Origin: Candidatus Poseidonia sp.
GTDB taxonomy: Archaea > Thermoplasmatota > Poseidoniia > Poseidoniales > Poseidoniaceae
DNA length: 64,000 nt
Assembly (NCBI GenBank): GCA_030829545.1
Contig: JAURAI010000001.1
Location: 134,234 to 198,233 of the forward strand
Direction of reading: 5' to 3'
Numbering within the stretch: position 1 is the stretch's first letter; each line of letters begins with the position of its first letter. Position numbers and translations under genes: made by a program. This document shows positions 1 to 64,000 of the stretch, piece after piece. Below the pieces are notes generated by a model. It was given only the letters and a program-made list of their open reading frames with translations. It did no database searches and was not told where the DNA came from.

Positions 1-753
1 CTGGTCGGCCACATGCCTGAACAGGTGAGATGGCAAGGCAAAACTACGGTCAGGAACATTCTGCTTGAACTTGGGGAGATGCGAGGAACGGAAGGCCATC
101 GCATTGACGCCCTGCTCAACCTGGTCGGGCTTCACCATCGTCGAGACGAACAATTGGACAATCTCAGCCAAGGCATGCGTCAGCGTCTTTCCATAGCAGC
201 GGCATTGCTCGGCTCGCCCAAGGTTCTGCTGCTGGATGAACCCTTCAACGGACTAGATCCGGTCGCAGCACAGGCCTTCACCGAATTGATTCAACGCCTT
301 GCAAACAAAGGCGTCAGCATCGTCATCTCGTCACACATGGTTGCCCAATTGGGCGGAGTCATTGACCGAATCGGCCTGCTGCATCGTGGTCAACTCCTCG
401 ATGAAGGCCCACTTGGAGATGTCGAAACAAGATTGGCACTCAACGGTCGTTACACCGTGGCTGGAACGGGCGAAGTGGACCTCGAAGAATCACTGAAGGG
501 CATTGAACTAGACCGAATTGAGCATGAATCTGATGAAGATGGTTGGAGCTTGACCTTTAGGGGAGAGTCACAAGAGGTTTTGCAGGCCTTGCTTTCAAAC
601 GACGTTGCTCTTTCTTCTTGGGCACCTGTTGCACCTAATTTGGTCGAGTGGTTATGCGCCGCAACTGGAATGGATGTTCAAGACATTTCTTTGGAAGTAG
701 CCTCTTCTGCAATGTTGCCAATGCGTACCGTGGAGGTGGGCGAAGATGAGTGA
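1..753 (+). CDS. ABC transporter ATP-binding protein (5' end outside window)
   Basis: The nucleotide-binding subunit of an ABC transporter, which would hydrolyse ATP in the cytoplasm to drive the permease encoded next. The frame is open from base 1, so the start and Walker A loop lie upstream of the window. Visible motifs are the Q-loop region (MPEQ, bases 13-24), an ABC signature of the form LSQGM (163-177), Walker B VLLLDEP (223-243) followed by GLD, and the switch histidine in SSH (328-336). About 90 further residues after the core form a C-terminal extension like those of ABC-2 export ATPases. It overlaps the permease gene by 8 bp, which implies translational coupling. The substrate cannot be told from sequence. 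Confidence 0.92.
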   Translation: MVGHMPEQVRWQGKTTVRNILLELGEMRGTEGHRIDALLNLVGLHHRRDEQLDNLSQGMRQRLSIAAALLGSPKVLLLDEPFNGLDPVAAQAFTELIQRLANKGVSIVISSHMVAQLGGVIDRIGLLHRGQLLDEGPLGDVETRLALNGRYTVAGTGEVDLEESLKGIELDRIEHESDEDGWSLTFRGESQEVLQALLSNDVALSSWAPVAPNLVEWLCAATGMDVQDISLEVASSAMLPMRTVEVGEDE

Positions 754-1576
754 TTTCGGACGAATCCGAAGCATCGCTGCTCGCATACGGCGTGAACGCC
801 TCTTTGGTATCCGCATGAACATCATGCTCCCCATCCTTCTCCTGTTTTTACCGGGAATGGCGTGGGGCTTTTCTGACCCCAACATCATCTTGCCAGGCGG
901 TCATCAGCCGTCCACTGCCATGGAAGTCCTGTTCTATGCATCTCTCGGCGTTGTATTCGGGGCAACCATGTGTGCCGTTCTGCTCTCCTTTGACGGCGTG
1001 AGCAGGGACCGAGCAAGTGGAATGTTGGAAGTTCGACTTGCACAACCGATGCCTCGTCGGCATCAGGCAACCGCGTTGGTGTTGGGATATTTGCAAAGTA
1101 TTCTCATTCCGGTCTACGGGCTCATGGTGCTGTGCCTCGTCATCGTTCGTATCCGCATGGGCGAGTGGACGAATCTGCAGGAGACCTTGGTTTACTTTGT
1201 ATCGACGGGACTCATTCTTTTGTGGTACACACTCTTTGCTCTGCTTGCTTCGACCACTGCAAAAGAACAGGGTACAGCAGTTGCCTTTGGAGTTGGCGTT
1301 TGGTTCTTTTTCACCTTTCTTTGGGCCTTGGTGACGACGATGGTTGCCTATGCTTCAGGTGTTGCAGTTGGTGAAGCCAATGACCCTGCATGGGTGGCTT
1401 TGGAGGGAGCACTTGACTTGCTTTCGCCCAATGGCGTGTATCATCATCTCTTGGAAACGCAACTTCCAACCGTTGACCGTGGTGTTCCGATTTGGCAAAC
1501 GTGGGCTGCAGCAATCGCGTGGACGGTTCTGCCTTGGTGGGCGCTTCAAAGGCGCATGGAAGCACTCGTTCCTTGA
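746..1576 (+). CDS. ABC-2 type transporter permease
   Basis: A 276-residue membrane protein, the likely channel partner of the ATPase whose stop codon it overlaps by 8 bp. About six hydrophobic segments can be picked out, near residues 28-45, 58-82, 110-136, 146-168, 175-203 and 248-266. The basic N-terminus and a short stretch containing DRASGMLEV between the second and third segments are typical of ABC-2 exporter permeases such as the CcmB, NosY and drug-export types. No substrate-specific motif is visible. The next gene encodes a secreted protein and could be cargo or an accessory part, but that is only positional inference. Confidence 0.85.
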   Translation: MSDFGRIRSIAARIRRERLFGIRMNIMLPILLLFLPGMAWGFSDPNIILPGGHQPSTAMEVLFYASLGVVFGATMCAVLLSFDGVSRDRASGMLEVRLAQPMPRRHQATALVLGYLQSILIPVYGLMVLCLVIVRIRMGEWTNLQETLVYFVSTGLILLWYTLFALLASTTAKEQGTAVAFGVGVWFFFTFLWALVTTMVAYASGVAVGEANDPAWVALEGALDLLSPNGVYHHLLETQLPTVDRGVPIWQTWAAAIAWTVLPWWALQRRMEALVP

Positions 1577-1620
1577 AGAAAAAGGCAATTCTTCATGAAG
1601 GCGAAAGACCACGCCCGTCT

Positions 1621-3582
1621 ATGACACGCCGCTCGCTCTCTCTGCAAATCGCCTCGTTGGCCCTCACGCTGCTGATGGTTTTGGTCACGACCTCGCCCCT
1701 TATGACGTCCAACTTGGATGAGCAACCACTCGTTCTTCCTACCGAGGGACGACAAGATACGCTCGACGTTGACTGCAGCGGATATTCCTTTGAGGATCTC
1801 TTTGAATACGACTTCGCATTGTTTGAGCTTGACATTCTTGACGACTGGGCAACCGGTGATATGTATGCAAATGCATGGGTCAACGGCTCGAACTCTGCCA
1901 TTGTGCGTGACAACCTTGACGGGCTCTTTGAAGGTCTGCCGGGTGGCGATAACGAGTGGATCAGTACCGATGAGCGAGATGCTGTCCGAAGTATTGGACC
2001 AAAATGCATTGCTGACATGGAAACACGACTCGGAATGCGTGAGGGTATTCCTCATTCGGGTGGTGTTGATTGGAACGATTTTGAATTCGTTGAGGCTGGA
2101 ATCGGACTCGACGAGGTCAACCTTGTTCCCGAGGGGCATCCTGATGCTCGCACTTGCACCAACTTTGGTGCAGAACAAGGTTGCAAAGAGGTCCCTACCT
2201 CAACCACCGATGATTTGGAAATCAGCCTCTTTGTCAAGGATGGAGAAAATAACAACGTGCGATGGGACCAACTCCCCAACAGCGGCTCGTCAAACTTCAC
2301 GCTCGCCATGAACATCACCAACATGAGCGACGCTGCCCTTGTTGTGACATTCCCTGTACTTCAGGGTCTGCGGATGTACGATTTCCGAGTTACCGACAAC
2401 AGCCCTGACAGCGGATTAAACTGTGATTACATCAACGAACCGTCGTTCATGTATCTCCCCGATGGAAGCCTCCAAGTGACACAATTGGTCAACTTCGACC
2501 GAACCCAATGGACCCTTGAATGTGCGATGTTTATGGATTTCACCACGCAAATCCCCGAAACGAACGACATCCCCGTTTGGTCATCAACTGCACCCGTCAA
2601 CGGCACGCGAATCGCCACCGGTGGGACTGGAACAACGGTATTCACCCCCGCTGATGTTGGCAATGCATGGGCGAGTGATGACGACGGTTGGTCACTCGAT
2701 TGCACCTTTGATGAAGAAGGATGGTCGGTTTCTACCAACGTTTTGGGCGACTTCCTTGTTGCTCAACCTGCGACCTCATCGATCTCTGAGGCAACCTGCA
2801 CCATCGTGGACCCCTTGGGAGCTACCGACGAAAATGATTCTCGCACCTGGACCTTTGGGACCCTCTTCACGGCTACTGGAACGGTGGATGATGACGGTGA
2901 AAATGCTCGCCTTACCATCACCTCTTCCGGACTTGCGAATGAATTTATTTTCACGCCCCGTGCCCTCCAAGGTGGACAACTTGGTGGAGTAAATGACGCA
3001 GTTACCGTCAGTTCAAGTGCACCCTCAACCATCGCAGTTAGCCTCAACAACATTCGACCAGGGTCGTTTACCATCACGGGTGTCGCCGAAGCAACCAACA
3101 TGATCGATTTCACCGTTGACATGGACTTGAACCTCGCAAAACCAAATTCCCCACCCGTCATCACTGTTGCCGTAAATTTCGACGGAGAGAACGCGACCTG
3201 GGACGATAAACAGCAGAAGTTCGAATTGTACGGACTCGTGAATGACCCCGATCTTGAAGGAGTGAGCATGAGTTTGACCATTTGTGGAGCAGAGTACCAA
3301 GGTTTTGTGATTGACAATATCAACTGGAATGTGGAAGTTTCGACCGCCATCTGCATGGCCAATGGTCTCACAGATTACGATGTGGTTATTACGGCGACGG
3401 ACGATTCAGGAGCTTCAACTCAACTTACCGTCGAAGTCCAAGACCCAATGATCAACGACGCCCCAGTTCCCGTAAACCCTGTCACAGGCGAGCCAGATTC
3501 TTCTCTTCCATTCCCCTCCTTTTTGGCAACCTTAGCCATGCTCGGGGCTGCACTTATCCTTCGCCGTAGGAGCGAGGAATAA
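1621..3582 (+). CDS. Secreted surface protein with C-terminal membrane anchor, unknown function
   Basis: A 653-residue exported protein of unknown role. I start it at the ATG at 1621, where a basic MTRRS stretch leads into a hydrophobic signal segment (about residues 8-28); an in-frame TTG further upstream lies inside the permease gene and would bury the signal. The body is rich in Asp, Asn, Thr and Ser with few Lys, as in extracellular beta-rich proteins of marine archaea. The C-terminus carries a sorting-like tail: a Pro/Ser stretch, a hydrophobic helix (FLATLAMLGAALIL) and then RRR, resembling PGF/PEF-CTERM-type anchors. It starts 44 bp after the ABC permease, so it may share that operon. 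Confidence 0.8.
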   Translation: MTRRSLSLQIASLALTLLMVLVTTSPLMTSNLDEQPLVLPTEGRQDTLDVDCSGYSFEDLFEYDFALFELDILDDWATGDMYANAWVNGSNSAIVRDNLDGLFEGLPGGDNEWISTDERDAVRSIGPKCIADMETRLGMREGIPHSGGVDWNDFEFVEAGIGLDEVNLVPEGHPDARTCTNFGAEQGCKEVPTSTTDDLEISLFVKDGENNNVRWDQLPNSGSSNFTLAMNITNMSDAALVVTFPVLQGLRMYDFRVTDNSPDSGLNCDYINEPSFMYLPDGSLQVTQLVNFDRTQWTLECAMFMDFTTQIPETNDIPVWSSTAPVNGTRIATGGTGTTVFTPADVGNAWASDDDGWSLDCTFDEEGWSVSTNVLGDFLVAQPATSSISEATCTIVDPLGATDENDSRTWTFGTLFTATGTVDDDGENARLTITSSGLANEFIFTPRALQGGQLGGVNDAVTVSSSAPSTIAVSLNNIRPGSFTITGVAEATNMIDFTVDMDLNLAKPNSPPVITVAVNFDGENATWDDKQQKFELYGLVNDPDLEGVSMSLTICGAEYQGFVIDNINWNVEVSTAICMANGLTDYDVVITATDDSGASTQLTVEVQDPMINDAPVPVNPVTGEPDSSLPFPSFLATLAMLGAALILRRRSEE

Positions 3583-3631
3583 ACCGACACAACCAAAAGG
3601 CAGCGCTCGCGGGGCGCAGTTGGGGATACGT

Positions 3632-4771
3632 ATGTTTACGGGCACTGTTGAGGCACGAAGTCACGAAGGTGGCCTTCTCGTCCATTTTGATGGGTCTTCA
3701 CCAGCCCTCAATGCAATTGTAATTCTAGCAGAAGATGGCACCTACATCGGAAAGGTCGATGGTGTCATTGGAAATACGAACCACCCACTTGCCCACATTG
3801 GCCACGTTGATCGCAAACTCGATCTTGATACTGTGATGGGTGCACAAGTCAGCATCCGAGCAAAGAAGCCTCGTCCTGAACGTGAGCGCTCAAACGATCG
3901 AAACGACGCTCCACGCCGTGATGACCGAAGAAATAACCATCGTAGCGACCGAAACGATTCGGGACGAGACCGTGGTTCATTCCCCCGACACGACAGCGGA
4001 GGTCAACGACCCAATCATTACGACAATCACGGTGATAACGACTGGGATTGTCCCAAGTGTAACAACTCCAATTTCGCACGCAGGACCGTGTGCAATCGTT
4101 GCGAAGAACCCCGCCCGGGTGGCGGTGGAGGCGGTCAACGCCAAGGCCGAAACAACGATTTCCAGCGCCGTGATAGGAACAGTGGTGGAGGTCGTGAAAC
4201 CTTCAACGATAACGATTGGACTTGCCCTGAATGCAAGAACTCCAATTTCTCCTTCCGACAACAATGCAACCGTTGTGAAGCTCCTCGCCCTGGTGGCGGT
4301 GGTGGCGGTGGTGGACGATCAAATTCACGTCCCTCAGGCGGTGGCGGAGGCTATCGTGACCGAAACAGCGGCGGAGACCGACGAGACGGTGGCGGAGGCT
4401 ATCGTGACCGAAACAGCGGTGGAGACCGACGGGGCGGTGGCGGAGGCTATCGTGACCGAAACAGCGGCGGAGACCGTCGAGGTTCATCTGACCGAGGCGG
4501 CGGTGGCGGAGGCTACCGGGACCGAAACAGCGGCGGAGACCGTCGAGGCTCATCTGACCGAGGCGGCGGTGGCGGAGGCTACCGGGACCGAAACGGCGGC
4601 GGAGACCGTCGAGGCTCATCTGACCGAGGCGGCGGTGGCCGAGACCGTCGAGGTGGGCAAGGCAACAGCGGTGATTACCGCAAGGCGAAAGGAAAGCGCT
4701 CAGGCCATGCACATAACCGTCCACCACGTGATTTATTCCAGCGCAAATTTGAGCGCCAAGATGAGGACTGA
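3632..4771 (+). CDS. Gar1-like protein with two RanBP2-type zinc fingers and RGG-type repeat tail
   Basis: A 379-residue predicted RNA-binding protein. Residues 1 to about 75 resemble the Gar1/Naf1 beta-barrel of H/ACA pseudouridylation RNPs, with the diagnostic GKVDGVIG stretch followed by an NHPLAHI segment where Gar1 has its Pro-Tyr core. Two RanBP2-type fingers follow at about 136-163 and 194-221, each with the pattern DW-x-CP-x-C-x2-SNF-x6-C-x2-C. The rest is Gly/Arg-rich, with five GGYRDRN units, and ends in a basic segment (KAKGKRSGHAHNR). Archaeal Gar1 is normally under about 100 residues with no such parts; eukaryotic GAR1 has glycine-arginine tails, and RanBP2 fingers plus RGG occur in FUS, EWS and TAF15. 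I use the ATG at 3632; a TTG lies 12 bases upstream. The Gar1 assignment rests on short motifs and could instead be a generic RNA-binding barrel. Confidence 0.75.
   Translation: MFTGTVEARSHEGGLLVHFDGSSPALNAIVILAEDGTYIGKVDGVIGNTNHPLAHIGHVDRKLDLDTVMGAQVSIRAKKPRPERERSNDRNDAPRRDDRRNNHRSDRNDSGRDRGSFPRHDSGGQRPNHYDNHGDNDWDCPKCNNSNFARRTVCNRCEEPRPGGGGGGQRQGRNNDFQRRDRNSGGGRETFNDNDWTCPECKNSNFSFRQQCNRCEAPRPGGGGGGGGRSNSRPSGGGGGYRDRNSGGDRRDGGGGYRDRNSGGDRRGGGGGYRDRNSGGDRRGSSDRGGGGGGYRDRNSGGDRRGSSDRGGGGGGYRDRNGGGDRRGSSDRGGGGRDRRGGQGNSGDYRKAKGKRSGHAHNRPPRDLFQRKFERQDED
4331..4660 (+). repeat. Tandem Gly/Arg-repeat coding units in the Gar1-like gene
   Basis: Five in-frame units encoding GGYRDRN followed by S or G and GGDRR. 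Taking the CTAT/CTAC codon step as landmark they begin at 4351, 4399, 4447, 4513 and 4579, so the first steps are 48 bp (16 codons) and the later ones 66 bp (22 codons, with GSSDRGGGG added). The near identity of the DNA suggests recent unequal duplication, so unit number is likely to vary between strains. Confidence 0.9.
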
Positions 4772-4785
4772 AGGAGTCGAGTTAC

Positions 4786-5820
4786 TTGAGTGCTGAAACG
4801 CATTACTTGGACGCCCTTGAAGCACTTGATGATGGGCGACGTGAGGATGCGAGGATAGAAGCCAAGAAAGCAACCGACGCTGACCCCGAGCATCTTGAGG
4901 CATGGGGAGTTTACGTTGATGCATGTCTGCCTCCAATGGGCCAGCCACCGTCAATGATTGAAGCCGCTCAAGCACTTGCTGCCATTCGACGTATTCTCGC
5001 TCTTGACCCAGTCCGAATGGATATGTGGGTTCGTGGAGGCCGAATTCTCGCTGATGAACTTGGTATGCTCCATGACGCATTGCACTGGTGGCAAGACTGT
5101 CGCCAATATGCTCCGGATGAAGTAACGCCAATCGTGGAGATGGCCTCGATTCTCGCCGACATGGGCGAGTACAGCAAGGCACAGGAGCGCCTGCAGTCCA
5201 TCTTGGATGAGAACATGGATGTCGGAATGACGCAATTTCGTAAAATCAATTCGCTGCTGCAACTCGTTCGTGCTGCTGCAACTCAACAAGAAAAGGAAAT
5301 CTTTCGTCCCTATGAAAAACACCATGATGGCTGGCAGGCTATCGCCCAGAAAATGGGTAAACCCCCGATGTCAGAGAATTTCATATTCCTCATCACAACC
5401 GTTCCAGTTCTGCTTCTTGTGATCTATTTTTCCTCGCAATTTGCCTCGGGAGGATGGGGCCCCTTTTGTTTGAACACCGTTGCAATCATGTTCATCGTTC
5501 TTCTTGGGATTCGAAATGCAAAACGGTGGTTCCAAATCATCAATCGCCCGGCATTCAATCTCTTGCGTGCCATGAATTTTGAAGCAGCAACGGGATACAC
5601 CGTGATTCCAGAAGACATGCGAACCTCGGTTCTCTACGTTTACATCATGCAACGAAAGCCGCTGGCTTGGCAAGAGCGTACGCTCAAGGTCATTGACAAG
5701 GGAACGAAGTTGCCTAAAAATTGGAGGCTACGACTCCCTGATTTCGAAGCACATATCGTTGAAGAAACACAAGAGCAATTCTGGTCTGAAGAATCCCTTG
5801 AAGCGTACGAAGAAGAATGA
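4786..5820 (+). CDS. Membrane protein with TPR-like N-terminal half
   Basis: A 344-residue protein of unknown role. Residues 1 to about 165 look like helical tetratricopeptide-type repeats, with Ala/Leu-spaced helices and phrases such as ALEALDDGRREDARIEAKKA and DMGEYSKAQERL. Two hydrophobic segments follow (about 202-220 and 225-243), then a roughly 100-residue acidic-ended tail. The start is TTG at 4786, chosen because a GGAG Shine-Dalgarno lies nine bases upstream and there is only a 14-base gap from the Gar1-like gene, implying one transcript. Two membrane helices place both the repeat domain and the tail on the same side, probably the cytoplasm. The repeats would mediate protein contacts; no partner can be named. 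Confidence 0.75.
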   Translation: MSAETHYLDALEALDDGRREDARIEAKKATDADPEHLEAWGVYVDACLPPMGQPPSMIEAAQALAAIRRILALDPVRMDMWVRGGRILADELGMLHDALHWWQDCRQYAPDEVTPIVEMASILADMGEYSKAQERLQSILDENMDVGMTQFRKINSLLQLVRAAATQQEKEIFRPYEKHHDGWQAIAQKMGKPPMSENFIFLITTVPVLLLVIYFSSQFASGGWGPFCLNTVAIMFIVLLGIRNAKRWFQIINRPAFNLLRAMNFEAATGYTVIPEDMRTSVLYVYIMQRKPLAWQERTLKVIDKGTKLPKNWRLRLPDFEAHIVEETQEQFWSEESLEAYEEE

Positions 5821-5938
5821 AACACGCACCCGCAGTGCAATCTTCAACCTCGGCGTGGTCTTCCTCAGCCTGAATCCATTTCAGGACCATCACTGCAAGT
5901 TGTCTCTATGCAAGTCCTGCAATCTCAACTTCTCTGAT

Positions 5939-5952
5939 GATGTGATCACATC
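5939..5952. promoter_or_regulatory. Perfect 14-bp palindrome GATGTGATCACATC
   Basis: A perfect dyad in the convergent intergenic region, centred on TGATCA. It resembles the core of a homodimer-type regulator site, but it lies downstream of both flanking genes and so is not placed as a promoter operator. It could instead be part of a terminator or RNA fold. Confidence 0.4.
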
Positions 5953-5959
5953 TTGCGAT

Positions 5960-6019
5960 ACGCATGCCTCGTTTCCTTGAGCCATCTTGCGTTTTGGGGG
6001 AGCGAACACGGGCATGCGT
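5960..6019. repeat. 9-bp inverted repeat with 42-base loop
   Basis: ACGCATGCC at 5960-5968 is the exact reverse complement of 6011-6019. If transcribed from either side this could close a stem-loop. No second helix that would identify a known RNA family was found by eye. Confidence 0.35.
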
Positions 6020-6154
6020 GGTCTTGACTATCCGAACATCGAGTAACCTATGCGGAAGAACTGACACCTGCAAAGGCGCAACGGTTGGACTGGTCCAGCG
6101 CGAGCTCATCGCGATGACACTGGCACCAACGTGGTCCGTTACGGCCTACGAAGT

Positions 6155-9100
6155 CTACTGCTGGGACTGCGCATACTGTATTGCATACTGTTGCGCATAG
6201 GCTGCTGCGGTAGCAGCATCGTAACCCTGACCAACAAATTGCTGGTAGTATTGCTCGTAAATCGCTTGGTCAAAGGCAGCGGCGGCTGGTTGAGCAGCAA
6301 CTGGTTCAGCGGCTGCTGCTGGTTGAGCGGCTGCACCACCGACATATTGCTGAGCAAAGGCCCTCGCAGTTTCCTCAGGATATCCTTGAGCGATCAATTG
6401 TTGGACGTATTGTTCTGTCGGGTCCAAAGCGTCAGCTCCAAAGGCATTCTCCATACCGAAAGCATCGTCCTTTTGCGATCCATTACGCATGAACATGAGG
6501 GTAGCGCCAACAATCAGACCGATAATGGCGATGATAACGATGATCAACGTTGAGTCGAGACCACCAGCATCGCCTTGTGTGTCATCGGTTGGGTTGGAGT
6601 TATCAGTCCACAAACCGGTCGTTGGGTCGAAGGACCAAGCACCACTCCATTGACAATCGCCGTTGGCATCGAGGATAAATTCTCCACCTGCTGCTTCTGC
6701 TTGAGGGTCAATTTCAATTCCTGGACAAGCAGGGAGATTGATTTCAATCCACTTGATGGTGACCCAGCGCTCGTTCGGGTAATCGCCTTCGTAGTACTTG
6801 ATGAAGACACGTTGTGACTTCGAAACGTTGGTGTAGAGGCTGTCAACGTTGAGTGTAATCTCAAAGCGGTCGTTGTCGCCCATAGCGTTACTCTTGCCCC
6901 AAAGACCCAATTCGCTCATGTTGTACTTCATGATCGAGGAAGCCGTGAAATCATCTTCGAAGAATGCTGCTTCGACGTAAACTTCACTGGTTTCAGCACC
7001 CGAGAGAACAGTTCCAGAAATCGTCAAAGTATCGTCTTCAAATTTGGAATTGTTCAATTGGACGTTGTCCCATTGAATCGCTGGTTCTTCGTCACCAAAG
7101 CCCTCGGGTACAACAACGAAATACATTCGGTGCTTTTCTGAGAACTTACCTGCACTGTCATAGACGATAAGTTCGATACGAATTTGATTTTCAGTAGTAC
7201 CGGTTGAATCCACTGTCTGGTTCTTGAACTTGTAGGACCATTGACCATTACTTGCGGCAGTTTGCGTGAAGGTGTGACCGTCGAGGTCGAACGAATCATC
7301 GCCGTATGGCGCATCAAAGAGAACCTTCCACTCATAACTTTCAATGCCGTTGCCTTCCAATGAATCTGCGTCAGAAGAGTTGCTGGCATCAAAGTGAATC
7401 ACAAGTTCTGCATCATCGCCTTCACCTTCGAGGATGATGCGATGGATGTCCCATTCCTTGTTGGACACCGTCTTGGTTCCAATGAACTCAACATTGTCTT
7501 GGTATTCGGTTCGAATGTCAACCACAGCATCTGCTTCGGGTCGGAACTCGTCAGCATAAACGTCGTTGGTCTCGACGGTGACGTCGATGGTTCGTGCGTG
7601 ACCATGAGCGTCATGGAGCATCAGAGTGATGTGCCACTGCTCGCCTTGTGCGCAGCCTGTTTGAGAAGCAAGGTCAGCCTTACAGAAGGTCATGGAAGGT
7701 GAAGCGTCGCTGCTTTCTCCAAGCACGCCTGAAGCCAAGGTGCTGCCGTCCCAGTTGGTTGGGCCGTCGATGACCCAATCGGTGATCATGGTCTCCGTGG
7801 TATCGGTTGTGAAGCCAAAGTTCAGCGTAGCATCACTCTTCATGTAGCGCAATGCATACTTTCCTGTGCTTGGGTCGATGCCTGGGACATCGCCGTTGAT
7901 GGTCAAATCAAGACCGTTGCCCAGTGTACCAAATCCGTTAGGATAGGGTGTGACTTGGTAGGAAAGGAGATTGCCCAGCATTGGGAAGGTGGAGCTGTCA
8001 GCACGCTCGGAGTGGGTTGCTACGTCAATGGTTGACACGATGAGGCCACCGGAGAAATAACTGCAAACGCCGAGTACGGTGTCTTGGATGTCTTCAGTGG
8101 AACGAATCAATCGCTGGAAGTAACCGCCCTCTTCCATGTAGCCATCACATGTGCCTGGCACGTTAGTGGTGCTCACAGACTTGGTGTTGAGCACGGCTTG
8201 TGCAACACCTGAGTTAGCGTCAAATCCTTGGAAAGCGTTGACGTCAATGTTCTCCATGACTGGGTGGTAAGGGTCAGCAAGGTCCATGGTGGAGTAGGTG
8301 ACCTGTGTTTCTGCAGTGTCACGGCTTTGAACGTCAAGGCCGAATGGAAGACGGCCTGCAAGACCTTGGTCGAGACCGTAAATCTGACTTCCTAACGGAC
8401 CCAAGTGAGCTTGGACTGTTCCACCAGCAGACATGAAGTTCTCAAGAACGGTACGACGTGCGGGCTCTCCGATGTATTGGTAATATCCATCGCCACCGAA
8501 TTGGGTATCCTTTGCAACCAAGACATCTTGCCAAGGCAGGATGATCTTGTCGTAGTGGGTGAACCAACCTGCATCAAAGTAGGTGCTCCAATCGTTGATT
8601 TCAAATTGGGTATAGCTCATGTTGAGAATAGCCAAATCTTGCTTGATAGCCGTTGTGCGCGACGATGTGTCGGAAAGAATGGCAATGTCGACTTGGTTGG
8701 CGAAGGTGGCGTGGAAGTACCGTACGTTACCAGTTTCGCTACCGTCAGCAAGTTCACCGTAGAAACTGATGTTGTAGGTGTGGCCGTCTTGCCATCCGTT
8801 CCATGGCGTAAAGGTGACATCGGTCTTTTCTTGGTTTTCCAAGGTGACGGCTGGTCCTGAACTCACGATGTGAGCTTGGCTGCCGTCTGCCATGTCAGTG
8901 ACTTCCATGTAGAAGAGGTAGTCTCCTGCGAGGACACCGTTGGTAGCCTGGAACTCCCATGAATGGGTCAAAGCACCATCAATAGGTAGGACACAAGGCA
9001 AGGTTTGATCACTGTGGCAAGCAAGTGTGTCGGGCTTACCAATGGAGATGTCAACAGACTCTACGTTGAAAATCACACGCTCGATGTTGTTCGCCGTAGA

Positions 9101-12100
9101 AATCTCGTTGTCGTCATACCAAGGCTTGCCCATCGTGGTGTTGTCAAAGACAGTCTTGATGTCAAGACGATAGACACCTGATACGAATTCGTGGCTTGCA
9201 ATGACACTCGTAGATGCCTCCTCTGCATCCACGTTGGTGCGCGAGTCGGTGTAGGTGGCATCTTGAATGAAGGTGTATTCTTGGAGGGAGATGTTGTTAA
9301 ATCCAACACCCTTGAATCCGTCATTGATTCCATTTCGACCATCATCATCAGATTGGAATTCAAAGTTGACGTCCACAGTAGAGCCTTGAAGTGACATACA
9401 CTCGGTTCGCCACTGACTTGAATCCGATGAAGAACGGTTCTGAATGTACAAGTGTGTCAAGTCAATGCTGGTGGTCTTGACAAGATCGTCGGTGTTGAAG
9501 AAGACGTTGTAGTTGCTTGTCCCTTCTGCATTGGAAGCATCGCCAATGAAGTCCAATTCTGTTTGGTCAATGGATTCTGTTGCGTTGACGATACCGTTAC
9601 CGTCATCGTCATTTTGACAGGTTCCATCCTCGTTGTAATCGTTCCATTGAGCGTAGACCAATCCGGTATAATTGGCTCCGTCTTTGAGCCAATCCAAGGT
9701 CATAACCGCATAGTCACTCGGGTCGATATCTCCATCCTGATCGGTGGTATAGAAGGTATCAGCATAATACTCAAAGTTGAGTGAAACGAAATCGCCTGCC
9801 ATTGAGGTCAAGTCGATGTCTGGAATGACCAGTGTTTCATTGGCCCAAGCATCGTCGTAGCCGTTGGTTGATGTGTCACAGGGGTGGCCGAACCAGTAGG
9901 CGTTGTTGTTGAAAATCTTGGTCGAACAACTGTTCTCGTTGTAGATGGCCCCTTTCGGTTGCAATCCGTCGGTCTTTTCGGAGTAACGGTAGCCTTGGCT
10001 ACCTCCTTCAAAGGATTCTTCACAAACTGCAGAGGGAGTACCACAGTACACGTCGGAGGGTGTTGCGGAGTAAACCGTTGCCTCAATTCCGAAGTCGACG
10101 GGGGTGTTTCCGTAGTTGTTGGTGGTCACACCGATGTCAAAGATACCTTCTGCGTACAGTCCACCGGGCTTGAAGAAATCAATGGACTCGACGGTAGGGT
10201 CGTAGAGATTAAACGGCGTGACATAGCCAATTGCGTCATCGTTAATCGGTTGCTCATCCCATGTGTTGCTGGACAATGTAGCAGAGATTCGGTAGGTTGT
10301 GTCGTTGAGGAGGTTCGCTTGAATCGAAGTGGTGTATTCCTGTCCAGGTTGTAGGTTGCTCAACGGACCAATGGTGGTCGATTGAACCTGTGGGTTGGGC
10401 ATGAAGGCAGTGTTCTGCTTCCAAATGGAGAGATTGTCAACGGCGAAACCGTCTCGTCCACTCCATCGGCTTTCGTTGTTATTAGCGGTTGAACCCTCGA
10501 ATCCTGTTCGGAAGCGGAATCGGACGTCAACAGTTTCGTCAGCCCACGGAGAGAGGTCAAAGACACCGAGGTCGTCTTCGGTAAAGTTGTCCCATCCGTA
10601 GTAGGTGCCTGGGCTGTAGAGGCCGTAGTAAACGATGTTCTCTGGGGCTGCACCCCATGCGTTCATCTTGAACATTCGATCGTTGTCAAAGCCGCCCCAC
10701 ATCGAAGCACCAGAAGCACAAGCCCCTTCAATTGCAGCGAGTTGTGGGCAACCGATAAGGTTCCACCCTGACTCATCGCTTCCAACTTCAACGATGGCGA
10801 GATCATCCCAAACGTCACCGACGATGAAGCCTGTACCGTCAGAACTTCCAAGAGCGCCCAATCCGAGATGACGGAACAATTCCACGCTCATGAAAGCACG
10901 GTCTGCTCCGCTAAGGTCCACATCATTGAGGACCATGGCGTCGTCCCAGTTCTTTCCGTAGCCGCTCCATGTATCGCCAGAAGCGTTGGTTTTCATGGTT
11001 CCAGCCCACATGAAGTCGGTTGGGTTGAGGTAGTTCGCAGACACGTTAGCGTCGTTATTACCGCCACCTGTTGCACCTGTTGAGTGGTTGACTTCAAGGT
11101 GCCAATTGGTGGCACCGTCGACGTACTCTTCATAGGACCAGGAACATCCTGAGCCGCAGCCAGTCTTGACTTCTGGACTGTCCCAGTCGTTGGAGTAGAC
11201 GGTGTTGTTGGTCGAGTTCGCTTCGTCAACGATCTTGAGTTCAACATCCAAATCTGCCGTTTGTCCGTTCAACGTGTCCATTCCAGTGTTTGTGACGGTG
11301 ACGTTGATGGTACGTGACCCTTCTCCGACAACCCCGAAGAAACGGTCGGTCGGTGAAATGTCAAGGTCGGTAACGGCCAAGTCTTTGTTGTCCATCTCAA
11401 CGATGGTCAATGTATCGTATTGACCCTCCCAGCCGAAGTTGTCTCGCCAGCCACCGAAAGCGTAGTTGGTGTGGCCTACAACGAGGTCTGGAGCGGAAGT
11501 TGAAGTTCCTTGGAGCTGACCGATGGCTACAGCCGATGGTCGTCGCCCTGCCTCGTACGAAAGCGGACTAACGTGACCGCCATTTCCGTCAGAAAGCGTG
11601 ACTTGCACGGTGGTTGGGTAGTTCAACCAGAAGTTGGATGTACTGCCACCAGAAGAGTCGGTGGTGTTTTGCTGGTAAGCGATGGTGGGGTTCACGAAGT
11701 CAGGTTCGCCATCACCATTGAGATCTGAAACAGCAATGGTCCACGAAATGTAAGGTCCGAAATATGCATATTGGGAATTTCCAAACGTCCCCTGGGCCGT
11801 GGCTTCTTTGAAGGTAATGTTCTCGACACCGCCATCCATGATTGCGATTGTGTCGATGTAACCGCTACCGCCAATGTCGGCGATTGAGAAATCTTCAGTA
11901 GAGATTGCATTCATGTTGATGATGGCGGTATTTGCTTGGTTAGTACCATAGGAATAGGACACGGGGTAATTCTGAGTTAAACAATTAAATTCAATGATGG
12001 TGATGTTGTCATCATTACCCGGATTGGTGGTTTGGCCCGTAGAGTAGTCAAGGCCCTCACTACGAAGAAGGAAAATGTCATCATCCGTACATGAACCTTG

Positions 12101-12835
12101 TATTCCAGTTTGTGATTCACCAAAGTCGCCAACCTCAATGGAACGATAGGTATTCGCTTGTGATGAACCAAGATTCGTTACCAAACCGCTGGTAGTTGAG
12201 GTGATTGGGCTACGGTAGGTCACGACTCGTTGCGTGGTGATGTCAGCAAGGAGGTCAACAACGTAAATGTCGTCGTTTCCGTCTTGGTCAGCGTCACCGA
12301 CTGCAATGTCCCAAACCCAAAAGTGAGTAAAACGCTCACCGATTGAAAACTCCTTGTTGTTGCAACCAGCGTTTTCAATGATGGTGATGTTACCTGGTTC
12401 ACCGGCTGGGGCACCTGAATCGTCAGTCTTGAAAGGATTGTTTTTCTGATAGATGACGATGTCGGGAGCGGTGTCACCAGTGAATTCACCGACTTCAACA
12501 AATTCGACATTGGCGAATTCATCCCAGTCTGCGTTACGGCTTTGATTGCCAGCAACCCAGATGTCTTGGCGTTCGCTGAAATCTCCGTTTCCATCGTTCC
12601 ACAAGATACTCATCGAGTGGGTTCCATCTGTCGCCACTGCCAAATCATTGTGGCCATCACAGTTGAAATCGCCGATGGCAATGTCGGATGGGTCACGGTT
12701 CGTGGTGTAGGTTCGGGCAACCGACGCGCTTGAGGTAGCGGCCAAGGCAACTGTTGTGCTGAGCAGCATTATCGTGGTGAGGAAAATACTGCGGATTCGG
12801 GCTCTAGAGAGGTCGGTTTGAGATTTCATTGACAT
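6155..12835 (-). CDS. Giant surface protein with FG-GAP-like repeats, GATase-like insert, membrane anchor and repeat tail
   Basis: A 2226-residue exported protein, by far the largest gene here. After a signal peptide (about residues 14-38) the N-terminal third carries FG-GAP/VCBS-type repeats with calcium-loop phrases such as GDFNCDGHNDL, DADQDGNDDIYV and DLNGDGEPDFV, which usually build beta-propellers that bind ligands or other cells. CARDB-like and other beta-sandwich stretches follow, then near residues 1390-1600 a segment resembling a class I glutamine-amidotransferase-like fold. A single helix (TLIIVIIAIIGLIVGATLMF) near the C-terminus anchors it, leaving a roughly 115-residue Ala/Gln-rich cytoplasmic tail with two copies of a QGY-x4-TA-x-A-x-AQQY unit. 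A TATA-like box 26-35 bases upstream supports a leaderless start at the ATG at 12835; a GTG precedes it directly. Role in adhesion or polymer binding is inference. Confidence 0.85.
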   Translation of the reverse strand: MSMKSQTDLSRARIRSIFLTTIMLLSTTVALAATSSASVARTYTTNRDPSDIAIGDFNCDGHNDLAVATDGTHSMSILWNDGNGDFSERQDIWVAGNQSRNADWDEFANVEFVEVGEFTGDTAPDIVIYQKNNPFKTDDSGAPAGEPGNITIIENAGCNNKEFSIGERFTHFWVWDIAVGDADQDGNDDIYVVDLLADITTQRVVTYRSPITSTTSGLVTNLGSSQANTYRSIEVGDFGESQTGIQGSCTDDDIFLLRSEGLDYSTGQTTNPGNDDNITIIEFNCLTQNYPVSYSYGTNQANTAIINMNAISTEDFSIADIGGSGYIDTIAIMDGGVENITFKEATAQGTFGNSQYAYFGPYISWTIAVSDLNGDGEPDFVNPTIAYQQNTTDSSGGSTSNFWLNYPTTVQVTLSDGNGGHVSPLSYEAGRRPSAVAIGQLQGTSTSAPDLVVGHTNYAFGGWRDNFGWEGQYDTLTIVEMDNKDLAVTDLDISPTDRFFGVVGEGSRTINVTVTNTGMDTLNGQTADLDVELKIVDEANSTNNTVYSNDWDSPEVKTGCGSGCSWSYEEYVDGATNWHLEVNHSTGATGGGNNDANVSANYLNPTDFMWAGTMKTNASGDTWSGYGKNWDDAMVLNDVDLSGADRAFMSVELFRHLGLGALGSSDGTGFIVGDVWDDLAIVEVGSDESGWNLIGCPQLAAIEGACASGASMWGGFDNDRMFKMNAWGAAPENIVYYGLYSPGTYYGWDNFTEDDLGVFDLSPWADETVDVRFRFRTGFEGSTANNNESRWSGRDGFAVDNLSIWKQNTAFMPNPQVQSTTIGPLSNLQPGQEYTTSIQANLLNDTTYRISATLSSNTWDEQPINDDAIGYVTPFNLYDPTVESIDFFKPGGLYAEGIFDIGVTTNNYGNTPVDFGIEATVYSATPSDVYCGTPSAVCEESFEGGSQGYRYSEKTDGLQPKGAIYNENSCSTKIFNNNAYWFGHPCDTSTNGYDDAWANETLVIPDIDLTSMAGDFVSLNFEYYADTFYTTDQDGDIDPSDYAVMTLDWLKDGANYTGLVYAQWNDYNEDGTCQNDDDGNGIVNATESIDQTELDFIGDASNAEGTSNYNVFFNTDDLVKTTSIDLTHLYIQNRSSSDSSQWRTECMSLQGSTVDVNFEFQSDDDGRNGINDGFKGVGFNNISLQEYTFIQDATYTDSRTNVDAEEASTSVIASHEFVSGVYRLDIKTVFDNTTMGKPWYDDNEISTANNIERVIFNVESVDISIGKPDTLACHSDQTLPCVLPIDGALTHSWEFQATNGVLAGDYLFYMEVTDMADGSQAHIVSSGPAVTLENQEKTDVTFTPWNGWQDGHTYNISFYGELADGSETGNVRYFHATFANQVDIAILSDTSSRTTAIKQDLAILNMSYTQFEINDWSTYFDAGWFTHYDKIILPWQDVLVAKDTQFGGDGYYQYIGEPARRTVLENFMSAGGTVQAHLGPLGSQIYGLDQGLAGRLPFGLDVQSRDTAETQVTYSTMDLADPYHPVMENIDVNAFQGFDANSGVAQAVLNTKSVSTTNVPGTCDGYMEEGGYFQRLIRSTEDIQDTVLGVCSYFSGGLIVSTIDVATHSERADSSTFPMLGNLLSYQVTPYPNGFGTLGNGLDLTINGDVPGIDPSTGKYALRYMKSDATLNFGFTTDTTETMITDWVIDGPTNWDGSTLASGVLGESSDASPSMTFCKADLASQTGCAQGEQWHITLMLHDAHGHARTIDVTVETNDVYADEFRPEADAVVDIRTEYQDNVEFIGTKTVSNKEWDIHRIILEGEGDDAELVIHFDASNSSDADSLEGNGIESYEWKVLFDAPYGDDSFDLDGHTFTQTAASNGQWSYKFKNQTVDSTGTTENQIRIELIVYDSAGKFSEKHRMYFVVVPEGFGDEEPAIQWDNVQLNNSKFEDDTLTISGTVLSGAETSEVYVEAAFFEDDFTASSIMKYNMSELGLWGKSNAMGDNDRFEITLNVDSLYTNVSKSQRVFIKYYEGDYPNERWVTIKWIEINLPACPGIEIDPQAEAAGGEFILDANGDCQWSGAWSFDPTTGLWTDNSNPTDDTQGDAGGLDSTLIIVIIAIIGLIVGATLMFMRNGSQKDDAFGMENAFGADALDPTEQYVQQLIAQGYPEETARAFAQQYVGGAAAQPAAAAEPVAAQPAAAAFDQAIYEQYYQQFVGQGYDAATAAAYAQQYAIQYAQSQQ

Positions 12836-12860
12836 CACTTGCTTCGTCCAAGTTCTGTTG

Positions 12861-12870
12861 GGATATAATG
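12861..12870 (-). promoter_or_regulatory. TATA-like promoter box of the giant surface protein gene
   Basis: On the minus strand the box reads CATTATATCC and ends 26 bases before the ATG at 12835, the spacing expected when transcription begins at or next to the start codon. No Shine-Dalgarno sequence lies in between, which fits leaderless translation. Confidence 0.55.
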
Positions 12871-12922
12871 CCTTTGTAGTGAAGTTCGTTGAGAGGTGGA
12901 GCGCTAACCGCCATTTGTGGTC

Positions 12923-12940
12923 AATTCTACTCGTAGAATT
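12923..12940. promoter_or_regulatory. Inverted repeat AATTCTAC-TC-GTAGAATT
   Basis: Two perfect 8-bp arms around a 2-base centre. It lies 19 bases past the stop of the unknown gene at 12959 and about 90 bases upstream of the giant surface protein start. It could be a terminator hairpin for the former or an operator for the latter; the very short loop favours a protein site. Confidence 0.4.
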
Positions 12941-12958
12941 TTACATCTACGCAAGGAG

Positions 12959-13636
12959 TTAGAATCGCCCAGACAACCATTTCGGAGAGGGACCCCAACC
13001 GATTGCGTCTCCACCGTGAATTTTCACCAATTTGCCCGCTGAGAAAAGAGATTCAAGCCACACTTCGAGCGTCGTGCCCTCGCGATTGCCCAATTTTTTA
13101 CTGGCTATTTCTTCGATATCTTCGGTTCGAAGCCCCGTGAGGCCATGGTCACGCACCACAAGTTGCAACAATTCCCTCAACCATGCTTCTGCCATTGGAT
13201 CAACGCTCGTTGCCCCTTGAACGGGCTGAGGAGGATCCATGTCATCGAGAATGTCCATCAAGTCGATCATGTCTGGTTTTTCAGCCGGCTCAAGACCGGC
13301 AGCATTCAACCTCGCTTTCAAATCCAATTCGCCAATAGGCCGCCTGACAATTGGGATGCGGCTTGGGTCTGGCTCTGGACCCATGTCTGCGGGTTTTGTG
13401 CTCTCTGGAGCATCCTCCATTTCGATATCTATGCCTGCTTTTTTCCGCCCCTGACTGACCTTTGAGAGATTGGATGCTTTGACTTGAGTGCCAATTGGCA
13501 TTGTCCACCCTACACCCTGAAGGCCGAGTTCCTCGACGTATTTCTCAACCCAATCAACGTCTCCCTCAATGGAAATATCCACGTCGTGGTCATCCGAGCG
13601 AAAGCGGTATCGGACATTGCCGCGAAGTCGAGTCAT
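12959..13636 (-). CDS. Unknown acidic protein with central linker
   Basis: A 225-residue protein that I cannot assign. The first 50 residues (FRSDDHDVDISIEGDVDWVEKYVEELG) look like a small alpha/beta domain of a sort also seen in other archaeal hypothetical proteins. A low-complexity linker rich in Pro, Asp and Glu follows, and the last 75 residues are helical with a winged-helix-like feel (WLRELLQLVVRDHGL, GLRTEDIEEIASKKLG). It contains no membrane segment, metal motif or nucleotide-binding loop. It lies downstream of aconitase on the same strand with a 45-bp gap, so co-transcription is possible. Confidence 0.65.
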   Translation of the reverse strand: MTRLRGNVRYRFRSDDHDVDISIEGDVDWVEKYVEELGLQGVGWTMPIGTQVKASNLSKVSQGRKKAGIDIEMEDAPESTKPADMGPEPDPSRIPIVRRPIGELDLKARLNAAGLEPAEKPDMIDLMDILDDMDPPQPVQGATSVDPMAEAWLRELLQLVVRDHGLTGLRTEDIEEIASKKLGNREGTTLEVWLESLFSAGKLVKIHGGDAIGWGPSPKWLSGRF

Positions 13637-13681
13637 CGGTTTCCTTCCTCCTTCTTCCTGCCTATCAAGGTAATGGATTCG

Positions 13682-16348
13682 TCATTCTTCTTGAGCGAGT
13701 TGACGAAGAACTGTGTGCAAAATACCACCGTTGCGATAGTATTCAACTTCAACAGGTGTGTCCAGGCGTACTTGTGCTTCAAAGGTCAAAATGCTTCCAT
13801 CCAAGGCTTTCGCTTCCACGGTCAACCATTGCAGTGGTTCGACGTCGTTATCGACGGGAATTGAGAAGGATTCGTGACCTGTCAGTCCGAGCGTTTCGTG
13901 GCTTTCGCCTTCTTTGAAGGTCAACGGCAACACGCCCATGCCAACTAAGTTTGAACGGTGAATTCGTTCAAAGGAGGTCGCAAGGACCGCTTTGACGCCC
14001 AAAAGATAGGTGCCCTTTGCAGCCCAATCCCGGGACGACCCCGTACCGTATTGGCTGCCAGCGAGAACGACCTTCGGGGCTTCAATACCTGCGGCATCGA
14101 ACACGGACATCACTTCACCGTTTTCGTGATTCAGGGCGTAGCCTCCTTCTGTTTCAGGCGCCATCTGGTTGCGGATACGGACGTTCGCAAAGGTACCTCG
14201 CATCATGATTTCGTGATTGCCTCGGCGGCTGCCAAAGGAATTGAAATCGCCATGTTGAACGCCGCGCTCTGTCAACCAACGGCCTGCAGGCCCGTCTGCA
14301 GGGAAGGAGCCAGCAGGAGAGATGTGGTCGGTGGTGATGGAATCTCCCAACTTGAGCAGAACTTTGGCGTCGTGGATCGGTTGTATGGGGTCGGCCGTTG
14401 GTGAAAGGCCGCTGAAGAAGGTTGGAAGACGGATGTAGGTTGATTCGGCAGCCCAAGGGTAGAGGGGGGATGATTCAGCTGGTATGCTGTTCCAACGAGG
14501 CTCGTTCATGGCGTCTGCGTATCGCTGACGGAACATATCTGGCGTGATGACATTCATCGCTTCTTGCAATTCTTCATCGCTTGGCCAGAGCTCGGAAAGC
14601 ATCACTGGATTGCCCTCGGTATCGTAACCCATGGGTTCGGTTGCCAAATCGATTTCAAGACTGCCTGCAATTGCGTAGGCGACCACCAAAGGTGGACTTG
14701 CAAGATAGGAGGCTTTGACCTTCCCGTGTACTCGGCCCTCGAAATTTCGGTTTCCAGAAATGACGGAGCCCACGATAAGGTTCGCTTCATCGATGGCGGC
14801 CTCGATGGGCTTGTCCAAGGGGCCAGAATTACCAATGCACGTTGTGCATCCGTACCCTACGACGTGGAACCCCATGGCGTTGAGGTCATCCTGCAGACCA
14901 GTGGCTTCGTAATATTCCGTAACAACACGGCTACCGGGGGCAAGGGAGGTCTTGACCCACGGTTTGACGCTTAGGCCACGCTGTCGTGCCTTGCGAGCGA
15001 GCAAACCAGCGGCGAGCATGACGCCGGGGTTCGAGGTATTCGTGCAGGAGGTGATGGCAGCGATGACGACGTCACCGTGATTCAGGTCGAAGCGTTCACC
15101 GTCAAGGTCCACGATGGCACCGTTGGAGAGGTCGCTTTGAGCAAGACCGTGCCCGTGGTGTCCGAGTTCATGGGTGAGGCTGGTTACAAAGTGTTCTTTC
15201 ATTTCATGCAGGTCCACGCGATCTTGAGGGCGCTTTGGTCCTGCGAGAGCGGGCAAAACATCGTCGAGGTTGAGTTCAAGCACGGCCGTATAGGCTTTTT
15301 CTTGAGCACCTTCCTCGTACCAGAAGCCTTGGGCCTTCGCGTAGGTTTCAACCCCGGCAATAGCAGCCTCCTCACGGCCGGTCAATCGAAGATAGTCCAG
15401 CGTGCGTTGGTCTACGGGGAAAAAGCCGCAAGTTGCACCGTATTCAGGAGCCATGTTGGCGATGGTTGCGCGGTCAGCGAGCGAGAGTGCTTTCATACCG
15501 GCTCCGAAAAATTCAACGAATTTGCCAACAACACCGTGCTCTCGGAGCATCTCAACGATTCGCAGCGTCATGTCCGTAGCCGTGACGCCGGATTGGAGTT
15601 GACCCGTCAAACGTACACCAACGACGTCAGGAGCGAGCATGTAGATCGGTTGGCCCAACATCACTGCCTCAGCTTCAATGCCACCTACACCCCAACCCAG
15701 GACGCCCAATCCATTGACCATGGTCGTGTGAGAGTCGGTTCCCACGAGGGTATCTGCCAACCAGATGCCGTCTTCCTGGCGAGCAACACTGGCCAAGAAT
15801 TCGAGATTGACTTGGTGAACAATACCGCGTGAAGGGGGCACTGCTTGGAAGTTGGCCAGTGATTGCTGACCCCATTTCAAGAAGGTATAACGTTCCATAT
15901 TACGGTGATATTCAATGTCAAGATTGAGGTCAAGCGCATTGGCGTGAGCACCTGATACGTCCACTTGGACGGAATGATCGATGACGAGGTCGACGGGGAC
16001 TTGTGGGTTGACCTTTTCGGGGTCTCCGCCCATTTCCACCATGGCGTCTCGCAGAGCAGCCAAATCAACAACGGCTGGAACGCCCGTGAAATCTTGAAGA
16101 ATCACCCGTGAGGGGCGGAAGGGAATTTCTCCACGCTCGCCTTGGGGAGACCACGCAGCGATGCGACGAATGTCGTCTTCCGTGATGAGAAAGCCATCAT
16201 GGGCTCGTAACGCCCCTTCGAGAAGAATACGAATTGAATAGGGCAGGTGGCTTGTTGAAAGTCCATTGCTATCAAGCGCATCAAGTGCAAAATAATCGCC
16301 GCCTACTTCAAGCGGACGTCGTGCATGAAAGGGGTCCAAAGTCGCCAT
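13682..16348 (-). CDS. acnA: Aconitate hydratase, AcnA/IRP1 type
   Basis: Converts citrate to isocitrate in the TCA cycle using a [4Fe-4S] cluster. The 888-residue length matches the AcnA/IRP1 family (about 890), and the cluster cysteines are visible in TSCTNTSNP and in the GCTTCIGNSGPL stretch. Other family hallmarks are DFTGVPAVVDLAA, DSHTTMVNGLGVLGWGVGG and, in the swivel domain, GSSRDWAAKG. I start at the ATG at 16348; a TTG 12 bases upstream is less likely. It is a neighbour of the divergent 2-oxoacid:ferredoxin oxidoreductase genes, which act further along the same pathway. Nothing looks truncated. Confidence 0.96.
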   Translation of the reverse strand: MATLDPFHARRPLEVGGDYFALDALDSNGLSTSHLPYSIRILLEGALRAHDGFLITEDDIRRIAAWSPQGERGEIPFRPSRVILQDFTGVPAVVDLAALRDAMVEMGGDPEKVNPQVPVDLVIDHSVQVDVSGAHANALDLNLDIEYHRNMERYTFLKWGQQSLANFQAVPPSRGIVHQVNLEFLASVARQEDGIWLADTLVGTDSHTTMVNGLGVLGWGVGGIEAEAVMLGQPIYMLAPDVVGVRLTGQLQSGVTATDMTLRIVEMLREHGVVGKFVEFFGAGMKALSLADRATIANMAPEYGATCGFFPVDQRTLDYLRLTGREEAAIAGVETYAKAQGFWYEEGAQEKAYTAVLELNLDDVLPALAGPKRPQDRVDLHEMKEHFVTSLTHELGHHGHGLAQSDLSNGAIVDLDGERFDLNHGDVVIAAITSCTNTSNPGVMLAAGLLARKARQRGLSVKPWVKTSLAPGSRVVTEYYEATGLQDDLNAMGFHVVGYGCTTCIGNSGPLDKPIEAAIDEANLIVGSVISGNRNFEGRVHGKVKASYLASPPLVVAYAIAGSLEIDLATEPMGYDTEGNPVMLSELWPSDEELQEAMNVITPDMFRQRYADAMNEPRWNSIPAESSPLYPWAAESTYIRLPTFFSGLSPTADPIQPIHDAKVLLKLGDSITTDHISPAGSFPADGPAGRWLTERGVQHGDFNSFGSRRGNHEIMMRGTFANVRIRNQMAPETEGGYALNHENGEVMSVFDAAGIEAPKVVLAGSQYGTGSSRDWAAKGTYLLGVKAVLATSFERIHRSNLVGMGVLPLTFKEGESHETLGLTGHESFSIPVDNDVEPLQWLTVEAKALDGSILTFEAQVRLDTPVEVEYYRNGGILHTVLRQLAQEE

Positions 16349-16423
16349 GATAACGGCCAAAACGCACCCGTCTATGAAGAAACCCCTCGCACCGTCTGCC
16401 CGAGCAGACTCGGTTGGCGTCCA

Positions 16424-17434
16424 TCACCAGAATTGGTACCAAGGTGTTACTTCAGAGCCCACAAAGGTGGCTGAAACCAAGATGACGCTTTCCATGGGTA
16501 CGTCGCCTGCACCTGTGGCAACTTCTGAGATCGCCGTCACGTGTTCGCAGCCATCCGTAATGCTACCAAAGACCGTGTGCACGCCATCCAACCACTCTGG
16601 TGCACTGTCCTCGGGAATGAGGAAGAATTGGCTTCCACCTGTGTGTGGCGCACTGGTTTTTGCCATTGAAATCGTACATGCATTGTGGACACGTCCGTTG
16701 TCTGCTTCATCGGGAACCGTCCATGCAGACTGTCCTGCTCCGCTGCAAGATGGGTCCTCCGAGACTTGACCGTTACAATATCCGAAGAAGGATGCTGCAT
16801 GGCCACCCGTTCCGTCTTGATTGGTGAAGTCGCCACCTTGAATCATGAAACCATCAATGATGCGGTGAAAAATAGTGTTGTCGTAGTCCCCGTTATCGAT
16901 GAGGGTTTTGAAATTCTCAACGTGGTCGGGCGCATCCGCTGGATAGAGTTCAATGGTAATGGTTCCTGAATCTGCGCCACCGTTCCAAGTCATCTGAAGT
17001 TCAACGACATCGGTAGTCACATCGGTACGGTTGGCGAGGTTAATGGCTGCCAACACCAAGATTCCTGCCAGTAAAATAGCCACCATACTGGCAGGCGTGG
17101 GTGTTCCGTCGTTGAGCAAGCGTGGGAAGGTCGTTTCACTGATCCCTTTGTTTTGCATTTCGTTCAACAAGTCATTGTATACGTTGGCTGCTTTTTTGTC
17201 ACGGGGGTTCTTTTTGATGGCTTCGCGCATCAAATTCGCCGCCTTTCGGTACTCGGCACGGTTTCCGCTCGCTTTGGCGTTGAGCCAGGTTGCGTGCCCT
17301 GCGAGGCGCAAGGTGGTTACTTCCTTCCCGTCAGGGTCAGCTTCACGAAGAATTTTGAGCGCTGATTCGCCTTTTCCTTTGGTGATTGCTTTCTCTGCTT
17401 TTTCCCAAGCAGGACCCATCGCGTCATCGGACAT
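16424..17434 (-). CDS. Membrane-anchored cyclophilin-type peptidyl-prolyl isomerase
   Basis: A 336-residue protein with three parts. Residues 1 to about 95 form a helical, TPR-like cytoplasmic region (AEYRKAANLMREAIKKNPRDKKAANVYNDLL). A single helix near 115-135 (ASMVAILLAGILVLAAINLA) crosses the membrane, and the outside part is a cyclophilin domain that catalyses cis-trans isomerisation of Xaa-Pro bonds in exported proteins. Cyclophilin signatures are FHRIIDGFMIQGGDF and GGSQFFLI, with the catalytic Arg in the first. A short insert with two Cys (GYCNGQVSEDPSC) interrupts the domain and may form a disulphide. The ATG at 17434 is preferred because a GGAG lies about nine bases upstream; an in-frame start further upstream lacks one. 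Confidence 0.9.
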   Translation of the reverse strand: MSDDAMGPAWEKAEKAITKGKGESALKILREADPDGKEVTTLRLAGHATWLNAKASGNRAEYRKAANLMREAIKKNPRDKKAANVYNDLLNEMQNKGISETTFPRLLNDGTPTPASMVAILLAGILVLAAINLANRTDVTTDVVELQMTWNGGADSGTITIELYPADAPDHVENFKTLIDNGDYDNTIFHRIIDGFMIQGGDFTNQDGTGGHAASFFGYCNGQVSEDPSCSGAGQSAWTVPDEADNGRVHNACTISMAKTSAPHTGGSQFFLIPEDSAPEWLDGVHTVFGSITDGCEHVTAISEVATGAGDVPMESVILVSATFVGSEVTPWYQFW

Positions 17435-17598
17435 GAACACTCCGAAGGGTTGTTTGGTTTTGAGTTTCACGCTCCCGTGAAGCATGACTTTGACTGCCCA
17501 AAAGCGGAATGTGCCGACAACATGTTCAAAGAGTGTATGCCAACCCAGTGGCCTAAGGACGAGTCTGCAGGCTCACCACAACCGAGGGATGAACACTC

Positions 17599-19389
17599 AT
17601 GGACCGTATCATCAACGACTTTACCATCAACATTGCCACCGCTAACGGAACTGGATCGCAATCGGCCAACCTCATCCTGCTTCAATCCCTCTTCGAGATG
17701 GGCGTTCCAGTCAGCGGAAAGAATCTGTTTCCGTCCAACATCTCAGGCCTGCCCACATGGTACATCGTTCGACTTTCCGACCGAGGCTATCAGGCTCCCG
17801 GCGACCGAACACACATTCAGGTTTTGGTCAACCCTGCAACGTGGGAAGAAGACTTGGCTGCTCTTGAACCCGGCAGCGTTGTTATTTGGAACAGCGACAC
17901 GAAGAAAAAAACCGTTGACCGTGACGACATCATCTCCTACCCTGTCCCCATGAGTTCGCTCGCACGCAAGATCAATCCTAAAATTGCTAAATTGGTAACC
18001 AACATCATCTATGTCGGCGTACTTGCTGAACTGCTTGACATTGACCAAGACTGCCTCGAGAGCGCTGTTGCGAAGCAATTCAAAGGCAAGGATACTGCCA
18101 TTGAACTGAACATCACTGCACTTGGACTCGGCCGAGATTACTGCAAGGAACACTTGGCCAAAGAAGACCCTTACGGGGCAGAAAAGCGCACGGTTGAGAA
18201 GCCTCAATTCTTTATTGAAGGCAACGAAGCCGCTGCCCTAGGCGCCCATTACGGTGGCGCTCAATTATTGGCATGGTACCCAATCACACCGTCCTCATCA
18301 CTCGCAGAGAACATCATCAATTACATCCCACGCTTGCGTACCGATGAAGAAGGAAACGCAACCTGTGCCGTCATCCAAGCAGAAGACGAACTCGCAGCAG
18401 CAGGCATGGTTCTCGGCGCTGGGTGGGCTGGAGGCAGAGGCATGACCGCTACCTCAGGACCCGGTATCTCGTTGATGCAGGAATTCATTGGCTTGGCATA
18501 CTTTGCTGAAATCCCGTCTGTATTCTGGGACGTTACCCGTGTCGGCCCCTCAACGGGTCTACCCACACGAACTCAACAATCAGATATCGCCATGCTCTAT
18601 GAGGGCAGTCACGGTGATACCCAACACATCGTCCTGATGCCCGGAACGGTTGAGGAATGCTTTGAATTCGGTTGGCGAGCCTTTGACTACACCGAACGCT
18701 TCCAAACTCCAGTATTCGGAATGAGTGATTTGGATCTGGGCATGAACCGCTGGGCATGCGATGGATTCACCTACCCCGACATTCCGATGGACCGTGGAAA
18801 GGTTGTTCGTGAAAAGGACGTGTTCGAAGCATTTGAGACCTTTGGACGTTATCTTGACGTCGACGGTGACGGCATTCCCTACCGCACCCTACCCGGGTCG
18901 GGCATGGCCCCCATCCTCTACCGAGGTACTGGTCACAATCCCATGGGCGTTTACTCTGAAAAGCCAGAAGATTACTTCAACCTCATGGCCCGATTGAAAA
19001 TGAAAATTGAGAATGCACGTGATCAACTACCAGCACCCATCCTCAGGGAAGAAGAAGAGTGCGAAGTCGGCATCATCTTCTTGGGCAGCATGGAAAACTC
19101 GATTCAGGAAATCGACGACATTCTCGAAGATACAGGCATGAAAGTCAGCCAATGCCGTGTGCGCGCCCTTCCGCTTCATTCAGAAGTTGAAGAATTCATC
19201 CGCCGACACGAAGTTGTGATCGTTCTTGAAATCAACCGTGACGGGCAACTCTACGGCATTCTGCGCCGAGAATTACCCAATGAGTTGGTCACCAAGGTAC
19301 ATTCTGTGGCCTACAGTGACGGTATGCCCCCTCGAGCCCGAATCTACGCCGAGCGAATCTTGGCCACACTTGAGGAGGTGAAGCAATGA
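17599..19389 (+). CDS. korA: 2-oxoacid:ferredoxin oxidoreductase, fused gamma-alpha subunit
   Basis: Catalytic subunit of a cytoplasmic enzyme that oxidatively decarboxylates a 2-oxoacid to its acyl-CoA and passes electrons to ferredoxin. At 596 residues it has the fused layout: a gamma domain (about residues 1-190) followed by the alpha pyrimidine-binding domain, marked by YPITPSSSLAE near residue 227 and GPGISLMQEFIGLA. The motif type fits the 2-oxoglutarate or broad-specificity enzymes of archaea rather than the four-subunit pyruvate enzyme. Substrate is inferred; the aconitase next door makes 2-oxoglutarate attractive. It overlaps the beta-subunit gene by 4 bp (ATGA). Confidence 0.92.
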   Translation: MDRIINDFTINIATANGTGSQSANLILLQSLFEMGVPVSGKNLFPSNISGLPTWYIVRLSDRGYQAPGDRTHIQVLVNPATWEEDLAALEPGSVVIWNSDTKKKTVDRDDIISYPVPMSSLARKINPKIAKLVTNIIYVGVLAELLDIDQDCLESAVAKQFKGKDTAIELNITALGLGRDYCKEHLAKEDPYGAEKRTVEKPQFFIEGNEAAALGAHYGGAQLLAWYPITPSSSLAENIINYIPRLRTDEEGNATCAVIQAEDELAAAGMVLGAGWAGGRGMTATSGPGISLMQEFIGLAYFAEIPSVFWDVTRVGPSTGLPTRTQQSDIAMLYEGSHGDTQHIVLMPGTVEECFEFGWRAFDYTERFQTPVFGMSDLDLGMNRWACDGFTYPDIPMDRGKVVREKDVFEAFETFGRYLDVDGDGIPYRTLPGSGMAPILYRGTGHNPMGVYSEKPEDYFNLMARLKMKIENARDQLPAPILREEEECEVGIIFLGSMENSIQEIDDILEDTGMKVSQCRVRALPLHSEVEEFIRRHEVVIVLEINRDGQLYGILRRELPNELVTKVHSVAYSDGMPPRARIYAERILATLEEVKQ

Positions 19390-20432
19390 GCGACAAACCA
19401 GCACGCGCCATTAAATTGAATGTCTTGAACGAACCGAAGGATAGCTACACAGGCGGTCCTTCCTCGCTCTGCCCAGGATGTGGTCACGACCAAATCTCAA
19501 GCGTTATCATCAATGCTGCGTGGGAAAACGGAATTGAACCTCATCGTATCGCAAAGATGTCGGGAATCGGTTGTTCGTCCAAAACACCCGCATATTATCT
19601 CGGTCAGTCTCATGGATTCAACACCGTTCACGGACGCATGCCCTCTGTGACCACGGGTGCATACGCCATCAACAAGGACTTGCTGTACCTCGGCGTTTCC
19701 GGTGACGGCGATTCTGCCTCAATCGGTATCGGGCAATTGATTCACGCGATTCGACGCAACATGGACATGGTCTATGTTTTGGAAAACAACGGAGTCTACG
19801 GCCTCACCAAAGGACAATATTCCGCTACAGCAGATGTTGGGTCCAAGAAAAAGAAGGGTGCCGTCAATGAAACACAACCCATTGACCTGTGCGCCTTGGC
19901 CATCAATTTGGGATGCACCTTCGTCGCTCGTTCGTTTTCAGGTTCAAAGAAACAATTGACCTCCCTGATAAAAGCGGCCATGTCCCACAAAGGATTTGCC
20001 CTCATCGATGTGATTTCACCGTGTGTCACCTTCAACAACAACGATGAATCCATGCGCTCGTACGGCTACGTCAAGGAAAATGAAATCACACTCCACATGG
20101 CCGATTACATCCCTCACTTCAACCCCGTCGAGGAGATTGAAGTGCCAGAAGGCCATTTCCGTGACATCACGCTCCACGACGGTTCTACCATTCGCTTGGA
20201 GACGATTTCAGAAGAGCACGACCCTGCTGACGCAATGGCTGCTTTGACCGCACTTCATGAGGCTGAAACCACTAAGAAGCACGTCACAGGCTTGTTGTAT
20301 TTTGACCCCACAAAGCCCTCACTCGCAGAAGACCTCGGCCTTGTCGAGCAACCTCTGATCGACGTCCCAGACGAGGTACTACGACCCAGCAAGGCATCTC
20401 TTGATGCACTTAATGCAGAGTTCCTCGCTTGA
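19386..20432 (+). CDS. korB: 2-oxoacid:ferredoxin oxidoreductase, beta subunit
   Basis: Thiamine-diphosphate-binding partner of the preceding subunit. The 348-residue protein shows the family hallmarks in order: CPGCGH near residue 29, a G-x-GCSSK stretch, the TPP/Mg motif beginning GDGDSASIG near residue 106 and ending in ENNGVYGLTKGQ, and a later ISPCVTFNN. CPGCGH and the other cysteines bind the single [4Fe-4S] cluster used by this class. The start overlaps the stop of the alpha-gamma gene as ATGA, so the subunits should be made in equal amounts from one message. Confidence 0.94.
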   Translation: MSDKPARAIKLNVLNEPKDSYTGGPSSLCPGCGHDQISSVIINAAWENGIEPHRIAKMSGIGCSSKTPAYYLGQSHGFNTVHGRMPSVTTGAYAINKDLLYLGVSGDGDSASIGIGQLIHAIRRNMDMVYVLENNGVYGLTKGQYSATADVGSKKKKGAVNETQPIDLCALAINLGCTFVARSFSGSKKQLTSLIKAAMSHKGFALIDVISPCVTFNNNDESMRSYGYVKENEITLHMADYIPHFNPVEEIEVPEGHFRDITLHDGSTIRLETISEEHDPADAMAALTALHEAETTKKHVTGLLYFDPTKPSLAEDLGLVEQPLIDVPDEVLRPSKASLDALNAEFLA

Positions 20433-20481
20433 GGCACTCCCATCGCGCCTCTCATAAAGGAGGAGGCGAAAATTAAGTCTC

Positions 20482-21345
20482 ATGGTTGACCCATTCACCG
20501 CAGCGACTAGTCTCGCACTGGGTGGAGGAGGAATGTATCTTCTTCTCAAACAGTGGCGTCTTCGCAACAAGCGATTAAGGGCCAAAGCCTTGCTCGAAAA
20601 ATACGGCACACGAACGCGACTTCAGCAACAATCAGGCCGAATGCGCCTCATTTTCAACAATCCACAAGTGGGTGACCTACCATCCAGTGAACAAGAGGCA
20701 TGGCAAGAACGTGACCAACGCCGAGACCGCAGTTTCATTGAGCTCGATTTGATTCAGCCGCCTCAAGAAGAACCAGGCGAAAGTGAAGAAGAGCGAGCAT
20801 CAGAACTTGAACGACGCCATGAATGGATTCAGAGCAACGAGCCTCCGATGCAAGAACATGCGGCTCTGGTAGCGGAGGAAGAAATTGGAAGTGGAGTGGT
20901 GGTCGCAGACCCTGCTGAAGAACTTGAAACCGCCATCGATGAACGACTGGAACGCGAAGGTGGTGCCTCAGGTGTTGTTCAAATTTCACTTGCATGGGAC
21001 GATTACAATGATTTGGACCTGCATCTTTTCTGCCCTTCTGGCGAACGTATTTACTTCAACAACAAACGAAGTGATTGTGGAGGTATTTTGGACGTTGACA
21101 TGAACGTTCGGCCTCTCTCAAATACACCTGTTGAAAACGTGGTATGGAGAGACATCGCACCGTTGGGCACCTACAAGGTTGGAGTTCATTTCTACAAACA
21201 CCATCGGAAGCGAAAGACGAAGCGCGTCTGCACCTACCGCCTGCGAGTCATTACCCACGGCCGTGCCAAAGAATACGTTGGAAAAATCAAGTACGGTCAA
21301 GCCATGCAGATGGTGACTTCATTCACACTTGCTTCAACCAAGTGA
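20482..21345 (+). CDS. Membrane-anchored protein with DUF2135/YfaP-like C-terminal domain
   Basis: A 287-residue protein of unknown role. A hydrophobic N-terminal segment (residues 7-24) precedes a long charged helical stretch rich in Glu, Gln and Arg. The C-terminal 110 residues look like the YfaP/DUF2135 beta-sandwich: VVQISLAWDDYNDLDLHLFC, then a PSGERIYFNNK turn, DVDMNV and PLGTYKVGVHFY. In bacteria such domains occur in secreted or surface proteins, often with a bound metal. A GGAGG lies before the ATG. Its 3' end overlaps the convergent sugar-kinase gene by 12 bp. Domain assignment is by eye and moderate. Confidence 0.65.
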   Translation: MVDPFTAATSLALGGGGMYLLLKQWRLRNKRLRAKALLEKYGTRTRLQQQSGRMRLIFNNPQVGDLPSSEQEAWQERDQRRDRSFIELDLIQPPQEEPGESEEERASELERRHEWIQSNEPPMQEHAALVAEEEIGSGVVVADPAEELETAIDERLEREGGASGVVQISLAWDDYNDLDLHLFCPSGERIYFNNKRSDCGGILDVDMNVRPLSNTPVENVVWRDIAPLGTYKVGVHFYKHHRKRKTKRVCTYRLRVITHGRAKEYVGKIKYGQAMQMVTSFTLASTK

Positions 21346-22092
21346 GACATTGACGCCGTCAACGGCCACGAGGGCCGCACCCAAAGCGCCAGCAGTCTCG
21401 CCGTAGCGTGCAGCTTTGATCGGCATTGGGGTCGAAAGATGAGGAGAAATCTCCTTCCAATGTTCCATAATGCCGCCATAAAGAATGATACAGTCCGGGC
21501 TCACAAGGTTCTCAAAATAATCCAAACCTTCCTGAAACCGTTCAGCCCATTGCTCGATAGACCACTGATTCTTTGACCGTGCAGCGGCTGAAATATGCTC
21601 TTCCAGACATCCGTTCAACCTCGGATGCTGATGGCGTCCGTATTCGAGATTCGGCGTCATCACTCCGTTGTGGTGAACGGTCGTACCGATACCCGTTCCG
21701 ATGGTGAGGGTCAGAAGGGTTCCCGTTTCACCTCGCCCTGCACCCATTCTGTATTCAGCAACCCCTACCGCATCTGCATCGTTGATGAGGGCAAAAGAAC
21801 CGTTGTGGTGGCCCATCAGTTCTTCACGCAGATTCATTCCAATCCAATCATCGCCGAGGTTTGGAGCGGTGAGAACGGTTCCTTGTTGAATTGCTCCGGG
21901 AAAACCAATGCCAAGCGGACCGCTCCAATTCGCCTCTTCAAGGCAGGAGCGAAGACGGTCCACAAGTGTTTGCGGCGTGATGGGGGCTTGATGCTGATGT
22001 TGGTGGAATTCACCTTGCAAGGCCCCGGTTGTGATATCGAAAACACCCATGCGGAACCCACTACCGCCAATGTCAATGCCCATGCTCAGCAT
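21334..22092 (-). CDS. ROK-family sugar kinase, polyphosphate glucokinase-like
   Basis: A 252-residue cytoplasmic kinase, most like the PpgK branch that phosphorylates glucose with polyphosphate and/or ATP. The order of motifs fits: phosphate loop DIGGSGFRMGVFD at the N-terminus, GIGFPGAIQQG, the catalytic Asp in NDADAVGVAEYRMGAG, then LTIGTGIGT and a LEYG-H-type segment. The zinc-type cysteine cluster of classical ROK repressor-kinases is absent, as in PpgK. Two ATGs (22092 and 22083) are possible. It lies 9 bases after the HAD phosphatase gene on the same strand, suggesting one operon for sugar-phosphate handling. Confidence 0.85.
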   Translation of the reverse strand: MLSMGIDIGGSGFRMGVFDITTGALQGEFHQHQHQAPITPQTLVDRLRSCLEEANWSGPLGIGFPGAIQQGTVLTAPNLGDDWIGMNLREELMGHHNGSFALINDADAVGVAEYRMGAGRGETGTLLTLTIGTGIGTTVHHNGVMTPNLEYGRHQHPRLNGCLEEHISAAARSKNQWSIEQWAERFQEGLDYFENLVSPDCIILYGGIMEHWKEISPHLSTPMPIKAARYGETAGALGAALVAVDGVNVSLG

Positions 22093-22101
22093 ACTGTACC
22101 C

Positions 22102-22830
22102 TCACCTGTTTGCTCTGGCTTGGATGATGGCGTCAACGAGGGGGGGAAAGGTGTCACCCTGCATGTGCGGAGAGACGACATCGGCCGCTTTTGCGACTTC
22201 CTCAAACGCACCACCGACTGCAACTGCCCATCTGGCAAATTCGAACATCGAGAGATCATTGGGGGCATCTCCTACACAAAGTGCCTGGCTTGGCGACCAA
22301 TTCATTCGTTGAAATAAATCCGTGAGACCGTGTCCCTTTGAGATATGTGGCTCCATGAGGTGAATTGCAAAGCCTGTTCGCACCACATCCAGGTGCTTCC
22401 ATTCGCTTCTTGCCATCGCTTCATTCACTGCGTCAAGGTCTTCGTATGGAAACAGACACCACTCACTCTCACGCCATTGGTTGGTTTCAATCCCCTGACT
22501 GTCCAACCCGTCAATCTCACCTTCAAGCCACACAGCCGCTCTACGGGCTTCTTCTCCCGATGCTCGCAGGACATGCCCGTTCCAACTTCGATGCCACAAC
22601 ACTCCACCGTTTTCACAGCAGATAGGGCCACTAAGGCCTAGAAAACGCCACAACCCATAGGTGATGGCTCGTACATTGCCCGTAGCCAACACCACAGGAA
22701 TGCCATGCTTCTCGAGCCGCTGTAAGGCATGAACTGCAACCATTGAAAGACGCTTATTCTCATCGGTGAGCGTCCCGTCAATGTCAACCACGACCACGTC
22801 CGGTGCCCAATCTACAGGGAGCCATTCCAT
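22102..22830 (-). CDS. HAD-superfamily phosphatase, archaeal phosphoglycolate phosphatase type
   Basis: A 242-residue hydrolase of the Cof/archaeal phosphoglycolate phosphatase group, which removes phosphate through an aspartyl-phosphate intermediate. Motif I is DIDGTLTDENK near residue 14, motif II LATGN, and the final acidic motif GDAPNDLSMFE. The C2-type cap between motifs II and III fits this subgroup. The length is normal. Substrate may be 2-phosphoglycolate or a sugar phosphate; the adjoining ROK kinase makes a sugar-phosphate role plausible. The upstream metal-ATPase gene is divergent, with a roughly 100-bp shared promoter region. Confidence 0.85.
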   Translation of the reverse strand: MEWLPVDWAPDVVVVDIDGTLTDENKRLSMVAVHALQRLEKHGIPVVLATGNVRAITYGLWRFLGLSGPICCENGGVLWHRSWNGHVLRASGEEARRAAVWLEGEIDGLDSQGIETNQWRESEWCLFPYEDLDAVNEAMARSEWKHLDVVRTGFAIHLMEPHISKGHGLTDLFQRMNWSPSQALCVGDAPNDLSMFEFARWAVAVGGAFEEVAKAADVVSPHMQGDTFPPLVDAIIQARANR

Positions 22831-22933
22831 GCCACACGCTGCAGGCTCATGGGCATGAATATTCGCATGAGGTGAGCATCATGATTTGATTTATGGGGAG
22901 GGTTCATCAACACCTGACGCTTGCAAAAAAAGT

Positions 22934-25609
22934 ATGGGAGATGATGAAAGCAATGAAGTCTTCCTTTCTCTTGAGGACGATGAGGTTGTAGCCCCGCAAC
23001 CTAAGTCACGAAAAAAGAACAAACCTGAGCCTGTTGCAGAAGACCTCTCGTACCTTGAAGCCGAAGTCGTGGACACCTCAATCATAGAGGAAGTCAGCGG
23101 CAGTTTTAGCGTGACATGGCCGCTTCTTGGCATGGATTGCCCCGATTGTGCTGCAAAGGCAATGGGTGCACTCAATCACATGAAACAGGTGGACAACCCG
23201 CATGTTTCTGCAACCTCGGGCGAAGTCAAGGTCAACATTGCACTCGAGCACGGCTCGATGTCGGAAGTATCCTCAGTATTGCGTTCCTTGGGCCATGCCC
23301 CCGATGTTGAACATCATGAATTGGTCGGGGTAAAGGCTGCTGCTGTAGCACACCGAAACGGCGTCCCCATCCCCAAACTCGAGCGCGTCATCAAACGGCA
23401 GCCAGGAATTCTTGATGCCGAAATTTCTGACGATAACCGAATCTTGGTTCAACTTGTATCGACTGCGAATCAAGAACTCTTGCAAGCCAGAAAGCGAGCC
23501 CTCGAACAGGTCATTGGAAGTGAGCCTTCCTTTGCGGTGGCAAAATCAAACCGATTGCGCCCCGACCAGTGGCGCTTGATCGGTGGAGGAATCGCTGTCC
23601 CAGTTCTTGGTTTGGTCATTCTCGCTGAAATGGCTGGATTCCACGGCCCTGTTATCGGGGCAATCGCTCTGCCCGGCGTGATCATTGGTGGCCTTCAAAT
23701 GTTCAAAGAAGCACTTGCATCACTTCGAAACTGGCAGATGGGCTTCCAAGTCCTCACCAGCCTGGCCGTGATTGGAGCCTGTATTTTGGGCATGTGGGAA
23801 GAAGCGCTCATCGTTGCCATCCTTGTCGCATTCACTGCTCACCTCGAAGGTGATGCACTGATCAAGGCAAGAGAAGCAATGCAAGGTGGCCTCGACAGAT
23901 TACCTCGCACGGCACGGAAAATCACCGATGCAGGCGTTCATTCCCCTACTCAAACAACACCCATCGTTGCAGCCGTTGGTTTTTCACTTCCAATGGCAAA
24001 CGGGCCAACCTTGCCCGTCGCTCAACCAACAAAAGGAGCCAGTGAAATGGTTCCAATCGATCTTGTTCGTGTTGGCGATAAGATTGAGATTCGAAGTGGT
24101 GAATTAATTCCAGCAGACGGACGCATTATTGAAGGCAAAGGAGCGCTTGACAAAGCCCCACTAACCGGTGAATCCGTTCCCGTGGATGTTGGCGTTGGAG
24201 ACGTCATTGAAGCAGGTCTGGTCCTCGCACGAGGGCCCGTCGTCTGTGAGGTAATAGCAGTAGGAGACAGCACTCGCCTTTCCGGGCTCATTGATGCAGT
24301 TCATTCCTTCCGAGAGGCTCCACCTCGTTTGCAAAGTGGTATTGAAAAATTCACCGCTATCTGGGTTCCATTTGTCCTTCTTGGAGCCTTTGCAATTTGG
24401 TATTTCATGTTCCCTGATGATTGGAAAATCATCCTCCTTCTTTGGGTCGTATCATGTCCGTGTGCACTGCTCCTAGCGACTCCAGTCCCCCATGCTGCAG
24501 CCCTCTCGAATGCCGCTCACAGTGGCGTCATTGTTCGCGGTGGAGATGCTCTTGAACGAATGGCGAGAGTCAACCACGTTCTGTTGGATAAAACAGGCAC
24601 CTTGACGTCTGGAAAACCTACCGTCACCGAAGTCATCATGGGGAAGAAACGGCAACGGAAAGCAGCCCTTCAACTCATCATGGGGCTTGAAACTCGCTCC
24701 TCTCACCCCTACGCACTCGCAGTGATGGAATACTGCCAAAGCGAAGGCATCAAACCTGCAAGCATCGATAAAATCAGCGACATCGATGCTGGTGTCGAAG
24801 GTATTCAGGGGTCGACAAAGGTTGCATTCATCCGTCCAGACAAGGCCGAAACGCTCGGTATCTCGGTAGAAGATGCCTTGCAAAAAGGCTTCAAAGAAGC
24901 ACAACAGCAAGGCAACGGAGCCAGCCTGTTGGTGAAAGATACCGTAGCCATCGCCCTTGTTACGTTCAAGCATGATGATGTCCGTGATGGGTCTGATGCT
25001 TTGATTCGAAAAATGGACAAGCGTAACATCAATGTTGAAATTCTCTCTGGCGACCACCAAGAAGCAGTATCCCAATTTGCACGTTCTGTCGGATTGCCAG
25101 AAAGTGCTGCACACGGAGGATTGAGTCCCGAAGAAAAAGTCAATTGGGTCAAAGCACGTTCAAGTTCACATGTGACGATGATGGTTGGAGATGGATTCAA
25201 CGATTCCGCAGCCCTCGCTGTTGCAGACGTCGGCGTTGCGGTCGGAACGGGCGAATCGGTGAACCTCGAAGCCGCTGACATTCTGATTCCCGGTGACGAC
25301 CCTCGCGTGCTCATTGAGATGATCGATTTAGCCCGCTCCGCTCAGCGAACACTGACTCAGAATCTTGTGTTCTCGGTGGCCATCACCATCACGCTTGTCG
25401 TCGCAGTGATTCAGCAATGGTACGATCAGTTGTGGGTGGGCGTGCTCATCCACGAAGCCTCGGTGATTCTTGTGATTCTCAACGGAGCACGTTTGGCTCA
25501 AAACGGCCAATCCATGTCCTTGCTAAAAGAAACACTGCGAAGCATGGTCCATGATACAAAAGTGGCTTTTTCTTCGTTCCGTGAGAGATATATTCCCTCC
25601 AAATCATGA
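22934..25609 (+). CDS. Heavy-metal-transporting P1B-type ATPase
   Basis: An 891-residue membrane pump that moves a transition-metal ion across the cytoplasmic membrane at the cost of ATP. After an acidic N-terminus there is a heavy-metal-associated domain with MDCPDC (Cys 69 and 72), then about eight membrane helices. Helix six carries the metal-site CPC (near 508-510), followed by the phosphorylation loop with Asp552 in DKTGTLT, the SSHPYA nucleotide-site motif and the hinge GDGFNDSAA near 752. The last helix pair has HEASVILVILNGARL, closer to zinc, cadmium or cobalt pumps than to the copper type, so I do not name it copA. An in-frame TTG at 22886 is an alternative start. A winged-helix regulator follows. 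Confidence 0.9.
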   Translation: MGDDESNEVFLSLEDDEVVAPQPKSRKKNKPEPVAEDLSYLEAEVVDTSIIEEVSGSFSVTWPLLGMDCPDCAAKAMGALNHMKQVDNPHVSATSGEVKVNIALEHGSMSEVSSVLRSLGHAPDVEHHELVGVKAAAVAHRNGVPIPKLERVIKRQPGILDAEISDDNRILVQLVSTANQELLQARKRALEQVIGSEPSFAVAKSNRLRPDQWRLIGGGIAVPVLGLVILAEMAGFHGPVIGAIALPGVIIGGLQMFKEALASLRNWQMGFQVLTSLAVIGACILGMWEEALIVAILVAFTAHLEGDALIKAREAMQGGLDRLPRTARKITDAGVHSPTQTTPIVAAVGFSLPMANGPTLPVAQPTKGASEMVPIDLVRVGDKIEIRSGELIPADGRIIEGKGALDKAPLTGESVPVDVGVGDVIEAGLVLARGPVVCEVIAVGDSTRLSGLIDAVHSFREAPPRLQSGIEKFTAIWVPFVLLGAFAIWYFMFPDDWKIILLLWVVSCPCALLLATPVPHAAALSNAAHSGVIVRGGDALERMARVNHVLLDKTGTLTSGKPTVTEVIMGKKRQRKAALQLIMGLETRSSHPYALAVMEYCQSEGIKPASIDKISDIDAGVEGIQGSTKVAFIRPDKAETLGISVEDALQKGFKEAQQQGNGASLLVKDTVAIALVTFKHDDVRDGSDALIRKMDKRNINVEILSGDHQEAVSQFARSVGLPESAAHGGLSPEEKVNWVKARSSSHVTMMVGDGFNDSAALAVADVGVAVGTGESVNLEAADILIPGDDPRVLIEMIDLARSAQRTLTQNLVFSVAITITLVVAVIQQWYDQLWVGVLIHEASVILVILNGARLAQNGQSMSLLKETLRSMVHDTKVAFSSFRERYIPSKS

Positions 25610-25676
25610 ATCGTTGCGGTTCTTTTCACGCGACATCTTCAAACCATAAGGCGTAATCTTCGCAATAGGTGGGAGA

Positions 25677-26183
25677 ATGGCACGAGTACGAGGAGACCCG
25701 ATTACAACCGCTCTTGCCCACCCTACGCGCCGCTCAGCCTACATCGCACTATACGGTTCAGAGGAGATGAGCACCGTACAACTGCAGGAAGCCGTCGGAG
25801 TCGACCGCTACAACCTCTACCATCATCTGAAGAAACTTGCATCCCTCGAGCTGGTCGAGAACCACCGAGATGTGGGTCGTGCTCGTTGGTGGCGTGTGGC
25901 TCAAAAGGTCAACCTCCCCGAACTTCTGAATGCCGAAGCCCTTTCCGTGGCGGAGCCAGCCTCAATGCCATCATCCAACAACCAAGCGCCATCATCCACC
26001 ATGGCATCCCTCGCTATTGACGAAGAGGGGCGGGATTTGATCGTCCTTGACCTCGAGGGTTCTCGTGACCAAGTCAGTGCAAAGCAACTCATCACCAGGC
26101 TTTCAGAAGAGTTTGGCCTGACCTTGGACGTACCGTGGAATTTCATCCCTGAACGATTGGTCCTCTACGCAAAAAAAAGGTGA
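25677..26183 (+). CDS. Winged-helix transcriptional regulator, ArsR-like
   Basis: A 168-residue predicted DNA-binding protein. Residues 8 to about 75 form a winged helix: LAHPTRRSAYIAL, then the helix-turn-helix STVQLQEAVGVDRYNLYHHL and a wing around VGRARWW. A Pro/Ser linker joins this to a small C-terminal domain (residues 105-165) of unknown fold. No paired cysteines typical of metal-sensing ArsR proteins are seen, so control of the upstream metal pump is possible by position but not supported by a metal site. GGTGGGAG just before the ATG serves as ribosome site. Confidence 0.8.
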   Translation: MARVRGDPITTALAHPTRRSAYIALYGSEEMSTVQLQEAVGVDRYNLYHHLKKLASLELVENHRDVGRARWWRVAQKVNLPELLNAEALSVAEPASMPSSNNQAPSSTMASLAIDEEGRDLIVLDLEGSRDQVSAKQLITRLSEEFGLTLDVPWNFIPERLVLYAKKR

Positions 26184-26189
26184 TGAGCG

Positions 26190-26582
26190 ATGAGTGAGGA
26201 ATACACGATGGAATCCAAGATTTCACCACCACCCCTCACGTGTCCGAAATGCACTGGTATGTTGCCGATGAAATTAGGCGACCTCACATGTCTTTTGTGT
26301 GATGCAAAGGTTCGGGTTGACCACCCCCTGACACGACGAAAGTGGAAGGAAGAGAAGGTGAGTTGCCCCGAGTGCTCAAAGGTACTGGTGGCAGGCGTTG
26401 ACCATCGTCCAGCACAGTTGAAGTGTGGGATGTGCGAGACACATTTCACCCTCGCTGAACAAGTACCTCGCGTCGAAATCTCCTGCCCTGGTTGTGAGCG
26501 AAACCTCAGAATGAAGCGACGCCCCGGCCGCAGAGAGATTGACTGCCCAGCCTGTGAAACCTCGTTCGCAGTCAAGTTCTAA
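26190..26582 (+). CDS. Triple zinc-ribbon protein
   Basis: A 130-residue protein made almost entirely of zinc-ribbon units. Paired cysteines appear as CPKC with CLLC, CPEC with CGMC, and CPGC with CPAC, giving three four-cysteine zinc sites at about residues 15-38, 55-80 and 97-122. Such arrays bind nucleic acid or proteins; nothing points to a particular target. It starts six bases after the winged-helix gene stop, in the same direction, so it is probably co-transcribed with it. The adenine run just before that stop (26171-26178) is a possible slippage spot. Confidence 0.8.
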   Translation: MSEEYTMESKISPPPLTCPKCTGMLPMKLGDLTCLLCDAKVRVDHPLTRRKWKEEKVSCPECSKVLVAGVDHRPAQLKCGMCETHFTLAEQVPRVEISCPGCERNLRMKRRPGRREIDCPACETSFAVKF

Positions 26583-26692
26583 CTTGCTCGTGGCGAAGGA
26601 CGCTTAGGTCTTCAAAGCGCCTCAATGACCCGTGTCCGCGTCGCGCTCCTTATCTATGAAGAGAAGTCCATGAAAAAGTGGATGGGATTCCA

Positions 26693-29212
26693 ATGGGGAT
26701 GAGCGAAAGCCATAACGGAGAGGCAGGAAACACTGCGCTCAAGGAGCACGATAGCACCGAGAAGGTGACGCTTGCTTCACTTCGATCCCAGTTTACATCT
26801 GCTGATTCAACGAGCATTGACGAGGTCATGGGAACCCAAGCACGATTCCGTCAGGAAGAGCGCTTGAGAGCTGACTTGCGACGGGAACGCCGTTTGCGAC
26901 AGCAGGCCATCACCGAGCGAGTCACCGCCATGAAGGCGAACATTGCGAAAGAGTTGGCTACGCAACACGACTTGACATTGGACGCACTTGAATCCGAGTT
27001 GCGTGCCAACATGGAAGCAGAGCTTGAGACGCTGGAGCGTGAGGCACTCTCCCAAGAAGAATCGCGAGTCCGTCAAGAATTAGATCTCCGTCTCAAGCGG
27101 GAAATTGATGCCCTTCGCGACCACCATGATGTTGAGCAAAGCAAGCAACTTGAAGACCGAAAGAGCGAGATGAAGGCTTCGATAGAATCCCAATTGCATC
27201 AGGAATACGAACGTCGCCTGTCCATACAAAAAGAGCGCTTGCGCCTTGAATACAATCAAGCCCTTCAACACCGACTTCGAGACATTGAAGCCAACCTCGA
27301 AGAGGAAATGGAACTTCGCTTTGTCGACATGGAGCAACGTGAAATCGCTCGTCTTGAAGACGGACATGAAGCCTTGCTCTCAGAACGTGAAGAACAATTG
27401 CGTCGTGGCATCCGTACGCGGTTGGAACAACAGTTGCGACAACGTCTCAAGCAACGTGAAGCACGTTTGAAGGTTGAATTCGAACGCCGAAGCCTTCGTC
27501 TTGAAGAAGACATTGCTCAACAACTTCAATCGGACATTGAAGGTCAATTACGTAAGGACACAGACGAACTCGAAGAGCGCATGCGTGAGGACGTTGAATT
27601 GGCTATTGCCAAGCGACGCGATGACTTGCGTACCGAGATTGAATCCCAACTTTCAGAGGCGCAATCCGAGAAACTTGCCGAACGTAAAGCACGACTCAAA
27701 GCCAAGTACGACCTCACCTTTCGCAAGGCTGTCGATGACATATCGCGCAGTCTTCATGCTGAAATCGAAGTTGAACTGGAGCACCGAATGGAGCATGAGT
27801 TCAGTACCTACCGTCACGCTCGTGAGGCAGAAATACAGAACCGTCTCTCCCGTTATCGCTATGAACGGGAAGCAGAATTGCGGGAAGAACTTGAATTCCA
27901 ATACGGTGTGAATAAGCAGGATTGGACTGAGCGCCTCGATCTCGAATTCCAATCCCGTGAAGCAGCCGCTCGTAAGGCAATCATGTCTGAAGTGGATGCG
28001 CAATTGCGCAATGAACGCTTAACCCATGAGACCGACCTCGACCTTCTCAAAGAGGAGACTTCACTGGAATTGGAAGTGGAAATGGAAGAACGTCTTCGCG
28101 ACTTCAAAACCCGCAAAGAAGACGAAGTGGCCACACAACTCGAACGTCAACTCGACAAGCGAGAAGAGATCATGCGCAACAAAGCGCTCATTGATGTCCG
28201 CAAGCGTGAGGCGCAAATCCGCGCCGAAATCGAGGCTCAACTGGGCCTCAAGCGTGCTGAAATCCGCGACCGTCTCCAGGGCCTCTCCGAGAAAATGGAC
28301 TCCTTCAAGGAAATGGCTGAAGAAAAGATGCGAGAATCCGTTACACAGCAAATCCAAGGCGAAATTGACATGGATGAAGAGGAACTCAGGACTCGAGAGC
28401 GTGAGTTCAGTTCCCTTCAATCAACGGACACACGTGCAGAAAAGCGTCATAAGTGGATGCAATCAATTTCCGGACAGGCACCAGCGGCTTATGGCGCAGG
28501 CGCCATGGACCCGAGTGCACTCGGTGCTCGACCCGATGGGTTGGGGGCTGCTGCAGGCCGCCCGCTACGCGGTCTTATGGGTCAGCAAAACGAACCTGAG
28601 CAACGTCTTGGCCTCGGAAACATGCGTGCCCCAATGACGAGTGCAAAGCCACTTGCAACGCAGCAACCTGCTGCAATTCAGCCGCGTGCGGTTCGTCAGC
28701 CCATTGGCCAAGCTGCCATGCCTCAACCCGTTCGAAACGTCCGCCAGCCAATCGCTCAAGAGCCTCAATTTGTCCCACAGGAAGAGGTAGTGGCAGAAGA
28801 AATGCTTCCGACTGAGGAAGTCGTAGAAGAAATGCTCCCGACTGAGGAAGTCCTAGTTGAGGAAGTTCCAGAGCCTGCTCTTGAAGAAGAAGTCGCATCC
28901 CAACCCGAGTTGGCTGAGGAAGTGATTGAGCCTGCAGAACCTTTGGAGTCTGAACCAGAGACTGCGGACATTCCGACCGCATTACTGCGCCCGATTCGAG
29001 GCGTCCTTCAGCCTCGTGATGATGGACCACGAGTCCCTACGGCTACAATCACTCCTGTTGGCCCAACGTTGGTGCCAGCTCCTCCCGTCAGTACCGGTGA
29101 AAAACCAAAAACCGCTACACTGCGACCAATCAAGGGAAGGCTAACCCCCGTTGAAAAGACGCCTGTGAAAACATTGCAACCTCAAGAAGAAGAGGATGAA
29201 GACCAAGATTGA
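26693..29212 (+). CDS. Very long coiled-coil protein, filament-like
   Basis: An 839-residue protein with no known family that I recognise. From about residue 45 to 595 it is a highly charged, proline-free helical rod with repeated Leu/Arg/Glu heptads (LRREIDAL-, EARLKVEFERR- and AEIEVELEHRMEHEF-type phrases), predicted to form a continuous coiled coil. The last 240 residues are disordered: Ala/Gly/Pro and RQPIGQ/RQPIAQ repeats, an acidic stretch with two EEMLPTEEV copies, and a basic/Pro tail. It has neither a signal peptide nor a membrane helix, so it should be cytoplasmic. Start choices are GTG 26678, ATG 26693 and ATG 26699. A structural or scaffold role is inference. Confidence 0.75.
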   Translation: MGMSESHNGEAGNTALKEHDSTEKVTLASLRSQFTSADSTSIDEVMGTQARFRQEERLRADLRRERRLRQQAITERVTAMKANIAKELATQHDLTLDALESELRANMEAELETLEREALSQEESRVRQELDLRLKREIDALRDHHDVEQSKQLEDRKSEMKASIESQLHQEYERRLSIQKERLRLEYNQALQHRLRDIEANLEEEMELRFVDMEQREIARLEDGHEALLSEREEQLRRGIRTRLEQQLRQRLKQREARLKVEFERRSLRLEEDIAQQLQSDIEGQLRKDTDELEERMREDVELAIAKRRDDLRTEIESQLSEAQSEKLAERKARLKAKYDLTFRKAVDDISRSLHAEIEVELEHRMEHEFSTYRHAREAEIQNRLSRYRYEREAELREELEFQYGVNKQDWTERLDLEFQSREAAARKAIMSEVDAQLRNERLTHETDLDLLKEETSLELEVEMEERLRDFKTRKEDEVATQLERQLDKREEIMRNKALIDVRKREAQIRAEIEAQLGLKRAEIRDRLQGLSEKMDSFKEMAEEKMRESVTQQIQGEIDMDEEELRTREREFSSLQSTDTRAEKRHKWMQSISGQAPAAYGAGAMDPSALGARPDGLGAAAGRPLRGLMGQQNEPEQRLGLGNMRAPMTSAKPLATQQPAAIQPRAVRQPIGQAAMPQPVRNVRQPIAQEPQFVPQEEVVAEEMLPTEEVVEEMLPTEEVLVEEVPEPALEEEVASQPELAEEVIEPAEPLESEPETADIPTALLRPIRGVLQPRDDGPRVPTATITPVGPTLVPAPPVSTGEKPKTATLRPIKGRLTPVEKTPVKTLQPQEEEDEDQD

Positions 29213-29274
29213 GTGTTCGTATCGCTTCACAACCGTGCGACTTGTTCTTATCTTACGTGCCCGTCCGAATTTTT

Positions 29275-31698
29275 ATGAAGCGTTCTCTAGCCATCTTGCT
29301 GGTTTCCCTTCTTTGCCTCCAAGCCACATCAATTGGCATGGTGCAGGGCTCACTTTCACTGCTTACGGATGGTGGGCAAACCGATGAATTAGACCGTCCC
29401 TTGGTTCTCTGGTCGGTGTTGAATGACGGCAAGGTTCTCACCGTTGACAAAACGGGGAATGTCAGTGTGAACGCTCTCAATCAAGGCGTACTGTCAGCAC
29501 AATCCACCTACTTCTTGAAAGTGGATGTGAACAGTGCCCGCATTGACGACGCCCAGGAACTCGTCACCGTAGCCCACGATACGGGAGTGATGGTCGTGCA
29601 GATGAGCACGCAGACGCTTTTCAGAAACATCACGACCCCCGACCCCGTAGACGATGCAGCATGGGACCCACAAGGCGATCTTTGGCTGGTGTATTACGCT
29701 GGGAAGCGTCGTGCTGATGAATACAACTCTGAAGGCCCTACAGGAGCCCAAACCGCAACCTTTGGCTCAGGCATCTCTGCATTTGAAATTCTTGATGATG
29801 GACGTCTTGCCATCGCCTCCTATGACACAAAAATTTACATCGAAGACAATGCTGGAAATCCGCTTACGACATTGACAGATTCAAGCGGCATTATCTCAAA
29901 ACTCAAAGCGACTTCAAACGATACGTTGCTGGCAGGAACCAATGGTGGAACTGCGCTCAAGTACAACAGCGATACATGGACCTCCCAATCGGTGAACCTC
30001 CCGCACACGAAGCAAACAACGCATCTGCAATCTCACGGGAATGATATGTTCGTGGTCGGAGCAAAACAAGGCAAGATTTCCTTCATCAACGCCACTTCAT
30101 TCACCGAAGAACGCACCTTTACTGCTTCAGGAGATATCGTTGGAATTCTCGCAGAGTTCACAGGCCAATTTTATGCAGTTGGTGTGACGCCGTCAGAAAC
30201 CAAGGTGAGATACTTCGACCTTGACACGGATGGGGACGGCGTCAACGACCTTGCCGATGCCTTTCCCCAAGATGCCACTCAAAGTGTGGACACTGACAAT
30301 GACGGATACGGCGACAATCAAGACGGAACCAATCCAGACGCCTTCAAATTCGATGAGACTCAATGGGCTGACCAAGACGGGGACGGATACGGTGACAATC
30401 CTGTAGGTAATGACTCCGACCTCTTCCCAAATAACGCAGACCAGTGGCAAGACGCAGATGGAGACGGCTACGGGGATAACAAAGATGGACAGGACGGCGA
30501 CCAATTTCCAAGCGAACCTACACAATGGGCCGACCAAGACCAAGACGGGTACGGAGACAATCCACTTGGATTCAAGCCCGACGGTTGTCCAACCGTGAAT
30601 GCCTTCTCCAATCAGGACCGCTATGGCTGCCCAGATTCAGACCTCGATGGCTTTTCTGATGCAGACGAAAACTGGACTGTTGAGGATGGGGCTGATGCAT
30701 TACCGAAGGTAGGCACGCAGTGGATCGATGGTGACGGCGACGGTTACGGCGATGCCTCGGAGGGCGAACAACCCGATGCATGCCCCTGGGAATTTGGCCG
30801 CTCTACGAAGGCTGTATCAATTGACGTGAACGTCCCGAAAGGTTACGTAGAAATCGAATCCTTTGGCTGCCTTGATGCAGATGAGGATGGTTGGGTTGAC
30901 CGAACTGAATCCCCACTGATGGACATTGATCCAACGGAGCACTTCGATGGTGATGGCGATGGCGTCGGTTCAAATTCTGATTATGATGATTCTAGGGACT
31001 TTATCCAAACTGAACAAGATCACTGCCTCAACGATAAGAACGACACCTCGGAAGCCTGCATAGGTTGGAATGACCCCGCATATCAAGCCTACCGAGCAAC
31101 CTTGGGCAACGAAACTGGACTTGGTTTCAACGCTTGGAACACCTCAAAAGATGACGACGCTGGTGGACAAACAACCCTCGCCGTCGACGAAGACACATTG
31201 AATCAAGTCATCATGGCCGGTATCATCGCTTTTGTCGCTTTGACAGGCGTGATTCTTGCTGCCGCCTACATCATCAATAAGCGGAAGGTATCGAAGGCCA
31301 CCAAAGAATACGGTGGCGTGGACCCTACATTGTCCTCAAATGCCTCTCGTGAAGCCTTGGAGGGGCGGGGAGGTCTTTCAGCAGGTGGCGGTATCGTTTC
31401 AGACTCGTCTTGGGATGATGAAGTCGAACAACTGAACTTCGAAGTGGAACCCGATGGTTTTGCTGATTTGGACATCAAGGATGATGGGCCAGTGGGTGAG
31501 GTTGCATCCATCACCTACGAGGAAGAAAGCATTGAAGCGATTGCTGGCATGCCAGTACCCGAACCTGCACAAGAAGAGGCACAAAGCCCTCCCGATGAAG
31601 CTCCACCAGTCCCTGAAGGCGGTCTACCTGACGGTTGGACCATGGACCAGTGGCGATGGTACGGCCATGAGTGGCTGTCTAAGTACGGCAAGAACTAG
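29275..31698 (+). CDS. Surface protein with propeller-like head, calcium-binding repeats and cytoplasmic tail
   Basis: An 807-residue exported membrane protein. The ATG at 29275 gives an ideal signal peptide (MKRSLAILLVSLLCLQATS); an upstream TTG overlapping the previous gene would put 22 extra residues before it. The first 320 residues look like a beta-propeller of short repeats. Then come thrombospondin type-3-like calcium motifs, repeated DGDGYGD/DQDGDGYGDN phrases from about residue 322 to 580. A single helix (IMAGIIAFVALTGVILAAAY) crosses the membrane, and a 145-residue acidic cytoplasmic tail ends in GLPDGWTMDQWRWYGHEWL. There is no strong ribosome site. Function may be cell-surface attachment or ligand sensing. 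Confidence 0.8.
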   Translation: MKRSLAILLVSLLCLQATSIGMVQGSLSLLTDGGQTDELDRPLVLWSVLNDGKVLTVDKTGNVSVNALNQGVLSAQSTYFLKVDVNSARIDDAQELVTVAHDTGVMVVQMSTQTLFRNITTPDPVDDAAWDPQGDLWLVYYAGKRRADEYNSEGPTGAQTATFGSGISAFEILDDGRLAIASYDTKIYIEDNAGNPLTTLTDSSGIISKLKATSNDTLLAGTNGGTALKYNSDTWTSQSVNLPHTKQTTHLQSHGNDMFVVGAKQGKISFINATSFTEERTFTASGDIVGILAEFTGQFYAVGVTPSETKVRYFDLDTDGDGVNDLADAFPQDATQSVDTDNDGYGDNQDGTNPDAFKFDETQWADQDGDGYGDNPVGNDSDLFPNNADQWQDADGDGYGDNKDGQDGDQFPSEPTQWADQDQDGYGDNPLGFKPDGCPTVNAFSNQDRYGCPDSDLDGFSDADENWTVEDGADALPKVGTQWIDGDGDGYGDASEGEQPDACPWEFGRSTKAVSIDVNVPKGYVEIESFGCLDADEDGWVDRTESPLMDIDPTEHFDGDGDGVGSNSDYDDSRDFIQTEQDHCLNDKNDTSEACIGWNDPAYQAYRATLGNETGLGFNAWNTSKDDDAGGQTTLAVDEDTLNQVIMAGIIAFVALTGVILAAAYIINKRKVSKATKEYGGVDPTLSSNASREALEGRGGLSAGGGIVSDSSWDDEVEQLNFEVEPDGFADLDIKDDGPVGEVASITYEEESIEAIAGMPVPEPAQEEAQSPPDEAPPVPEGGLPDGWTMDQWRWYGHEWLSKYGKN

Positions 31699-31958
31699 AG
31701 CCAGACGATTGGAAGGCTTTGTTTGAGCGAACCCAATTCTGTTCCGGAATACAGTGGCTTACCTTCGACTTTGAAGGTGTTCATAACCAACCAAAGGAAA
31801 CCATTCCACGCCGTTGAATCAGCGAAAATTTCAACCTTGCCGTAAACGGCTGCCATGATGAGTTTGGCTTCATCTGAACCTTCTCCACACAAACCTTTGA
31901 CCAAGTCTTTCGCCGTGAAACGATAGCCCGGGGGTCGCCAATCCATCATGTACTTCAC
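31695..31958 (-). CDS. Small protein of unknown function, coupled to RHH gene
   Basis: An 87-residue protein without recognised family. It contains a helical segment (FTAKDLVKGLCGEGSDEAKLIM) and aromatic-rich beta-like stretches. It starts at GTG 31958, overlapping the stop of the ribbon-helix-helix gene as GTGA, so it is very likely translated with it. Its last bases overlap the stop of the convergent surface-protein gene by 4 bp. It could be the third member of a partition cassette or the partner of the RHH protein in a toxin-antitoxin pair; the sequence lacks PIN, RelE or MazF motifs. Confidence 0.6.
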   Translation of the reverse strand: MKYMMDWRPPGYRFTAKDLVKGLCGEGSDEAKLIMAAVYGKVEIFADSTAWNGFLWLVMNTFKVEGKPLYSGTELGSLKQSLPIVWL

Positions 31959-32197
31959 ACCTGGAAAGGAGCAAGATTGAGGCGCTCAGCAAGATGTTCT
32001 ACATCCACGTCCACGGCGATCTTCATTCGCTCTCGAAGCAAATCGATTTCACTCTTCATCTTGAGCATTTTATGGGTGCGAATCATTTCCCCCAGTAAGT
32101 CATTCACACTTTTGTGATTCCCTGTGGTCCTCAACGTGTTGAGTTGCCTTCGAATCTCATAACTCACACTTACGGAGGTCATTCCTTCGCCGGTCAT
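31955..32197 (-). CDS. Ribbon-helix-helix DNA-binding protein, SegB-like candidate
   Basis: An 80-residue predicted DNA-binding protein. The pattern TSVSVSYEIRRQLNTLR followed by a turn and SVNDLLGEMIRTHKML is that of a ribbon-helix-helix dimer, where the beta strand inserts in the DNA major groove. The rest is a helix (SEIDLLRERMK). Possible starts are GTG 32215, ATG 32197 and ATG 32182. It lies about 100 bp downstream of a ParA ATPase on the same strand, which is the order of archaeal segA-segB partition loci, so it may be the centromere-binding partner. An antitoxin role with the overlapping downstream gene is the main alternative. Confidence 0.7.
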   Translation of the reverse strand: MTGEGMTSVSVSYEIRRQLNTLRTTGNHKSVNDLLGEMIRTHKMLKMKSEIDLLRERMKIAVDVDVEHLAERLNLAPFQV

Positions 32198-32302
32198 GGT
32201 ATCTACCCACTTCACCCTCGGTTTGCATGCCTACTTAATGTGTGCGAAGCCAATGAGGATTGAAAGTGGCTTTTCGCAAGCGCTGACTCAGTCCCACCGT
32301 CA

Positions 32303-33262
32303 TCAACGAATGTCCCGCTCTAGACGGAGTCGGGACTCTTCAGTGACGCCGAATTCACGTCGCATTTCCTGAACGCGCTGATGAACTTCTTTGGAAAGAG
32401 TCCAATATTCGAGGCTTCCTGCACCTGCACCTGAATTCGTAGGTTTGTTGAGAATCACCGTAGGTGCTCCGCTCCACGGAGCTTCAGCAACCTTCGCCAA
32501 CCGGCGGACGGTTGTATTGAACAATTTATTTGGCATCTTCTTGTTGACTTGGTCACAAACATAGGTGCTCAATTTCGAGCGACCGTCTACCATGGTCATG
32601 ACAATCCCAAAAATTTTCAAATTCCTGTTGATACGACGCTGAATCATTTTGATGGAATTCATCAGCATGCTGAATCCCTCAAGAGCGTAGTATTCTGCTT
32701 GAACGGGCACAAGTACCCAATTGGCAGCGCACATAGCGTTGATCGAGAGCAGGCCAAGTGAAGGAGGCGTATCGATGATGATGTAATCAAATTCATCCAT
32801 CACGGGGAGAAGGGCTTCCTGCAACCGTGTTTCACGACCGATTTTATGGCTTAATTCAATCTCTGCACCCGACAGATGAATGTCGCTGGGGAGGAGCCAG
32901 AGATGGCCTGCGTTGATGGAATCGGGTACTTTCTTTCCGCCATTACGATTGCTCCAGGCATCTCGCATTGCACGCGTAATGTCCTCAGGAGGAATCAGAT
33001 ACTCCTCCATCAGAGCCAATTCTTCACCAGAATCGTTTGTCAAGAGGTCATAGACGGTCTTTTTGATCTTCTTCTTCTCCAATCCAAAGGATGTCGCACA
33101 ATTCCCTTGTGGGTCAAGGTCGACGAGAAGTACTTTCGCAGGTGGGAGTCCTTGACGACGGGAACCTTTGGCAAGGGCTGCTGCAATATTGACTGCAGTC
33201 GTTGTTTTTGCACAGCCCCCTTTCTGGTTGGCAACCGCCATGACCATTTTGTAAGGATTCAT
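32303..33262 (-). CDS. ParA/Soj-family partition ATPase
   Basis: A 319-residue Walker-type ATPase of the ParA/SegA group, which drives segregation of chromosomes or plasmids by ATP-dependent DNA binding. The deviant Walker A KGGCAKTTT is at residues 14-22, the A' motif LLVDLDPQGN follows, and IIIDTPPSLG gives Walker B. A roughly 30-residue insert (LIPPEDITRAMRDAWSNRNG) lies between them. The second methionine is chosen as start; an ATG lies 18 bases upstream. The ribbon-helix-helix gene downstream fits a SegAB-type module. MinD is excluded because no C-terminal amphipathic membrane helix is visible. Confidence 0.9.
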   Translation of the reverse strand: MNPYKMVMAVANQKGGCAKTTTAVNIAAALAKGSRRQGLPPAKVLLVDLDPQGNCATSFGLEKKKIKKTVYDLLTNDSGEELALMEEYLIPPEDITRAMRDAWSNRNGGKKVPDSINAGHLWLLPSDIHLSGAEIELSHKIGRETRLQEALLPVMDEFDYIIIDTPPSLGLLSINAMCAANWVLVPVQAEYYALEGFSMLMNSIKMIQRRINRNLKIFGIVMTMVDGRSKLSTYVCDQVNKKMPNKLFNTTVRRLAKVAEAPWSGAPTVILNKPTNSGAGAGSLEYWTLSKEVHQRVQEMRREFGVTEESRLRLERDIR

Positions 33263-33332
33263 TGCAAAGACCTCCGGCAATTACGATGAGGTACGACCTC
33301 CTCTTTCAATGCAAGCCTCCAACGCCCGGAGA

Positions 33333-34340
33333 TCAGGCTGGTTGAATCACTGGAACTGGCACTTCGGAGAGAATCTTTCGAACGATGTGCATACCGGTAA
33401 TACCTCGAATCTTGGCCTCGGGCTTCATGTTAATTCGGTGGGAGATGATTTGCAAGGCGATGCCCTTGATGTCATCAGGGATGACATAGTTGCGTCCTGC
33501 AACGGCAGCTGCAGCACGGCCTGTCTTGAACAGTGCTTGACTGGCACGTGGTGATGCTCCATTGATGACTCGGTGGTCTTCACGTGTTCGTTGGACGATC
33601 TCAATGATGTATGATAGAATGGCAGGGTCGACGTGCACGGTTTCCAATGCCTTTTGCATGGCGACGACCTTCTTTGGGGAGGTCACTTGTTCAACAATGT
33701 GCTCGTCTTGTCCTCGCAACTTTCTGCGAGCAAGAATGGCTTTTTCTTCGGCGCGGTCCGGGTAACCCATGCTCATCTTCATCAGGAAACGGTCCATTTG
33801 AGCTTCGGGAAGCGGATAGGTTCCTTCTTGCTCGATAGGGTTCTGTGTTGCAAGAACAACGAAAGGAGCAGGGAGTTTGTGGGTAATACCCTCAATGGTC
33901 ACTTGCTTCTCTTCCATGGCTTCCAGCAAGGCTGCTTGGGTCTTTGGTGGCGCACGGTTGATTTCGTCAGCGAGCAGAATGTTCGCAAATAGTGGACCTG
34001 CACGAAGTTTGAACTCGCCAGATTTTTGGTCGTACATGTAGGTGCCCATGATGTCTGAAGGCAACAAGTCAGGTGTGAATTGGACACGCTTAAATTTGCA
34101 ACCCAAAGCACGAGCAAACGTGTTGGCAAGCAATGTTTTAGCCAAACCAGGGAAATCTTCGAGGAGCATGTTGCCGTTGGAAAGGATACCGACGGGCACT
34201 CGGCGCAGGTTTTCGTTCTTTCCAATAATGACTTTACCGACTTCGTTCATGAGACTGTTCGATATGGCCGAAACGGTGGCCATGAGGTCCTGGGTCCGTG
34301 CTGCTCCGGCGCCTGCGTGTGCACTTGCTTCCATCTTCAT
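33333..34340 (-). CDS. MoxR-family AAA+ ATPase
   Basis: A 335-residue MoxR-type AAA+ chaperone, which typically inserts cofactors or activates partner complexes. The Walker A segment is EDFPGLAKTLLA, Walker B is ILLADEINRAPPKTQAALLEAMEE, and sensor 1 is ATQNPIEQEGTYPLPEAQMDRF, all classic for the family. The C-terminal helical lid is intact. MoxR genes usually sit beside a DUF58 or von Willebrand A protein, but none is found within this window, so its client is unknown. It lies 70 bp from parA on the same strand and may share its promoter. Confidence 0.92.
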   Translation of the reverse strand: MKMEASAHAGAGAARTQDLMATVSAISNSLMNEVGKVIIGKNENLRRVPVGILSNGNMLLEDFPGLAKTLLANTFARALGCKFKRVQFTPDLLPSDIMGTYMYDQKSGEFKLRAGPLFANILLADEINRAPPKTQAALLEAMEEKQVTIEGITHKLPAPFVVLATQNPIEQEGTYPLPEAQMDRFLMKMSMGYPDRAEEKAILARRKLRGQDEHIVEQVTSPKKVVAMQKALETVHVDPAILSYIIEIVQRTREDHRVINGASPRASQALFKTGRAAAAVAGRNYVIPDDIKGIALQIISHRINMKPEAKIRGITGMHIVRKILSEVPVPVIQPA

Positions 34341-34436
34341 CCCTCAGTAATGACCCATGACTTGTTGATTTGTTATATGAATGTGTGCGCTTGATTCTTC
34401 AATGATGCTCATCGGATTGCCCGATGACGGCGAGGC

Positions 34437-36401
34437 TTAGCGGCCCCAAAAATGGTCTTCTTTGCGGTGCAATGCCACGATTTCCGCGAGGATTTCCTCT
34501 TCAATTGGTGTCAGATCAATCTTCTTCAGTCGCTTGGCATGCCGTTCTGGGACGTCAACGTAAAATTCGTCCAATTCCTCAATGTGTCTGCCAACCGTAG
34601 GTCCTTGCACTGCCACAGCGACTTCGTCACCCTGCATCGCTTCTTTGACATCTTCAGAATCTCGGGTTCGTAAACTCTTGATTTGTCCAACCGATGTACC
34701 GTCAAGTTTCATCAGACGTTGTCCAACATGGATACGACCGCCTAAGACACGCATGCCAACAATAGCAGGTCCTTTGGCGCGGAATGTGTGGTCCTTGAGA
34801 AACAAGACGCGACCGGGGTAGACCAGTGTCTCTCTTTGTTCGTCTTCGATGGCTTGTTGTGTTGCTTCTTGCCACTCCTCAAAGGCATCCATGATGTGGT
34901 AAATAATCGGGCCAGAAATGAATTTGATTTCAGCATCATCGCCTTGGAGTTGCTGAGCAACCTCCGAGGTATTCGCCTTTGTTGAAAACCCAAGAATCAC
35001 TTGTTGAAGAGGGTCTGCAGCTGATTTGGCCATCAAAATGTCCTTTTTGTTCACGGGTCCAACCGTCGCTTGACGCACCGGGATGTTGCGCTGATGCAAC
35101 TCAAATGCAAGTGCTTCCAACCCACCGACAGTATCTGCTTTGATGACAACCCCCGTTCGGTCTTCCTCGGCACCTCGGCAATCGCCAGACTGGGTATGTG
35201 TTTTGAAGGCGTGACGAGAAAAGATTTCCTTGCACGATGAACACATGATGGGCATGTTTTCGAAGATGCTTCGCCATTCTTCTCGTATTGATTCTCTCGC
35301 AGTCGCTTCTTCTTCTTCCGTATTGGCGAGGTGAAGGGTCGTTCCGGCAATGGTTGATTCAAGATTTGGGGCGACAATTTTGACTCCACATGCAGCGTCG
35401 ATTTCATCAAAATTCACCCAACGTTTTCCAGCGTCTCGCATTTCTGCCATTCCCTGTGGCCGTTTCAAGCCCTTGATGTGCGTGGTAAAGGGTCCATCCT
35501 GGCCGGCAAGTAGGATGGTATCTCCAATTTTCAAACTCCCTCGGTAGAGAATCACGTCAATGGTTTTGCCCATTCCAACTTCGTCTCGCATCTCAAGCAC
35601 CGTTCCCTGAGCAGCACCCAAGGTATCAGTAAGGCGATCTTCGAGGAAGCGTTCTGCCAGCCCAACGGTGACCGCAAGGAGGTCTTGCAAGCCCTCTCCA
35701 TCTTTTGCAGACATGGGTACTAAGGCGACGTTTTGTCGGAAATCACGAATTTGATCGTAGCGCTCAAGGTTGAATCCATACTCCGAGAATTGACCGACGA
35801 GTTTCCAATAGCGTTCTTGGAATAATGCTTGGACATCTTCTCGCTGTTCACCGAAGGATTCGATAAAAGACCTGCCAGATTCACAACGCCAACCGTAGAG
35901 TCGGTCGACTTTGTTACCGGCGATGACAAAAGGTGTCTTCGTTTCTTTCAAGATGTTCAGTGATTCAATGGTTTGAGGTTGAAGGCCTTCCATGATGTCA
36001 ACGACAAGGACTGCTATATCGGCTACAGAACCACCTCGGTTACGTAGCGATGCGAAGGAATGGTGCCCTGGCGTGTCGATAAAGAGCAGGCCGGGAGATT
36101 TGAATTTCTTTCCACCCATCATGGCTGCGCATGTTTCATTGAGAACATTGGCTGGGACTTCAGTAGCACCGATGTGTTGAGTGATGCCGCCAGCTTCTCG
36201 GTCCATCACGCTGGCCTGACGTTCACTGCCAACAGACCGAACCATGTCGAGGACACTCGTTTTTCCGTGATCAACGTGACCGAGTACGGAAACGATCGGT
36301 TGACGGTTGTGTCCTTTGACTTGACTTGGCTCATCGCCCTCAGATGCATCTGCATCATCAACGTCGGCCACACCATCACGCCCTGAGCCTGTTAGGTTCA
36401 C
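34437..36401 (-). CDS. infB: Translation initiation factor aIF2/IF5B with zinc-finger-like insertion
   Basis: A 654-residue GTPase that joins ribosomal subunits during translation initiation. G motifs are [26 protein letters not shown] and NKVD. Domains III and IV follow, with [14 protein letters not shown] marking domain III. Two features are odd. A roughly 35-residue acidic tail precedes the G domain. Between domains II and III, near residues 387-408, lies an insertion with Cys-x2-Cys-x11-His-x5-Cys spacing, which looks like a zinc finger. The GTG start at 36401 overlaps the NDK stop as GTGA, so the two are coupled; an upstream TTG/ATG inside NDK is unlikely. Confidence 0.93.
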
Positions 36402-36844
36402 TCGTAAACCCAAGCGCCCATGGTATTGTCCCAATCCATGAGGCCCTCAGGGAACCAGAGGCCAAGTTCGAATTCTGCTGTTTCAGGGGCATCAGAGCCA
36501 TGAATCATGTTGAAGCCCATGTCCATTCCGTAGTCGCCTCGGATGGTACCGGGTTCAGCATTTCGCCCGTTGGTTGAACCGATGAGTTTGCGGGCAACCG
36601 CAATCGCTTCAACACCTTGCCATGCCATGCAGACAACAGGTCCTGATGTTACGAATTTGATGAGGCCAGGGAAAAAGGGGCGTTCTTTATGGACGTCGTA
36701 GTGTGAACGAGCGATTTCTTCGCTTGGCACCATGGCCTTCATACCAACCAACTTGAGGCCTTTTCGCTCAAATCGTCCAATAATTTCGCTGACAAGACCG
36801 CGCTGTACGCCGTCGGGTTTAATCATAACATAGGTCGTTTCCAT
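36398..36844 (-). CDS. ndk: Nucleoside diphosphate kinase
   Basis: A 148-residue enzyme that transfers the gamma phosphate of ATP to other nucleoside diphosphates. The N-terminus [17 protein letters not shown] and the active-site stretch around [16 protein letters not shown], with the phosphorylated His, are diagnostic. It is the fourth gene of the archaeal L7Ae-S28e-L24e-ndk-infB cluster and its stop overlaps the start of the initiation factor. A GTG-preceded in-frame start 12 bases upstream is possible but the METTYVM form matches the family. Confidence 0.97.
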
Positions 36845-36921
36845 GGTGTTCACCAATCCAATCCAAAAGAGACCCGTTTAAGGGCGTTGCGATTGAGCCG
36901 GTCCTGAGGTTCAACTCGATT

Positions 36922-37119
36922 TCACTGGATGCCGCCCTTGACATAGTGGCGAGTCCACTTGACACGGCGAGCATTGCGCTTGAGTTGAAGTTGATTCTTG
37001 CGAGCCTTGCTGCTCTTGAACCAAAGGACGCTGCCGTCACGGCGGACAAACATCATTCCGGTGCCGGGTTCGATTTCGTCTCCGGTAAAACTGCAAATTC
37101 TTCGTTCTGGCATATTCAT
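36922..37119 (-). CDS. rpl24e: Ribosomal protein L24e lacking most zinc cysteines
   Basis: A 65-residue large-subunit protein. The family pattern is clear: CSF-x-GDEIEPGTGMMFVRRDG, then FKSSKARKNQLQLKRNARRVKWT. In most archaeal L24e four cysteines (C-S-F-C and F-C-S-S-K-C) bind zinc; here only the first remains, and Thr, Lys and Ala replace the others. The fold must therefore hold without zinc. It follows S28e, with TGATG overlap; starts at 37119 or 37113 are both possible. Confidence 0.93.
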   Translation of the reverse strand: MNMPERRICSFTGDEIEPGTGMMFVRRDGSVLWFKSSKARKNQLQLKRNARRVKWTRHYVKGGIQ

Positions 37120-37343
37120 CACCGTGCGTTGAGCTTACGGGCTTCACGGCCCGTATCCTTGAGCATCAAAATATCGCCAACACGGATGGGTCCAACGACG
37201 TTTCGGCTGATAATACGGCCGACGTCACGGGGGTTGGGAGCATCGTTGACACGAACCTTGACTTGAGTTGCTTCACCGGTCATTCCTGTACGACCGACGA
37301 TCTCGACCACTTCTGCTGGCCATCCACCAAGTTCTTCACTCAT
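37119..37343 (-). CDS. rps28e: Ribosomal protein S28e
   Basis: A 74-residue small-subunit protein. The core [20 protein letters not shown] and the closing [16 protein letters not shown] are near-invariant for S28e. I chose the ATG at 37343, preceded by GGAG at a good distance; an in-frame TTG at 37370 overlaps the L7Ae gene. It belongs to the conserved archaeal L7Ae cluster. Confidence 0.96.
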
Positions 37344-37366
37344 CTTCCTCATCTCCAAATTTGGAT

Positions 37367-37741
37367 TCAAGCCTTCTTGATGGCGTTGATTTCTTCGACG
37401 ACTTCATGGAATTTTTCTTGGGCACCTTTGGTGATTTCCATAATGGCGACGGAGGCAGCGTTTGCGCCTTTGGTCATTCCAACACCTTTGGCGAGGAATT
37501 CTTGGCTGGGAACGTAGCCGTAGGGAATGTCTTTCTCTTCACAGATCAATGGGATGTGAGCCAAAAGTTCTGGAGGGTTGACGTCTTCTGCAAGAATGAT
37601 GAACTGTGCAGTTCCACGCTCGGCAGCTTTGGTTACTTCGTTACTACCTTTCTTGACACGACCGTTCTTGTTCATGTCAATCATTTCGTAGATCTTGTTG
37701 GCTAGGTCTTCTGGGGTTTCAAAGGTCATATGTACACTCAT
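37367..37741 (-). CDS. rpl7ae: Ribosomal protein L7Ae
   Basis: A 124-residue kink-turn RNA-binding protein. In archaea it serves the large ribosomal subunit and also box C/D, H/ACA and RNase P RNPs, thus linking to the Gar1-like protein at 3.6 kb. The signature stretch [20 protein letters not shown] and the [20 protein letters not shown] motif are complete. The ATG at 37741 has GGAG upstream; the longer frame (to 37825) has no ribosome site. It opens the cluster L7Ae-S28e-L24e-ndk-infB. Confidence 0.97.
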
Positions 37742-37865
37742 TGGAATCTCTCCTTCCTCGTGATACGGGCGTTCCTCCGCACAACCACGCGGATATAAAC
37801 GCAACGGAGGCGGTTTTGTTCTCAATTTGTGCCCGTGTTCTCCAAATTGGAACGCAGTCTACCAC

Positions 37866-38816
37866 TTAATTGTTTGAAAGCCCAAGTTCGTCCATCAATT
37901 GGTGAACGCCCCGTGCTAACGCCGGACCACCCGAAATGACATCCCTGGCGTTGGCCAAGGACCCCGTTGCATGAACTCCGTCAACGTAACGAAGAAGCCG
38001 TGCAATGGCTCCTCCAGTAAAGAGTCCGTGAGAACAGGCCGCATGAACCTGCAGTGCGCCTTGATTGCGAAGTGCTTCCGCAGCACGGCAGATGGTACCG
38101 CCCGTTGCGATCATGTCGTCAACAATGGCTACCCTTTTTCCTGCAACGTCCAAGTTCTTGGCTTTGTGAACAATGGTGTGAGCATCGATTCTGGTTTTCT
38201 CGAGATAGGAAAATTCACAGTCAATTTGGTTGGCGACCTGCGTGGCTCGAGCAATGGCTCCTTTGTCCGGTGACAGAATAAAGTCGGGGTCGACCGTTGC
38301 TTTGAGGTGTTCAGCGAGTTCTGGCATGGCAGATGTAAAGGCGATGGGGACCTTCAGGTCACTCAGGACTTCGGGAGCGTGGATGTCAAGGACGATGATG
38401 CCGTCACATTGTCCAGCCATCAGGTTGGCAATCGACTTTGCTGAAATTGATTCACCAGGTTTGAATCGTTTGTCTTGTCGAGAATAGCCAAAATAAGGAA
38501 CTGCAAGAAATACGCCTTTTCCTACGTCAGGTAGGGTCTGAGGACCGATTTCTCGTAAATTCTGCAAATCGCCACGCCGAACATCGTTAATGGCCTCAAG
38601 CATCAGGAGTGTTTCAACGATTCCAGAATCTGGAAATGTATTGGAAACCAGCACCACGGGCTCGCTACGAACTGTTTCGATAAGAGTGGAAGGTATACGC
38701 ACATAGCCTTCAGTGTCAGGAAACCGACGGGTTTCGAGTGCATGGTGTGACCAACCAAGAGCATCTGCGAGTTGCTCAGCCATTGCTCCTGAGTTGCTGC
38801 CTGAAACGACGACCAT
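37866..38816 (-). CDS. prs: Ribose-phosphate pyrophosphokinase
   Basis: A 316-residue enzyme that makes PRPP from ribose 5-phosphate and ATP for nucleotide, histidine and cofactor synthesis. Motifs seen are the ATP-site FGYSRQDKRFKPGESIS and the PRPP-binding loop VAIVDDMIATGGT; the flexible KTRID segment is present too. Its length is normal for the archaeal enzyme. It starts just inside the tRNA-Ile side and runs toward the L7Ae cluster with a 124-bp gap to the L7Ae start. Confidence 0.95.
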   Translation of the reverse strand: MVVVSGSNSGAMAEQLADALGWSHHALETRRFPDTEGYVRIPSTLIETVRSEPVVLVSNTFPDSGIVETLLMLEAINDVRRGDLQNLREIGPQTLPDVGKGVFLAVPYFGYSRQDKRFKPGESISAKSIANLMAGQCDGIIVLDIHAPEVLSDLKVPIAFTSAMPELAEHLKATVDPDFILSPDKGAIARATQVANQIDCEFSYLEKTRIDAHTIVHKAKNLDVAGKRVAIVDDMIATGGTICRAAEALRNQGALQVHAACSHGLFTGGAIARLLRYVDGVHATGSLANARDVISGGPALARGVHQLMDELGLSNN

Positions 38817-38904
38817 TGACTCCCCTCATTCATTGGCAACGGCTGGACCTTCATGTTCTTTGCGAGACCTATTGGTAAGGCAAATTACGCTCATAGAAAG
38901 GAAA

Positions 38905-38981
38905 TGGTGCGCGAGGCAGGACTTGAACCTGCGACCTCCCGGTTATCAGCCGGGTGCTCTAACCGACTAAGCCACCCGCGC
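38905..38981 (-). tRNA. tRNA-Ile (anticodon GAT), CCA encoded
   Basis: A complete cloverleaf on the minus strand. The acceptor begins GCGCGGG and pairs with CTCGCGC including one G-U, the D-arm contains GGTTAGAGC, the anticodon stem CCGGC/ACCGGG holds the loop with GAT, and the T-arm reads GCAGGTTCAAGTCCTGC. Discriminator A is at 38908 and the CCA at 38905-38907 is present in the DNA. There is no intron. Confidence 0.96.
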
Positions 38982-39055
38982 AAGGGTATTCCGGCCCACC
39001 AAACCCCCCGTCATAAGCATGACGGCTTGAAATGAAACCGAGAAAAAGGCTACCT

Positions 39056-39640
39056 TCACTCTTCTTCGAGGCTGTTGATCGTAACATAAGAGGGCAATTG
39101 CAAGACCTTGTCAAAGGTTCGCGAAAGCACCACTTCATCCAGACGCTCACGTGTGCGTGCCAGGGCGGTAATCGGGATTCGTATTTGCTCCTCTACGCCG
39201 AATTGTGCCTGGATACGCATGCGAGTTGATACAATGACGCCTTTGTAGGTACGCTTTACACGGAACAGTCCGGTGATCACGCCGATTTCCTCTCCTTGGT
39301 TGTCAAGGACAGCTCGGTCAAGCATTTCGTCAGGCGCATACAATTTCTCATCGATGCGGACGGTGTTGCGCCATCGTCGTTGCAGTTCACGCATTGATTT
39401 CGACAACTTAACCGTCCCGTCGCCACGAATGCTGTGGACCAGTTCTTTCGGCAGCGGTGCTAATTCAGCAGGCTTTCGCATGTATTCGTCTGCTACATCA
39501 GGAATCACCTGAATTCGCATCGATTTCACACGTGCTTCATTGGGATGATGTCGTTCTCCGACAATCGTCCCCACCTTTACATCGTTCACATAGACTTCCC
39601 GTTGGAGTAACTCCTGGATGTCATAATCTTCTTTCTTCAT
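39056..39640 (-). CDS. PRC-barrel domain protein
   Basis: A 194-residue protein that seems to carry two PRC-barrel units, residues about 10-60 (REVYVNDVKVGTIVG) and 105-165 (RAVLDNQGEEIGVITGLF). PRC-barrels are small beta domains that bind RNA or proteins; in archaea they occur in RimM-like and in cell-division scaffold proteins such as CdpB. No other domain is present. A GGAGAG lies eight bases ahead of the ATG. The long AT-rich intergenic region lies upstream, so the gene has its own promoter. Cell-division involvement is only a possibility. Confidence 0.75.
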   Translation of the reverse strand: MKKEDYDIQELLQREVYVNDVKVGTIVGERHHPNEARVKSMRIQVIPDVADEYMRKPAELAPLPKELVHSIRGDGTVKLSKSMRELQRRWRNTVRIDEKLYAPDEMLDRAVLDNQGEEIGVITGLFRVKRTYKGVIVSTRMRIQAQFGVEEQIRIPITALARTRERLDEVVLSRTFDKVLQLPSYVTINSLEEE

Positions 39641-39892
39641 TTTCCCATCTCTCCTTGCCGATTTGTGTTCGGCTTATCATCCCCTCCGACTCGGCACCTA
39701 ATATAATATTCGTAGAATAAAATATCATTTCCAATTGCATTTGTCGCATAATTGATTGTGCCAGCAATTGAAATATAGAATAATATTCAATTTTCGATGT
39801 CGCATAACGCGCGGAAATTGTATTGAATTTCATTGCTTTCTTGTCTGGCTTAATGTTCGTTTTTCAATTGAACACCTCCATCCAACGGAAGG

Positions 39893-39908
39893 CCCTCGAT
39901 GCCGAGGG
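39893..39908. repeat. GC-rich hairpin CCCTCG-ATGC-CGAGGG
   Basis: A 6-bp perfect stem with a 4-base loop inside the AT-rich region. An A-run on the plus strand follows about 12 bases later. It may be a terminator on the minus strand or part of a small RNA. Confidence 0.35.
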
Positions 39909-39958
39909 GATCGGAGCGTGAAAAAAAGCCCGATTTTGTAATTTTTCCAATTGGTTAT

Positions 39959-40014
39959 GAGATATCTTTGCGCTATATTCCAATTGAATATTAGATTAAT
40001 CAATTAGATATCTC
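39959..40014. promoter_or_regulatory. 9-bp inverted repeat GAGATATCT / AGATATCTC
   Basis: GAGATATCT at 39959-39967 is the exact reverse complement of 40006-40014, with 38 bases between the arms. The paired CAATTG element lies between them. The right arm ends 44 bases before the start of the gene at 40059, a plausible operator position. Confidence 0.4.
39981..40006 (+). repeat. Paired CAATTG element, copy 1
   Basis: CAATTG at 39981, a 14-base AT-rich spacer (AATATTAGATTAAT), then CAATTA at 40001. The box-to-box distance of 20 bp and AT-rich spacer match the other four copies; this is the most diverged one. Confidence 0.5.
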
Positions 40015-40058
40015 CACACACAATCATTTCATCAAGGGTTCACCTGTGCACTTACTGC

Positions 40059-40868
40059 ATGGAAGAAGGCGGTGTTCGATATCATCTTGTCAATCCTGGC
40101 CACTCTCTTTCGAGGGCGATCCTCGAACGAGGCATACCCGGAGGCTGCCGTTTTTCAGTAGAGGAGGAAGCGTATGGTGCCACCAGGGACTCCTTAGGCT
40201 CACTGCTGGAATTGTTTGCTGATGCGCTCACCCATCCAATGATGCCTCATGCAGACGACGACCGTTTGGTGATGATTTACTACAACACACCACCTCGGCC
40301 CGACAAAGACCATCAAAACATCGTCATTGACATTGACGAGAACATTGCTGATTATTACCCCGAGGACATCAATATCAGCATCACAGACATGCTGTCGATT
40401 CAGCCACTCGATGGGACCAATGCGTGCATGAATACATGGTTTGAACGGGCGAGGTCTGGGGGAGAGAGCCCCTCTGCTCAAATCGGGCATTATTGGTGCA
40501 GTGCACAGGATATCGCAGAAGCACTTCTTCGTGCCTTCCCCTTCATGACTCCGGGCCTTGAACCGTACACGGTTTCAGGACGTCGATACTGGCCGTCCGA
40601 AGATACGTGGACTGAGGTTAAACTCCTTGCGGACCGAACCCTTGCAGGACAGTCGGGCCAATTCGCACTCAAGCATCTTCTCGATGACGGTGGCCCTGCT
40701 GTAGAAGTCGAAGTTCTTGACGGGCGTGGAACACGACGTCAACGTCCCAATATCAGTCGTTTCCATGAATTATTGGAGGACAACACGGGCGAGGGGTGGA
40801 ATCCGCGGACTCCACTCAGACAATCCTTGATGCTCTTATTGGCCGAATGGATCGCTGAACAATCGTAA
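40059..40868 (+). CDS. Unknown soluble protein
   Basis: A 269-residue protein that I do not recognise. It is mixed alpha/beta with many acidic residues, no signal peptide, no membrane helix and no nucleotide-binding loop. Notable stretches are RLVMIYYNTPPRPDKDHQN followed by IVIDIDENIADYY, and WCSAQDIAEALLRAFPFMTPG. It is the only rightward gene between 31.7 and 48.6 kb and ends directly against the convergent deoxyhypusine synthase gene with no spare base. Its promoter must lie in the AT-rich region upstream. Confidence 0.7.
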   Translation: MEEGGVRYHLVNPGHSLSRAILERGIPGGCRFSVEEEAYGATRDSLGSLLELFADALTHPMMPHADDDRLVMIYYNTPPRPDKDHQNIVIDIDENIADYYPEDINISITDMLSIQPLDGTNACMNTWFERARSGGESPSAQIGHYWCSAQDIAEALLRAFPFMTPGLEPYTVSGRRYWPSEDTWTEVKLLADRTLAGQSGQFALKHLLDDGGPAVEVEVLDGRGTRRQRPNISRFHELLEDNTGEGWNPRTPLRQSLMLLLAEWIAEQS

Positions 40869-41885
40869 TCAGGCCTCAAAGGGATCACTGAAGATATCTG
40901 CACCTAAGAGCGGAAGAAGCAAACTTGCATCTCCCTCGACGCACACATGCGGAGCTTCAGGTCGCATTTTTCCCCAAGAAATGGCTTCCCTCAGACGAGC
41001 ACCCGATAAACTCCCGTCATGCTCTGGCGCTGTCGTGATGTAGACCGCACTGTCCAAACCACCCCGGTATTGATTCCACCAGATGACGTGATGTTTTGAG
41101 ATACCGCCTCCGACCATGAGAGCGTTTGAAGTTTCAACATCCCACGTGAGGTCACTCATGATTTGTTCGTCAGCGAGCGTATCAAGATGGAAATCTCGGT
41201 GCTTTTGGCGGAACATGAACAATTGAGCGCCGATTGAACCGTCGGTGATGCCTGGGATGCAAACAGGAATTCGGTGTTTAGCCGCCCAATAGATCAGGGT
41301 GTCAGGAGTACCGATGCGTTCTCCTAAAGCCCAAACAAGATGAACAGAACCGAAGCCCAACCAAACATCTGCACCTGTCTTGTCGCTAGCAGCCGTTCGT
41401 TCTTTGTAGATGTCTTCGAGAGCCGGCATCACCATGGCCTCAATGATTTCTCCATAGGATGCGTTCGGAACAATCACGTTTCCTAAGCGCATCAACGAAT
41501 GTTCTCCCAATTCGATGTCATCAAGTTCAAACGAGCCGTGGTAGTAGTGTTTGTAGGCTCTTGCTATGTCGTGGTCCAGTGTTCCACACGTCGTCGAGAC
41601 CACGTTGAACATCTTGCGCTTGATCGCCTCTACGAAGAAGCCACGCGTCCCTGTAGCGCACAGGCATGCGGGGAAAGAAAGCCAATTGGTCACCTTTGTA
41701 GGATCGCCGTCCACAGACTGAATCGTTGTATTCATGTCATTGAGAATGGTACGAGCTTCTGCGAACTTCGTTGCGGTGAAGCCGCCTGCTGAAGCCATTT
41801 GCTCAATGAGTTCACGGGGCGTCGTGGCTTTCGAAAAATCATAATCAACGACGGGTTGGTCAAAGTCCTCAGGTGTCATCGCCAT
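40869..41885 (-). CDS. dhs: Deoxyhypusine synthase
   Basis: A 338-residue NAD-dependent enzyme that transfers an aminobutyl group from spermidine to a lysine of aIF5A, the first step of hypusine formation. The catalytic lysine lies in GGGISKHHVIWWNQYRGG. The NAD-site region LTWDVETSNALMVGGG and the substrate-site region PGITDGSIGAQLF also match. It is a normal-length archaeal/eukaryotic type enzyme. A second ATG two codons later is an equally good start. It lies 51 bp after uvrB on the same strand. Confidence 0.95.
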   Translation of the reverse strand: MAMTPEDFDQPVVDYDFSKATTPRELIEQMASAGGFTATKFAEARTILNDMNTTIQSVDGDPTKVTNWLSFPACLCATGTRGFFVEAIKRKMFNVVSTTCGTLDHDIARAYKHYYHGSFELDDIELGEHSLMRLGNVIVPNASYGEIIEAMVMPALEDIYKERTAASDKTGADVWLGFGSVHLVWALGERIGTPDTLIYWAAKHRIPVCIPGITDGSIGAQLFMFRQKHRDFHLDTLADEQIMSDLTWDVETSNALMVGGGISKHHVIWWNQYRGGLDSAVYITTAPEHDGSLSGARLREAISWGKMRPEAPHVCVEGDASLLLPLLGADIFSDPFEA

Positions 41886-41936
41886 GCCCGTACCTCGCGC
41901 CTTTGCTTCATGAAGATGTTCACGGAAGTCAATGGG

Positions 41937-44366
41937 TCAATCCTGCCATCGTTCGAGTTCATGGATGCGATCTCGCAATCGTGCAGCCTGCTCGAAATCC
42001 AAGTTCTTGGCAGCCATTTCCATCTCGTCACGCAACTCGATAACCAGATTGTTGCGCTCGTCTTCGCTGAGCGTGGCTGGAAGGTCATGAGGTTCGTCAT
42101 ATGTCAATTGGAAATTTGAATCTTCAATTGGTTTTTCATTGTCGTGAGCCGCCGTCCAAGAGCCCGCCCCCAATTTGAGGCGTTGGGCCCAGTCTCCGTC
42201 TTTTCGGCCGCCTTTCTTCGCAATGAGGCGTTTTGAGCCGCCGCCTGATGTCGTGGTTCCAGAGATGAGGTCTTCCACGGAGTCTCCCATGACGGGAAGG
42301 GCTTTGACAATGGTACGCGGTGTAATTCCGAGCGCTTCGTTATTGGCTTGCTGCCGTTGACGTCGTTCAAGGGTTTGGCGAATGGCCGCCTCCATGGCAG
42401 GTGAGAAGCCGTCGGCGTACAGGAGGACCTTCCCGTTCTGATTTCGTGCCGCTCTTCCGATGGTCTGTAGCAAACTTCGTTCGTTTCGAAGAAATCCTTG
42501 CCGGTCTGCGTCAAAAATCGCTACGAGGCTTACTTCTGGGATATCGAGGCCCTCTCGAAGCAAATTGATGCCAACGATGACGTCGATGTGGCCCAAACGA
42601 AGAGCGTTGATGATCTCAGTTCGCTCGATGGTATCAATTTCCGAGTGCAAGTGATGCGCCTTGACTCCCATGCGATTGAGATAGGCAGCGACCTCTTCAG
42701 CGAATTTTATGGTCATCACCGTGACCAAACAACGCTCAGAGGCTTCCACCCGTGCGTTGATTTCAGTAAGGAGGTCGTTGATTTGTCCGGAAGTGGGGCG
42801 TACCTCGATTTCGGGGTCAAGCAATCCAGTAGGACGCAATTCCATCTTGGCGATGCCCTCAATCTTCTGCACCATTTCATACATTGATTCTGCATCAGGA
42901 TGCTTCTTTTTCAAATCGGCTTCTCCCGCACCGCCTCCTGAGGAGGCGTGGAGTAAACCCAACGGCAATTCCTGCCCGGTGGTTTCGCAAAGATGGCGCA
43001 ATTCCCTCTCACCCGGGGTAGCAGAAACGTAGACCATTTGGGGGACAAGAGATTGAAATTCCGGAATTTTGAGAGGCCGATTGTCTGCTGCAGTAGGCAA
43101 GCGGAATCCGTGTTCAATCAGACTGTCTTTACGAGATTTATCGCCAAAATACATTCCTCCTACTTGCGGTAAGCTGACGTGTGATTCATCCATAATGACA
43201 AGGAACTTTTTCGGGTCACCGTGGAATTGATTGGCGCAAGCGGAAAAGAAATCAAGAAGGCAATAAGGTCGTTGTCCCGGCTCTCTTCCGTCAAAATGCA
43301 AAGAGTAATTTTCAATCGATTGGCAATGACCAATCTCCCTCAGCATCTCTAGGTCGTACTCCGTTTTTTGTTCAAGGCGGTAACGTTCCAATTCCCTGCC
43401 TTGGCGGGCAAACCACTTAGCACGCTCGTTCAATTCCTTCTCAATTGATTCTAGTGCAGCCTCAAAGCGTTCTGGGCTGGTCATGAAAAATTCTTTCGGA
43501 TGAATCCAGGCCTCGTCGAGCGTGTCAAGTGCTTCCCAGGTCACTGGGTCGCAAATCTGTACGCTCTTGATTCCGTCAAAATCGAACACAATGCGCAACG
43601 GGTCATCTCTGCTGGGCATCCAAACATCAACAACCTCTCCCCGAACGCGACATTCTCCTCGTTTGAGGTCTGTGGTCGTTCTTCGGTATTGCAAGTCAAT
43701 GAGTTCGCGCAGAAGATCGCTGGTTTCGATGGATTGACCGACGTGGACGCGAAGGTGGTATTCAAGGAAGGTCTCGGGAGGGTTCAGGCCGTAAATGCAG
43801 GAAACGGAGGAAACTACGACGCAGTCGGGCCGACTGACCAATGAAGCGACAGCAGCAAAGCGCTCTTGCTCGATGCGTTCATTGATGCTCAATTCCTTGT
43901 CAATGTACAAGTCACGTTTTGCGAGGTAGGCCTCGGGCTGATAATAATCGTAATGGGAAACGAAATACTCAACGGCATTATCGGGGAAATAACCGACCAT
44001 CTCTTGGTGCAATTGCCTCGCAAGTGTCTTGTTGTGGCTCATGATCAGCGTTGGGATGTTGAGGTGCTCAATGATGTGCGCCATGGCGAACGTTTTGCCG
44101 CTCCCCGTGACACCGAGCATCACGCATCGTTCTTGGCCATTTTCCAATTGAGAAATTAATTTTTCAATTGCTTTTGGTTGGTCACCAGCAGGAGTGAACT
44201 CTGCGTGCAGATGAAAGCGCTTGATCGAGGGATTCAATTCCTCTAAAACAGCGCCTTCAAGCGCTTTTGAAAGGTCAAAGGGATCCCGCTGATTCAAATC
44301 AACATCGGCAGGGATGGCGTTTGCCCGTTGTTCAAATGAACCTTCATCATCCCACTCTTCAACCAT
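41937..44366 (-). CDS. uvrB: Excinuclease ABC subunit B
   Basis: The damage-verifying helicase of nucleotide excision repair, working with UvrA and UvrC. Walker A is GVTGSGKTFAMA, the beta-hairpin stretch YDYYQPEAYLAKRDLYIDKE follows, the helicase motifs include SHVSLPQVGGMYFGDKSRK and GINLLREGLDIPEVSL, and the C-terminal UVR motif (EMEMAAKNLDFEQAARLRDRI) that binds UvrC is intact. At 809 residues it is about 130 longer than the bacterial norm because of a roughly 40-residue N-terminal tail and an extended linker before the UVR motif. Two copies of a CAATTG-pair element lie inside the coding region. uvrA and uvrC are not in this window. Confidence 0.97.
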   Translation of the reverse strand: MVEEWDDEGSFEQRANAIPADVDLNQRDPFDLSKALEGAVLEELNPSIKRFHLHAEFTPAGDQPKAIEKLISQLENGQERCVMLGVTGSGKTFAMAHIIEHLNIPTLIMSHNKTLARQLHQEMVGYFPDNAVEYFVSHYDYYQPEAYLAKRDLYIDKELSINERIEQERFAAVASLVSRPDCVVVSSVSCIYGLNPPETFLEYHLRVHVGQSIETSDLLRELIDLQYRRTTTDLKRGECRVRGEVVDVWMPSRDDPLRIVFDFDGIKSVQICDPVTWEALDTLDEAWIHPKEFFMTSPERFEAALESIEKELNERAKWFARQGRELERYRLEQKTEYDLEMLREIGHCQSIENYSLHFDGREPGQRPYCLLDFFSACANQFHGDPKKFLVIMDESHVSLPQVGGMYFGDKSRKDSLIEHGFRLPTAADNRPLKIPEFQSLVPQMVYVSATPGERELRHLCETTGQELPLGLLHASSGGGAGEADLKKKHPDAESMYEMVQKIEGIAKMELRPTGLLDPEIEVRPTSGQINDLLTEINARVEASERCLVTVMTIKFAEEVAAYLNRMGVKAHHLHSEIDTIERTEIINALRLGHIDVIVGINLLREGLDIPEVSLVAIFDADRQGFLRNERSLLQTIGRAARNQNGKVLLYADGFSPAMEAAIRQTLERRQRQQANNEALGITPRTIVKALPVMGDSVEDLISGTTTSGGGSKRLIAKKGGRKDGDWAQRLKLGAGSWTAAHDNEKPIEDSNFQLTYDEPHDLPATLSEDERNNLVIELRDEMEMAAKNLDFEQAARLRDRIHELERWQD
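42105..42130 (-). repeat. Paired CAATTG element, copy 2 (inside uvrB)
   Basis: CAATTG boxes begin at 42105 and 42125. Read on the minus strand the spacer is AAGATTCAAATTTC. It falls in the variable linker of UvrB, encoding part of an IEDSNFQL segment, so the protein can tolerate it. Confidence 0.6.
44145..44170 (-). repeat. Paired CAATTG element, copy 3 (inside uvrB)
   Basis: CAATTG boxes begin at 44145 and 44165. Read on the minus strand the spacer is AAAAATTAATTTCT. It encodes part of AIEKLISQLENGQ, a stretch with ordinary residues for UvrB just ahead of Walker A. Confidence 0.6.
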
Positions 44367-44387
44367 AGACTCACCGTCATTGTGGCC

Positions 44388-45119
44388 TTAGGGGAGATAA
44401 AGTCCCCCGTTCACGTGGAGAATTGCCCCCGTGATATAGGATGAATCGGGACCTACGAGGAATGAAACCGTTGAGGCCATGTCTTCGGGTGAACCAACCC
44501 TTTGAAGCGGGACCTCATGCTCACGCTGGGTGCGTTTTTCGGGTGAATCTCCCGCCAATAAGTCGGTGTCAACATATCCTGGAGCGAGGATGTTGACGCG
44601 CTTGCCCTCTGGACCGAGTGATTGAGCAAGCGACCGAGCCCATGCAGAAAGGGCTGCCTTTGATGCAGCATAGTCTGCACCATGAGGTGAACCACGGATG
44701 CTCAATTGAGACCCTACAACAACCATTCGTGCTTCCTGAGTAAGATAGGGTTGAACGGCATTCCATACCGAGACCGCTCCCTCAAAATTAGTTTTCATCG
44801 TGGCGGTGAGGTCGTCCATGGTCATCTTGTGGCTTTGAACCCGGTTGTAGATGCCGTGGTTGAGAATCAACACATCGATGCCTCTGGCCATCCAAGGGTG
44901 GCGAGCGAGGAGGCCTACTTCGCCTTCGTCTGCACAGTCGACCTTGACGGCGAGGGCATCGTCTCCCCGTTCACGAATGGCATCGACGATCATTTCAGCT
45001 GGCTTCGAAGACAGATTGTAGGTCAAGAGAACGTCGTAGCCATCGGCGGCCAAACGGTCTGAAATCGCAGCACCAATACCGCGACCCCCACCAGTGACCA
45101 AGGCAACGGGACGGCTCAT
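44388..45119 (-). CDS. Short-chain dehydrogenase/reductase, FabG-like
   Basis: A 243-residue Rossmann-fold oxidoreductase. The cofactor loop TGGGRGIG, the NHG motif and the catalytic Ser with YAASKAA (Tyr-x3-Lys) are all present, and the closing TGAILHVNGGLY is typical of the FabG/3-oxoacyl reductase clan. Specificity cannot be told; candidates are a beta-hydroxyacyl or a sugar/isoprenoid alcohol dehydrogenase. It lies 21 bp ahead of uvrB on the same strand. No NADP-selecting basic pair is obvious after the second strand. Confidence 0.88.
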   Translation of the reverse strand: MSRPVALVTGGGRGIGAAISDRLAADGYDVLLTYNLSSKPAEMIVDAIRERGDDALAVKVDCADEGEVGLLARHPWMARGIDVLILNHGIYNRVQSHKMTMDDLTATMKTNFEGAVSVWNAVQPYLTQEARMVVVGSQLSIRGSPHGADYAASKAALSAWARSLAQSLGPEGKRVNILAPGYVDTDLLAGDSPEKRTQREHEVPLQRVGSPEDMASTVSFLVGPDSSYITGAILHVNGGLYLP

Positions 45120-45163
45120 GGCACAGGGAGTGGCTCATCGTTCATGAAACCATGTGAGCCTCT

Positions 45164-45550
45164 TCAGTTGTCTTCTGAAAGGAATTGAGCGAGTTGGGGT
45201 GGTTGCCAATTATCTGGCTTCAACACCTTGCCGTCTTCCCTACGGATGACCTTGCCGTCAACCAACTTGGCCATGTTGGAACGATGCACTTCGTTGAACG
45301 CATCATCGTAAATATCCTGCATGCCGTGGTTGAGGATGGTCCCTGCGAGGATGTAGCCAATATCTGCCAGCGCATCCAACACCTCAACCAAATCCCCCGC
45401 ACGTGCAGCTTCAGCATACTCTTGCACTTCTTCGGTGAGGAGTTTGATGCGAAGTTCAATCAATTCATCGGGGCCAAGGGCCGGCGAGTCAAGTTTGGGG
45501 ATCTCAAAGGCTTGATTAAATTCAAGCAGGGAAGCAACAATCGGGTTCAT
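45164..45550 (-). CDS. MazG-like nucleotide pyrophosphohydrolase
   Basis: A 128-residue all-alpha enzyme of the MazG/phosphoribosyl-ATP pyrophosphohydrolase superfamily, which cleaves a nucleoside triphosphate to the monophosphate and pyrophosphate. The metal-binding acidic pattern is clear: LLTEEVQEYAEA followed by EVLDALADIGYI, and the C-terminal EVHRSNMAKL with the KVIRREDGKVLKPDNWQPP tail marks the subgroup common in phages and plants. It may clean the nucleotide pool or act in a specific pathway. It belongs to the leftward gene run starting at UbiD. Confidence 0.8.
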   Translation of the reverse strand: MNPIVASLLEFNQAFEIPKLDSPALGPDELIELRIKLLTEEVQEYAEAARAGDLVEVLDALADIGYILAGTILNHGMQDIYDDAFNEVHRSNMAKLVDGKVIRREDGKVLKPDNWQPPQLAQFLSEDN

Positions 45551-45620
45551 GACATAGGTTTCTCAAGTCGGCTAAAGAACCTTCCACCGTGGAGAAAAGG
45601 GATGGCGGGGGAGATGCTCT

Positions 45621-46538
45621 TCAGTCAAGTGCAAAACTGGCTGGCTCGACTGCGAATCCAACCACCAACGATGCCAAAAGAACCCACCCGGTGAGCATGG
45701 ACACCCGAAAGAGCACCGTTTGGAAGTCGCTGAAGCGTTCCATCCGAAGCACGACGTAGATATTGGCCAGCGCCATCGCTGCTGCAGCGGCGAGGAACCA
45801 AATGCCGTCCATCGGGTCAGCAACAGCGAAACAGGCAAACCAGAGGAGCGATAATTGGACCGTGGTGCGCGTGGTCGCTCGCTCACCGAACTTCGACGGG
45901 AAGGAATGGATACCTTGCTCACGGTCGCTCTCCACGTCCATGCGTGCATAATTGATATCAAAGGCGGCAATCCACAACGCTACGCCAATGGAAATGGGCA
46001 GGATGGTCGGGGCCCACAAAAATTCAGTACGTCCGGGCAGCATGCCCGTGATGGCACCCCACCCGTGGACATCGGCTGCGATAGCGACCCAAGCCCCAGC
46101 GGGAGCGAGGCCGAGGCACAGACCCAACCAGAAGTGACATCCCCAGGTGAAACGCTTCATGTAGGGATAAATCACGAACGTCAGAACCGGAAGCCACGCC
46201 ATCATCAAGGCGACCCTGTTGAGCAGGCCGGCGCTGATGAGTAACATGGCCAAGAACACGGCTGCAAGGGCCCAGGCCGTCCGCAGGCTCATGCCTCCGG
46301 CGGCGAGATGTCGCCCTTGGGTGCGAGGGTTGGCGGCGTCGATGTCTCGGTCGATGATGCGGTTGAGTGCCATGGCCAAGCCACGGGCACCAACCGCCGC
46401 CAGCAAGATCCAAAGCAGGTCCATACCCTCTCCGGCGCCAAATTGGCGGACGGCGATTATGTAGCCTATCAAGACGAAGGGAAGGGAGAACAACGTGTGT
46501 TCAATTTTGATAAAGGACAAGACCTGCTTGACGTTCAT
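45621..46538 (-). CDS. UbiA-family prenyltransferase
   Basis: A 305-residue integral membrane enzyme with about eight or nine helices that attaches a polyprenyl chain to an aromatic acceptor. Both Asp-rich motifs are present: NRIIDRDIDAANPRTQGR in the first half and DINYARMDVESDREQG in the second, with a following SFPSKFG. It belongs to the 4-hydroxybenzoate/menaquinone (UbiA, MqnP) branch rather than the archaeol-synthase branch. The ATG overlaps the UbiD stop by one base (TGATG), so the two act together, fitting prenylation before or with decarboxylation in quinone synthesis. The specific quinone is inferred. Confidence 0.9.
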   Translation of the reverse strand: MNVKQVLSFIKIEHTLFSLPFVLIGYIIAVRQFGAGEGMDLLWILLAAVGARGLAMALNRIIDRDIDAANPRTQGRHLAAGGMSLRTAWALAAVFLAMLLISAGLLNRVALMMAWLPVLTFVIYPYMKRFTWGCHFWLGLCLGLAPAGAWVAIAADVHGWGAITGMLPGRTEFLWAPTILPISIGVALWIAAFDINYARMDVESDREQGIHSFPSKFGERATTRTTVQLSLLWFACFAVADPMDGIWFLAAAAAMALANIYVVLRMERFSDFQTVLFRVSMLTGWVLLASLVVGFAVEPASFALD

Positions 46539-48583
46539 CACTCTGGTCCCCCAAAGGAAAGGTGGGGGGGCCATTCGTATTTGTTGAGTTCGGGGTGAGC
46601 AGCGACTTTGGCAAGCGTTTCTTCATCGTGAAGCGTGATAGCAGGCCATCGGCGGACACCGTGCTCTTCGGAGGGAATGGGAGTGGTGGCGTCCCAGCAG
46701 AGGCGTTCCTTGGTTTCATCAAAAGTAAGCCCTCTACCAACATCAAAACGTGAAGGGAGTTGCCAAAGCAAGCGACGACGGGCTTTCGGTCCGTGCAAAT
46801 CAAGGTCATCATTGGTGATAAATAACCAACGAAGATTTTCTGCACCCTTCAAATGCCAAATTGAATTCCTCAATTGAATTATTCTTTCCCGTCGTTTCAG
46901 TTCTGCTTCATCATTTGAATCAGACGAGCCCGTGAGAGGTGCGGGCGTTCCTTTGACATGCGTCGTGACGACGAGCATGCTGCCCCGTAACATGCGGGCT
47001 TGGACAACGTTGTCCAATGCTTCAACGGCTGCAAGGTTGTCAAATTCAGGTGGTGCTTCAAGCCCTTGACGCCAAGCAGGAACCTCCATGCTAAAGGAAC
47101 CCTCGAGAGGGTCATGTTGGCTTCTTGGATCGGCAGCCGCCAGGGTAGTAGCGTCGATGAGTAACTTCGAGTGTACGTTCTCATACGGGCTTGCAGCCTC
47201 AAGTGAATCAGCGACCATCCCCTCTAAGACAACGATGTCAGTGGGGATGTGCACCTTGTCGTTGAGGGCATCAAGGAATTGTTCCAAATCTTTTGTATCA
47301 GCCGTTTCGTCGACCACTGCCATAATTTTGAGGAACATCATTTGGCCCGCCCCTAACAAGCCGATACCGGTCTTTCTTGCTTGGCGAGGATACCGCTGTT
47401 TTGACGCAGCGATGGCGAGGTTGTGAAAACCTGTTTCAAGAGGCAGGTGGACCGAGCGAACATCTCGATGCTGAAATTGCAATACGGGTGAAAATTGGCG
47501 CCCAATCGCCTCACCGAGATATCCATCTTCCATTGGAGGCAACCCCACAATGGTAGCAGGCAGCACAGCATCCTTTCTACACGTGATGGCCGTGACATGA
47601 AGAACAGGGTATTGGCCCGTGAGCGAGTAGAAACCAAAGTGGTCACCAAATGGCCCTTCGGTGCGAGTTTCCCCCGGCACGCTGTACCCTTCGATGACAA
47701 TGTCGGCCTCTGCAGGGACCATGAGGTCCTGTGTCAATGCTTTCGTGATGCGGAGTGATGAGCGACCGAGAATGCCTGCAAACTGATATTCGGACAGGTT
47801 ATCGGGAAGTGGAGAAATCGCAGAAAAGATGAGTTCAGGAGGCCCTCCAATGCAAACGGCAACGGGCATTTTTGCATTCGGCCCGAGAGCCGCAGCGTGG
47901 TCTGCAGCATGCTTGTGAATTTGCCAGTGCAGCCCCAGTTCCTTGGGACCGAACACCTGCGCCCGATACATGCCAAGGTTGTGCTCGCCAGAAGCAGGGT
48001 CTTTGGTGACAACCAAGGGGAGCGTGACAAAATGCCCACCGTCCATCGGCCAAGTCTTCGGGATTGGAAGTTTGGTCAAATCAATAGGCAAGCGTACACG
48101 CTGGCTCTTTCCCTTACGCTTTTTTCGCGGGGGCATCGCAAATGCGTCCCTCGCAAGCGGAAGAGCCACCCAAGGGCGTTTGACCATGGCCCCAATATCC
48201 GGTTTCATCATGGCTACCATTCGGTCACCCACCGAAGTTTCATGTTGGGCACCAAGAGCCCTCAGTGTTCGGTCGTGGGAACCGAAGAGATTCATCGCCA
48301 AGGGGATTGATGATATGGAGCCATCCGCCAAGCGTGGTTGCTCAAAAACAACGGCTGGACCGTCATTTTTCACCAGGAGGTCAGCGATCGCCCCGGCTTC
48401 GTAAACCACGTCGACTGGACGAGAAATCCGAATCAGTTCACCTCGGCTTTCGAGATGACGCATCCAACGGCTCAGAGTCTTCCATGCCACAGTCTCCCGT
48501 GAGGCTTCTTGCCTTTGAACCTCCGTATCCACCCACTCGACGATTTGCGAGAACCTTCCGTCGGAGAACACCGTTTTCTTCAT
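46538..48583 (-). CDS. UbiD-family prenylated-FMN decarboxylase
   Basis: A 681-residue enzyme of the UbiD family, which decarboxylates aromatic or unsaturated acids with prenylated FMN. The hallmark stretch with VPGETRTEGPFGDHFGFYS and the downstream MEDGYLGEAIGR segment are typical. It is longer than UbiD (about 490), with an N-terminal extension and a long C-terminal region of about 150 residues. Overlap with UbiA suggests quinone synthesis; in the futalosine route UbiD-like MqnL works with MqnP. The start at 48583 leaves 36 bp to the divergent reductase gene; a longer frame overlaps that gene and is unlikely. No ubiX-like flavin prenyltransferase is in the window. Confidence 0.88.
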   Translation of the reverse strand: MKKTVFSDGRFSQIVEWVDTEVQRQEASRETVAWKTLSRWMRHLESRGELIRISRPVDVVYEAGAIADLLVKNDGPAVVFEQPRLADGSISSIPLAMNLFGSHDRTLRALGAQHETSVGDRMVAMMKPDIGAMVKRPWVALPLARDAFAMPPRKKRKGKSQRVRLPIDLTKLPIPKTWPMDGGHFVTLPLVVTKDPASGEHNLGMYRAQVFGPKELGLHWQIHKHAADHAAALGPNAKMPVAVCIGGPPELIFSAISPLPDNLSEYQFAGILGRSSLRITKALTQDLMVPAEADIVIEGYSVPGETRTEGPFGDHFGFYSLTGQYPVLHVTAITCRKDAVLPATIVGLPPMEDGYLGEAIGRQFSPVLQFQHRDVRSVHLPLETGFHNLAIAASKQRYPRQARKTGIGLLGAGQMMFLKIMAVVDETADTKDLEQFLDALNDKVHIPTDIVVLEGMVADSLEAASPYENVHSKLLIDATTLAAADPRSQHDPLEGSFSMEVPAWRQGLEAPPEFDNLAAVEALDNVVQARMLRGSMLVVTTHVKGTPAPLTGSSDSNDEAELKRRERIIQLRNSIWHLKGAENLRWLFITNDDLDLHGPKARRRLLWQLPSRFDVGRGLTFDETKERLCWDATTPIPSEEHGVRRWPAITLHDEETLAKVAAHPELNKYEWPPHLSFGGPE

Positions 48584-48619
48584 GTGCTGCCCGTTGCCTC
48601 TGCGTCTTGGAGGAGAAGC

Positions 48620-49846
48620 ATGCGTACCTGTGATGTTGTGGTCATCGGAGCTGGCCCTGGCGGTGGTTCTGCCGCACTTCACAGCGCTCGCGTCGGCCTT
48701 TCAACGCTTATCTTGGAGGCAGACCCCGAGGTCGGCACTCCCGTACATTGCGGAGAATGTCTCTCCGAATTAGCGGTTCAAAATCTGGACTTGGAAATCC
48801 CCGATCACGTCAAAGCACTTGATGTCAAAGGTATCCGAGTCATTTTTCCAGACGGTACTGAAAAACTCCTTACCGAGGAAGGCTATGTCCTCGAGAAACA
48901 TCTGTTTGAGCGATGGCTGGCCGACGAGGCAGTGAGCAAGGGGGCGGAATTATTGCTCCACCATCGCGTGACTTCGATGGAGAGGGTTTACAATAGCGAA
49001 AATGAATTTACCAATTGGAAACTTGATGGTAGAGGCGATGAGTTTCCTGTCGAATGCCGCGCCGTGATCGATGCCTCGGGCGTAGCTGGAGCCGCTTCCA
49101 AACTCCTTGGCATGGGAGGCGAGGTTGAGGTCATTGCTGGATTCCAGTATGAGATGTTGGACGTACCCAATGACGGTTATCTCGACTTCTACTTGTGGCC
49201 AAAGTATTCGCCTCACGGCTATGTCTGGATGATTCCAAAAGAGGGAGGGCGAGCCAATGTTGGGTTGGTTACAACGGACAAAAAAGGGGCAATCAAGTAT
49301 CTTGAATCGTTCATTGAAGATACCTATCTGGCCGACAAGCCAACTGCCAATCCACCGTGGCGACCTGACGGCATCAAAATTCGTCCATTTGGTGGCACGA
49401 TTCCCATTTCTGGGCCGAGGACGGCTACCGCTGATGAAGGCATTATCCTGGTGGGGGATGCAGCCGGATTTACCTCGCCCCTGTTCGAAGGCGGAACACA
49501 CCTTGCGCTCTGGTCGGGAAGAGAGGCTGCTGAGACAGTGGCGAAGGCACTTGCAGAAAATGATCTCAGCAAGGCCCGCCTCATGACCTATGAGCGTGCT
49601 TGGAAAAAACAATTCCCACCCTACCACAAAATTCTGAAGGGGAAGACGGCCCTGTACAACCTCACCGATGACGAAATGTCGACCATGGCTCGGTGTCTAC
49701 CCAATGAATTGGGCAACATGAGCCCCTTGGATAAATTGGTGATCGGGTTACGGATTTTGATTCGTAAGCCAATTTTATTCACAAAGCGTGTCATTCCGGT
49801 GCTGTTATCATTCGGATATTCAAGAGCGAAATTCTTCGGATGGTAA
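48620..49846 (+). CDS. Geranylgeranyl reductase-family FAD-dependent oxidoreductase
   Basis: A 408-residue flavoprotein that reduces isoprenoid double bonds, in archaea those of membrane lipid chains or of the quinone side chain. The Rossmann dinucleotide fold GAGPGGGSAALHSARVG starts at residue 10, the CGECLS stretch follows and the second FAD motif GIILVGDAAGFTSPLFEGG is complete. GGAGG sits directly upstream of the ATG. It is divergent from the UbiD-UbiA pair over only 36 bp, consistent with a shared promoter and a role in the same quinone or lipid pathway. Confidence 0.9.
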   Translation: MRTCDVVVIGAGPGGGSAALHSARVGLSTLILEADPEVGTPVHCGECLSELAVQNLDLEIPDHVKALDVKGIRVIFPDGTEKLLTEEGYVLEKHLFERWLADEAVSKGAELLLHHRVTSMERVYNSENEFTNWKLDGRGDEFPVECRAVIDASGVAGAASKLLGMGGEVEVIAGFQYEMLDVPNDGYLDFYLWPKYSPHGYVWMIPKEGGRANVGLVTTDKKGAIKYLESFIEDTYLADKPTANPPWRPDGIKIRPFGGTIPISGPRTATADEGIILVGDAAGFTSPLFEGGTHLALWSGREAAETVAKALAENDLSKARLMTYERAWKKQFPPYHKILKGKTALYNLTDDEMSTMARCLPNELGNMSPLDKLVIGLRILIRKPILFTKRVIPVLLSFGYSRAKFFGW

Positions 49847-49879
49847 GGCCCTTTGAGTCCAGCGGCTTAAGCAAAGGCC

Positions 49880-52438
49880 ATGAAGGACGGCGCCCCACGG
49901 TGGGGCATGTGGGGGTTCACACTTTGGCTCGCACTGTTCGCAATCATTGCCTTGATGATTCGTCCGAGGTTGCACGAAACCTCCGCATCGTTGTCCTTTC
50001 TGCTTCACGTTGTAATGGCCCTGCCCTTCTTCTCGCTGGCTTACCTGTTCATGGCCAACGACACCTCAATCCTGCATGTCGCAGCCTTTGGTGGCGCAGA
50101 CTTACCGCTGAAATACCGCTTTGCAGCAACATGGGCCGCAAGGGAAGGTCCCTTGCTCATGTGGCTGGGCTGGATGGCCCTTCTATCGTGGTGGTGGCGC
50201 CGTCCCTTTGCAGGTGAACAAGGAAGCCCCCACGGCGTTTACGAACTCCGCTTACGTCTTGCTTACGGCATGAGCCTTGCCCTGCTACTCATTTCGTTTT
50301 CACTGGACCCCTTCAAGGCGACACCGGCGTTTTTCCTCGGCAATGGGCTGAATCCACTGCTGCAAACGGACCTCATGGTGATTCACCCGCCGCTCATCTT
50401 CCTCGCCTATTCGATGTGCTTGCACCTCAGTGCTGTTGGCCTGTCAACGGCCTACACACAGGCCTCAACCTCACTGGGTGACAGGATGCTTACGATCGCC
50501 CGCCCGGCTTTGTTCATCGCCACACTCGGCATCGGGTTGGGTGGCTTGTGGGCCTACCTCATTTTGGACTGGGGAGGTTATTGGGCGTGGGATCCAGTGG
50601 AAACGGGTTCATTCCTGCCTTGGTTGGCACTGGTGGCGATGGTTCACCTTCGCACTCGCCCGGGCAAGGCGAGTGAACAAGTATGGATTGGTGCATCCTT
50701 GCTGACAGCATTACTGTCTCTTTTTGCGACAACCGTGACGCGTGCTGGAGGCGTTTGGGCTTCCTCGATTCATACCTTCGTGACCAACGACAGTGGTACG
50801 CCTCCGAACGATGTTTTCGGACGCTTGATGCAGTTGCAGGCGGACGCTGCTGCGACAGAAATCATGGTCTATGTCACCTGGATGTTCACCTTGATGGGAT
50901 GTTGGTTTGCTGTTCTTCACAGCCAAGGAACGGGGCGTTTCCTGCAAAAGAATCACGTTTGGGCCACAGGCATTCCAGTCGCAGCAGGCCTCATTGGCTG
51001 GCTTCTCTTGAGCGGAGATTCCGTTATGTCATGGACCAGCGTGCCTCACATCGTATTCCTCGGCCTCCTCTTCATCCCCCTTGGTCTGTCTTCTTCATCA
51101 AAGAGCAAACCTGCGTCCGATGAAACGCAAGAGTGGACCTATTACGGGTTGTCACCTGCACCAATCCATTTCCTAGCCTCCGTTGCAGTATTCCTTCTGA
51201 CTCAAGATGTGTTCATCACGCTGGCCTTCATCGCGCTTTTCCTTCCGCTTTACTATGCACCCTCTGCGCTGGATGCTTGGCCTTGGGCTGCTGCGGGAGT
51301 GGTGTTGGGTCTATCCTTGGCATGGTCTGAGTTGCTCAGTTTACCCGTAGCGGGCTTTGTTTTGTTCCTTTACGTTCTCCCGTGGTTGCTCGCACCCAAT
51401 CAGGATGAGGAGGAAGCGGTCTCCCTTTTGGACGGACGAACCCAACGACGCATCGCGTTGTGGGGCTGCGTGATTTTGATCAGCCTTTACTTGGTTCTGA
51501 CATGGGCTCTTCTTCTGGCAAGCATCGACGCCGTGAATTTTGATGCACATGAGCTCTATGGCGCACCCTTAATGACCGGTGTTGCCGTGTGTTTCTTCCT
51601 CTACACCCGACGAAAAGACGACCCTAAAGACAACCTCATCCTCATCGGCCTTACCCTTGCCATTTCGACCATCGGCTTCGTTTTATTCGCCGACAGTTTT
51701 GGCAGAGATGCTTCAACATTGATCTCGGGAAGTCTGACGCGAGGTCACATTGTTTGGGTATCACTGCCTGCGCTGATTCTCGCCCTTGTACCAATGGCCA
51801 GAGAGGTCAAACGCACCTGGACCAAAGCACGAAACAAAGGAACGATGCTCCACATTCCCTTCGGAGCACACATTGTTCATCTCGGGTTGTTGTTGCTTCT
51901 ACTCGGCCATCTCTCAACGACTGTATTGGTTGACCGAGGCGACGCCAGCCATCGTCTTTCACTGGTGAAGGACGAGGTCATCATCCATGATGGCATCGGC
52001 TATGAATTCACAGAACTTGCACTTGTATCCGATGAATTTGAAGTTGGAGATGGATTTGTTGGCGTCTACATCAACGTCTACGAAATGAACGGGAACGAAG
52101 TCGGTGAAAAGATAGGAGAAGTTCGCCCGGGCATGCTTCGTTTCGACGAACAAGGCATACCGCGTTCGGAAGTTGACACGCTCACTCGCTTGGGCGGGGA
52201 TATCGTCTTCATCTTTGATGGGAGTCAATCAAATGCTCTGATGCAAACGGTCCAGTCTCAAAACGCTGAGGCCGTTGATTTGGTACGCGTGACAATCTAT
52301 GATTTGCCGCATTCGCATACGGTATGGCTGGGGTGGGTGATGATGATGGGTGGCATGGCAATGGTCACCATCTCAGGCTCAAAAAAGGCATCACAGCGTA
52401 TCAACGACGCAAATGGAAAACAAGTCGAGGAAGAATAA
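49880..52438 (+). CDS. ccmF: Cytochrome c maturation protein CcmF-like
   Basis: An 852-residue polytopic membrane protein, likely the heme lyase that joins heme to apocytochrome c outside the membrane. The WWD-type signature is recognisable as WGGYWAWDPVETGSFLPWL near residue 230, and the region with THVTR-like TTVTRAGGVWASSIHTF follows, the heme-handling core of CcmF. About 15 hydrophobic segments are present, plus a C-terminal extracytoplasmic beta domain of about 150 residues. No ccmC, ccmE or ccmH lies in the window. It sits 33 bp after the reductase gene and shares its strand. Confidence 0.9.
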   Translation: MKDGAPRWGMWGFTLWLALFAIIALMIRPRLHETSASLSFLLHVVMALPFFSLAYLFMANDTSILHVAAFGGADLPLKYRFAATWAAREGPLLMWLGWMALLSWWWRRPFAGEQGSPHGVYELRLRLAYGMSLALLLISFSLDPFKATPAFFLGNGLNPLLQTDLMVIHPPLIFLAYSMCLHLSAVGLSTAYTQASTSLGDRMLTIARPALFIATLGIGLGGLWAYLILDWGGYWAWDPVETGSFLPWLALVAMVHLRTRPGKASEQVWIGASLLTALLSLFATTVTRAGGVWASSIHTFVTNDSGTPPNDVFGRLMQLQADAAATEIMVYVTWMFTLMGCWFAVLHSQGTGRFLQKNHVWATGIPVAAGLIGWLLLSGDSVMSWTSVPHIVFLGLLFIPLGLSSSSKSKPASDETQEWTYYGLSPAPIHFLASVAVFLLTQDVFITLAFIALFLPLYYAPSALDAWPWAAAGVVLGLSLAWSELLSLPVAGFVLFLYVLPWLLAPNQDEEEAVSLLDGRTQRRIALWGCVILISLYLVLTWALLLASIDAVNFDAHELYGAPLMTGVAVCFFLYTRRKDDPKDNLILIGLTLAISTIGFVLFADSFGRDASTLISGSLTRGHIVWVSLPALILALVPMAREVKRTWTKARNKGTMLHIPFGAHIVHLGLLLLLLGHLSTTVLVDRGDASHRLSLVKDEVIIHDGIGYEFTELALVSDEFEVGDGFVGVYINVYEMNGNEVGEKIGEVRPGMLRFDEQGIPRSEVDTLTRLGGDIVFIFDGSQSNALMQTVQSQNAEAVDLVRVTIYDLPHSHTVWLGWVMMMGGMAMVTISGSKKASQRINDANGKQVEEE

Positions 52439-52457
52439 TCCTATCCAATGCAATTAT

Positions 52458-52490
52458 CAAGGGGAGGCTGGTCGCCGATTTATCCCCTTG
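52458..52490 (+). promoter_or_regulatory. 8-bp inverted repeat in the FKBP gene leader
   Basis: CAAGGGGA at 52458-52465 is the reverse complement of 52483-52490, with 17 bases between. The right arm ends one base into the GGAGG ribosome site (52490-52494), so a stem here could affect how well the FKBP message is read. No terminator-like T-run follows. Confidence 0.35.
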
Positions 52491-52501
52491 GAGGTTAGAA
52501 C

Positions 52502-53341
52502 ATGGAAGAAGGAACAATTGTCCACGTTGATTATGAATTGTACAACGGCGAAAACGGTGACCTCATCGAAACAACCCGTGAAGAAGTTGCAAAAGAGCAT
52601 GAAATGCACCAAGAAGGGCGCAAGTACACTCCTATGGTGTGTGTTGTGGGCTCAGGAAACCTCATTCCAGGCTTCGAAGTCGCTTTGGGTGATGCAAAAG
52701 CCAACAAGGAAACTGAAGTGACCATCGCTCCTGCTGACGCATATGGCGAAAAGGATCCTGAACAAATTGAAACCATCAGCATCGACAAATTGATTCGTGC
52801 TGTCCAAGACCCCAATTCCTTGTACATCGGTGCTCCTGTCACCATCAACAATCGTCAAGGTACGCTCTCCTACCTCGCTGCTGGCCGTGCCCGCATCGAT
52901 TACAACCACCCCATGGCTGGTAAGAAACTCAAGTATTCCTTCAAGGTCGTTAAGGTCGTTGAAGGCAAGGAAGAACAAGTCATGGCCCTCCTTGAATCCA
53001 ACACAGGCCACAGTGACTTTGGCGTGTCCTTTGAGGGCGACGACCTCAGTATCGTGCTTCCTCAAACCATGTTGTTTGACACCAATGCTGCAATGCTCAA
53101 GTTCCGCTTGGTCACCACCATCCGGGACGCTATTGAGTGCGGCAAGGTATCATTCATCGAAGTCCACGAACCTCGTGGATTCGGTATTGAAGATGAAGAG
53201 GACGATGGTGACAGCGCAGATGCTGAAGACCTCTCCAAGCTTTCCGTAGCCGAGTTGAAGGAACGACTCAAGGCTGCTGGCATGCCAGTTGGTGGAAAGA
53301 AAGCAGACCTGATCGCTCGTCTTTCTCAAGAAGAAGAATGA
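52502..53341 (+). CDS. FKBP-type peptidyl-prolyl isomerase (SlyD-like) with C-terminal SAP domain
   Basis: A 279-residue protein. Residues 1 to about 155 are a SlyD-type FKBP that speeds Xaa-Pro isomerisation, with PGFEVALGDA, an IF chaperone insert in the middle and the typical GRARIDYNHPMAGKKLKYSF return. A roughly 80-residue extra domain follows, then an acidic linker, and residues about 244-274 form a SAP motif (LSVAELKERLKAAGMPVGGK), a helix-loop-helix that in other proteins binds DNA or RNA. Archaeal FKBPs of this type usually stop before such a domain. A GGAGG lies eight bases before the ATG. Confidence 0.88.
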   Translation: MEEGTIVHVDYELYNGENGDLIETTREEVAKEHEMHQEGRKYTPMVCVVGSGNLIPGFEVALGDAKANKETEVTIAPADAYGEKDPEQIETISIDKLIRAVQDPNSLYIGAPVTINNRQGTLSYLAAGRARIDYNHPMAGKKLKYSFKVVKVVEGKEEQVMALLESNTGHSDFGVSFEGDDLSIVLPQTMLFDTNAAMLKFRLVTTIRDAIECGKVSFIEVHEPRGFGIEDEEDDGDSADAEDLSKLSVAELKERLKAAGMPVGGKKADLIARLSQEEE

Positions 53342-53402
53342 ACTTGATTCATCGGTAGAACGATAGAATGAGGTCCATTTCAATCAGATGAGAGGCAGTT
53401 CT

Positions 53403-54782
53403 ATGGAAACCGAAGAGCAGGGACCGAAGGCCTTTGCTCCTGCATTACCTGATGACAAGTTCACACCGGTTGAAAAAATCATCATTTGGACTGCTCTGAT
53501 CGGTGTTTTGTTCGTCCTTGCGGGCTTTGTTCTCGCGTACGAAACGGTATGGACTGCGACCTTGAAGCCAATTATTTGGGACCCCGTTGTAAAAGATGCA
53601 GGGGCTGCTGGCGATGCAGGTTATACGCCGCAAAACACGGCGATTTACACACTCAGCATGCTCGGTTGCGTTGTTCTCCTGCAAGCCCTGTTTAGAAAGT
53701 GGAAATTGCCCAGTGATGAACGTATGACCTGGGCACTCATCGCATGGGTGTGCCTTGCGCCTGTACTTCGCGTCCTCGAAGATGCCGATTTCTTCTCTTC
53801 TTCGACCGATGTTTTGTTCATTTCACCACTCATCCACCTCCACCTCGCCGCTTGGCTGATTGGAATTGCACTGCTTTCACACGCCCTTGTTGGGCGTTGG
53901 GACGGACGTGAAGGTGATAGCATTGAAGAGCGACGCCGAACGCTTCTGTTTGGCGGTCTTTTCGCTGCTCTGTACGCCCATTGGTATTGGCTGTACCAAC
54001 CAGCCTACGAAATCCATACTGAATCCTCATTTGGCATCGCTTTGGTATCTCTTGTTCTGGCTGCAGCGCTTTTGTGGATGTCATTGGTTGCAACACGGGC
54101 ATGGCCTGCGCTCACACGAGGCATGCTTGCTTTTGCCTGTGCGACCCTCGTTCTTGGGGTAGGCCACTGGTTGCAATTCATCGCGACCCCTTGGGCTCAA
54201 GAAAGCGCACGAGTATCAACCGAAATCATCCTTTGGCCTGCTCTGGTCGTACTTGGCCTGCCGGGATTGATTTGCTGGATCATGTACGTTGCGGGACGTG
54301 AAGACGCACAACAGTTGAAACTCACCGGCTACAAGGCTGGCGTTTTGCCTGAAGGCATCACGCTCAAACAATGGGAGGATGAACCAGACCGCTGGGCTTC
54401 CCATCCTGTTGAATTCCTTTCCAACAAAGCCCTGCTCGCCCACCCGATGGTGCTCGGCATGGTCTTTGGGCAACTGGCTGATGGTTTTGCCACCATGCTC
54501 GGCATCGACATGTTTGGTTACGGGGAAAAACACCCCGTAAGCAACGCTGTGATTGAGTACGGTGGAGACATCAACGACATGCTTGGCATCGACTGGGGTG
54601 AAGGTGCGTGGCTCTTTGCTCTGGTAAAAGCCATCCTCGTTGGTCTCATCGTCTGGCTTTTCGTGCAAATGCGAGTTGAACATCGCCAACAACACTTCAG
54701 GCTGCTCATCGTTTTGGCCGTCCTCATCGTCGGACTTGCGCCGGGCCTGAGAGATATCGGGCGTTTGATGCTCGGTGTTTGA
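53403..54782 (+). CDS. DUF63-family integral membrane protein
   Basis: A 459-residue archaeal membrane protein with about ten hydrophobic segments. The family is recognisable by the PLIHLH and [28 protein letters not shown] stretches, which contain conserved polar residues within the membrane. Function is not established for DUF63. The ATG at 53403 has GAGG upstream; an in-frame ATG 15 bases earlier is the alternative. It runs ahead of the acyl-CoA carboxylase genes with a 77-bp gap and may or may not be co-transcribed. Confidence 0.85.
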
Positions 54783-54859
54783 CGGAGGCTTTGACCTCCG
54801 ATGATGGTCTTGAATGCCATTATATGCAGCCATCACTTGGGATAGGACGAGGGCTGAAG

Positions 54860-56470
54860 ATGGACCGATTACCAACAAGGGTTAATCGTGCTGACCCTGA
54901 GTTTGCGCAGCGGAAAGCCCACAACTTATCCCTGATTGAGGAATTGAGGGCGCGTTTGGCCAAAGCCTCTGAGGGCGGGGGTGGAAAATACGTTGACCGA
55001 CATCGGTCCCGTGGAAAACACCTGCCGCGAGAGCGTATCGAGCGAATCATCGACCCAGGTACTGCTTTTCTCGAATTGTCCCCACTCGCTGCACATGAGC
55101 TCTATGACGGCCGCGCACACTCTGCTGGAATCGTCACTGGGCTGGGCATGGTTCACGGTCGCGAATGCCTGTTCGTAGCCAACGATGCAACCGTGAAGGG
55201 CGGTTCGTACTACCCGATGACGGTCAAGAAACACATTCGCGCCCAAACCGTAGCCCACGAGAATCACCTTCCCTGCATCTATCTCGTCGACTCTGGTGGT
55301 GCTTTTTTGCCAATGCAAGACGAAGTCTTTCCAGACATTGGCCATTTTGGTCGTATCTTCCGCAATCAAGCACGTATGTCGGGTGACGGCATTCCACAGG
55401 TCGCCGCTGTCCTTGGGTCGTGTACCGCTGGAGGGGCCTACGTACCCGCCATGTCGGATGAATCCATCATTGTCAAGGGCAATGGAACCATCTTCCTTGC
55501 AGGACCACCATTGGTCAAGGCAGCAACGGGTGAAGAAGTTACAGCAGAAGCGTTGGGTGGTGCTGACGTGCATACTGCACAGTCGGGCGTCGCCGATCAT
55601 TTTGCAGAGGACGAAGACGAAGCGTTGAGGATGGTTCGTAACGTTGTTGAAAACCTCGGTCCAAATGAAAAAGCACCAGCTGCCATGGCTGAAGTTGAAG
55701 CCCCTGCTCACGATGTTGAAGATTTACTCGGCCTCATTCCCAGTGACAACCGAACTCCTGTTGAAGTTCGTGAATTGATTGCAAGAATTGTGGACGGGTC
55801 AAGATTCCATGAATTCAAATCCCGCTATGGAACGACACTGATCTGTGGATTCGCTCACATTCACGGACACAAGGTCGGGATTGTTGCCAACAACGGTATT
55901 TTGTTTTCAGAGTCCTCGCTCAAAGGGGCACACTTTGTCGAATTGTGCGGTCAGCGTGGTATTCCTCTCGTCTTCTTGCAGAATATTACTGGCTTTATGG
56001 TCGGCAAGGATTACGAAGCGGGCGGCATTGCAAAAGACGGAGCGAAATTAGTCACCGCTGTGTCCTGTGTCAACGTTCCTAAATTCACCGTCATCGTTGG
56101 TGGTTCACACGGTGCGGGCAACTACGGCATGTGCGGTCGTGCCTACGACCCACGTTTCCTTTTCATGTGGCCTAACAGCCGTATTTCTGTGATGGGTGGC
56201 CCACAAGCAGCAGATGTCTTGACAACTGTCAAACAAGACCAACGAGGTCGCGAAGGCCTTGAGCCTTTGGAAGGCGAAGAAATCGAAGCCTTCCGCAAGC
56301 CCATTCTTGACAAGTACGAAACAGAAGGAAGCCCCTATTATTCCACGGCTCGCCTTTGGGACGACGGAATCATTGACCCGCGAGACACACGAGACGTGCT
56401 CGGTTTGTGCCTTGCGGCTGCAAGAAATGCCCCCTTGCCCGATGACCGATACGGCATCTTTAGAATGTAA
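54860..56470 (+). CDS. mccB: Methylcrotonyl-CoA carboxylase, carboxyltransferase (beta) subunit
   Basis: A 536-residue carboxyltransferase that moves CO2 from carboxybiotin to 3-methylcrotonyl-CoA in leucine breakdown. It matches the MCC branch rather than propionyl-CoA carboxylase: the stretches [38 protein letters not shown] and [20 protein letters not shown] are characteristic. The ATG at 54860 gives the family-typical length; ATG 54824 and a TTG at 54779 overlapping DUF63 are less likely. It heads a compact four-gene set with a hydratase, biotin carboxylase and biotin carrier. Confidence 0.92.
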
Positions 56471-56475
56471 TTTTT

Positions 56476-56501
56476 CAATACAAGATTTAATTTTTCAATT
56501 G
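56476..56501 (+). repeat. Paired CAATTG element, copy 4 (leader of hydratase gene)
   Basis: The first box is CAATAC at 56476 and the second CAATTG at 56496, with spacer AAGATTTAATTTTT. AATTTTTCAAT is directly repeated at 56469 and 56489, again a 20-bp step. It lies within the 43-bp leader between mccB and the hydratase gene, just before that gene's GGAG site. Confidence 0.55.
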
Positions 56502-56513
56502 GAGTTTTTAGAA

Positions 56514-57380
56514 ATGGCAAACATGGACAACCCCCCTGCAACAAGCCTCATCCGTTTGGACATCGACGGGCCACGAGCACGCATTACCCTTGCTCGGTCA
56601 GAGAAATTCAATGCCCTCAACGTAGCCATGATTCAGGAATTGATTGACGTGCTTGAATGGACGGCTCTACGCAGTGCTGGGCGCCAAGACGCTCTCGAAG
56701 ATGAAAACGGCCGTCCCTACCTCCGTACCCTGGTGTTAAGCGGCGAAGGCCGCCATTTTTGCGCTGGTGCAGACATCAACATGATGCGAGATGCTGGAGC
56801 CAATACTCCCGAAGAGAATAGGGCTGATTCAAAACGCCTTGACCGCCTCTTCAACGGCCTGTGGAGTCACCCCTGCTTCACCGTGGCAGCCGCTCAGGGA
56901 GTGGCTCTTGGCGGAGGTGCTGGACTCATCTCTTGCTGTGATTATGTCGTTGGCACCACCAACCTCCGCATCGCCCTTTCTGAAGGTAAGCTTGGCATCC
57001 TCCCTGCCGTTATCGGCCCCTATGTCTACCGACGACTTGGTTCTGCGACCTTCCGACGGTTGGCCATGCAAGCCAGCAGAATTCAATCCGATGAAGCACT
57101 TCGTATCGGATTCATCGAGCGAATTGTACCAGAGGTGAACGATTTTGATGCTGCGATTGATGAAATCATCACTGAAGTCCTCACGACGGGCCCTTCAGCG
57201 GTGACCCTGGCCAAGGAATTGACGCTCGGCTTTGATCGCTGGACCGATTCAGATGAAGCGTTGCGAGATTGGACACTGGATTTCACCAGTCGCATGCGTG
57301 GCTCAAATGAAGGTCAAGAAGGCCTCTCGTCCTTCCTTGAAAAGCGACCACCAAATTGGAAACAAGACGAAGATAACTGA
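56514..57380 (+). CDS. Enoyl-CoA hydratase/isomerase, probable methylglutaconyl-CoA hydratase
   Basis: A 288-residue crotonase-fold enzyme. The oxyanion-hole stretches FCAGADINMM and GVALGGGAGLISCCDYVV, followed by SEGKLGILPAVIGPYV, are diagnostic. Its position between mccB and the biotin carboxylase points to hydration of 3-methylglutaconyl-CoA, the product of MCC, to HMG-CoA; that specificity is inferred from context. An in-frame start far upstream overlaps mccB and is rejected because the ATG at 56514 has a GGAG and fits family length. Confidence 0.9.
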   Translation: MANMDNPPATSLIRLDIDGPRARITLARSEKFNALNVAMIQELIDVLEWTALRSAGRQDALEDENGRPYLRTLVLSGEGRHFCAGADINMMRDAGANTPEENRADSKRLDRLFNGLWSHPCFTVAAAQGVALGGGAGLISCCDYVVGTTNLRIALSEGKLGILPAVIGPYVYRRLGSATFRRLAMQASRIQSDEALRIGFIERIVPEVNDFDAAIDEIITEVLTTGPSAVTLAKELTLGFDRWTDSDEALRDWTLDFTSRMRGSNEGQEGLSSFLEKRPPNWKQDEDN

Positions 57381-57389
57381 GGGGCGACG

Positions 57390-58898
57390 ATGGTCAGTAA
57401 GGTTTTGGTGGCTAACCGAGGTGAAATCGCCTGTCGGATTCTGCGTGCGTGTTCAGAAGCCGGAATTGGAAGCGTTGCCATTTGTGCCCCGAACGACCAG
57501 GGGAGCCTCTTCACTGAACTTGCTGACGAAGTCGTCCTGCTCGAAGGAACCACCATTGGTGAAACCTACCTTGACCAAGAGCAAATTATTGCTGCAGCCC
57601 ACTCGACCGGTGCTGATGCGATTCACCCTGGTTTTGGATTCCTATCCGAGCGTGCAGAATTTGCAAGGCACGTGAGCGCCAACGGACTGATTTGGATTGG
57701 ACCCTCTCCCGAAGCCATTGACCAGATGGGCGACAAAATGACTGCACGCCAAACGATGCGCGCTGCGGGAGTTCCTGTCATTCCGGGTGAAGAAGTCGAA
57801 GAGGTTGACGAAGCAAAAACTCTCGAAGCCTTGCGAGGCGCCGCCCAACGGGTTGGCTACCCTCTGTTGCTGAAAGCCTCAAGTGGTGGCGGTGGCAAAG
57901 GAATGCGTGCAGTGCATGACCCAGCTGACTTTGACCAAGCTGCATCAGCCGCTCAGCGAGAAGCAATTGCTGCTTTTGGCGACGGACGAATTTACATTGA
58001 ACGTTTGCTCACGGGCTCCAAGCACATCGAGATACAGGTGCTTGCCGACCGCCACGGACGAACCATCCATCTGGGGGAGCGTGAATGCAGTGTGCAGCGT
58101 CGCCACCAGAAGGTGTTCGAAGAAGCCCCCGGCCCCACCATGACGCCTGAATTACGTGAAGCAATGGGACAAGCAGCCGTGGCTGCTGCTCAGGCTGTTG
58201 ATTACGAAGGAGCCGGGACGGTTGAATTCCTGCTGGCCGCATCGGGTGAGTTTTTCTTCCTCGAGATGAACACACGAATCCAAGTCGAGCATCCTGTGAC
58301 AGAATTGGTTACTGGCGTGGACATCGTACGAGAACAATTGCGCATCGCCAACGGTGAGCCAATGTCGTGCGGTGACTTGATGATCCGTGGCCACGCCATC
58401 GAAGTTCGTCTTTATGCAGAAGATGCAGCCAATAATTTCCTTCCCGCCATCGGGCCGTTGGCTGTATTCCGACCCCCAGAGGGGCCGGGTATTCGCCTCG
58501 ATACCGGGGTGCGAGAAGGTGATGACATCACGCCAAATTACGACCCCATGTTGGCTAAATTGATTGTTTGGGCACCTTCTCGGGTTGAAGCATTGCAAAA
58601 AATGCGCCGTGCTCTTGATGAATTTGTTATTTTGGGCACCACCACCAACGTTGAATTCCTTCGTGACCTTTGTGACGCCCAGCCTGTCATCGACGGTTCA
58701 ACAACCACCACAACCATTGACACTTTGTGGCCAAATGGGTGGAACCCCCCACAGGATTTGACCCTTGAGGACGCTTCCTTGCTCGTTGCTGCGGGTGCTG
58801 AGACACTCGGCCTCCACCGCCAACGAGAAAGGTCTGCAAAGGAAGGAACTGGTGGACCTGAAAGTCCCTTTGCAACCCTTAACCGGAGGTATCCATGA
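57390..58898 (+). CDS. mccA: Acyl-CoA carboxylase, biotin carboxylase subunit
   Basis: A 502-residue ATP-grasp enzyme that carboxylates biotin using bicarbonate. The N-terminal VLVANRGEIACRI, the ATP loop LLKASSGGGGKGMR, the GERECSVQRRHQK stretch and the catalytic FLEMNTRIQVEHPVTE are all intact. In bacterial MCC the alpha chain is about 650 residues and includes the biotin carrier; here the chain ends after the carboxylase domain and the carrier is a separate gene. Stop and next start overlap as ATGA. It may also serve other acyl-CoA carboxylases. Confidence 0.94.
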   Translation: MVSKVLVANRGEIACRILRACSEAGIGSVAICAPNDQGSLFTELADEVVLLEGTTIGETYLDQEQIIAAAHSTGADAIHPGFGFLSERAEFARHVSANGLIWIGPSPEAIDQMGDKMTARQTMRAAGVPVIPGEEVEEVDEAKTLEALRGAAQRVGYPLLLKASSGGGGKGMRAVHDPADFDQAASAAQREAIAAFGDGRIYIERLLTGSKHIEIQVLADRHGRTIHLGERECSVQRRHQKVFEEAPGPTMTPELREAMGQAAVAAAQAVDYEGAGTVEFLLAASGEFFFLEMNTRIQVEHPVTELVTGVDIVREQLRIANGEPMSCGDLMIRGHAIEVRLYAEDAANNFLPAIGPLAVFRPPEGPGIRLDTGVREGDDITPNYDPMLAKLIVWAPSRVEALQKMRRALDEFVILGTTTNVEFLRDLCDAQPVIDGSTTTTTIDTLWPNGWNPPQDLTLEDASLLVAAGAETLGLHRQRERSAKEGTGGPESPFATLNRRYP

Positions 58899-59365
58899 TG
58901 CAGTATACCTTTGCTTCCTCTGATGGCCCGATTGAAGTGACCCTTGCACGTCACGGTGAGGCCCTGCAACTCTCTGGATATTCACTCGCACAACACGACC
59001 GAGGTCGATTGTTGGTGACGCTTGCGAACGGAACAACATGCATCGCACACGCTACAAAAGTTGGTGATGTATGGTGGGTTCACCTCAACGGACGCACCTA
59101 CCGCTGGGAACGAATTGAACCTGGTTCATCCTCAGCGCATGATGAAGGCGGGTTGGTTGCCCCAATGCCGGGTAAAGTTCTCGAAGTCCTCGTGCGAGAA
59201 GGGCAATCTGTCGAAGCGGGTACGTCTCTCATGGTTCTTGAAGCCATGAAGATGGAACACCGGATCGTTGCATCAACCGACGGCATGGTAGCACACATCC
59301 ATTTTCAAGCCGGTGAACAGGTCGCACAAGGAGCCGTATTGCTGGACCTTGAAGAAACAGAATGA
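58895..59365 (+). CDS. Biotin carboxyl carrier protein
   Basis: A 156-residue protein whose last 75 residues form a biotinyl domain: VAPMPGKVLEVLVREGQSVE, then EAMKMEHRIVAS in which the Lys carries biotin. The first 80 residues form the beta-rich linker (BT-like) domain normally found in MCC and propionyl-CoA carboxylase alpha chains, so this is the detached C-terminal part of such a chain. GGAGGT stands eight bases before the start. It overlaps mccA by 4 bp. Confidence 0.93.
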   Translation: MMQYTFASSDGPIEVTLARHGEALQLSGYSLAQHDRGRLLVTLANGTTCIAHATKVGDVWWVHLNGRTYRWERIEPGSSSAHDEGGLVAPMPGKVLEVLVREGQSVEAGTSLMVLEAMKMEHRIVASTDGMVAHIHFQAGEQVAQGAVLLDLEETE

Positions 59366-59422
59366 CCTGCTCGTCACTGTACAACCCAACATCCATCTCC
59401 ACTGAAGCACGTATTCAAGTTT

Positions 59423-59448
59423 CAATTGGGAAATCAAATTTTCAATTG
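59423..59448 (+). repeat. Paired CAATTG element, copy 5 (intergenic)
   Basis: CAATTG boxes at 59423 and 59443 with spacer GGAAATCAAATTTT. This is a clean, two-box copy lying outside coding sequence, 58 bases past the biotin carrier gene and about 120 bases before the exporter gene. Confidence 0.6.
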
Positions 59449-59540
59449 TAAAAACCACCATTCCAGTCGCAGACAGATGGTCTTCTCATCGCAAATATTG
59501 CCCTTAAACTGAGGTTGTTTAGCGAAATCAAAACAGGCGG

Positions 59541-59547
59541 TTATAAA
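59541..59547 (+). promoter_or_regulatory. TATA-like promoter box of the exporter gene
   Basis: TTATAAA at 59541-59547 ends 21 bases before the ATG at 59569, right for transcription starting at about the start codon. No Shine-Dalgarno is seen, so the message is probably leaderless. Confidence 0.6.
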
Positions 59548-59568
59548 CGAAAAGAATGTGCGAAAATC

Positions 59569-62346
59569 ATGCGAAATCCTTTCATGGCCTTGACCAACTG
59601 GAGCGTCGACCGCCCCCGCACAGCCTTTGCCACCATTCTCCTCGTCGTATTTATGCTCGCTTCGGGTGCTATGCATCTTCAGTTCGATAACAGCGAGGAT
59701 GGTTTCTTTCCCGACGACCCGAGCGTTGATCTGCTCAACGAAGTCGAGTCTGAATACCGTTCCAACATCGATTTTATCCGCGTCATCAGCGATATCGAAG
59801 AGGGCGATATGCTCAACCAATCAACGTGGCAGCAATTAGCACAAATTGAGGCAACCATGCTCGGTGATGAGAACTTCACTGACTACCACTACCCGCTGTT
59901 TGGAACACAGGCGAACAACGGCCCTGCGGGCCAAGCCATGCAGTGGATGGCACTCCACGACGAGGTCATGGCAGATGCTTGGCTGAGCGGCTTGGAAACA
60001 TCTCTCCTCGATGTATTGATGGCATCCGACGATGCAAACCTCAGCGCGGCATTGCAGAACCTCAGCGCTGCCGCCAATTCAGTGCCTGAAGTTGAACCCG
60101 TGACCCCTCAGCGCCTGATGGATTGGGACGCAGGCAATCCTGCGGTTTGGTTGCCCCGATTGGACAGCGGCGCCAACCTCTCCGACGAGTTGGGTCAACT
60201 CATGGGTCAGTTGGCCAGTGCGCCAGATAACCGAAGCGCTGCGCAAGCAGGCCAAATCGCAGCCATCACCGGCCCGCTTCAGTCCCAACTCGGCCCACTG
60301 CTTGGATTACAATCCGTTGATTTCCGAGCAGCCATTCTCTCATGCTTGCCTACAGATGACGGTGAAGACCCGTGGAACTCCGACGGCCCCGTCATGGTCA
60401 CCCTGGTGGTTTCAAGCGAACCTGACGACTACGGTTACGACGTTATTGGGGATGTGCAAGCTGACCTCGCCCCGTGGGCGGAGAGCCTTGAAGAGAGCAT
60501 CATTAGCATGACTGGAGACGATGACCTTCGCACCTTCTCGTTCGCTCAATTTGCAGAAAACTCCACCGCTACCATCGGCAAAGAAATCGGGATGCTCACC
60601 AGTGCAGCCTTGCTCTTGCTTGGAATTATTCTCTGGTTTAATTTCCGAAGCGTTCGGGAAACTGCCTACGTATTGAGCCTAACGATTTTGGCGATTATGG
60701 CCACGTACGGACTTTCTGGATGGCTGCAATTCCTTGGCGTCAACATGACGTTCAATGCTGCGATGAATTCTATTCCCGTGTTGCTGTTGGCCATCGGGGT
60801 TGACTACGGCTTGCACGTGGTCGTACGGATACGTGAAGAATTGAAGTCAGAGGAGGAAAAGAACCCGCAAGGAAGGGTGACACTCCGAGACTTTGACCTC
60901 GAATCACGACGCAGAGCCATTCGCCAAGGGACCATTTTGACATCAATTGCTCTTCTTATTGCCATCTTTACCGATATGATTGGATTCCTTTCCTTCCGCC
61001 TGTCGAGCCTTGCGTTCCTGCAAGTCTTTGGAACAGTCATCGCTATTGGTCTCTTTTTCATCTATCTACTCAGCATTTCAGCCCTCCCCGCGCTGATGTT
61101 GATCCTCCCTGTCAAGAGATTGCCCATGGAAAAAGCCAGCAAAATCACGGTTGGACCTGTCAGTAATAACATCGCCACGCTTTCCCAGCGCCCGTCGTTG
61201 GTCGGTATCATCGCTGTGATCCTGCTGGTTCCTATGTTCTTTGGATTCCAGCAATTGGAGGTCGCCTTTGAACAACGCGACCAACTCGATGATTCGGTTC
61301 CTGTGGTGCAGGACTTCCTTCTAATCAGTGATGAGTTTGGTACGAGTCGCTCACCGCTCTACATCGTTGTCGACGGAGACATCCTCTCCGAGGAAGGCAA
61401 AGCCGCATGGTATGTTACGCAACAAGGACTCTCTGAACTTGAATCCATCAACGGTGTACCAAGCGGACTTTGGGACATGTTTGAGCAGGCACGCCTGCAA
61501 GATTCCGACCTTGATGAAATGCTGCTTGCTGCAGAAAATGGAGAAGCAGGGGCATGGCAGGCTCTCCAAACATGGGCATTGGACAATGCGACTGGAATCG
61601 AATTGACCAAGAGTTTCCTCGCCCGGGACGGCGAACAGACGGTCATCTCATTCCAAGGTGATACATTGGACTGGGCCGCAACTGTTGAATTCGCAGAAAG
61701 CATTGAAGCGGCCTTGGAGAAGATGGCTGATGACATTGATGACTCCTATCTCCTGCGCCTGAGTGGCCGCAGCCTCATCAACGCACAAACAACTTCGGAC
61801 GTTGCAACGGCCTCTGTACAATCGACTGCAATCGTAGCCATCGTCATTTTGTTGATGTTAACCTCCATTCACACCTTCCGCAATCAAAACGACTTCAAGG
61901 AAGGTCTGCAGCGCGGCTTCGTCTCGTGGATTCCTCTCATGATGGTCGTGGTTTGGGTCTACGGATTGATGGGTTACACCGGCTACAACATCAACTCTCA
62001 AACGGTTACCATCGGAGCACTATCACTTGGCCTGGGGGTTGATTATGCGGTTCACTTTACGACCCGACTTGAAGAGGAAGCAGAACATGACCCGAAGGCT
62101 ACGCCACACGAATGGGTTGCTCGGTCAACGGCGACGACCGGACGGGCCATGGGTGGAGCTGCCCTCACTACGGCAGGTGGATTTGCTGTCCTGAACCTCT
62201 CAGCACTCTTGCCGCTTCGTCTGTTTGGACAAGCCTTCGTAGTCGCTATCACCTTGGCCTTGCTATCGAGCCTGTTGATTCTACCAGCACTCTACACGCC
62301 ATTCCTGCGTAGAACGGCAGCAAAGGCATTGGGTGAGGAAGAATGA
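59569..62346 (+). CDS. RND/MMPL-family membrane exporter
   Basis: A 925-residue membrane transporter with the duplicated RND layout: helix 1 near residue 20, a large extracytoplasmic domain (about 45-345), five helices, a second helix-plus-domain unit and five more helices. The repeated GVDYGLHVVVRIREE and GVDYAVHFTTRLEEE at the end of each half are typical of the archaeal MMPL/HpnN-like branch. It is likely to export lipids, hopanoid-like or other hydrophobic cargo by the proton gradient. The start choice follows the TATA box; a TTG 54 bases upstream is unlikely. Its stop overlaps the next gene by 4 bp (ATGA). Confidence 0.88.
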   Translation: MRNPFMALTNWSVDRPRTAFATILLVVFMLASGAMHLQFDNSEDGFFPDDPSVDLLNEVESEYRSNIDFIRVISDIEEGDMLNQSTWQQLAQIEATMLGDENFTDYHYPLFGTQANNGPAGQAMQWMALHDEVMADAWLSGLETSLLDVLMASDDANLSAALQNLSAAANSVPEVEPVTPQRLMDWDAGNPAVWLPRLDSGANLSDELGQLMGQLASAPDNRSAAQAGQIAAITGPLQSQLGPLLGLQSVDFRAAILSCLPTDDGEDPWNSDGPVMVTLVVSSEPDDYGYDVIGDVQADLAPWAESLEESIISMTGDDDLRTFSFAQFAENSTATIGKEIGMLTSAALLLLGIILWFNFRSVRETAYVLSLTILAIMATYGLSGWLQFLGVNMTFNAAMNSIPVLLLAIGVDYGLHVVVRIREELKSEEEKNPQGRVTLRDFDLESRRRAIRQGTILTSIALLIAIFTDMIGFLSFRLSSLAFLQVFGTVIAIGLFFIYLLSISALPALMLILPVKRLPMEKASKITVGPVSNNIATLSQRPSLVGIIAVILLVPMFFGFQQLEVAFEQRDQLDDSVPVVQDFLLISDEFGTSRSPLYIVVDGDILSEEGKAAWYVTQQGLSELESINGVPSGLWDMFEQARLQDSDLDEMLLAAENGEAGAWQALQTWALDNATGIELTKSFLARDGEQTVISFQGDTLDWAATVEFAESIEAALEKMADDIDDSYLLRLSGRSLINAQTTSDVATASVQSTAIVAIVILLMLTSIHTFRNQNDFKEGLQRGFVSWIPLMMVVVWVYGLMGYTGYNINSQTVTIGALSLGLGVDYAVHFTTRLEEEAEHDPKATPHEWVARSTATTGRAMGGAALTTAGGFAVLNLSALLPLRLFGQAFVVAITLALLSSLLILPALYTPFLRRTAAKALGEEE

Positions 62347-62885
62347 ACCGTAGATTTGTTTTTTGGTCCACCTTCGCTGTGGGGCCTCTCATCCTGTTGT
62401 CCTATTGGCGTGGCGTGAGTGCTTTTGAGGACCCGGTGGTCTATTGGGGCAATGTTTCATCCGACATGCAATCGTTCATTGTACCGTGGATGTTTGTTGC
62501 GGCGATTGGATACCTGTTGATGTGGCACCGCTTTTTCTTTGCATGGAGTGAAGAGAATGTTGCAAAGTTGCACTACCCCTGGCAAGAAGAGGATGGAAAA
62601 GGTGTTCAGCGAGTGATGATTCTATATGGGGCCTTCTTGCTCACTTCGTTGGTTTGGATTGATTTAACACGCATCTACATTGAACAACCCGGCACGTTGC
62701 AAGCCGTTCTTGTCGTTGCCGTGTTGTGGACTGCAGGATTAGCAAGCATGGGCTTTGGCCTGCTCGCTTGGGCCACACGTGATGAACTGCAAGGAAGTCG
62801 AGCAGTCTTGGCTGGTTCGATCATGCTCTCCATCCAATGCACCTGGTGGGACGCCATCTATTGGGTGTGGCACTTTGCTTGGTAA
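62343..62885 (+). CDS. Four-helix membrane protein, unknown
   Basis: A 180-residue membrane protein with about five hydrophobic segments (residues 5-22, 43-62, 90-108, 118-140, 150-175). It is not a family I can name. The start overlaps the exporter stop as ATGA, so it is almost certainly made with it and could be an accessory protein. Trp is unusually frequent near the C-terminus (QCTWWDAIYWVWHFAW). Confidence 0.7.
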   Translation: MNRRFVFWSTFAVGPLILLSYWRGVSAFEDPVVYWGNVSSDMQSFIVPWMFVAAIGYLLMWHRFFFAWSEENVAKLHYPWQEEDGKGVQRVMILYGAFLLTSLVWIDLTRIYIEQPGTLQAVLVVAVLWTAGLASMGFGLLAWATRDELQGSRAVLAGSIMLSIQCTWWDAIYWVWHFAW

Positions 62886-62924
62886 GAACAGTCCTTGATA
62901 TACTGATGAAGGTGGAGCCAAATC

Positions 62925-63536
62925 ATGTCAACCATGCGGTCCGTACTCACCTTCATGACCGTCCTCCTGATGCTCGCAGGCTGCACGGCACCGCCTGTAA
63001 CCGAAGCAATCGTTGAGGAAGAAACCGTTGCCTTGACGCCCGAAAACCTCTCATTTTCAGCCCCTACTCTTGACCGAGATGTAGACCAAGGCAAAAGTCA
63101 CGACCTACGCAACAGCTTCGACGGCCCCGTGTTGATGCTCTGGGTTGCTGCTGGCTGCAGTGGATGTCATGACTGGACCGGTCTCATCAAAGAAGAAATG
63201 GAGGCCGGCAACATTTCCAATTCCACCAACATCATCTCAGTTCATCGTTATGCTGCCTTTGAGTCATCCGAAGATGTCGCTGAACGCTATGGCAATAACA
63301 ACAGCAGCGAGTATACTCCATGGCCCATCTTGCTGCCAGATGAAAGCACCAAGGTCATTGATGCCTCCACTGGACGCATGACAGAGGTCGGCTTGTACAC
63401 CGCCTTTCAGAACCCTGTGACACCAACATTGCAGGTTATTGACGAAAACGGCCGGCTGGTGTGGACCTCCCGAACATACTGGTCCAACAGCACGGTTTTG
63501 CAGGAAGCCTTGAACATCATGAACGTAGGTGCGTGA
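62925..63536 (+). CDS. Thioredoxin-like lipoprotein
   Basis: A 203-residue exported protein. The hydrophobic leader ends in the lipobox LAGC (Cys at about 20), so it should be anchored outside by a lipid. The mature part looks like a thioredoxin fold: VLMLWVAAGCSGCHDW holds a Cys-x2-Cys active site, and NPVTPTLQVIDENGRLVW supplies the cis-proline strand. Such proteins reduce disulphides in apocytochrome c or other exported proteins, which fits the ccmF gene 12 kb upstream, though direct partnership is unproven. A second ATG three codons in is possible. Confidence 0.82.
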   Translation: MSTMRSVLTFMTVLLMLAGCTAPPVTEAIVEEETVALTPENLSFSAPTLDRDVDQGKSHDLRNSFDGPVLMLWVAAGCSGCHDWTGLIKEEMEAGNISNSTNIISVHRYAAFESSEDVAERYGNNNSSEYTPWPILLPDESTKVIDASTGRMTEVGLYTAFQNPVTPTLQVIDENGRLVWTSRTYWSNSTVLQEALNIMNVGA

Positions 63537-63540
63537 CAAC

Positions 63541-64000
63541 ATGGTCGAACTCATTGATGCTCTTTTTTGGTTTTCCAGTCTTTACATTCTCCCCTTTTGG
63601 CTCATGATGTGGTTTGCCCCGTACCATGAACGAACCGCCGCCCTGATGAAGAACGAATGGGTCTACCTCGCACCCCTAGCGGCCGCCTACACCATCGCAG
63701 TGCTGCCCAATCTCATTGATATCTTCATTCTCTTGGGAAGCGACATGCCTACGCCCGCCATCGTAGTCGAGATGTTTTCAGAGCGTGACGTGATTTTGAT
63801 CGGCTGGTTGCACTATCTTGCCTTTGACCTCTTTGTAGGCCGCTGGACATGGCAGCGATTGGTCGCAACGGGCCAACCCATCTACGTATCCTTCCCTGTA
63901 TTGTTGTTCTCAATGATGGTCGCACCCTTGGGGGCGTTGATGGGTTTGATCGTTACACGCTCGTACACTGGAGAAGCAACTGAACTCACTGAAGTTGACG
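63541..64000 (+). CDS. ABA4-like (DUF4281) membrane protein, 3' end outside window
   Basis: An open frame of 153 codons that runs off the window. It translates to a membrane protein with four hydrophobic segments and the phrases LPFWLMMWFAP and GWLHYLAFDLFVGRW, characteristic of the ABA4-like family. In plants ABA4 takes part in neoxanthin formation; bacterial and archaeal members lack a proven role. It begins four bases after the lipoprotein stop and ends within a tail at the window edge, so only few residues are probably missing. Confidence 0.8.
   Translation, partial: MVELIDALFWFSSLYILPFWLMMWFAPYHERTAALMKNEWVYLAPLAAAYTIAVLPNLIDIFILLGSDMPTPAIVVEMFSERDVILIGWLHYLAFDLFVGRWTWQRLVATGQPIYVSFPVLLFSMMVAPLGALMGLIVTRSYTGEATELTEVD

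Follow-up and report, generated by a model that had tools for sequence, protein, structure and literature searches.

How chromosomes are segregated in archaea beyond the Sulfolobales is a largely open question, and a short repeated element in the genome of a Marine Group II (Poseidoniales) archaeon may bear on it. The stretch of DNA analysed here (hereafter the window, 64,000 nucleotides of the 202-kb contig C3 of Candidatus Poseidonia sp.) contains pairs of CAATTG boxes with a fixed spacing and a similar AT-rich spacer. An earlier note described five such pairs, and their positions, boxes and spacers were found to be exactly as given there. What is this element, how far does it extend through the genome and its relatives, and which protein might read it?

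The palindrome and its copies in the source genome

The 26-bp element proposed in the earlier note is real, but its scope was drawn too small. More specifically, the repeat is a full palindrome, CAATTG-RRNAWTYRAWTNYY-CAATTG, with its centre included (the weight-matrix motif reads CAATTGRRNAWTYRAWTNYYCAATTG); it has a second form of 27 bp, in which the step from the start of one box to the start of the next is 21 instead of 20, and there are further copies, namely a 27-bp copy at 46850 of the window and others at C3:16029 and 116822.

About half of the copies in the window are intergenic (positions are window coordinates, without strand). The site at 39981–40006, CAATTG-N14-CAATTA, lies between divergent genes for a PRC-barrel-like protein and a 269-aa protein, in an intergenic region holding five CAATTG boxes, and shares this array with a looser copy of step 23 (39765–39793, score 31.5). 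Two sites with perfect boxes fall inside uvrB, one at 42105–42130 in its 3′ part, 220 bp ahead of the deoxyhypusine synthase ORF, and the other at 44145–44170, approximately 200 bp past the ORF start. The 27-bp copy, CAAATG-N15-CAATTG (46850–46876), is located within a UbiD-like gene; its score of 19.4 barely exceeds the best of 1 Mb of background (18.8), and the support for it therefore comes from its conserved place, both boxes being perfect in several relatives. A doubtful, weak step-21 copy within a geranylgeranyl-reductase-like gene (48991–49017) scores 13.3, inside the background range, and similar copies are present in genomes G005 and G020. The remaining two sites are intergenic: CAATAC-N14-CAATTG at 56476–56501, between carboxyltransferase and enoyl-CoA hydratase genes, and a site with perfect boxes at 59423–59448, between the genes for a biotin carrier and an MMPL/HAE3-like transporter.

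The assembly of this organism (G000) comprises 1,627,636 bases in 28 contigs and is 74% complete. It holds four exact copies, all on C3, or about nine on that contig when variants are included. Fifteen pairs of CAATTG with gaps of 0–30 occur in the whole assembly; four have a step of 20, all of them on C3 and with an AT-rich palindromic spacer, and any other step is found at most twice. The binomial probability of at least four of 15 pairs at one named step is approximately 0.001, but three of the four were already known from the earlier note, and the independent test of the spacing was therefore taken to relatives. Every exact or one-mismatch copy with an AT-rich spacer (as judged by eye) is on C3. 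The weight matrix, whose training set partly consisted of the C3 copies that it then scored, detects seven copies there with scores of 21–42, and 2 Mb of Markov sequence gave zero matches scoring 15 or more.

Conservation among relatives

Among pairs with steps of 16–24 in 22 same-genus genomes (75 listed of 90), 39 have a step of 20 and 15 a step of 21, with 21 for the seven remaining steps together, so that the fixed spacing of 20 is enriched in the relatives as it is in the source genome. The likeness of the spacers also holds beyond this genome. Of 47 copies, 46 were fetched from 11 same-genus genomes, and all 46 stand at six orthologous places (four of them placed by an alignment that stops 112–141 bp short), with the spacer conserved and with flanks that have diverged to 64–82% identity. 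Neither of the two outcomes named in the earlier note as refuting the element was seen.

Selection at the DNA level was examined at the two sites inside uvrB. In a set of 30 genes picked by protein, synonymous codon identity at the site windows is 0.837 and 0.774, against a background mean of 0.425 (SD 0.082) and a best non-site window of 0.626; the two rank as the most codon-conserved among 801 windows, with the 42105 site at the top. At 14 loci of motif-poor relatives, different codons specify a similar UvrB peptide, and a peptide similar to that of the 44145 region is encoded without a site. The palindrome is thus a real DNA element under selection. A further class of loci has the site within the 4′-phosphopantetheinyl transferase gene (20 of 25 loci), where its distance to the 3′ side of the convergent neighbour is 166–212 bp in the 17 of these 20 intragenic loci in which the neighbour aligns.

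Distribution on the chromosome

The closed genome G039 (2,064,136 bp) has seven copies inside 117 kb, of which three are weak or respaced; they stand 7–124 kb from parA and 26–143 kb from the best cdc6 gene, and an eighth, respaced copy at 1947296 belongs to the same arc. The sites are thus clustered in approximately 6% of the chromosome; a 400-kb sample from its other parts yielded a top half-site score of 14.0, compared with 21–42 for the copies. Two copies of G000 have distances to parA of 50 and 151 kb. In G026 and G031, the contig with parA has copies on either side of this gene, from about −27 to +10 kb, and members of a second family, probably Thalassarchaeaceae, carry additional copies on contigs other than that of parA (C26, C63 and C138 of G026; C3, C212 and C255 of G030; C7 of G031; C8, C13 and C24 of G038). 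Regional confinement was therefore judged in G000 and G039, and in both the copies are confined to one chromosomal region. The copies share their contig with the best cdc6 gene, and cdc6 is also found in motif-poor genomes. GC skew located no origin in 20 sampled stretches of G039 or in its site region, so that nearness to an origin is suggested by cdc6 alone.

The moxR-parA-rhh-orf3 cassette

The copies surround a cassette of four minus-strand genes (31695–34340), approximately 7 kb from copies and absent from the earlier note. A MoxR-type AAA ATPase (33333–34340) stands upstream of a ParA-family ATPase (32303–33280), which matches AAA_31 (E 4e-53) and has a deviant Walker A motif, KGGCAKT, read from the sequence. 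An 87-bp gap separates parA from the gene of an 86-aa ribbon-helix-helix (RHH)-like protein (31955–32215), the proposed site binder, and the latter overlaps by 4 bp with orf3 (31695–31958), a conserved neighbour of 87 aa.

The whole cassette is present in eight of eight motif-bearing genomes from two families. In seven of seven motif-poor relatives, moxR-parA is kept, and neither rhh nor orf3 was found beside parA in the approximately 1.2 kb that follow it; motif absence was judged at uvrB only in G029, G035 and G110, and as no consensus copy with perfect boxes in the remaining genomes. The palindrome therefore goes with the presence of the rhh-like gene beside parA, and parA lies near the sites. 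Since parA is retained in the motif-poor relatives, ParA must also work without these sites.

The assignment of the small protein to the ribbon-helix-helix class is putative, and comes from the pattern of its sequence together with a single Pfam match below threshold. Specifically, the strand MTSVSVS is invariant in seven of seven family members, and in a permissive scan one of the seven weakly matches VAPB_antitox (E 0.009), as one of seven orf3 proteins weakly matches PIN_3 (E 0.022). Pfam, NCBIfam and PHROGs gave weak matches only, mostly with unrelated names, and searches of IMG/VR and of phage and plasmid collections found no homologue. A single-sequence structure model (mean pLDDT 69.5, low at the N-terminus) has two helices and zero strands and no fold match among PDB structures at E up to 0.001; the model of orf3 is poor (48.4).

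Comparison with known systems

The closest parallel may be SegAB of the Sulfolobales, where SegB recognises a 13-bp motif, TCTAGA-S-TCTAGA, with 39 ChIP peaks and 83.7% of the sites intragenic (PMC12284271, PMC11381335). The two systems share a ParA-type ATPase gene followed by a small gene (for an RHH DNA-binding protein there, for a putative RHH-like one here) and palindromic sites that cluster near the two genes. They differ in that the site here is a 26-bp CAATTG-N14-CAATTG in about four to nine copies, in a mix of genic and intergenic places instead of mostly intragenic ones, and in that segA and segB overlap, whereas 87 bp separate the genes here. A ParA with a deviant Walker A and sites near its gene are likewise found here (with some second-family copies elsewhere), and orf3 is an extra neighbour. 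The ParA itself is closer to Soj-type chains of the PDB (E 1e-51 and 3e-42) than to 7dut (E 3e-16), which we take to be Sulfolobus SegA. Sequence homology of the RHH-like protein to SegB was not seen: PDB searches with a single-sequence query and a 7-member profile matched 1 and 13 sequences at E up to 10, none of them named as SegB or RHH, although a more distant kinship is possible.

Bacterial ParABS offers a similar layout, with few palindromic sites, both genic and intergenic, that keep to a short arc close to parA and perhaps to the origin, but there is no general ParB here, and site and adaptor are unrelated. ParB_N at E up to 0.001 was found in 29 of 145 Poseidoniales genomes, above the cut-off in six of 145, and not in G000; on the last two counts ParB was rejected as the binder. 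Plasmid partition of type Ib pairs its ParA with an RHH adaptor (ParG or omega, for example), much like the ParA and small RHH-like protein of the cassette, which in contrast is chromosomal, occurs in two families and has sites spread over at least 100 kb instead of an iteron array. In searches of open-licence literature on partition and replication origins in Poseidoniales/Marine Group II, on ParA and segregation in Thermoplasmatota and on phage use of host ParB at parS, no listed title names such a system. We know of no cultivated Poseidoniales strain. CdrS, an RHH regulator of cell division described as occurring in every major archaeal group (PMC7439475), offers a possible parallel as a small RHH protein of archaea with a cell-cycle role, but it adjoins ftsZ2, and the gene here adjoins parA.

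A candidate centromere and its alternatives

The earlier note gave equal weight to a chromosome-organising or segregation site, another genome-wide mark and a promoter element. Of these, segregation is now the best supported, because the sites are few, clustered, both genic and intergenic and kept at the DNA level, because they surround the ParA and RHH-like cassette, and because in genomes that lack the motif no such small gene was found next to parA; in G000 and G039, the idea of a genome-wide mark lacks support, and a promoter or operator ranks lower. With a probability of roughly 0.7, the palindrome is a centromere-like (parS-like) site of the Poseidoniales main chromosome in a partition system of SegAB/ParABS type. 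Dimers of the RHH-like protein would bind the palindromic CAATTG boxes, which would lie two helical turns apart; the dimers could plausibly bind in pairs on the same face of the helix, and a third dimer could occupy the central AWTYRAWT box. Several loaded sites might then assemble into a partition complex, which nucleoid-bound ParA-ATP would move, or space, along with the duplicated region, with orf3 as a possible accessory subunit.

That these sites are instead operators for a regulator of transcription, possibly the RHH-like protein itself, acting on neighbouring lipid or acyl-CoA genes is unlikely, even if such a lipid or biotin regulon ranks second. The neighbours do include acyl-CoA carboxylase subunits, enoyl-CoA hydratase, UbiA, the geranylgeranyl-reductase-like protein and phosphopantetheinyl transferase; several second-family copies are approximately 50–150 bp upstream of an aligned gene start (an alignment offset, not a located start codon), some copies precede a second carboxyltransferase gene, and the viral copies described below likewise stand ahead of a gene. 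However, other copies sit deep within uvrB, the UbiD gene and, in most loci of its class, the phosphopantetheinyl transferase gene, the set of uvrB, deoxyhypusine synthase, IF2 and P-type ATPase is no metabolic one, and the copies of G000 and G039 share one region near parA. It is still less probable that the palindrome serves the architecture or replication of the chromosome through another protein (an initiator or SMC loader), with parA nearby by chance or through a shared regional function: the position of cdc6 in G039 would fit, but cdc6 persists in motif-poor genomes, and rhh and orf3 beside parA track the motif (eight of eight genomes with it, none of seven without).

The weak VAPB_antitox and PIN_3 matches could be taken to mean that RHH and orf3 form a VapBC-like toxin–antitoxin pair whose link to the palindrome is incidental. 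Antitoxins mostly bind their own promoter, unlike a distant and conserved set of sites, orf3 is short for a PIN domain, and the pair adjoins parA throughout the motif-bearing genomes of both families, which makes this very improbable. As the earlier note remarked, single CAATTG boxes are common (48 within the window), and Gln-Leu codon pairs could fall 20 bp apart by chance or codon usage; this explanation, besides being at odds with the enrichment of step and spacer and with the intergenic copies, is refuted by the synonymous conservation and by the other codons of motif-poor relatives.

Under the centromere reading, a defined site, a small protein and an ATPase in very abundant ocean archaea would make segregation testable in vitro and culture-free, and the apparent loss of small protein and sites in sister genera provides a ready-made control.

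Copies in viral contigs

Six related, magrovirus-like viral contigs have the site in the same conserved position, ahead of a gene, and the hosts of these viruses are probably Marine Group II archaea. A search of the phage collection found no homologue of their primase-like protein. A broader picture can be proposed tentatively, with rather more doubt than belief: Poseidoniales chromosomes would be partitioned by ParA-RHH-orf3 with their own 26-bp centromere, lost in several second-family genera, and one group of magrovirus-like viruses would carry the host centromere once, within the replication module, which might allow the host machine to bind, tether or partition the viral genome. If the virus group does carry a host site, this would be an unusual virus–host link and a marker for host assignment. 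A match in Cytophagaceae (L141) may be due to chance or to a binning error.

The element in its own genome and genus

The earlier note had claimed five pairs of CAATTG boxes (starting at window 39981, 42105, 44145, 56476 and 59423), and rechecking in the sequence bore out their coordinates, boxes and spacers. The assembly to which the window belongs (1,627,636 bases in 28 contigs, 74% complete) holds 15 CAATTG pairs with a gap of 0-30; four of these have a distance between box starts (step) of 20, all on the window's 202,116-base contig C3 and every one with an AT-rich palindromic spacer, and any other step is represented by at most two pairs. When one mismatch is allowed, extra copies with such a spacer (judged by eye) are found at C3 116822 and 174214, again on C3 only. 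That the fixed 20-bp spacing is unusual, as had been proposed, also holds in same-genus relatives, where the 75 pairs listed, of 90 with steps of 16-24, comprise 39 at step 20, 15 at step 21 and 21 at the remaining seven steps.

The consensus, CAATTG-RRNAWTYRAWTNYY-CAATTG, reads as a palindrome across its centre, and T12 and A15 do not vary in any copy. It derives from a selected set of 33 distinct copies (4 from the own assembly, 29 from same-genus relatives); excluded were duplicates and, among the 39 copies at step 20, five with a G+C-rich spacer. A weight matrix gave seven matches on C3, scoring 21-42, and none of 15 or more in 2 Mb of Markov sequence. A half-site scan, in which the centre is free to vary (background of about one match of at least 11 per 202 kb, top score 18.8 in 1 Mb), gave a looser copy at window 39765 (31.5), a 27-bp copy with CAAATG in place of CAATTG at 46850 (19.4) and a doubtful copy at 48991 (13.3). 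Because this background reaches 18.8, the latter two depend for support on their positions in relatives, in which both boxes of the 27-bp form are perfect. The divergent intergenic region at window 39641-40058, before a gene judged PRC-barrel-like by eye (Pfam gave no match), contains five CAATTG boxes, and several of seven relatives keep two boxes 33 bp apart at its counterpart, in direct repeats like TGTCGCATAA.

Conservation of places and codons

A pattern search with one mismatch found 47 copies across 11 same-genus genomes, of which 46 were fetched (the omitted one, in genome G012, contains N letters). All 46 lie at six C3 places, near 16.0, 116.8, 176.3, 178.4, 190.7 and 193.6 kb, with flanks 64-82% identical; four were placed through an alignment ending 112-141 bp away. 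Next to the 116.8-kb site, at C3:117073-120597 (before the window), are a small protein that by eye resembles Roadblock/LC7, with no Pfam match, and a 1060-aa coiled-coil-like protein, the latter also present in G038, a genome of a second Poseidoniales family (probably Thalassarchaeaceae).

At least one copy is present in all 30 uvrB loci retrieved by protein similarity within the family, a subset of the 57 genomes that gave a match when 58 were searched; the eight loci of genus g11 have the 3′ copy only, and one locus cut by a contig end has the 5′ copy only. The elements are conserved where host codons could vary, a possibility raised by the earlier note: synonymous codon identity over the 30 loci is 0.837 and 0.774 in the two site windows, with a mean of 0.425 (SD 0.082) over 801 windows and a maximum of 0.626 outside the site windows. 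In the 14 loci read from motif-less genera, a similar UvrB peptide is encoded by different codons. Since the site windows are the most codon-conserved and motif-less genera spell a similar peptide differently, the constraint at the uvrB sites acts on DNA, and not on protein alone.

Chromosomal and taxonomic distribution

Seven matches were found by the one-mismatch pattern scan of the closed genome G039 (2,064,136 bp), four of which fit the consensus (1856548, with one mismatch, 1884460, 1967451 and 1969515); those at 289, 459 and 564 kb, whose spacers depart from the consensus, were judged to be chance. Matrix and half-site scans of 189 kb gave a further 27-bp copy at 1960532, respaced copies at 1950581 and 1947296, a weak one at 1973203, and two more matches near background (1973476 and 1921112, score about 17). 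The copies span 117 kb, or 5.7% of the chromosome, and 400 kb sampled elsewhere held only three half-site matches, with scores of 11-14. Taking just the four pattern copies, the P value of the arc is about 0.0007, or 0.009 with the uvrB pair counted once. The best cdc6 is at 1829565 and parA at 1980135. Between the own genome and G039 gene blocks are rearranged, yet they stay within the region and retain their sites. This confinement is stated for these two genomes; several second-family copies sit on different contigs from parA.

An exact-pattern scan of 84,980 species genomes yielded at least 115 stretches with the element. Among the matches listed, 80 stretches could be considered by name: 36 are titled Poseidoniales, Poseidoniaceae, Poseidonia, Thalassarchaeaceae, Thalassarchaeum or Marine Group II, 43 carry no more specific name than Euryarchaeota or euryarchaeote, and the remaining one is a Cytophagaceae MAG, whose single exact palindrome (L141:6570) may reflect chance or misbinning. 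The 125 copies in the 115 stretches are at the uvrB start (33), the uvrB end/deoxyhypusine synthase (22), phosphopantetheinyl transferase (25), a TtuA-like gene (8), other known places (21) or unclassified (16). Genera g5, g7 and g9 of the second family have the element in the same neighbourhoods and a few more. Elsewhere in that family, no consensus copy with perfect boxes was among the matches listed in G037, G033, G024 and G028, no CAATTG pair with steps of 16-24 was found in G023, G025, G027, G032 and G034, and the one-mismatch scan found no such consensus copy in G121.

The parA cassette

The window encodes, on the minus strand, a ParA-family AAA_31 protein (32303-33280); a MoxR ATPase comes before it, and an 86-aa and an 87-aa protein come after it. 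ParA was searched in 16 genomes, eight bearing the motif and eight poor in it (for G029, G035 and G110, motif absence was judged at uvrB only). In all eight motif-bearing genomes, G039 included, the AAA_31 gene is on a copy-carrying contig, 3-11 kb from the nearest copy, and tblastn found all four cassette genes together (G000, G040, G041, G039, G031, G030, G026 and G038). Seven of the eight motif-poor genomes (G121, G110, G027, G024, G025, G029 and G023) have moxR and parA (44-50% identity), and in the roughly 1.2 kb following parA tblastn found neither of the two small genes; the eighth, G035, gave no such parA in the ParA search. In the seven, parA is followed by a coiled-coil-like gene on the opposite strand, directly so in several, or by another gene. 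Near the window's own cassette, an 844-aa coiled-coil-like protein without a Pfam match is encoded at 26678-29212.

The 86-aa protein is read as a ribbon-helix-helix (RHH) protein. Its family has an invariant MTSVSVS stretch, a single-sequence structure model gives two helices, and the sole library support is a sub-threshold VAPB_antitox match in one of seven members.

A putative centromere-like site or an operator

We read the element as a centromere-like site, putatively bound by the RHH-like protein and moved by ParA. One symmetric RHH dimer would suit a 6-bp palindrome, two boxes 20 bp apart would face the same side of the helix, and a third dimer could occupy the conserved centre; the loaded sites would then be the cargo of ParA. 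The copies in uvrB, UbiD and the phosphopantetheinyl transferase gene sit inside genes, away from their starts, which makes a role as a transcription operator less likely. Of the 25 loci of the transferase class, 20 have the copy within the gene (166-212 bp from the 3′ side of the convergent neighbour in the 17 where that neighbour aligns), and the other five have it at the end of the upstream giant gene or just beyond it; what is conserved is the neighbourhood, not the exact position. On C3, a giant ORF of 2934 aa (16635-25439) adjoins the transferase gene.

For the centromere-like reading, the nearest studied system is SegAB as described in PMC12284271, in which SegA is ParA-like and SegB an RHH protein with 39 ChIP peaks, a cluster near segAB and oriC1, and 83.7% of its sites intragenic; the main text of that paper has no mention of poseidon, thermoplasm or marine group. 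The Poseidoniales system may work like SegAB. However, its motif is built on CAATTG, whereas that of SegB is TCTAGA-S-TCTAGA, and PDB sequence matches, judged by name, revealed no SegB homology of the 86-aa protein; therefore it is not filed as SegAB.

Copies in viruses

The exact pattern occurs in six stretches among 2.9 million IMG/VR contigs, which are mutually related and share one position for the copy, following a gene that matches the primase large subunit (E 1e-5, which passes the Pfam cut-off). Searching with a protein profile gave 48 viral loci, of which two are truncated before reaching that position and were excluded. The copy is absent from all 28 loci of a more distant group and present in 8 of the 18 of a closer one (six exact, two variants; two of the eight are near-identical contigs); in nine of the ten copy-less close loci, an ORF seems, by eye, to begin at once at this position. 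No RHH homologue was found within the fetched viral stretches. Among the neighbouring genes are those for DNA polymerase B and for an ERCC4 nuclease, and such neighbours are reported for magroviruses in PMC10160649; from this likeness, the viruses would be expected to infect Poseidoniales.
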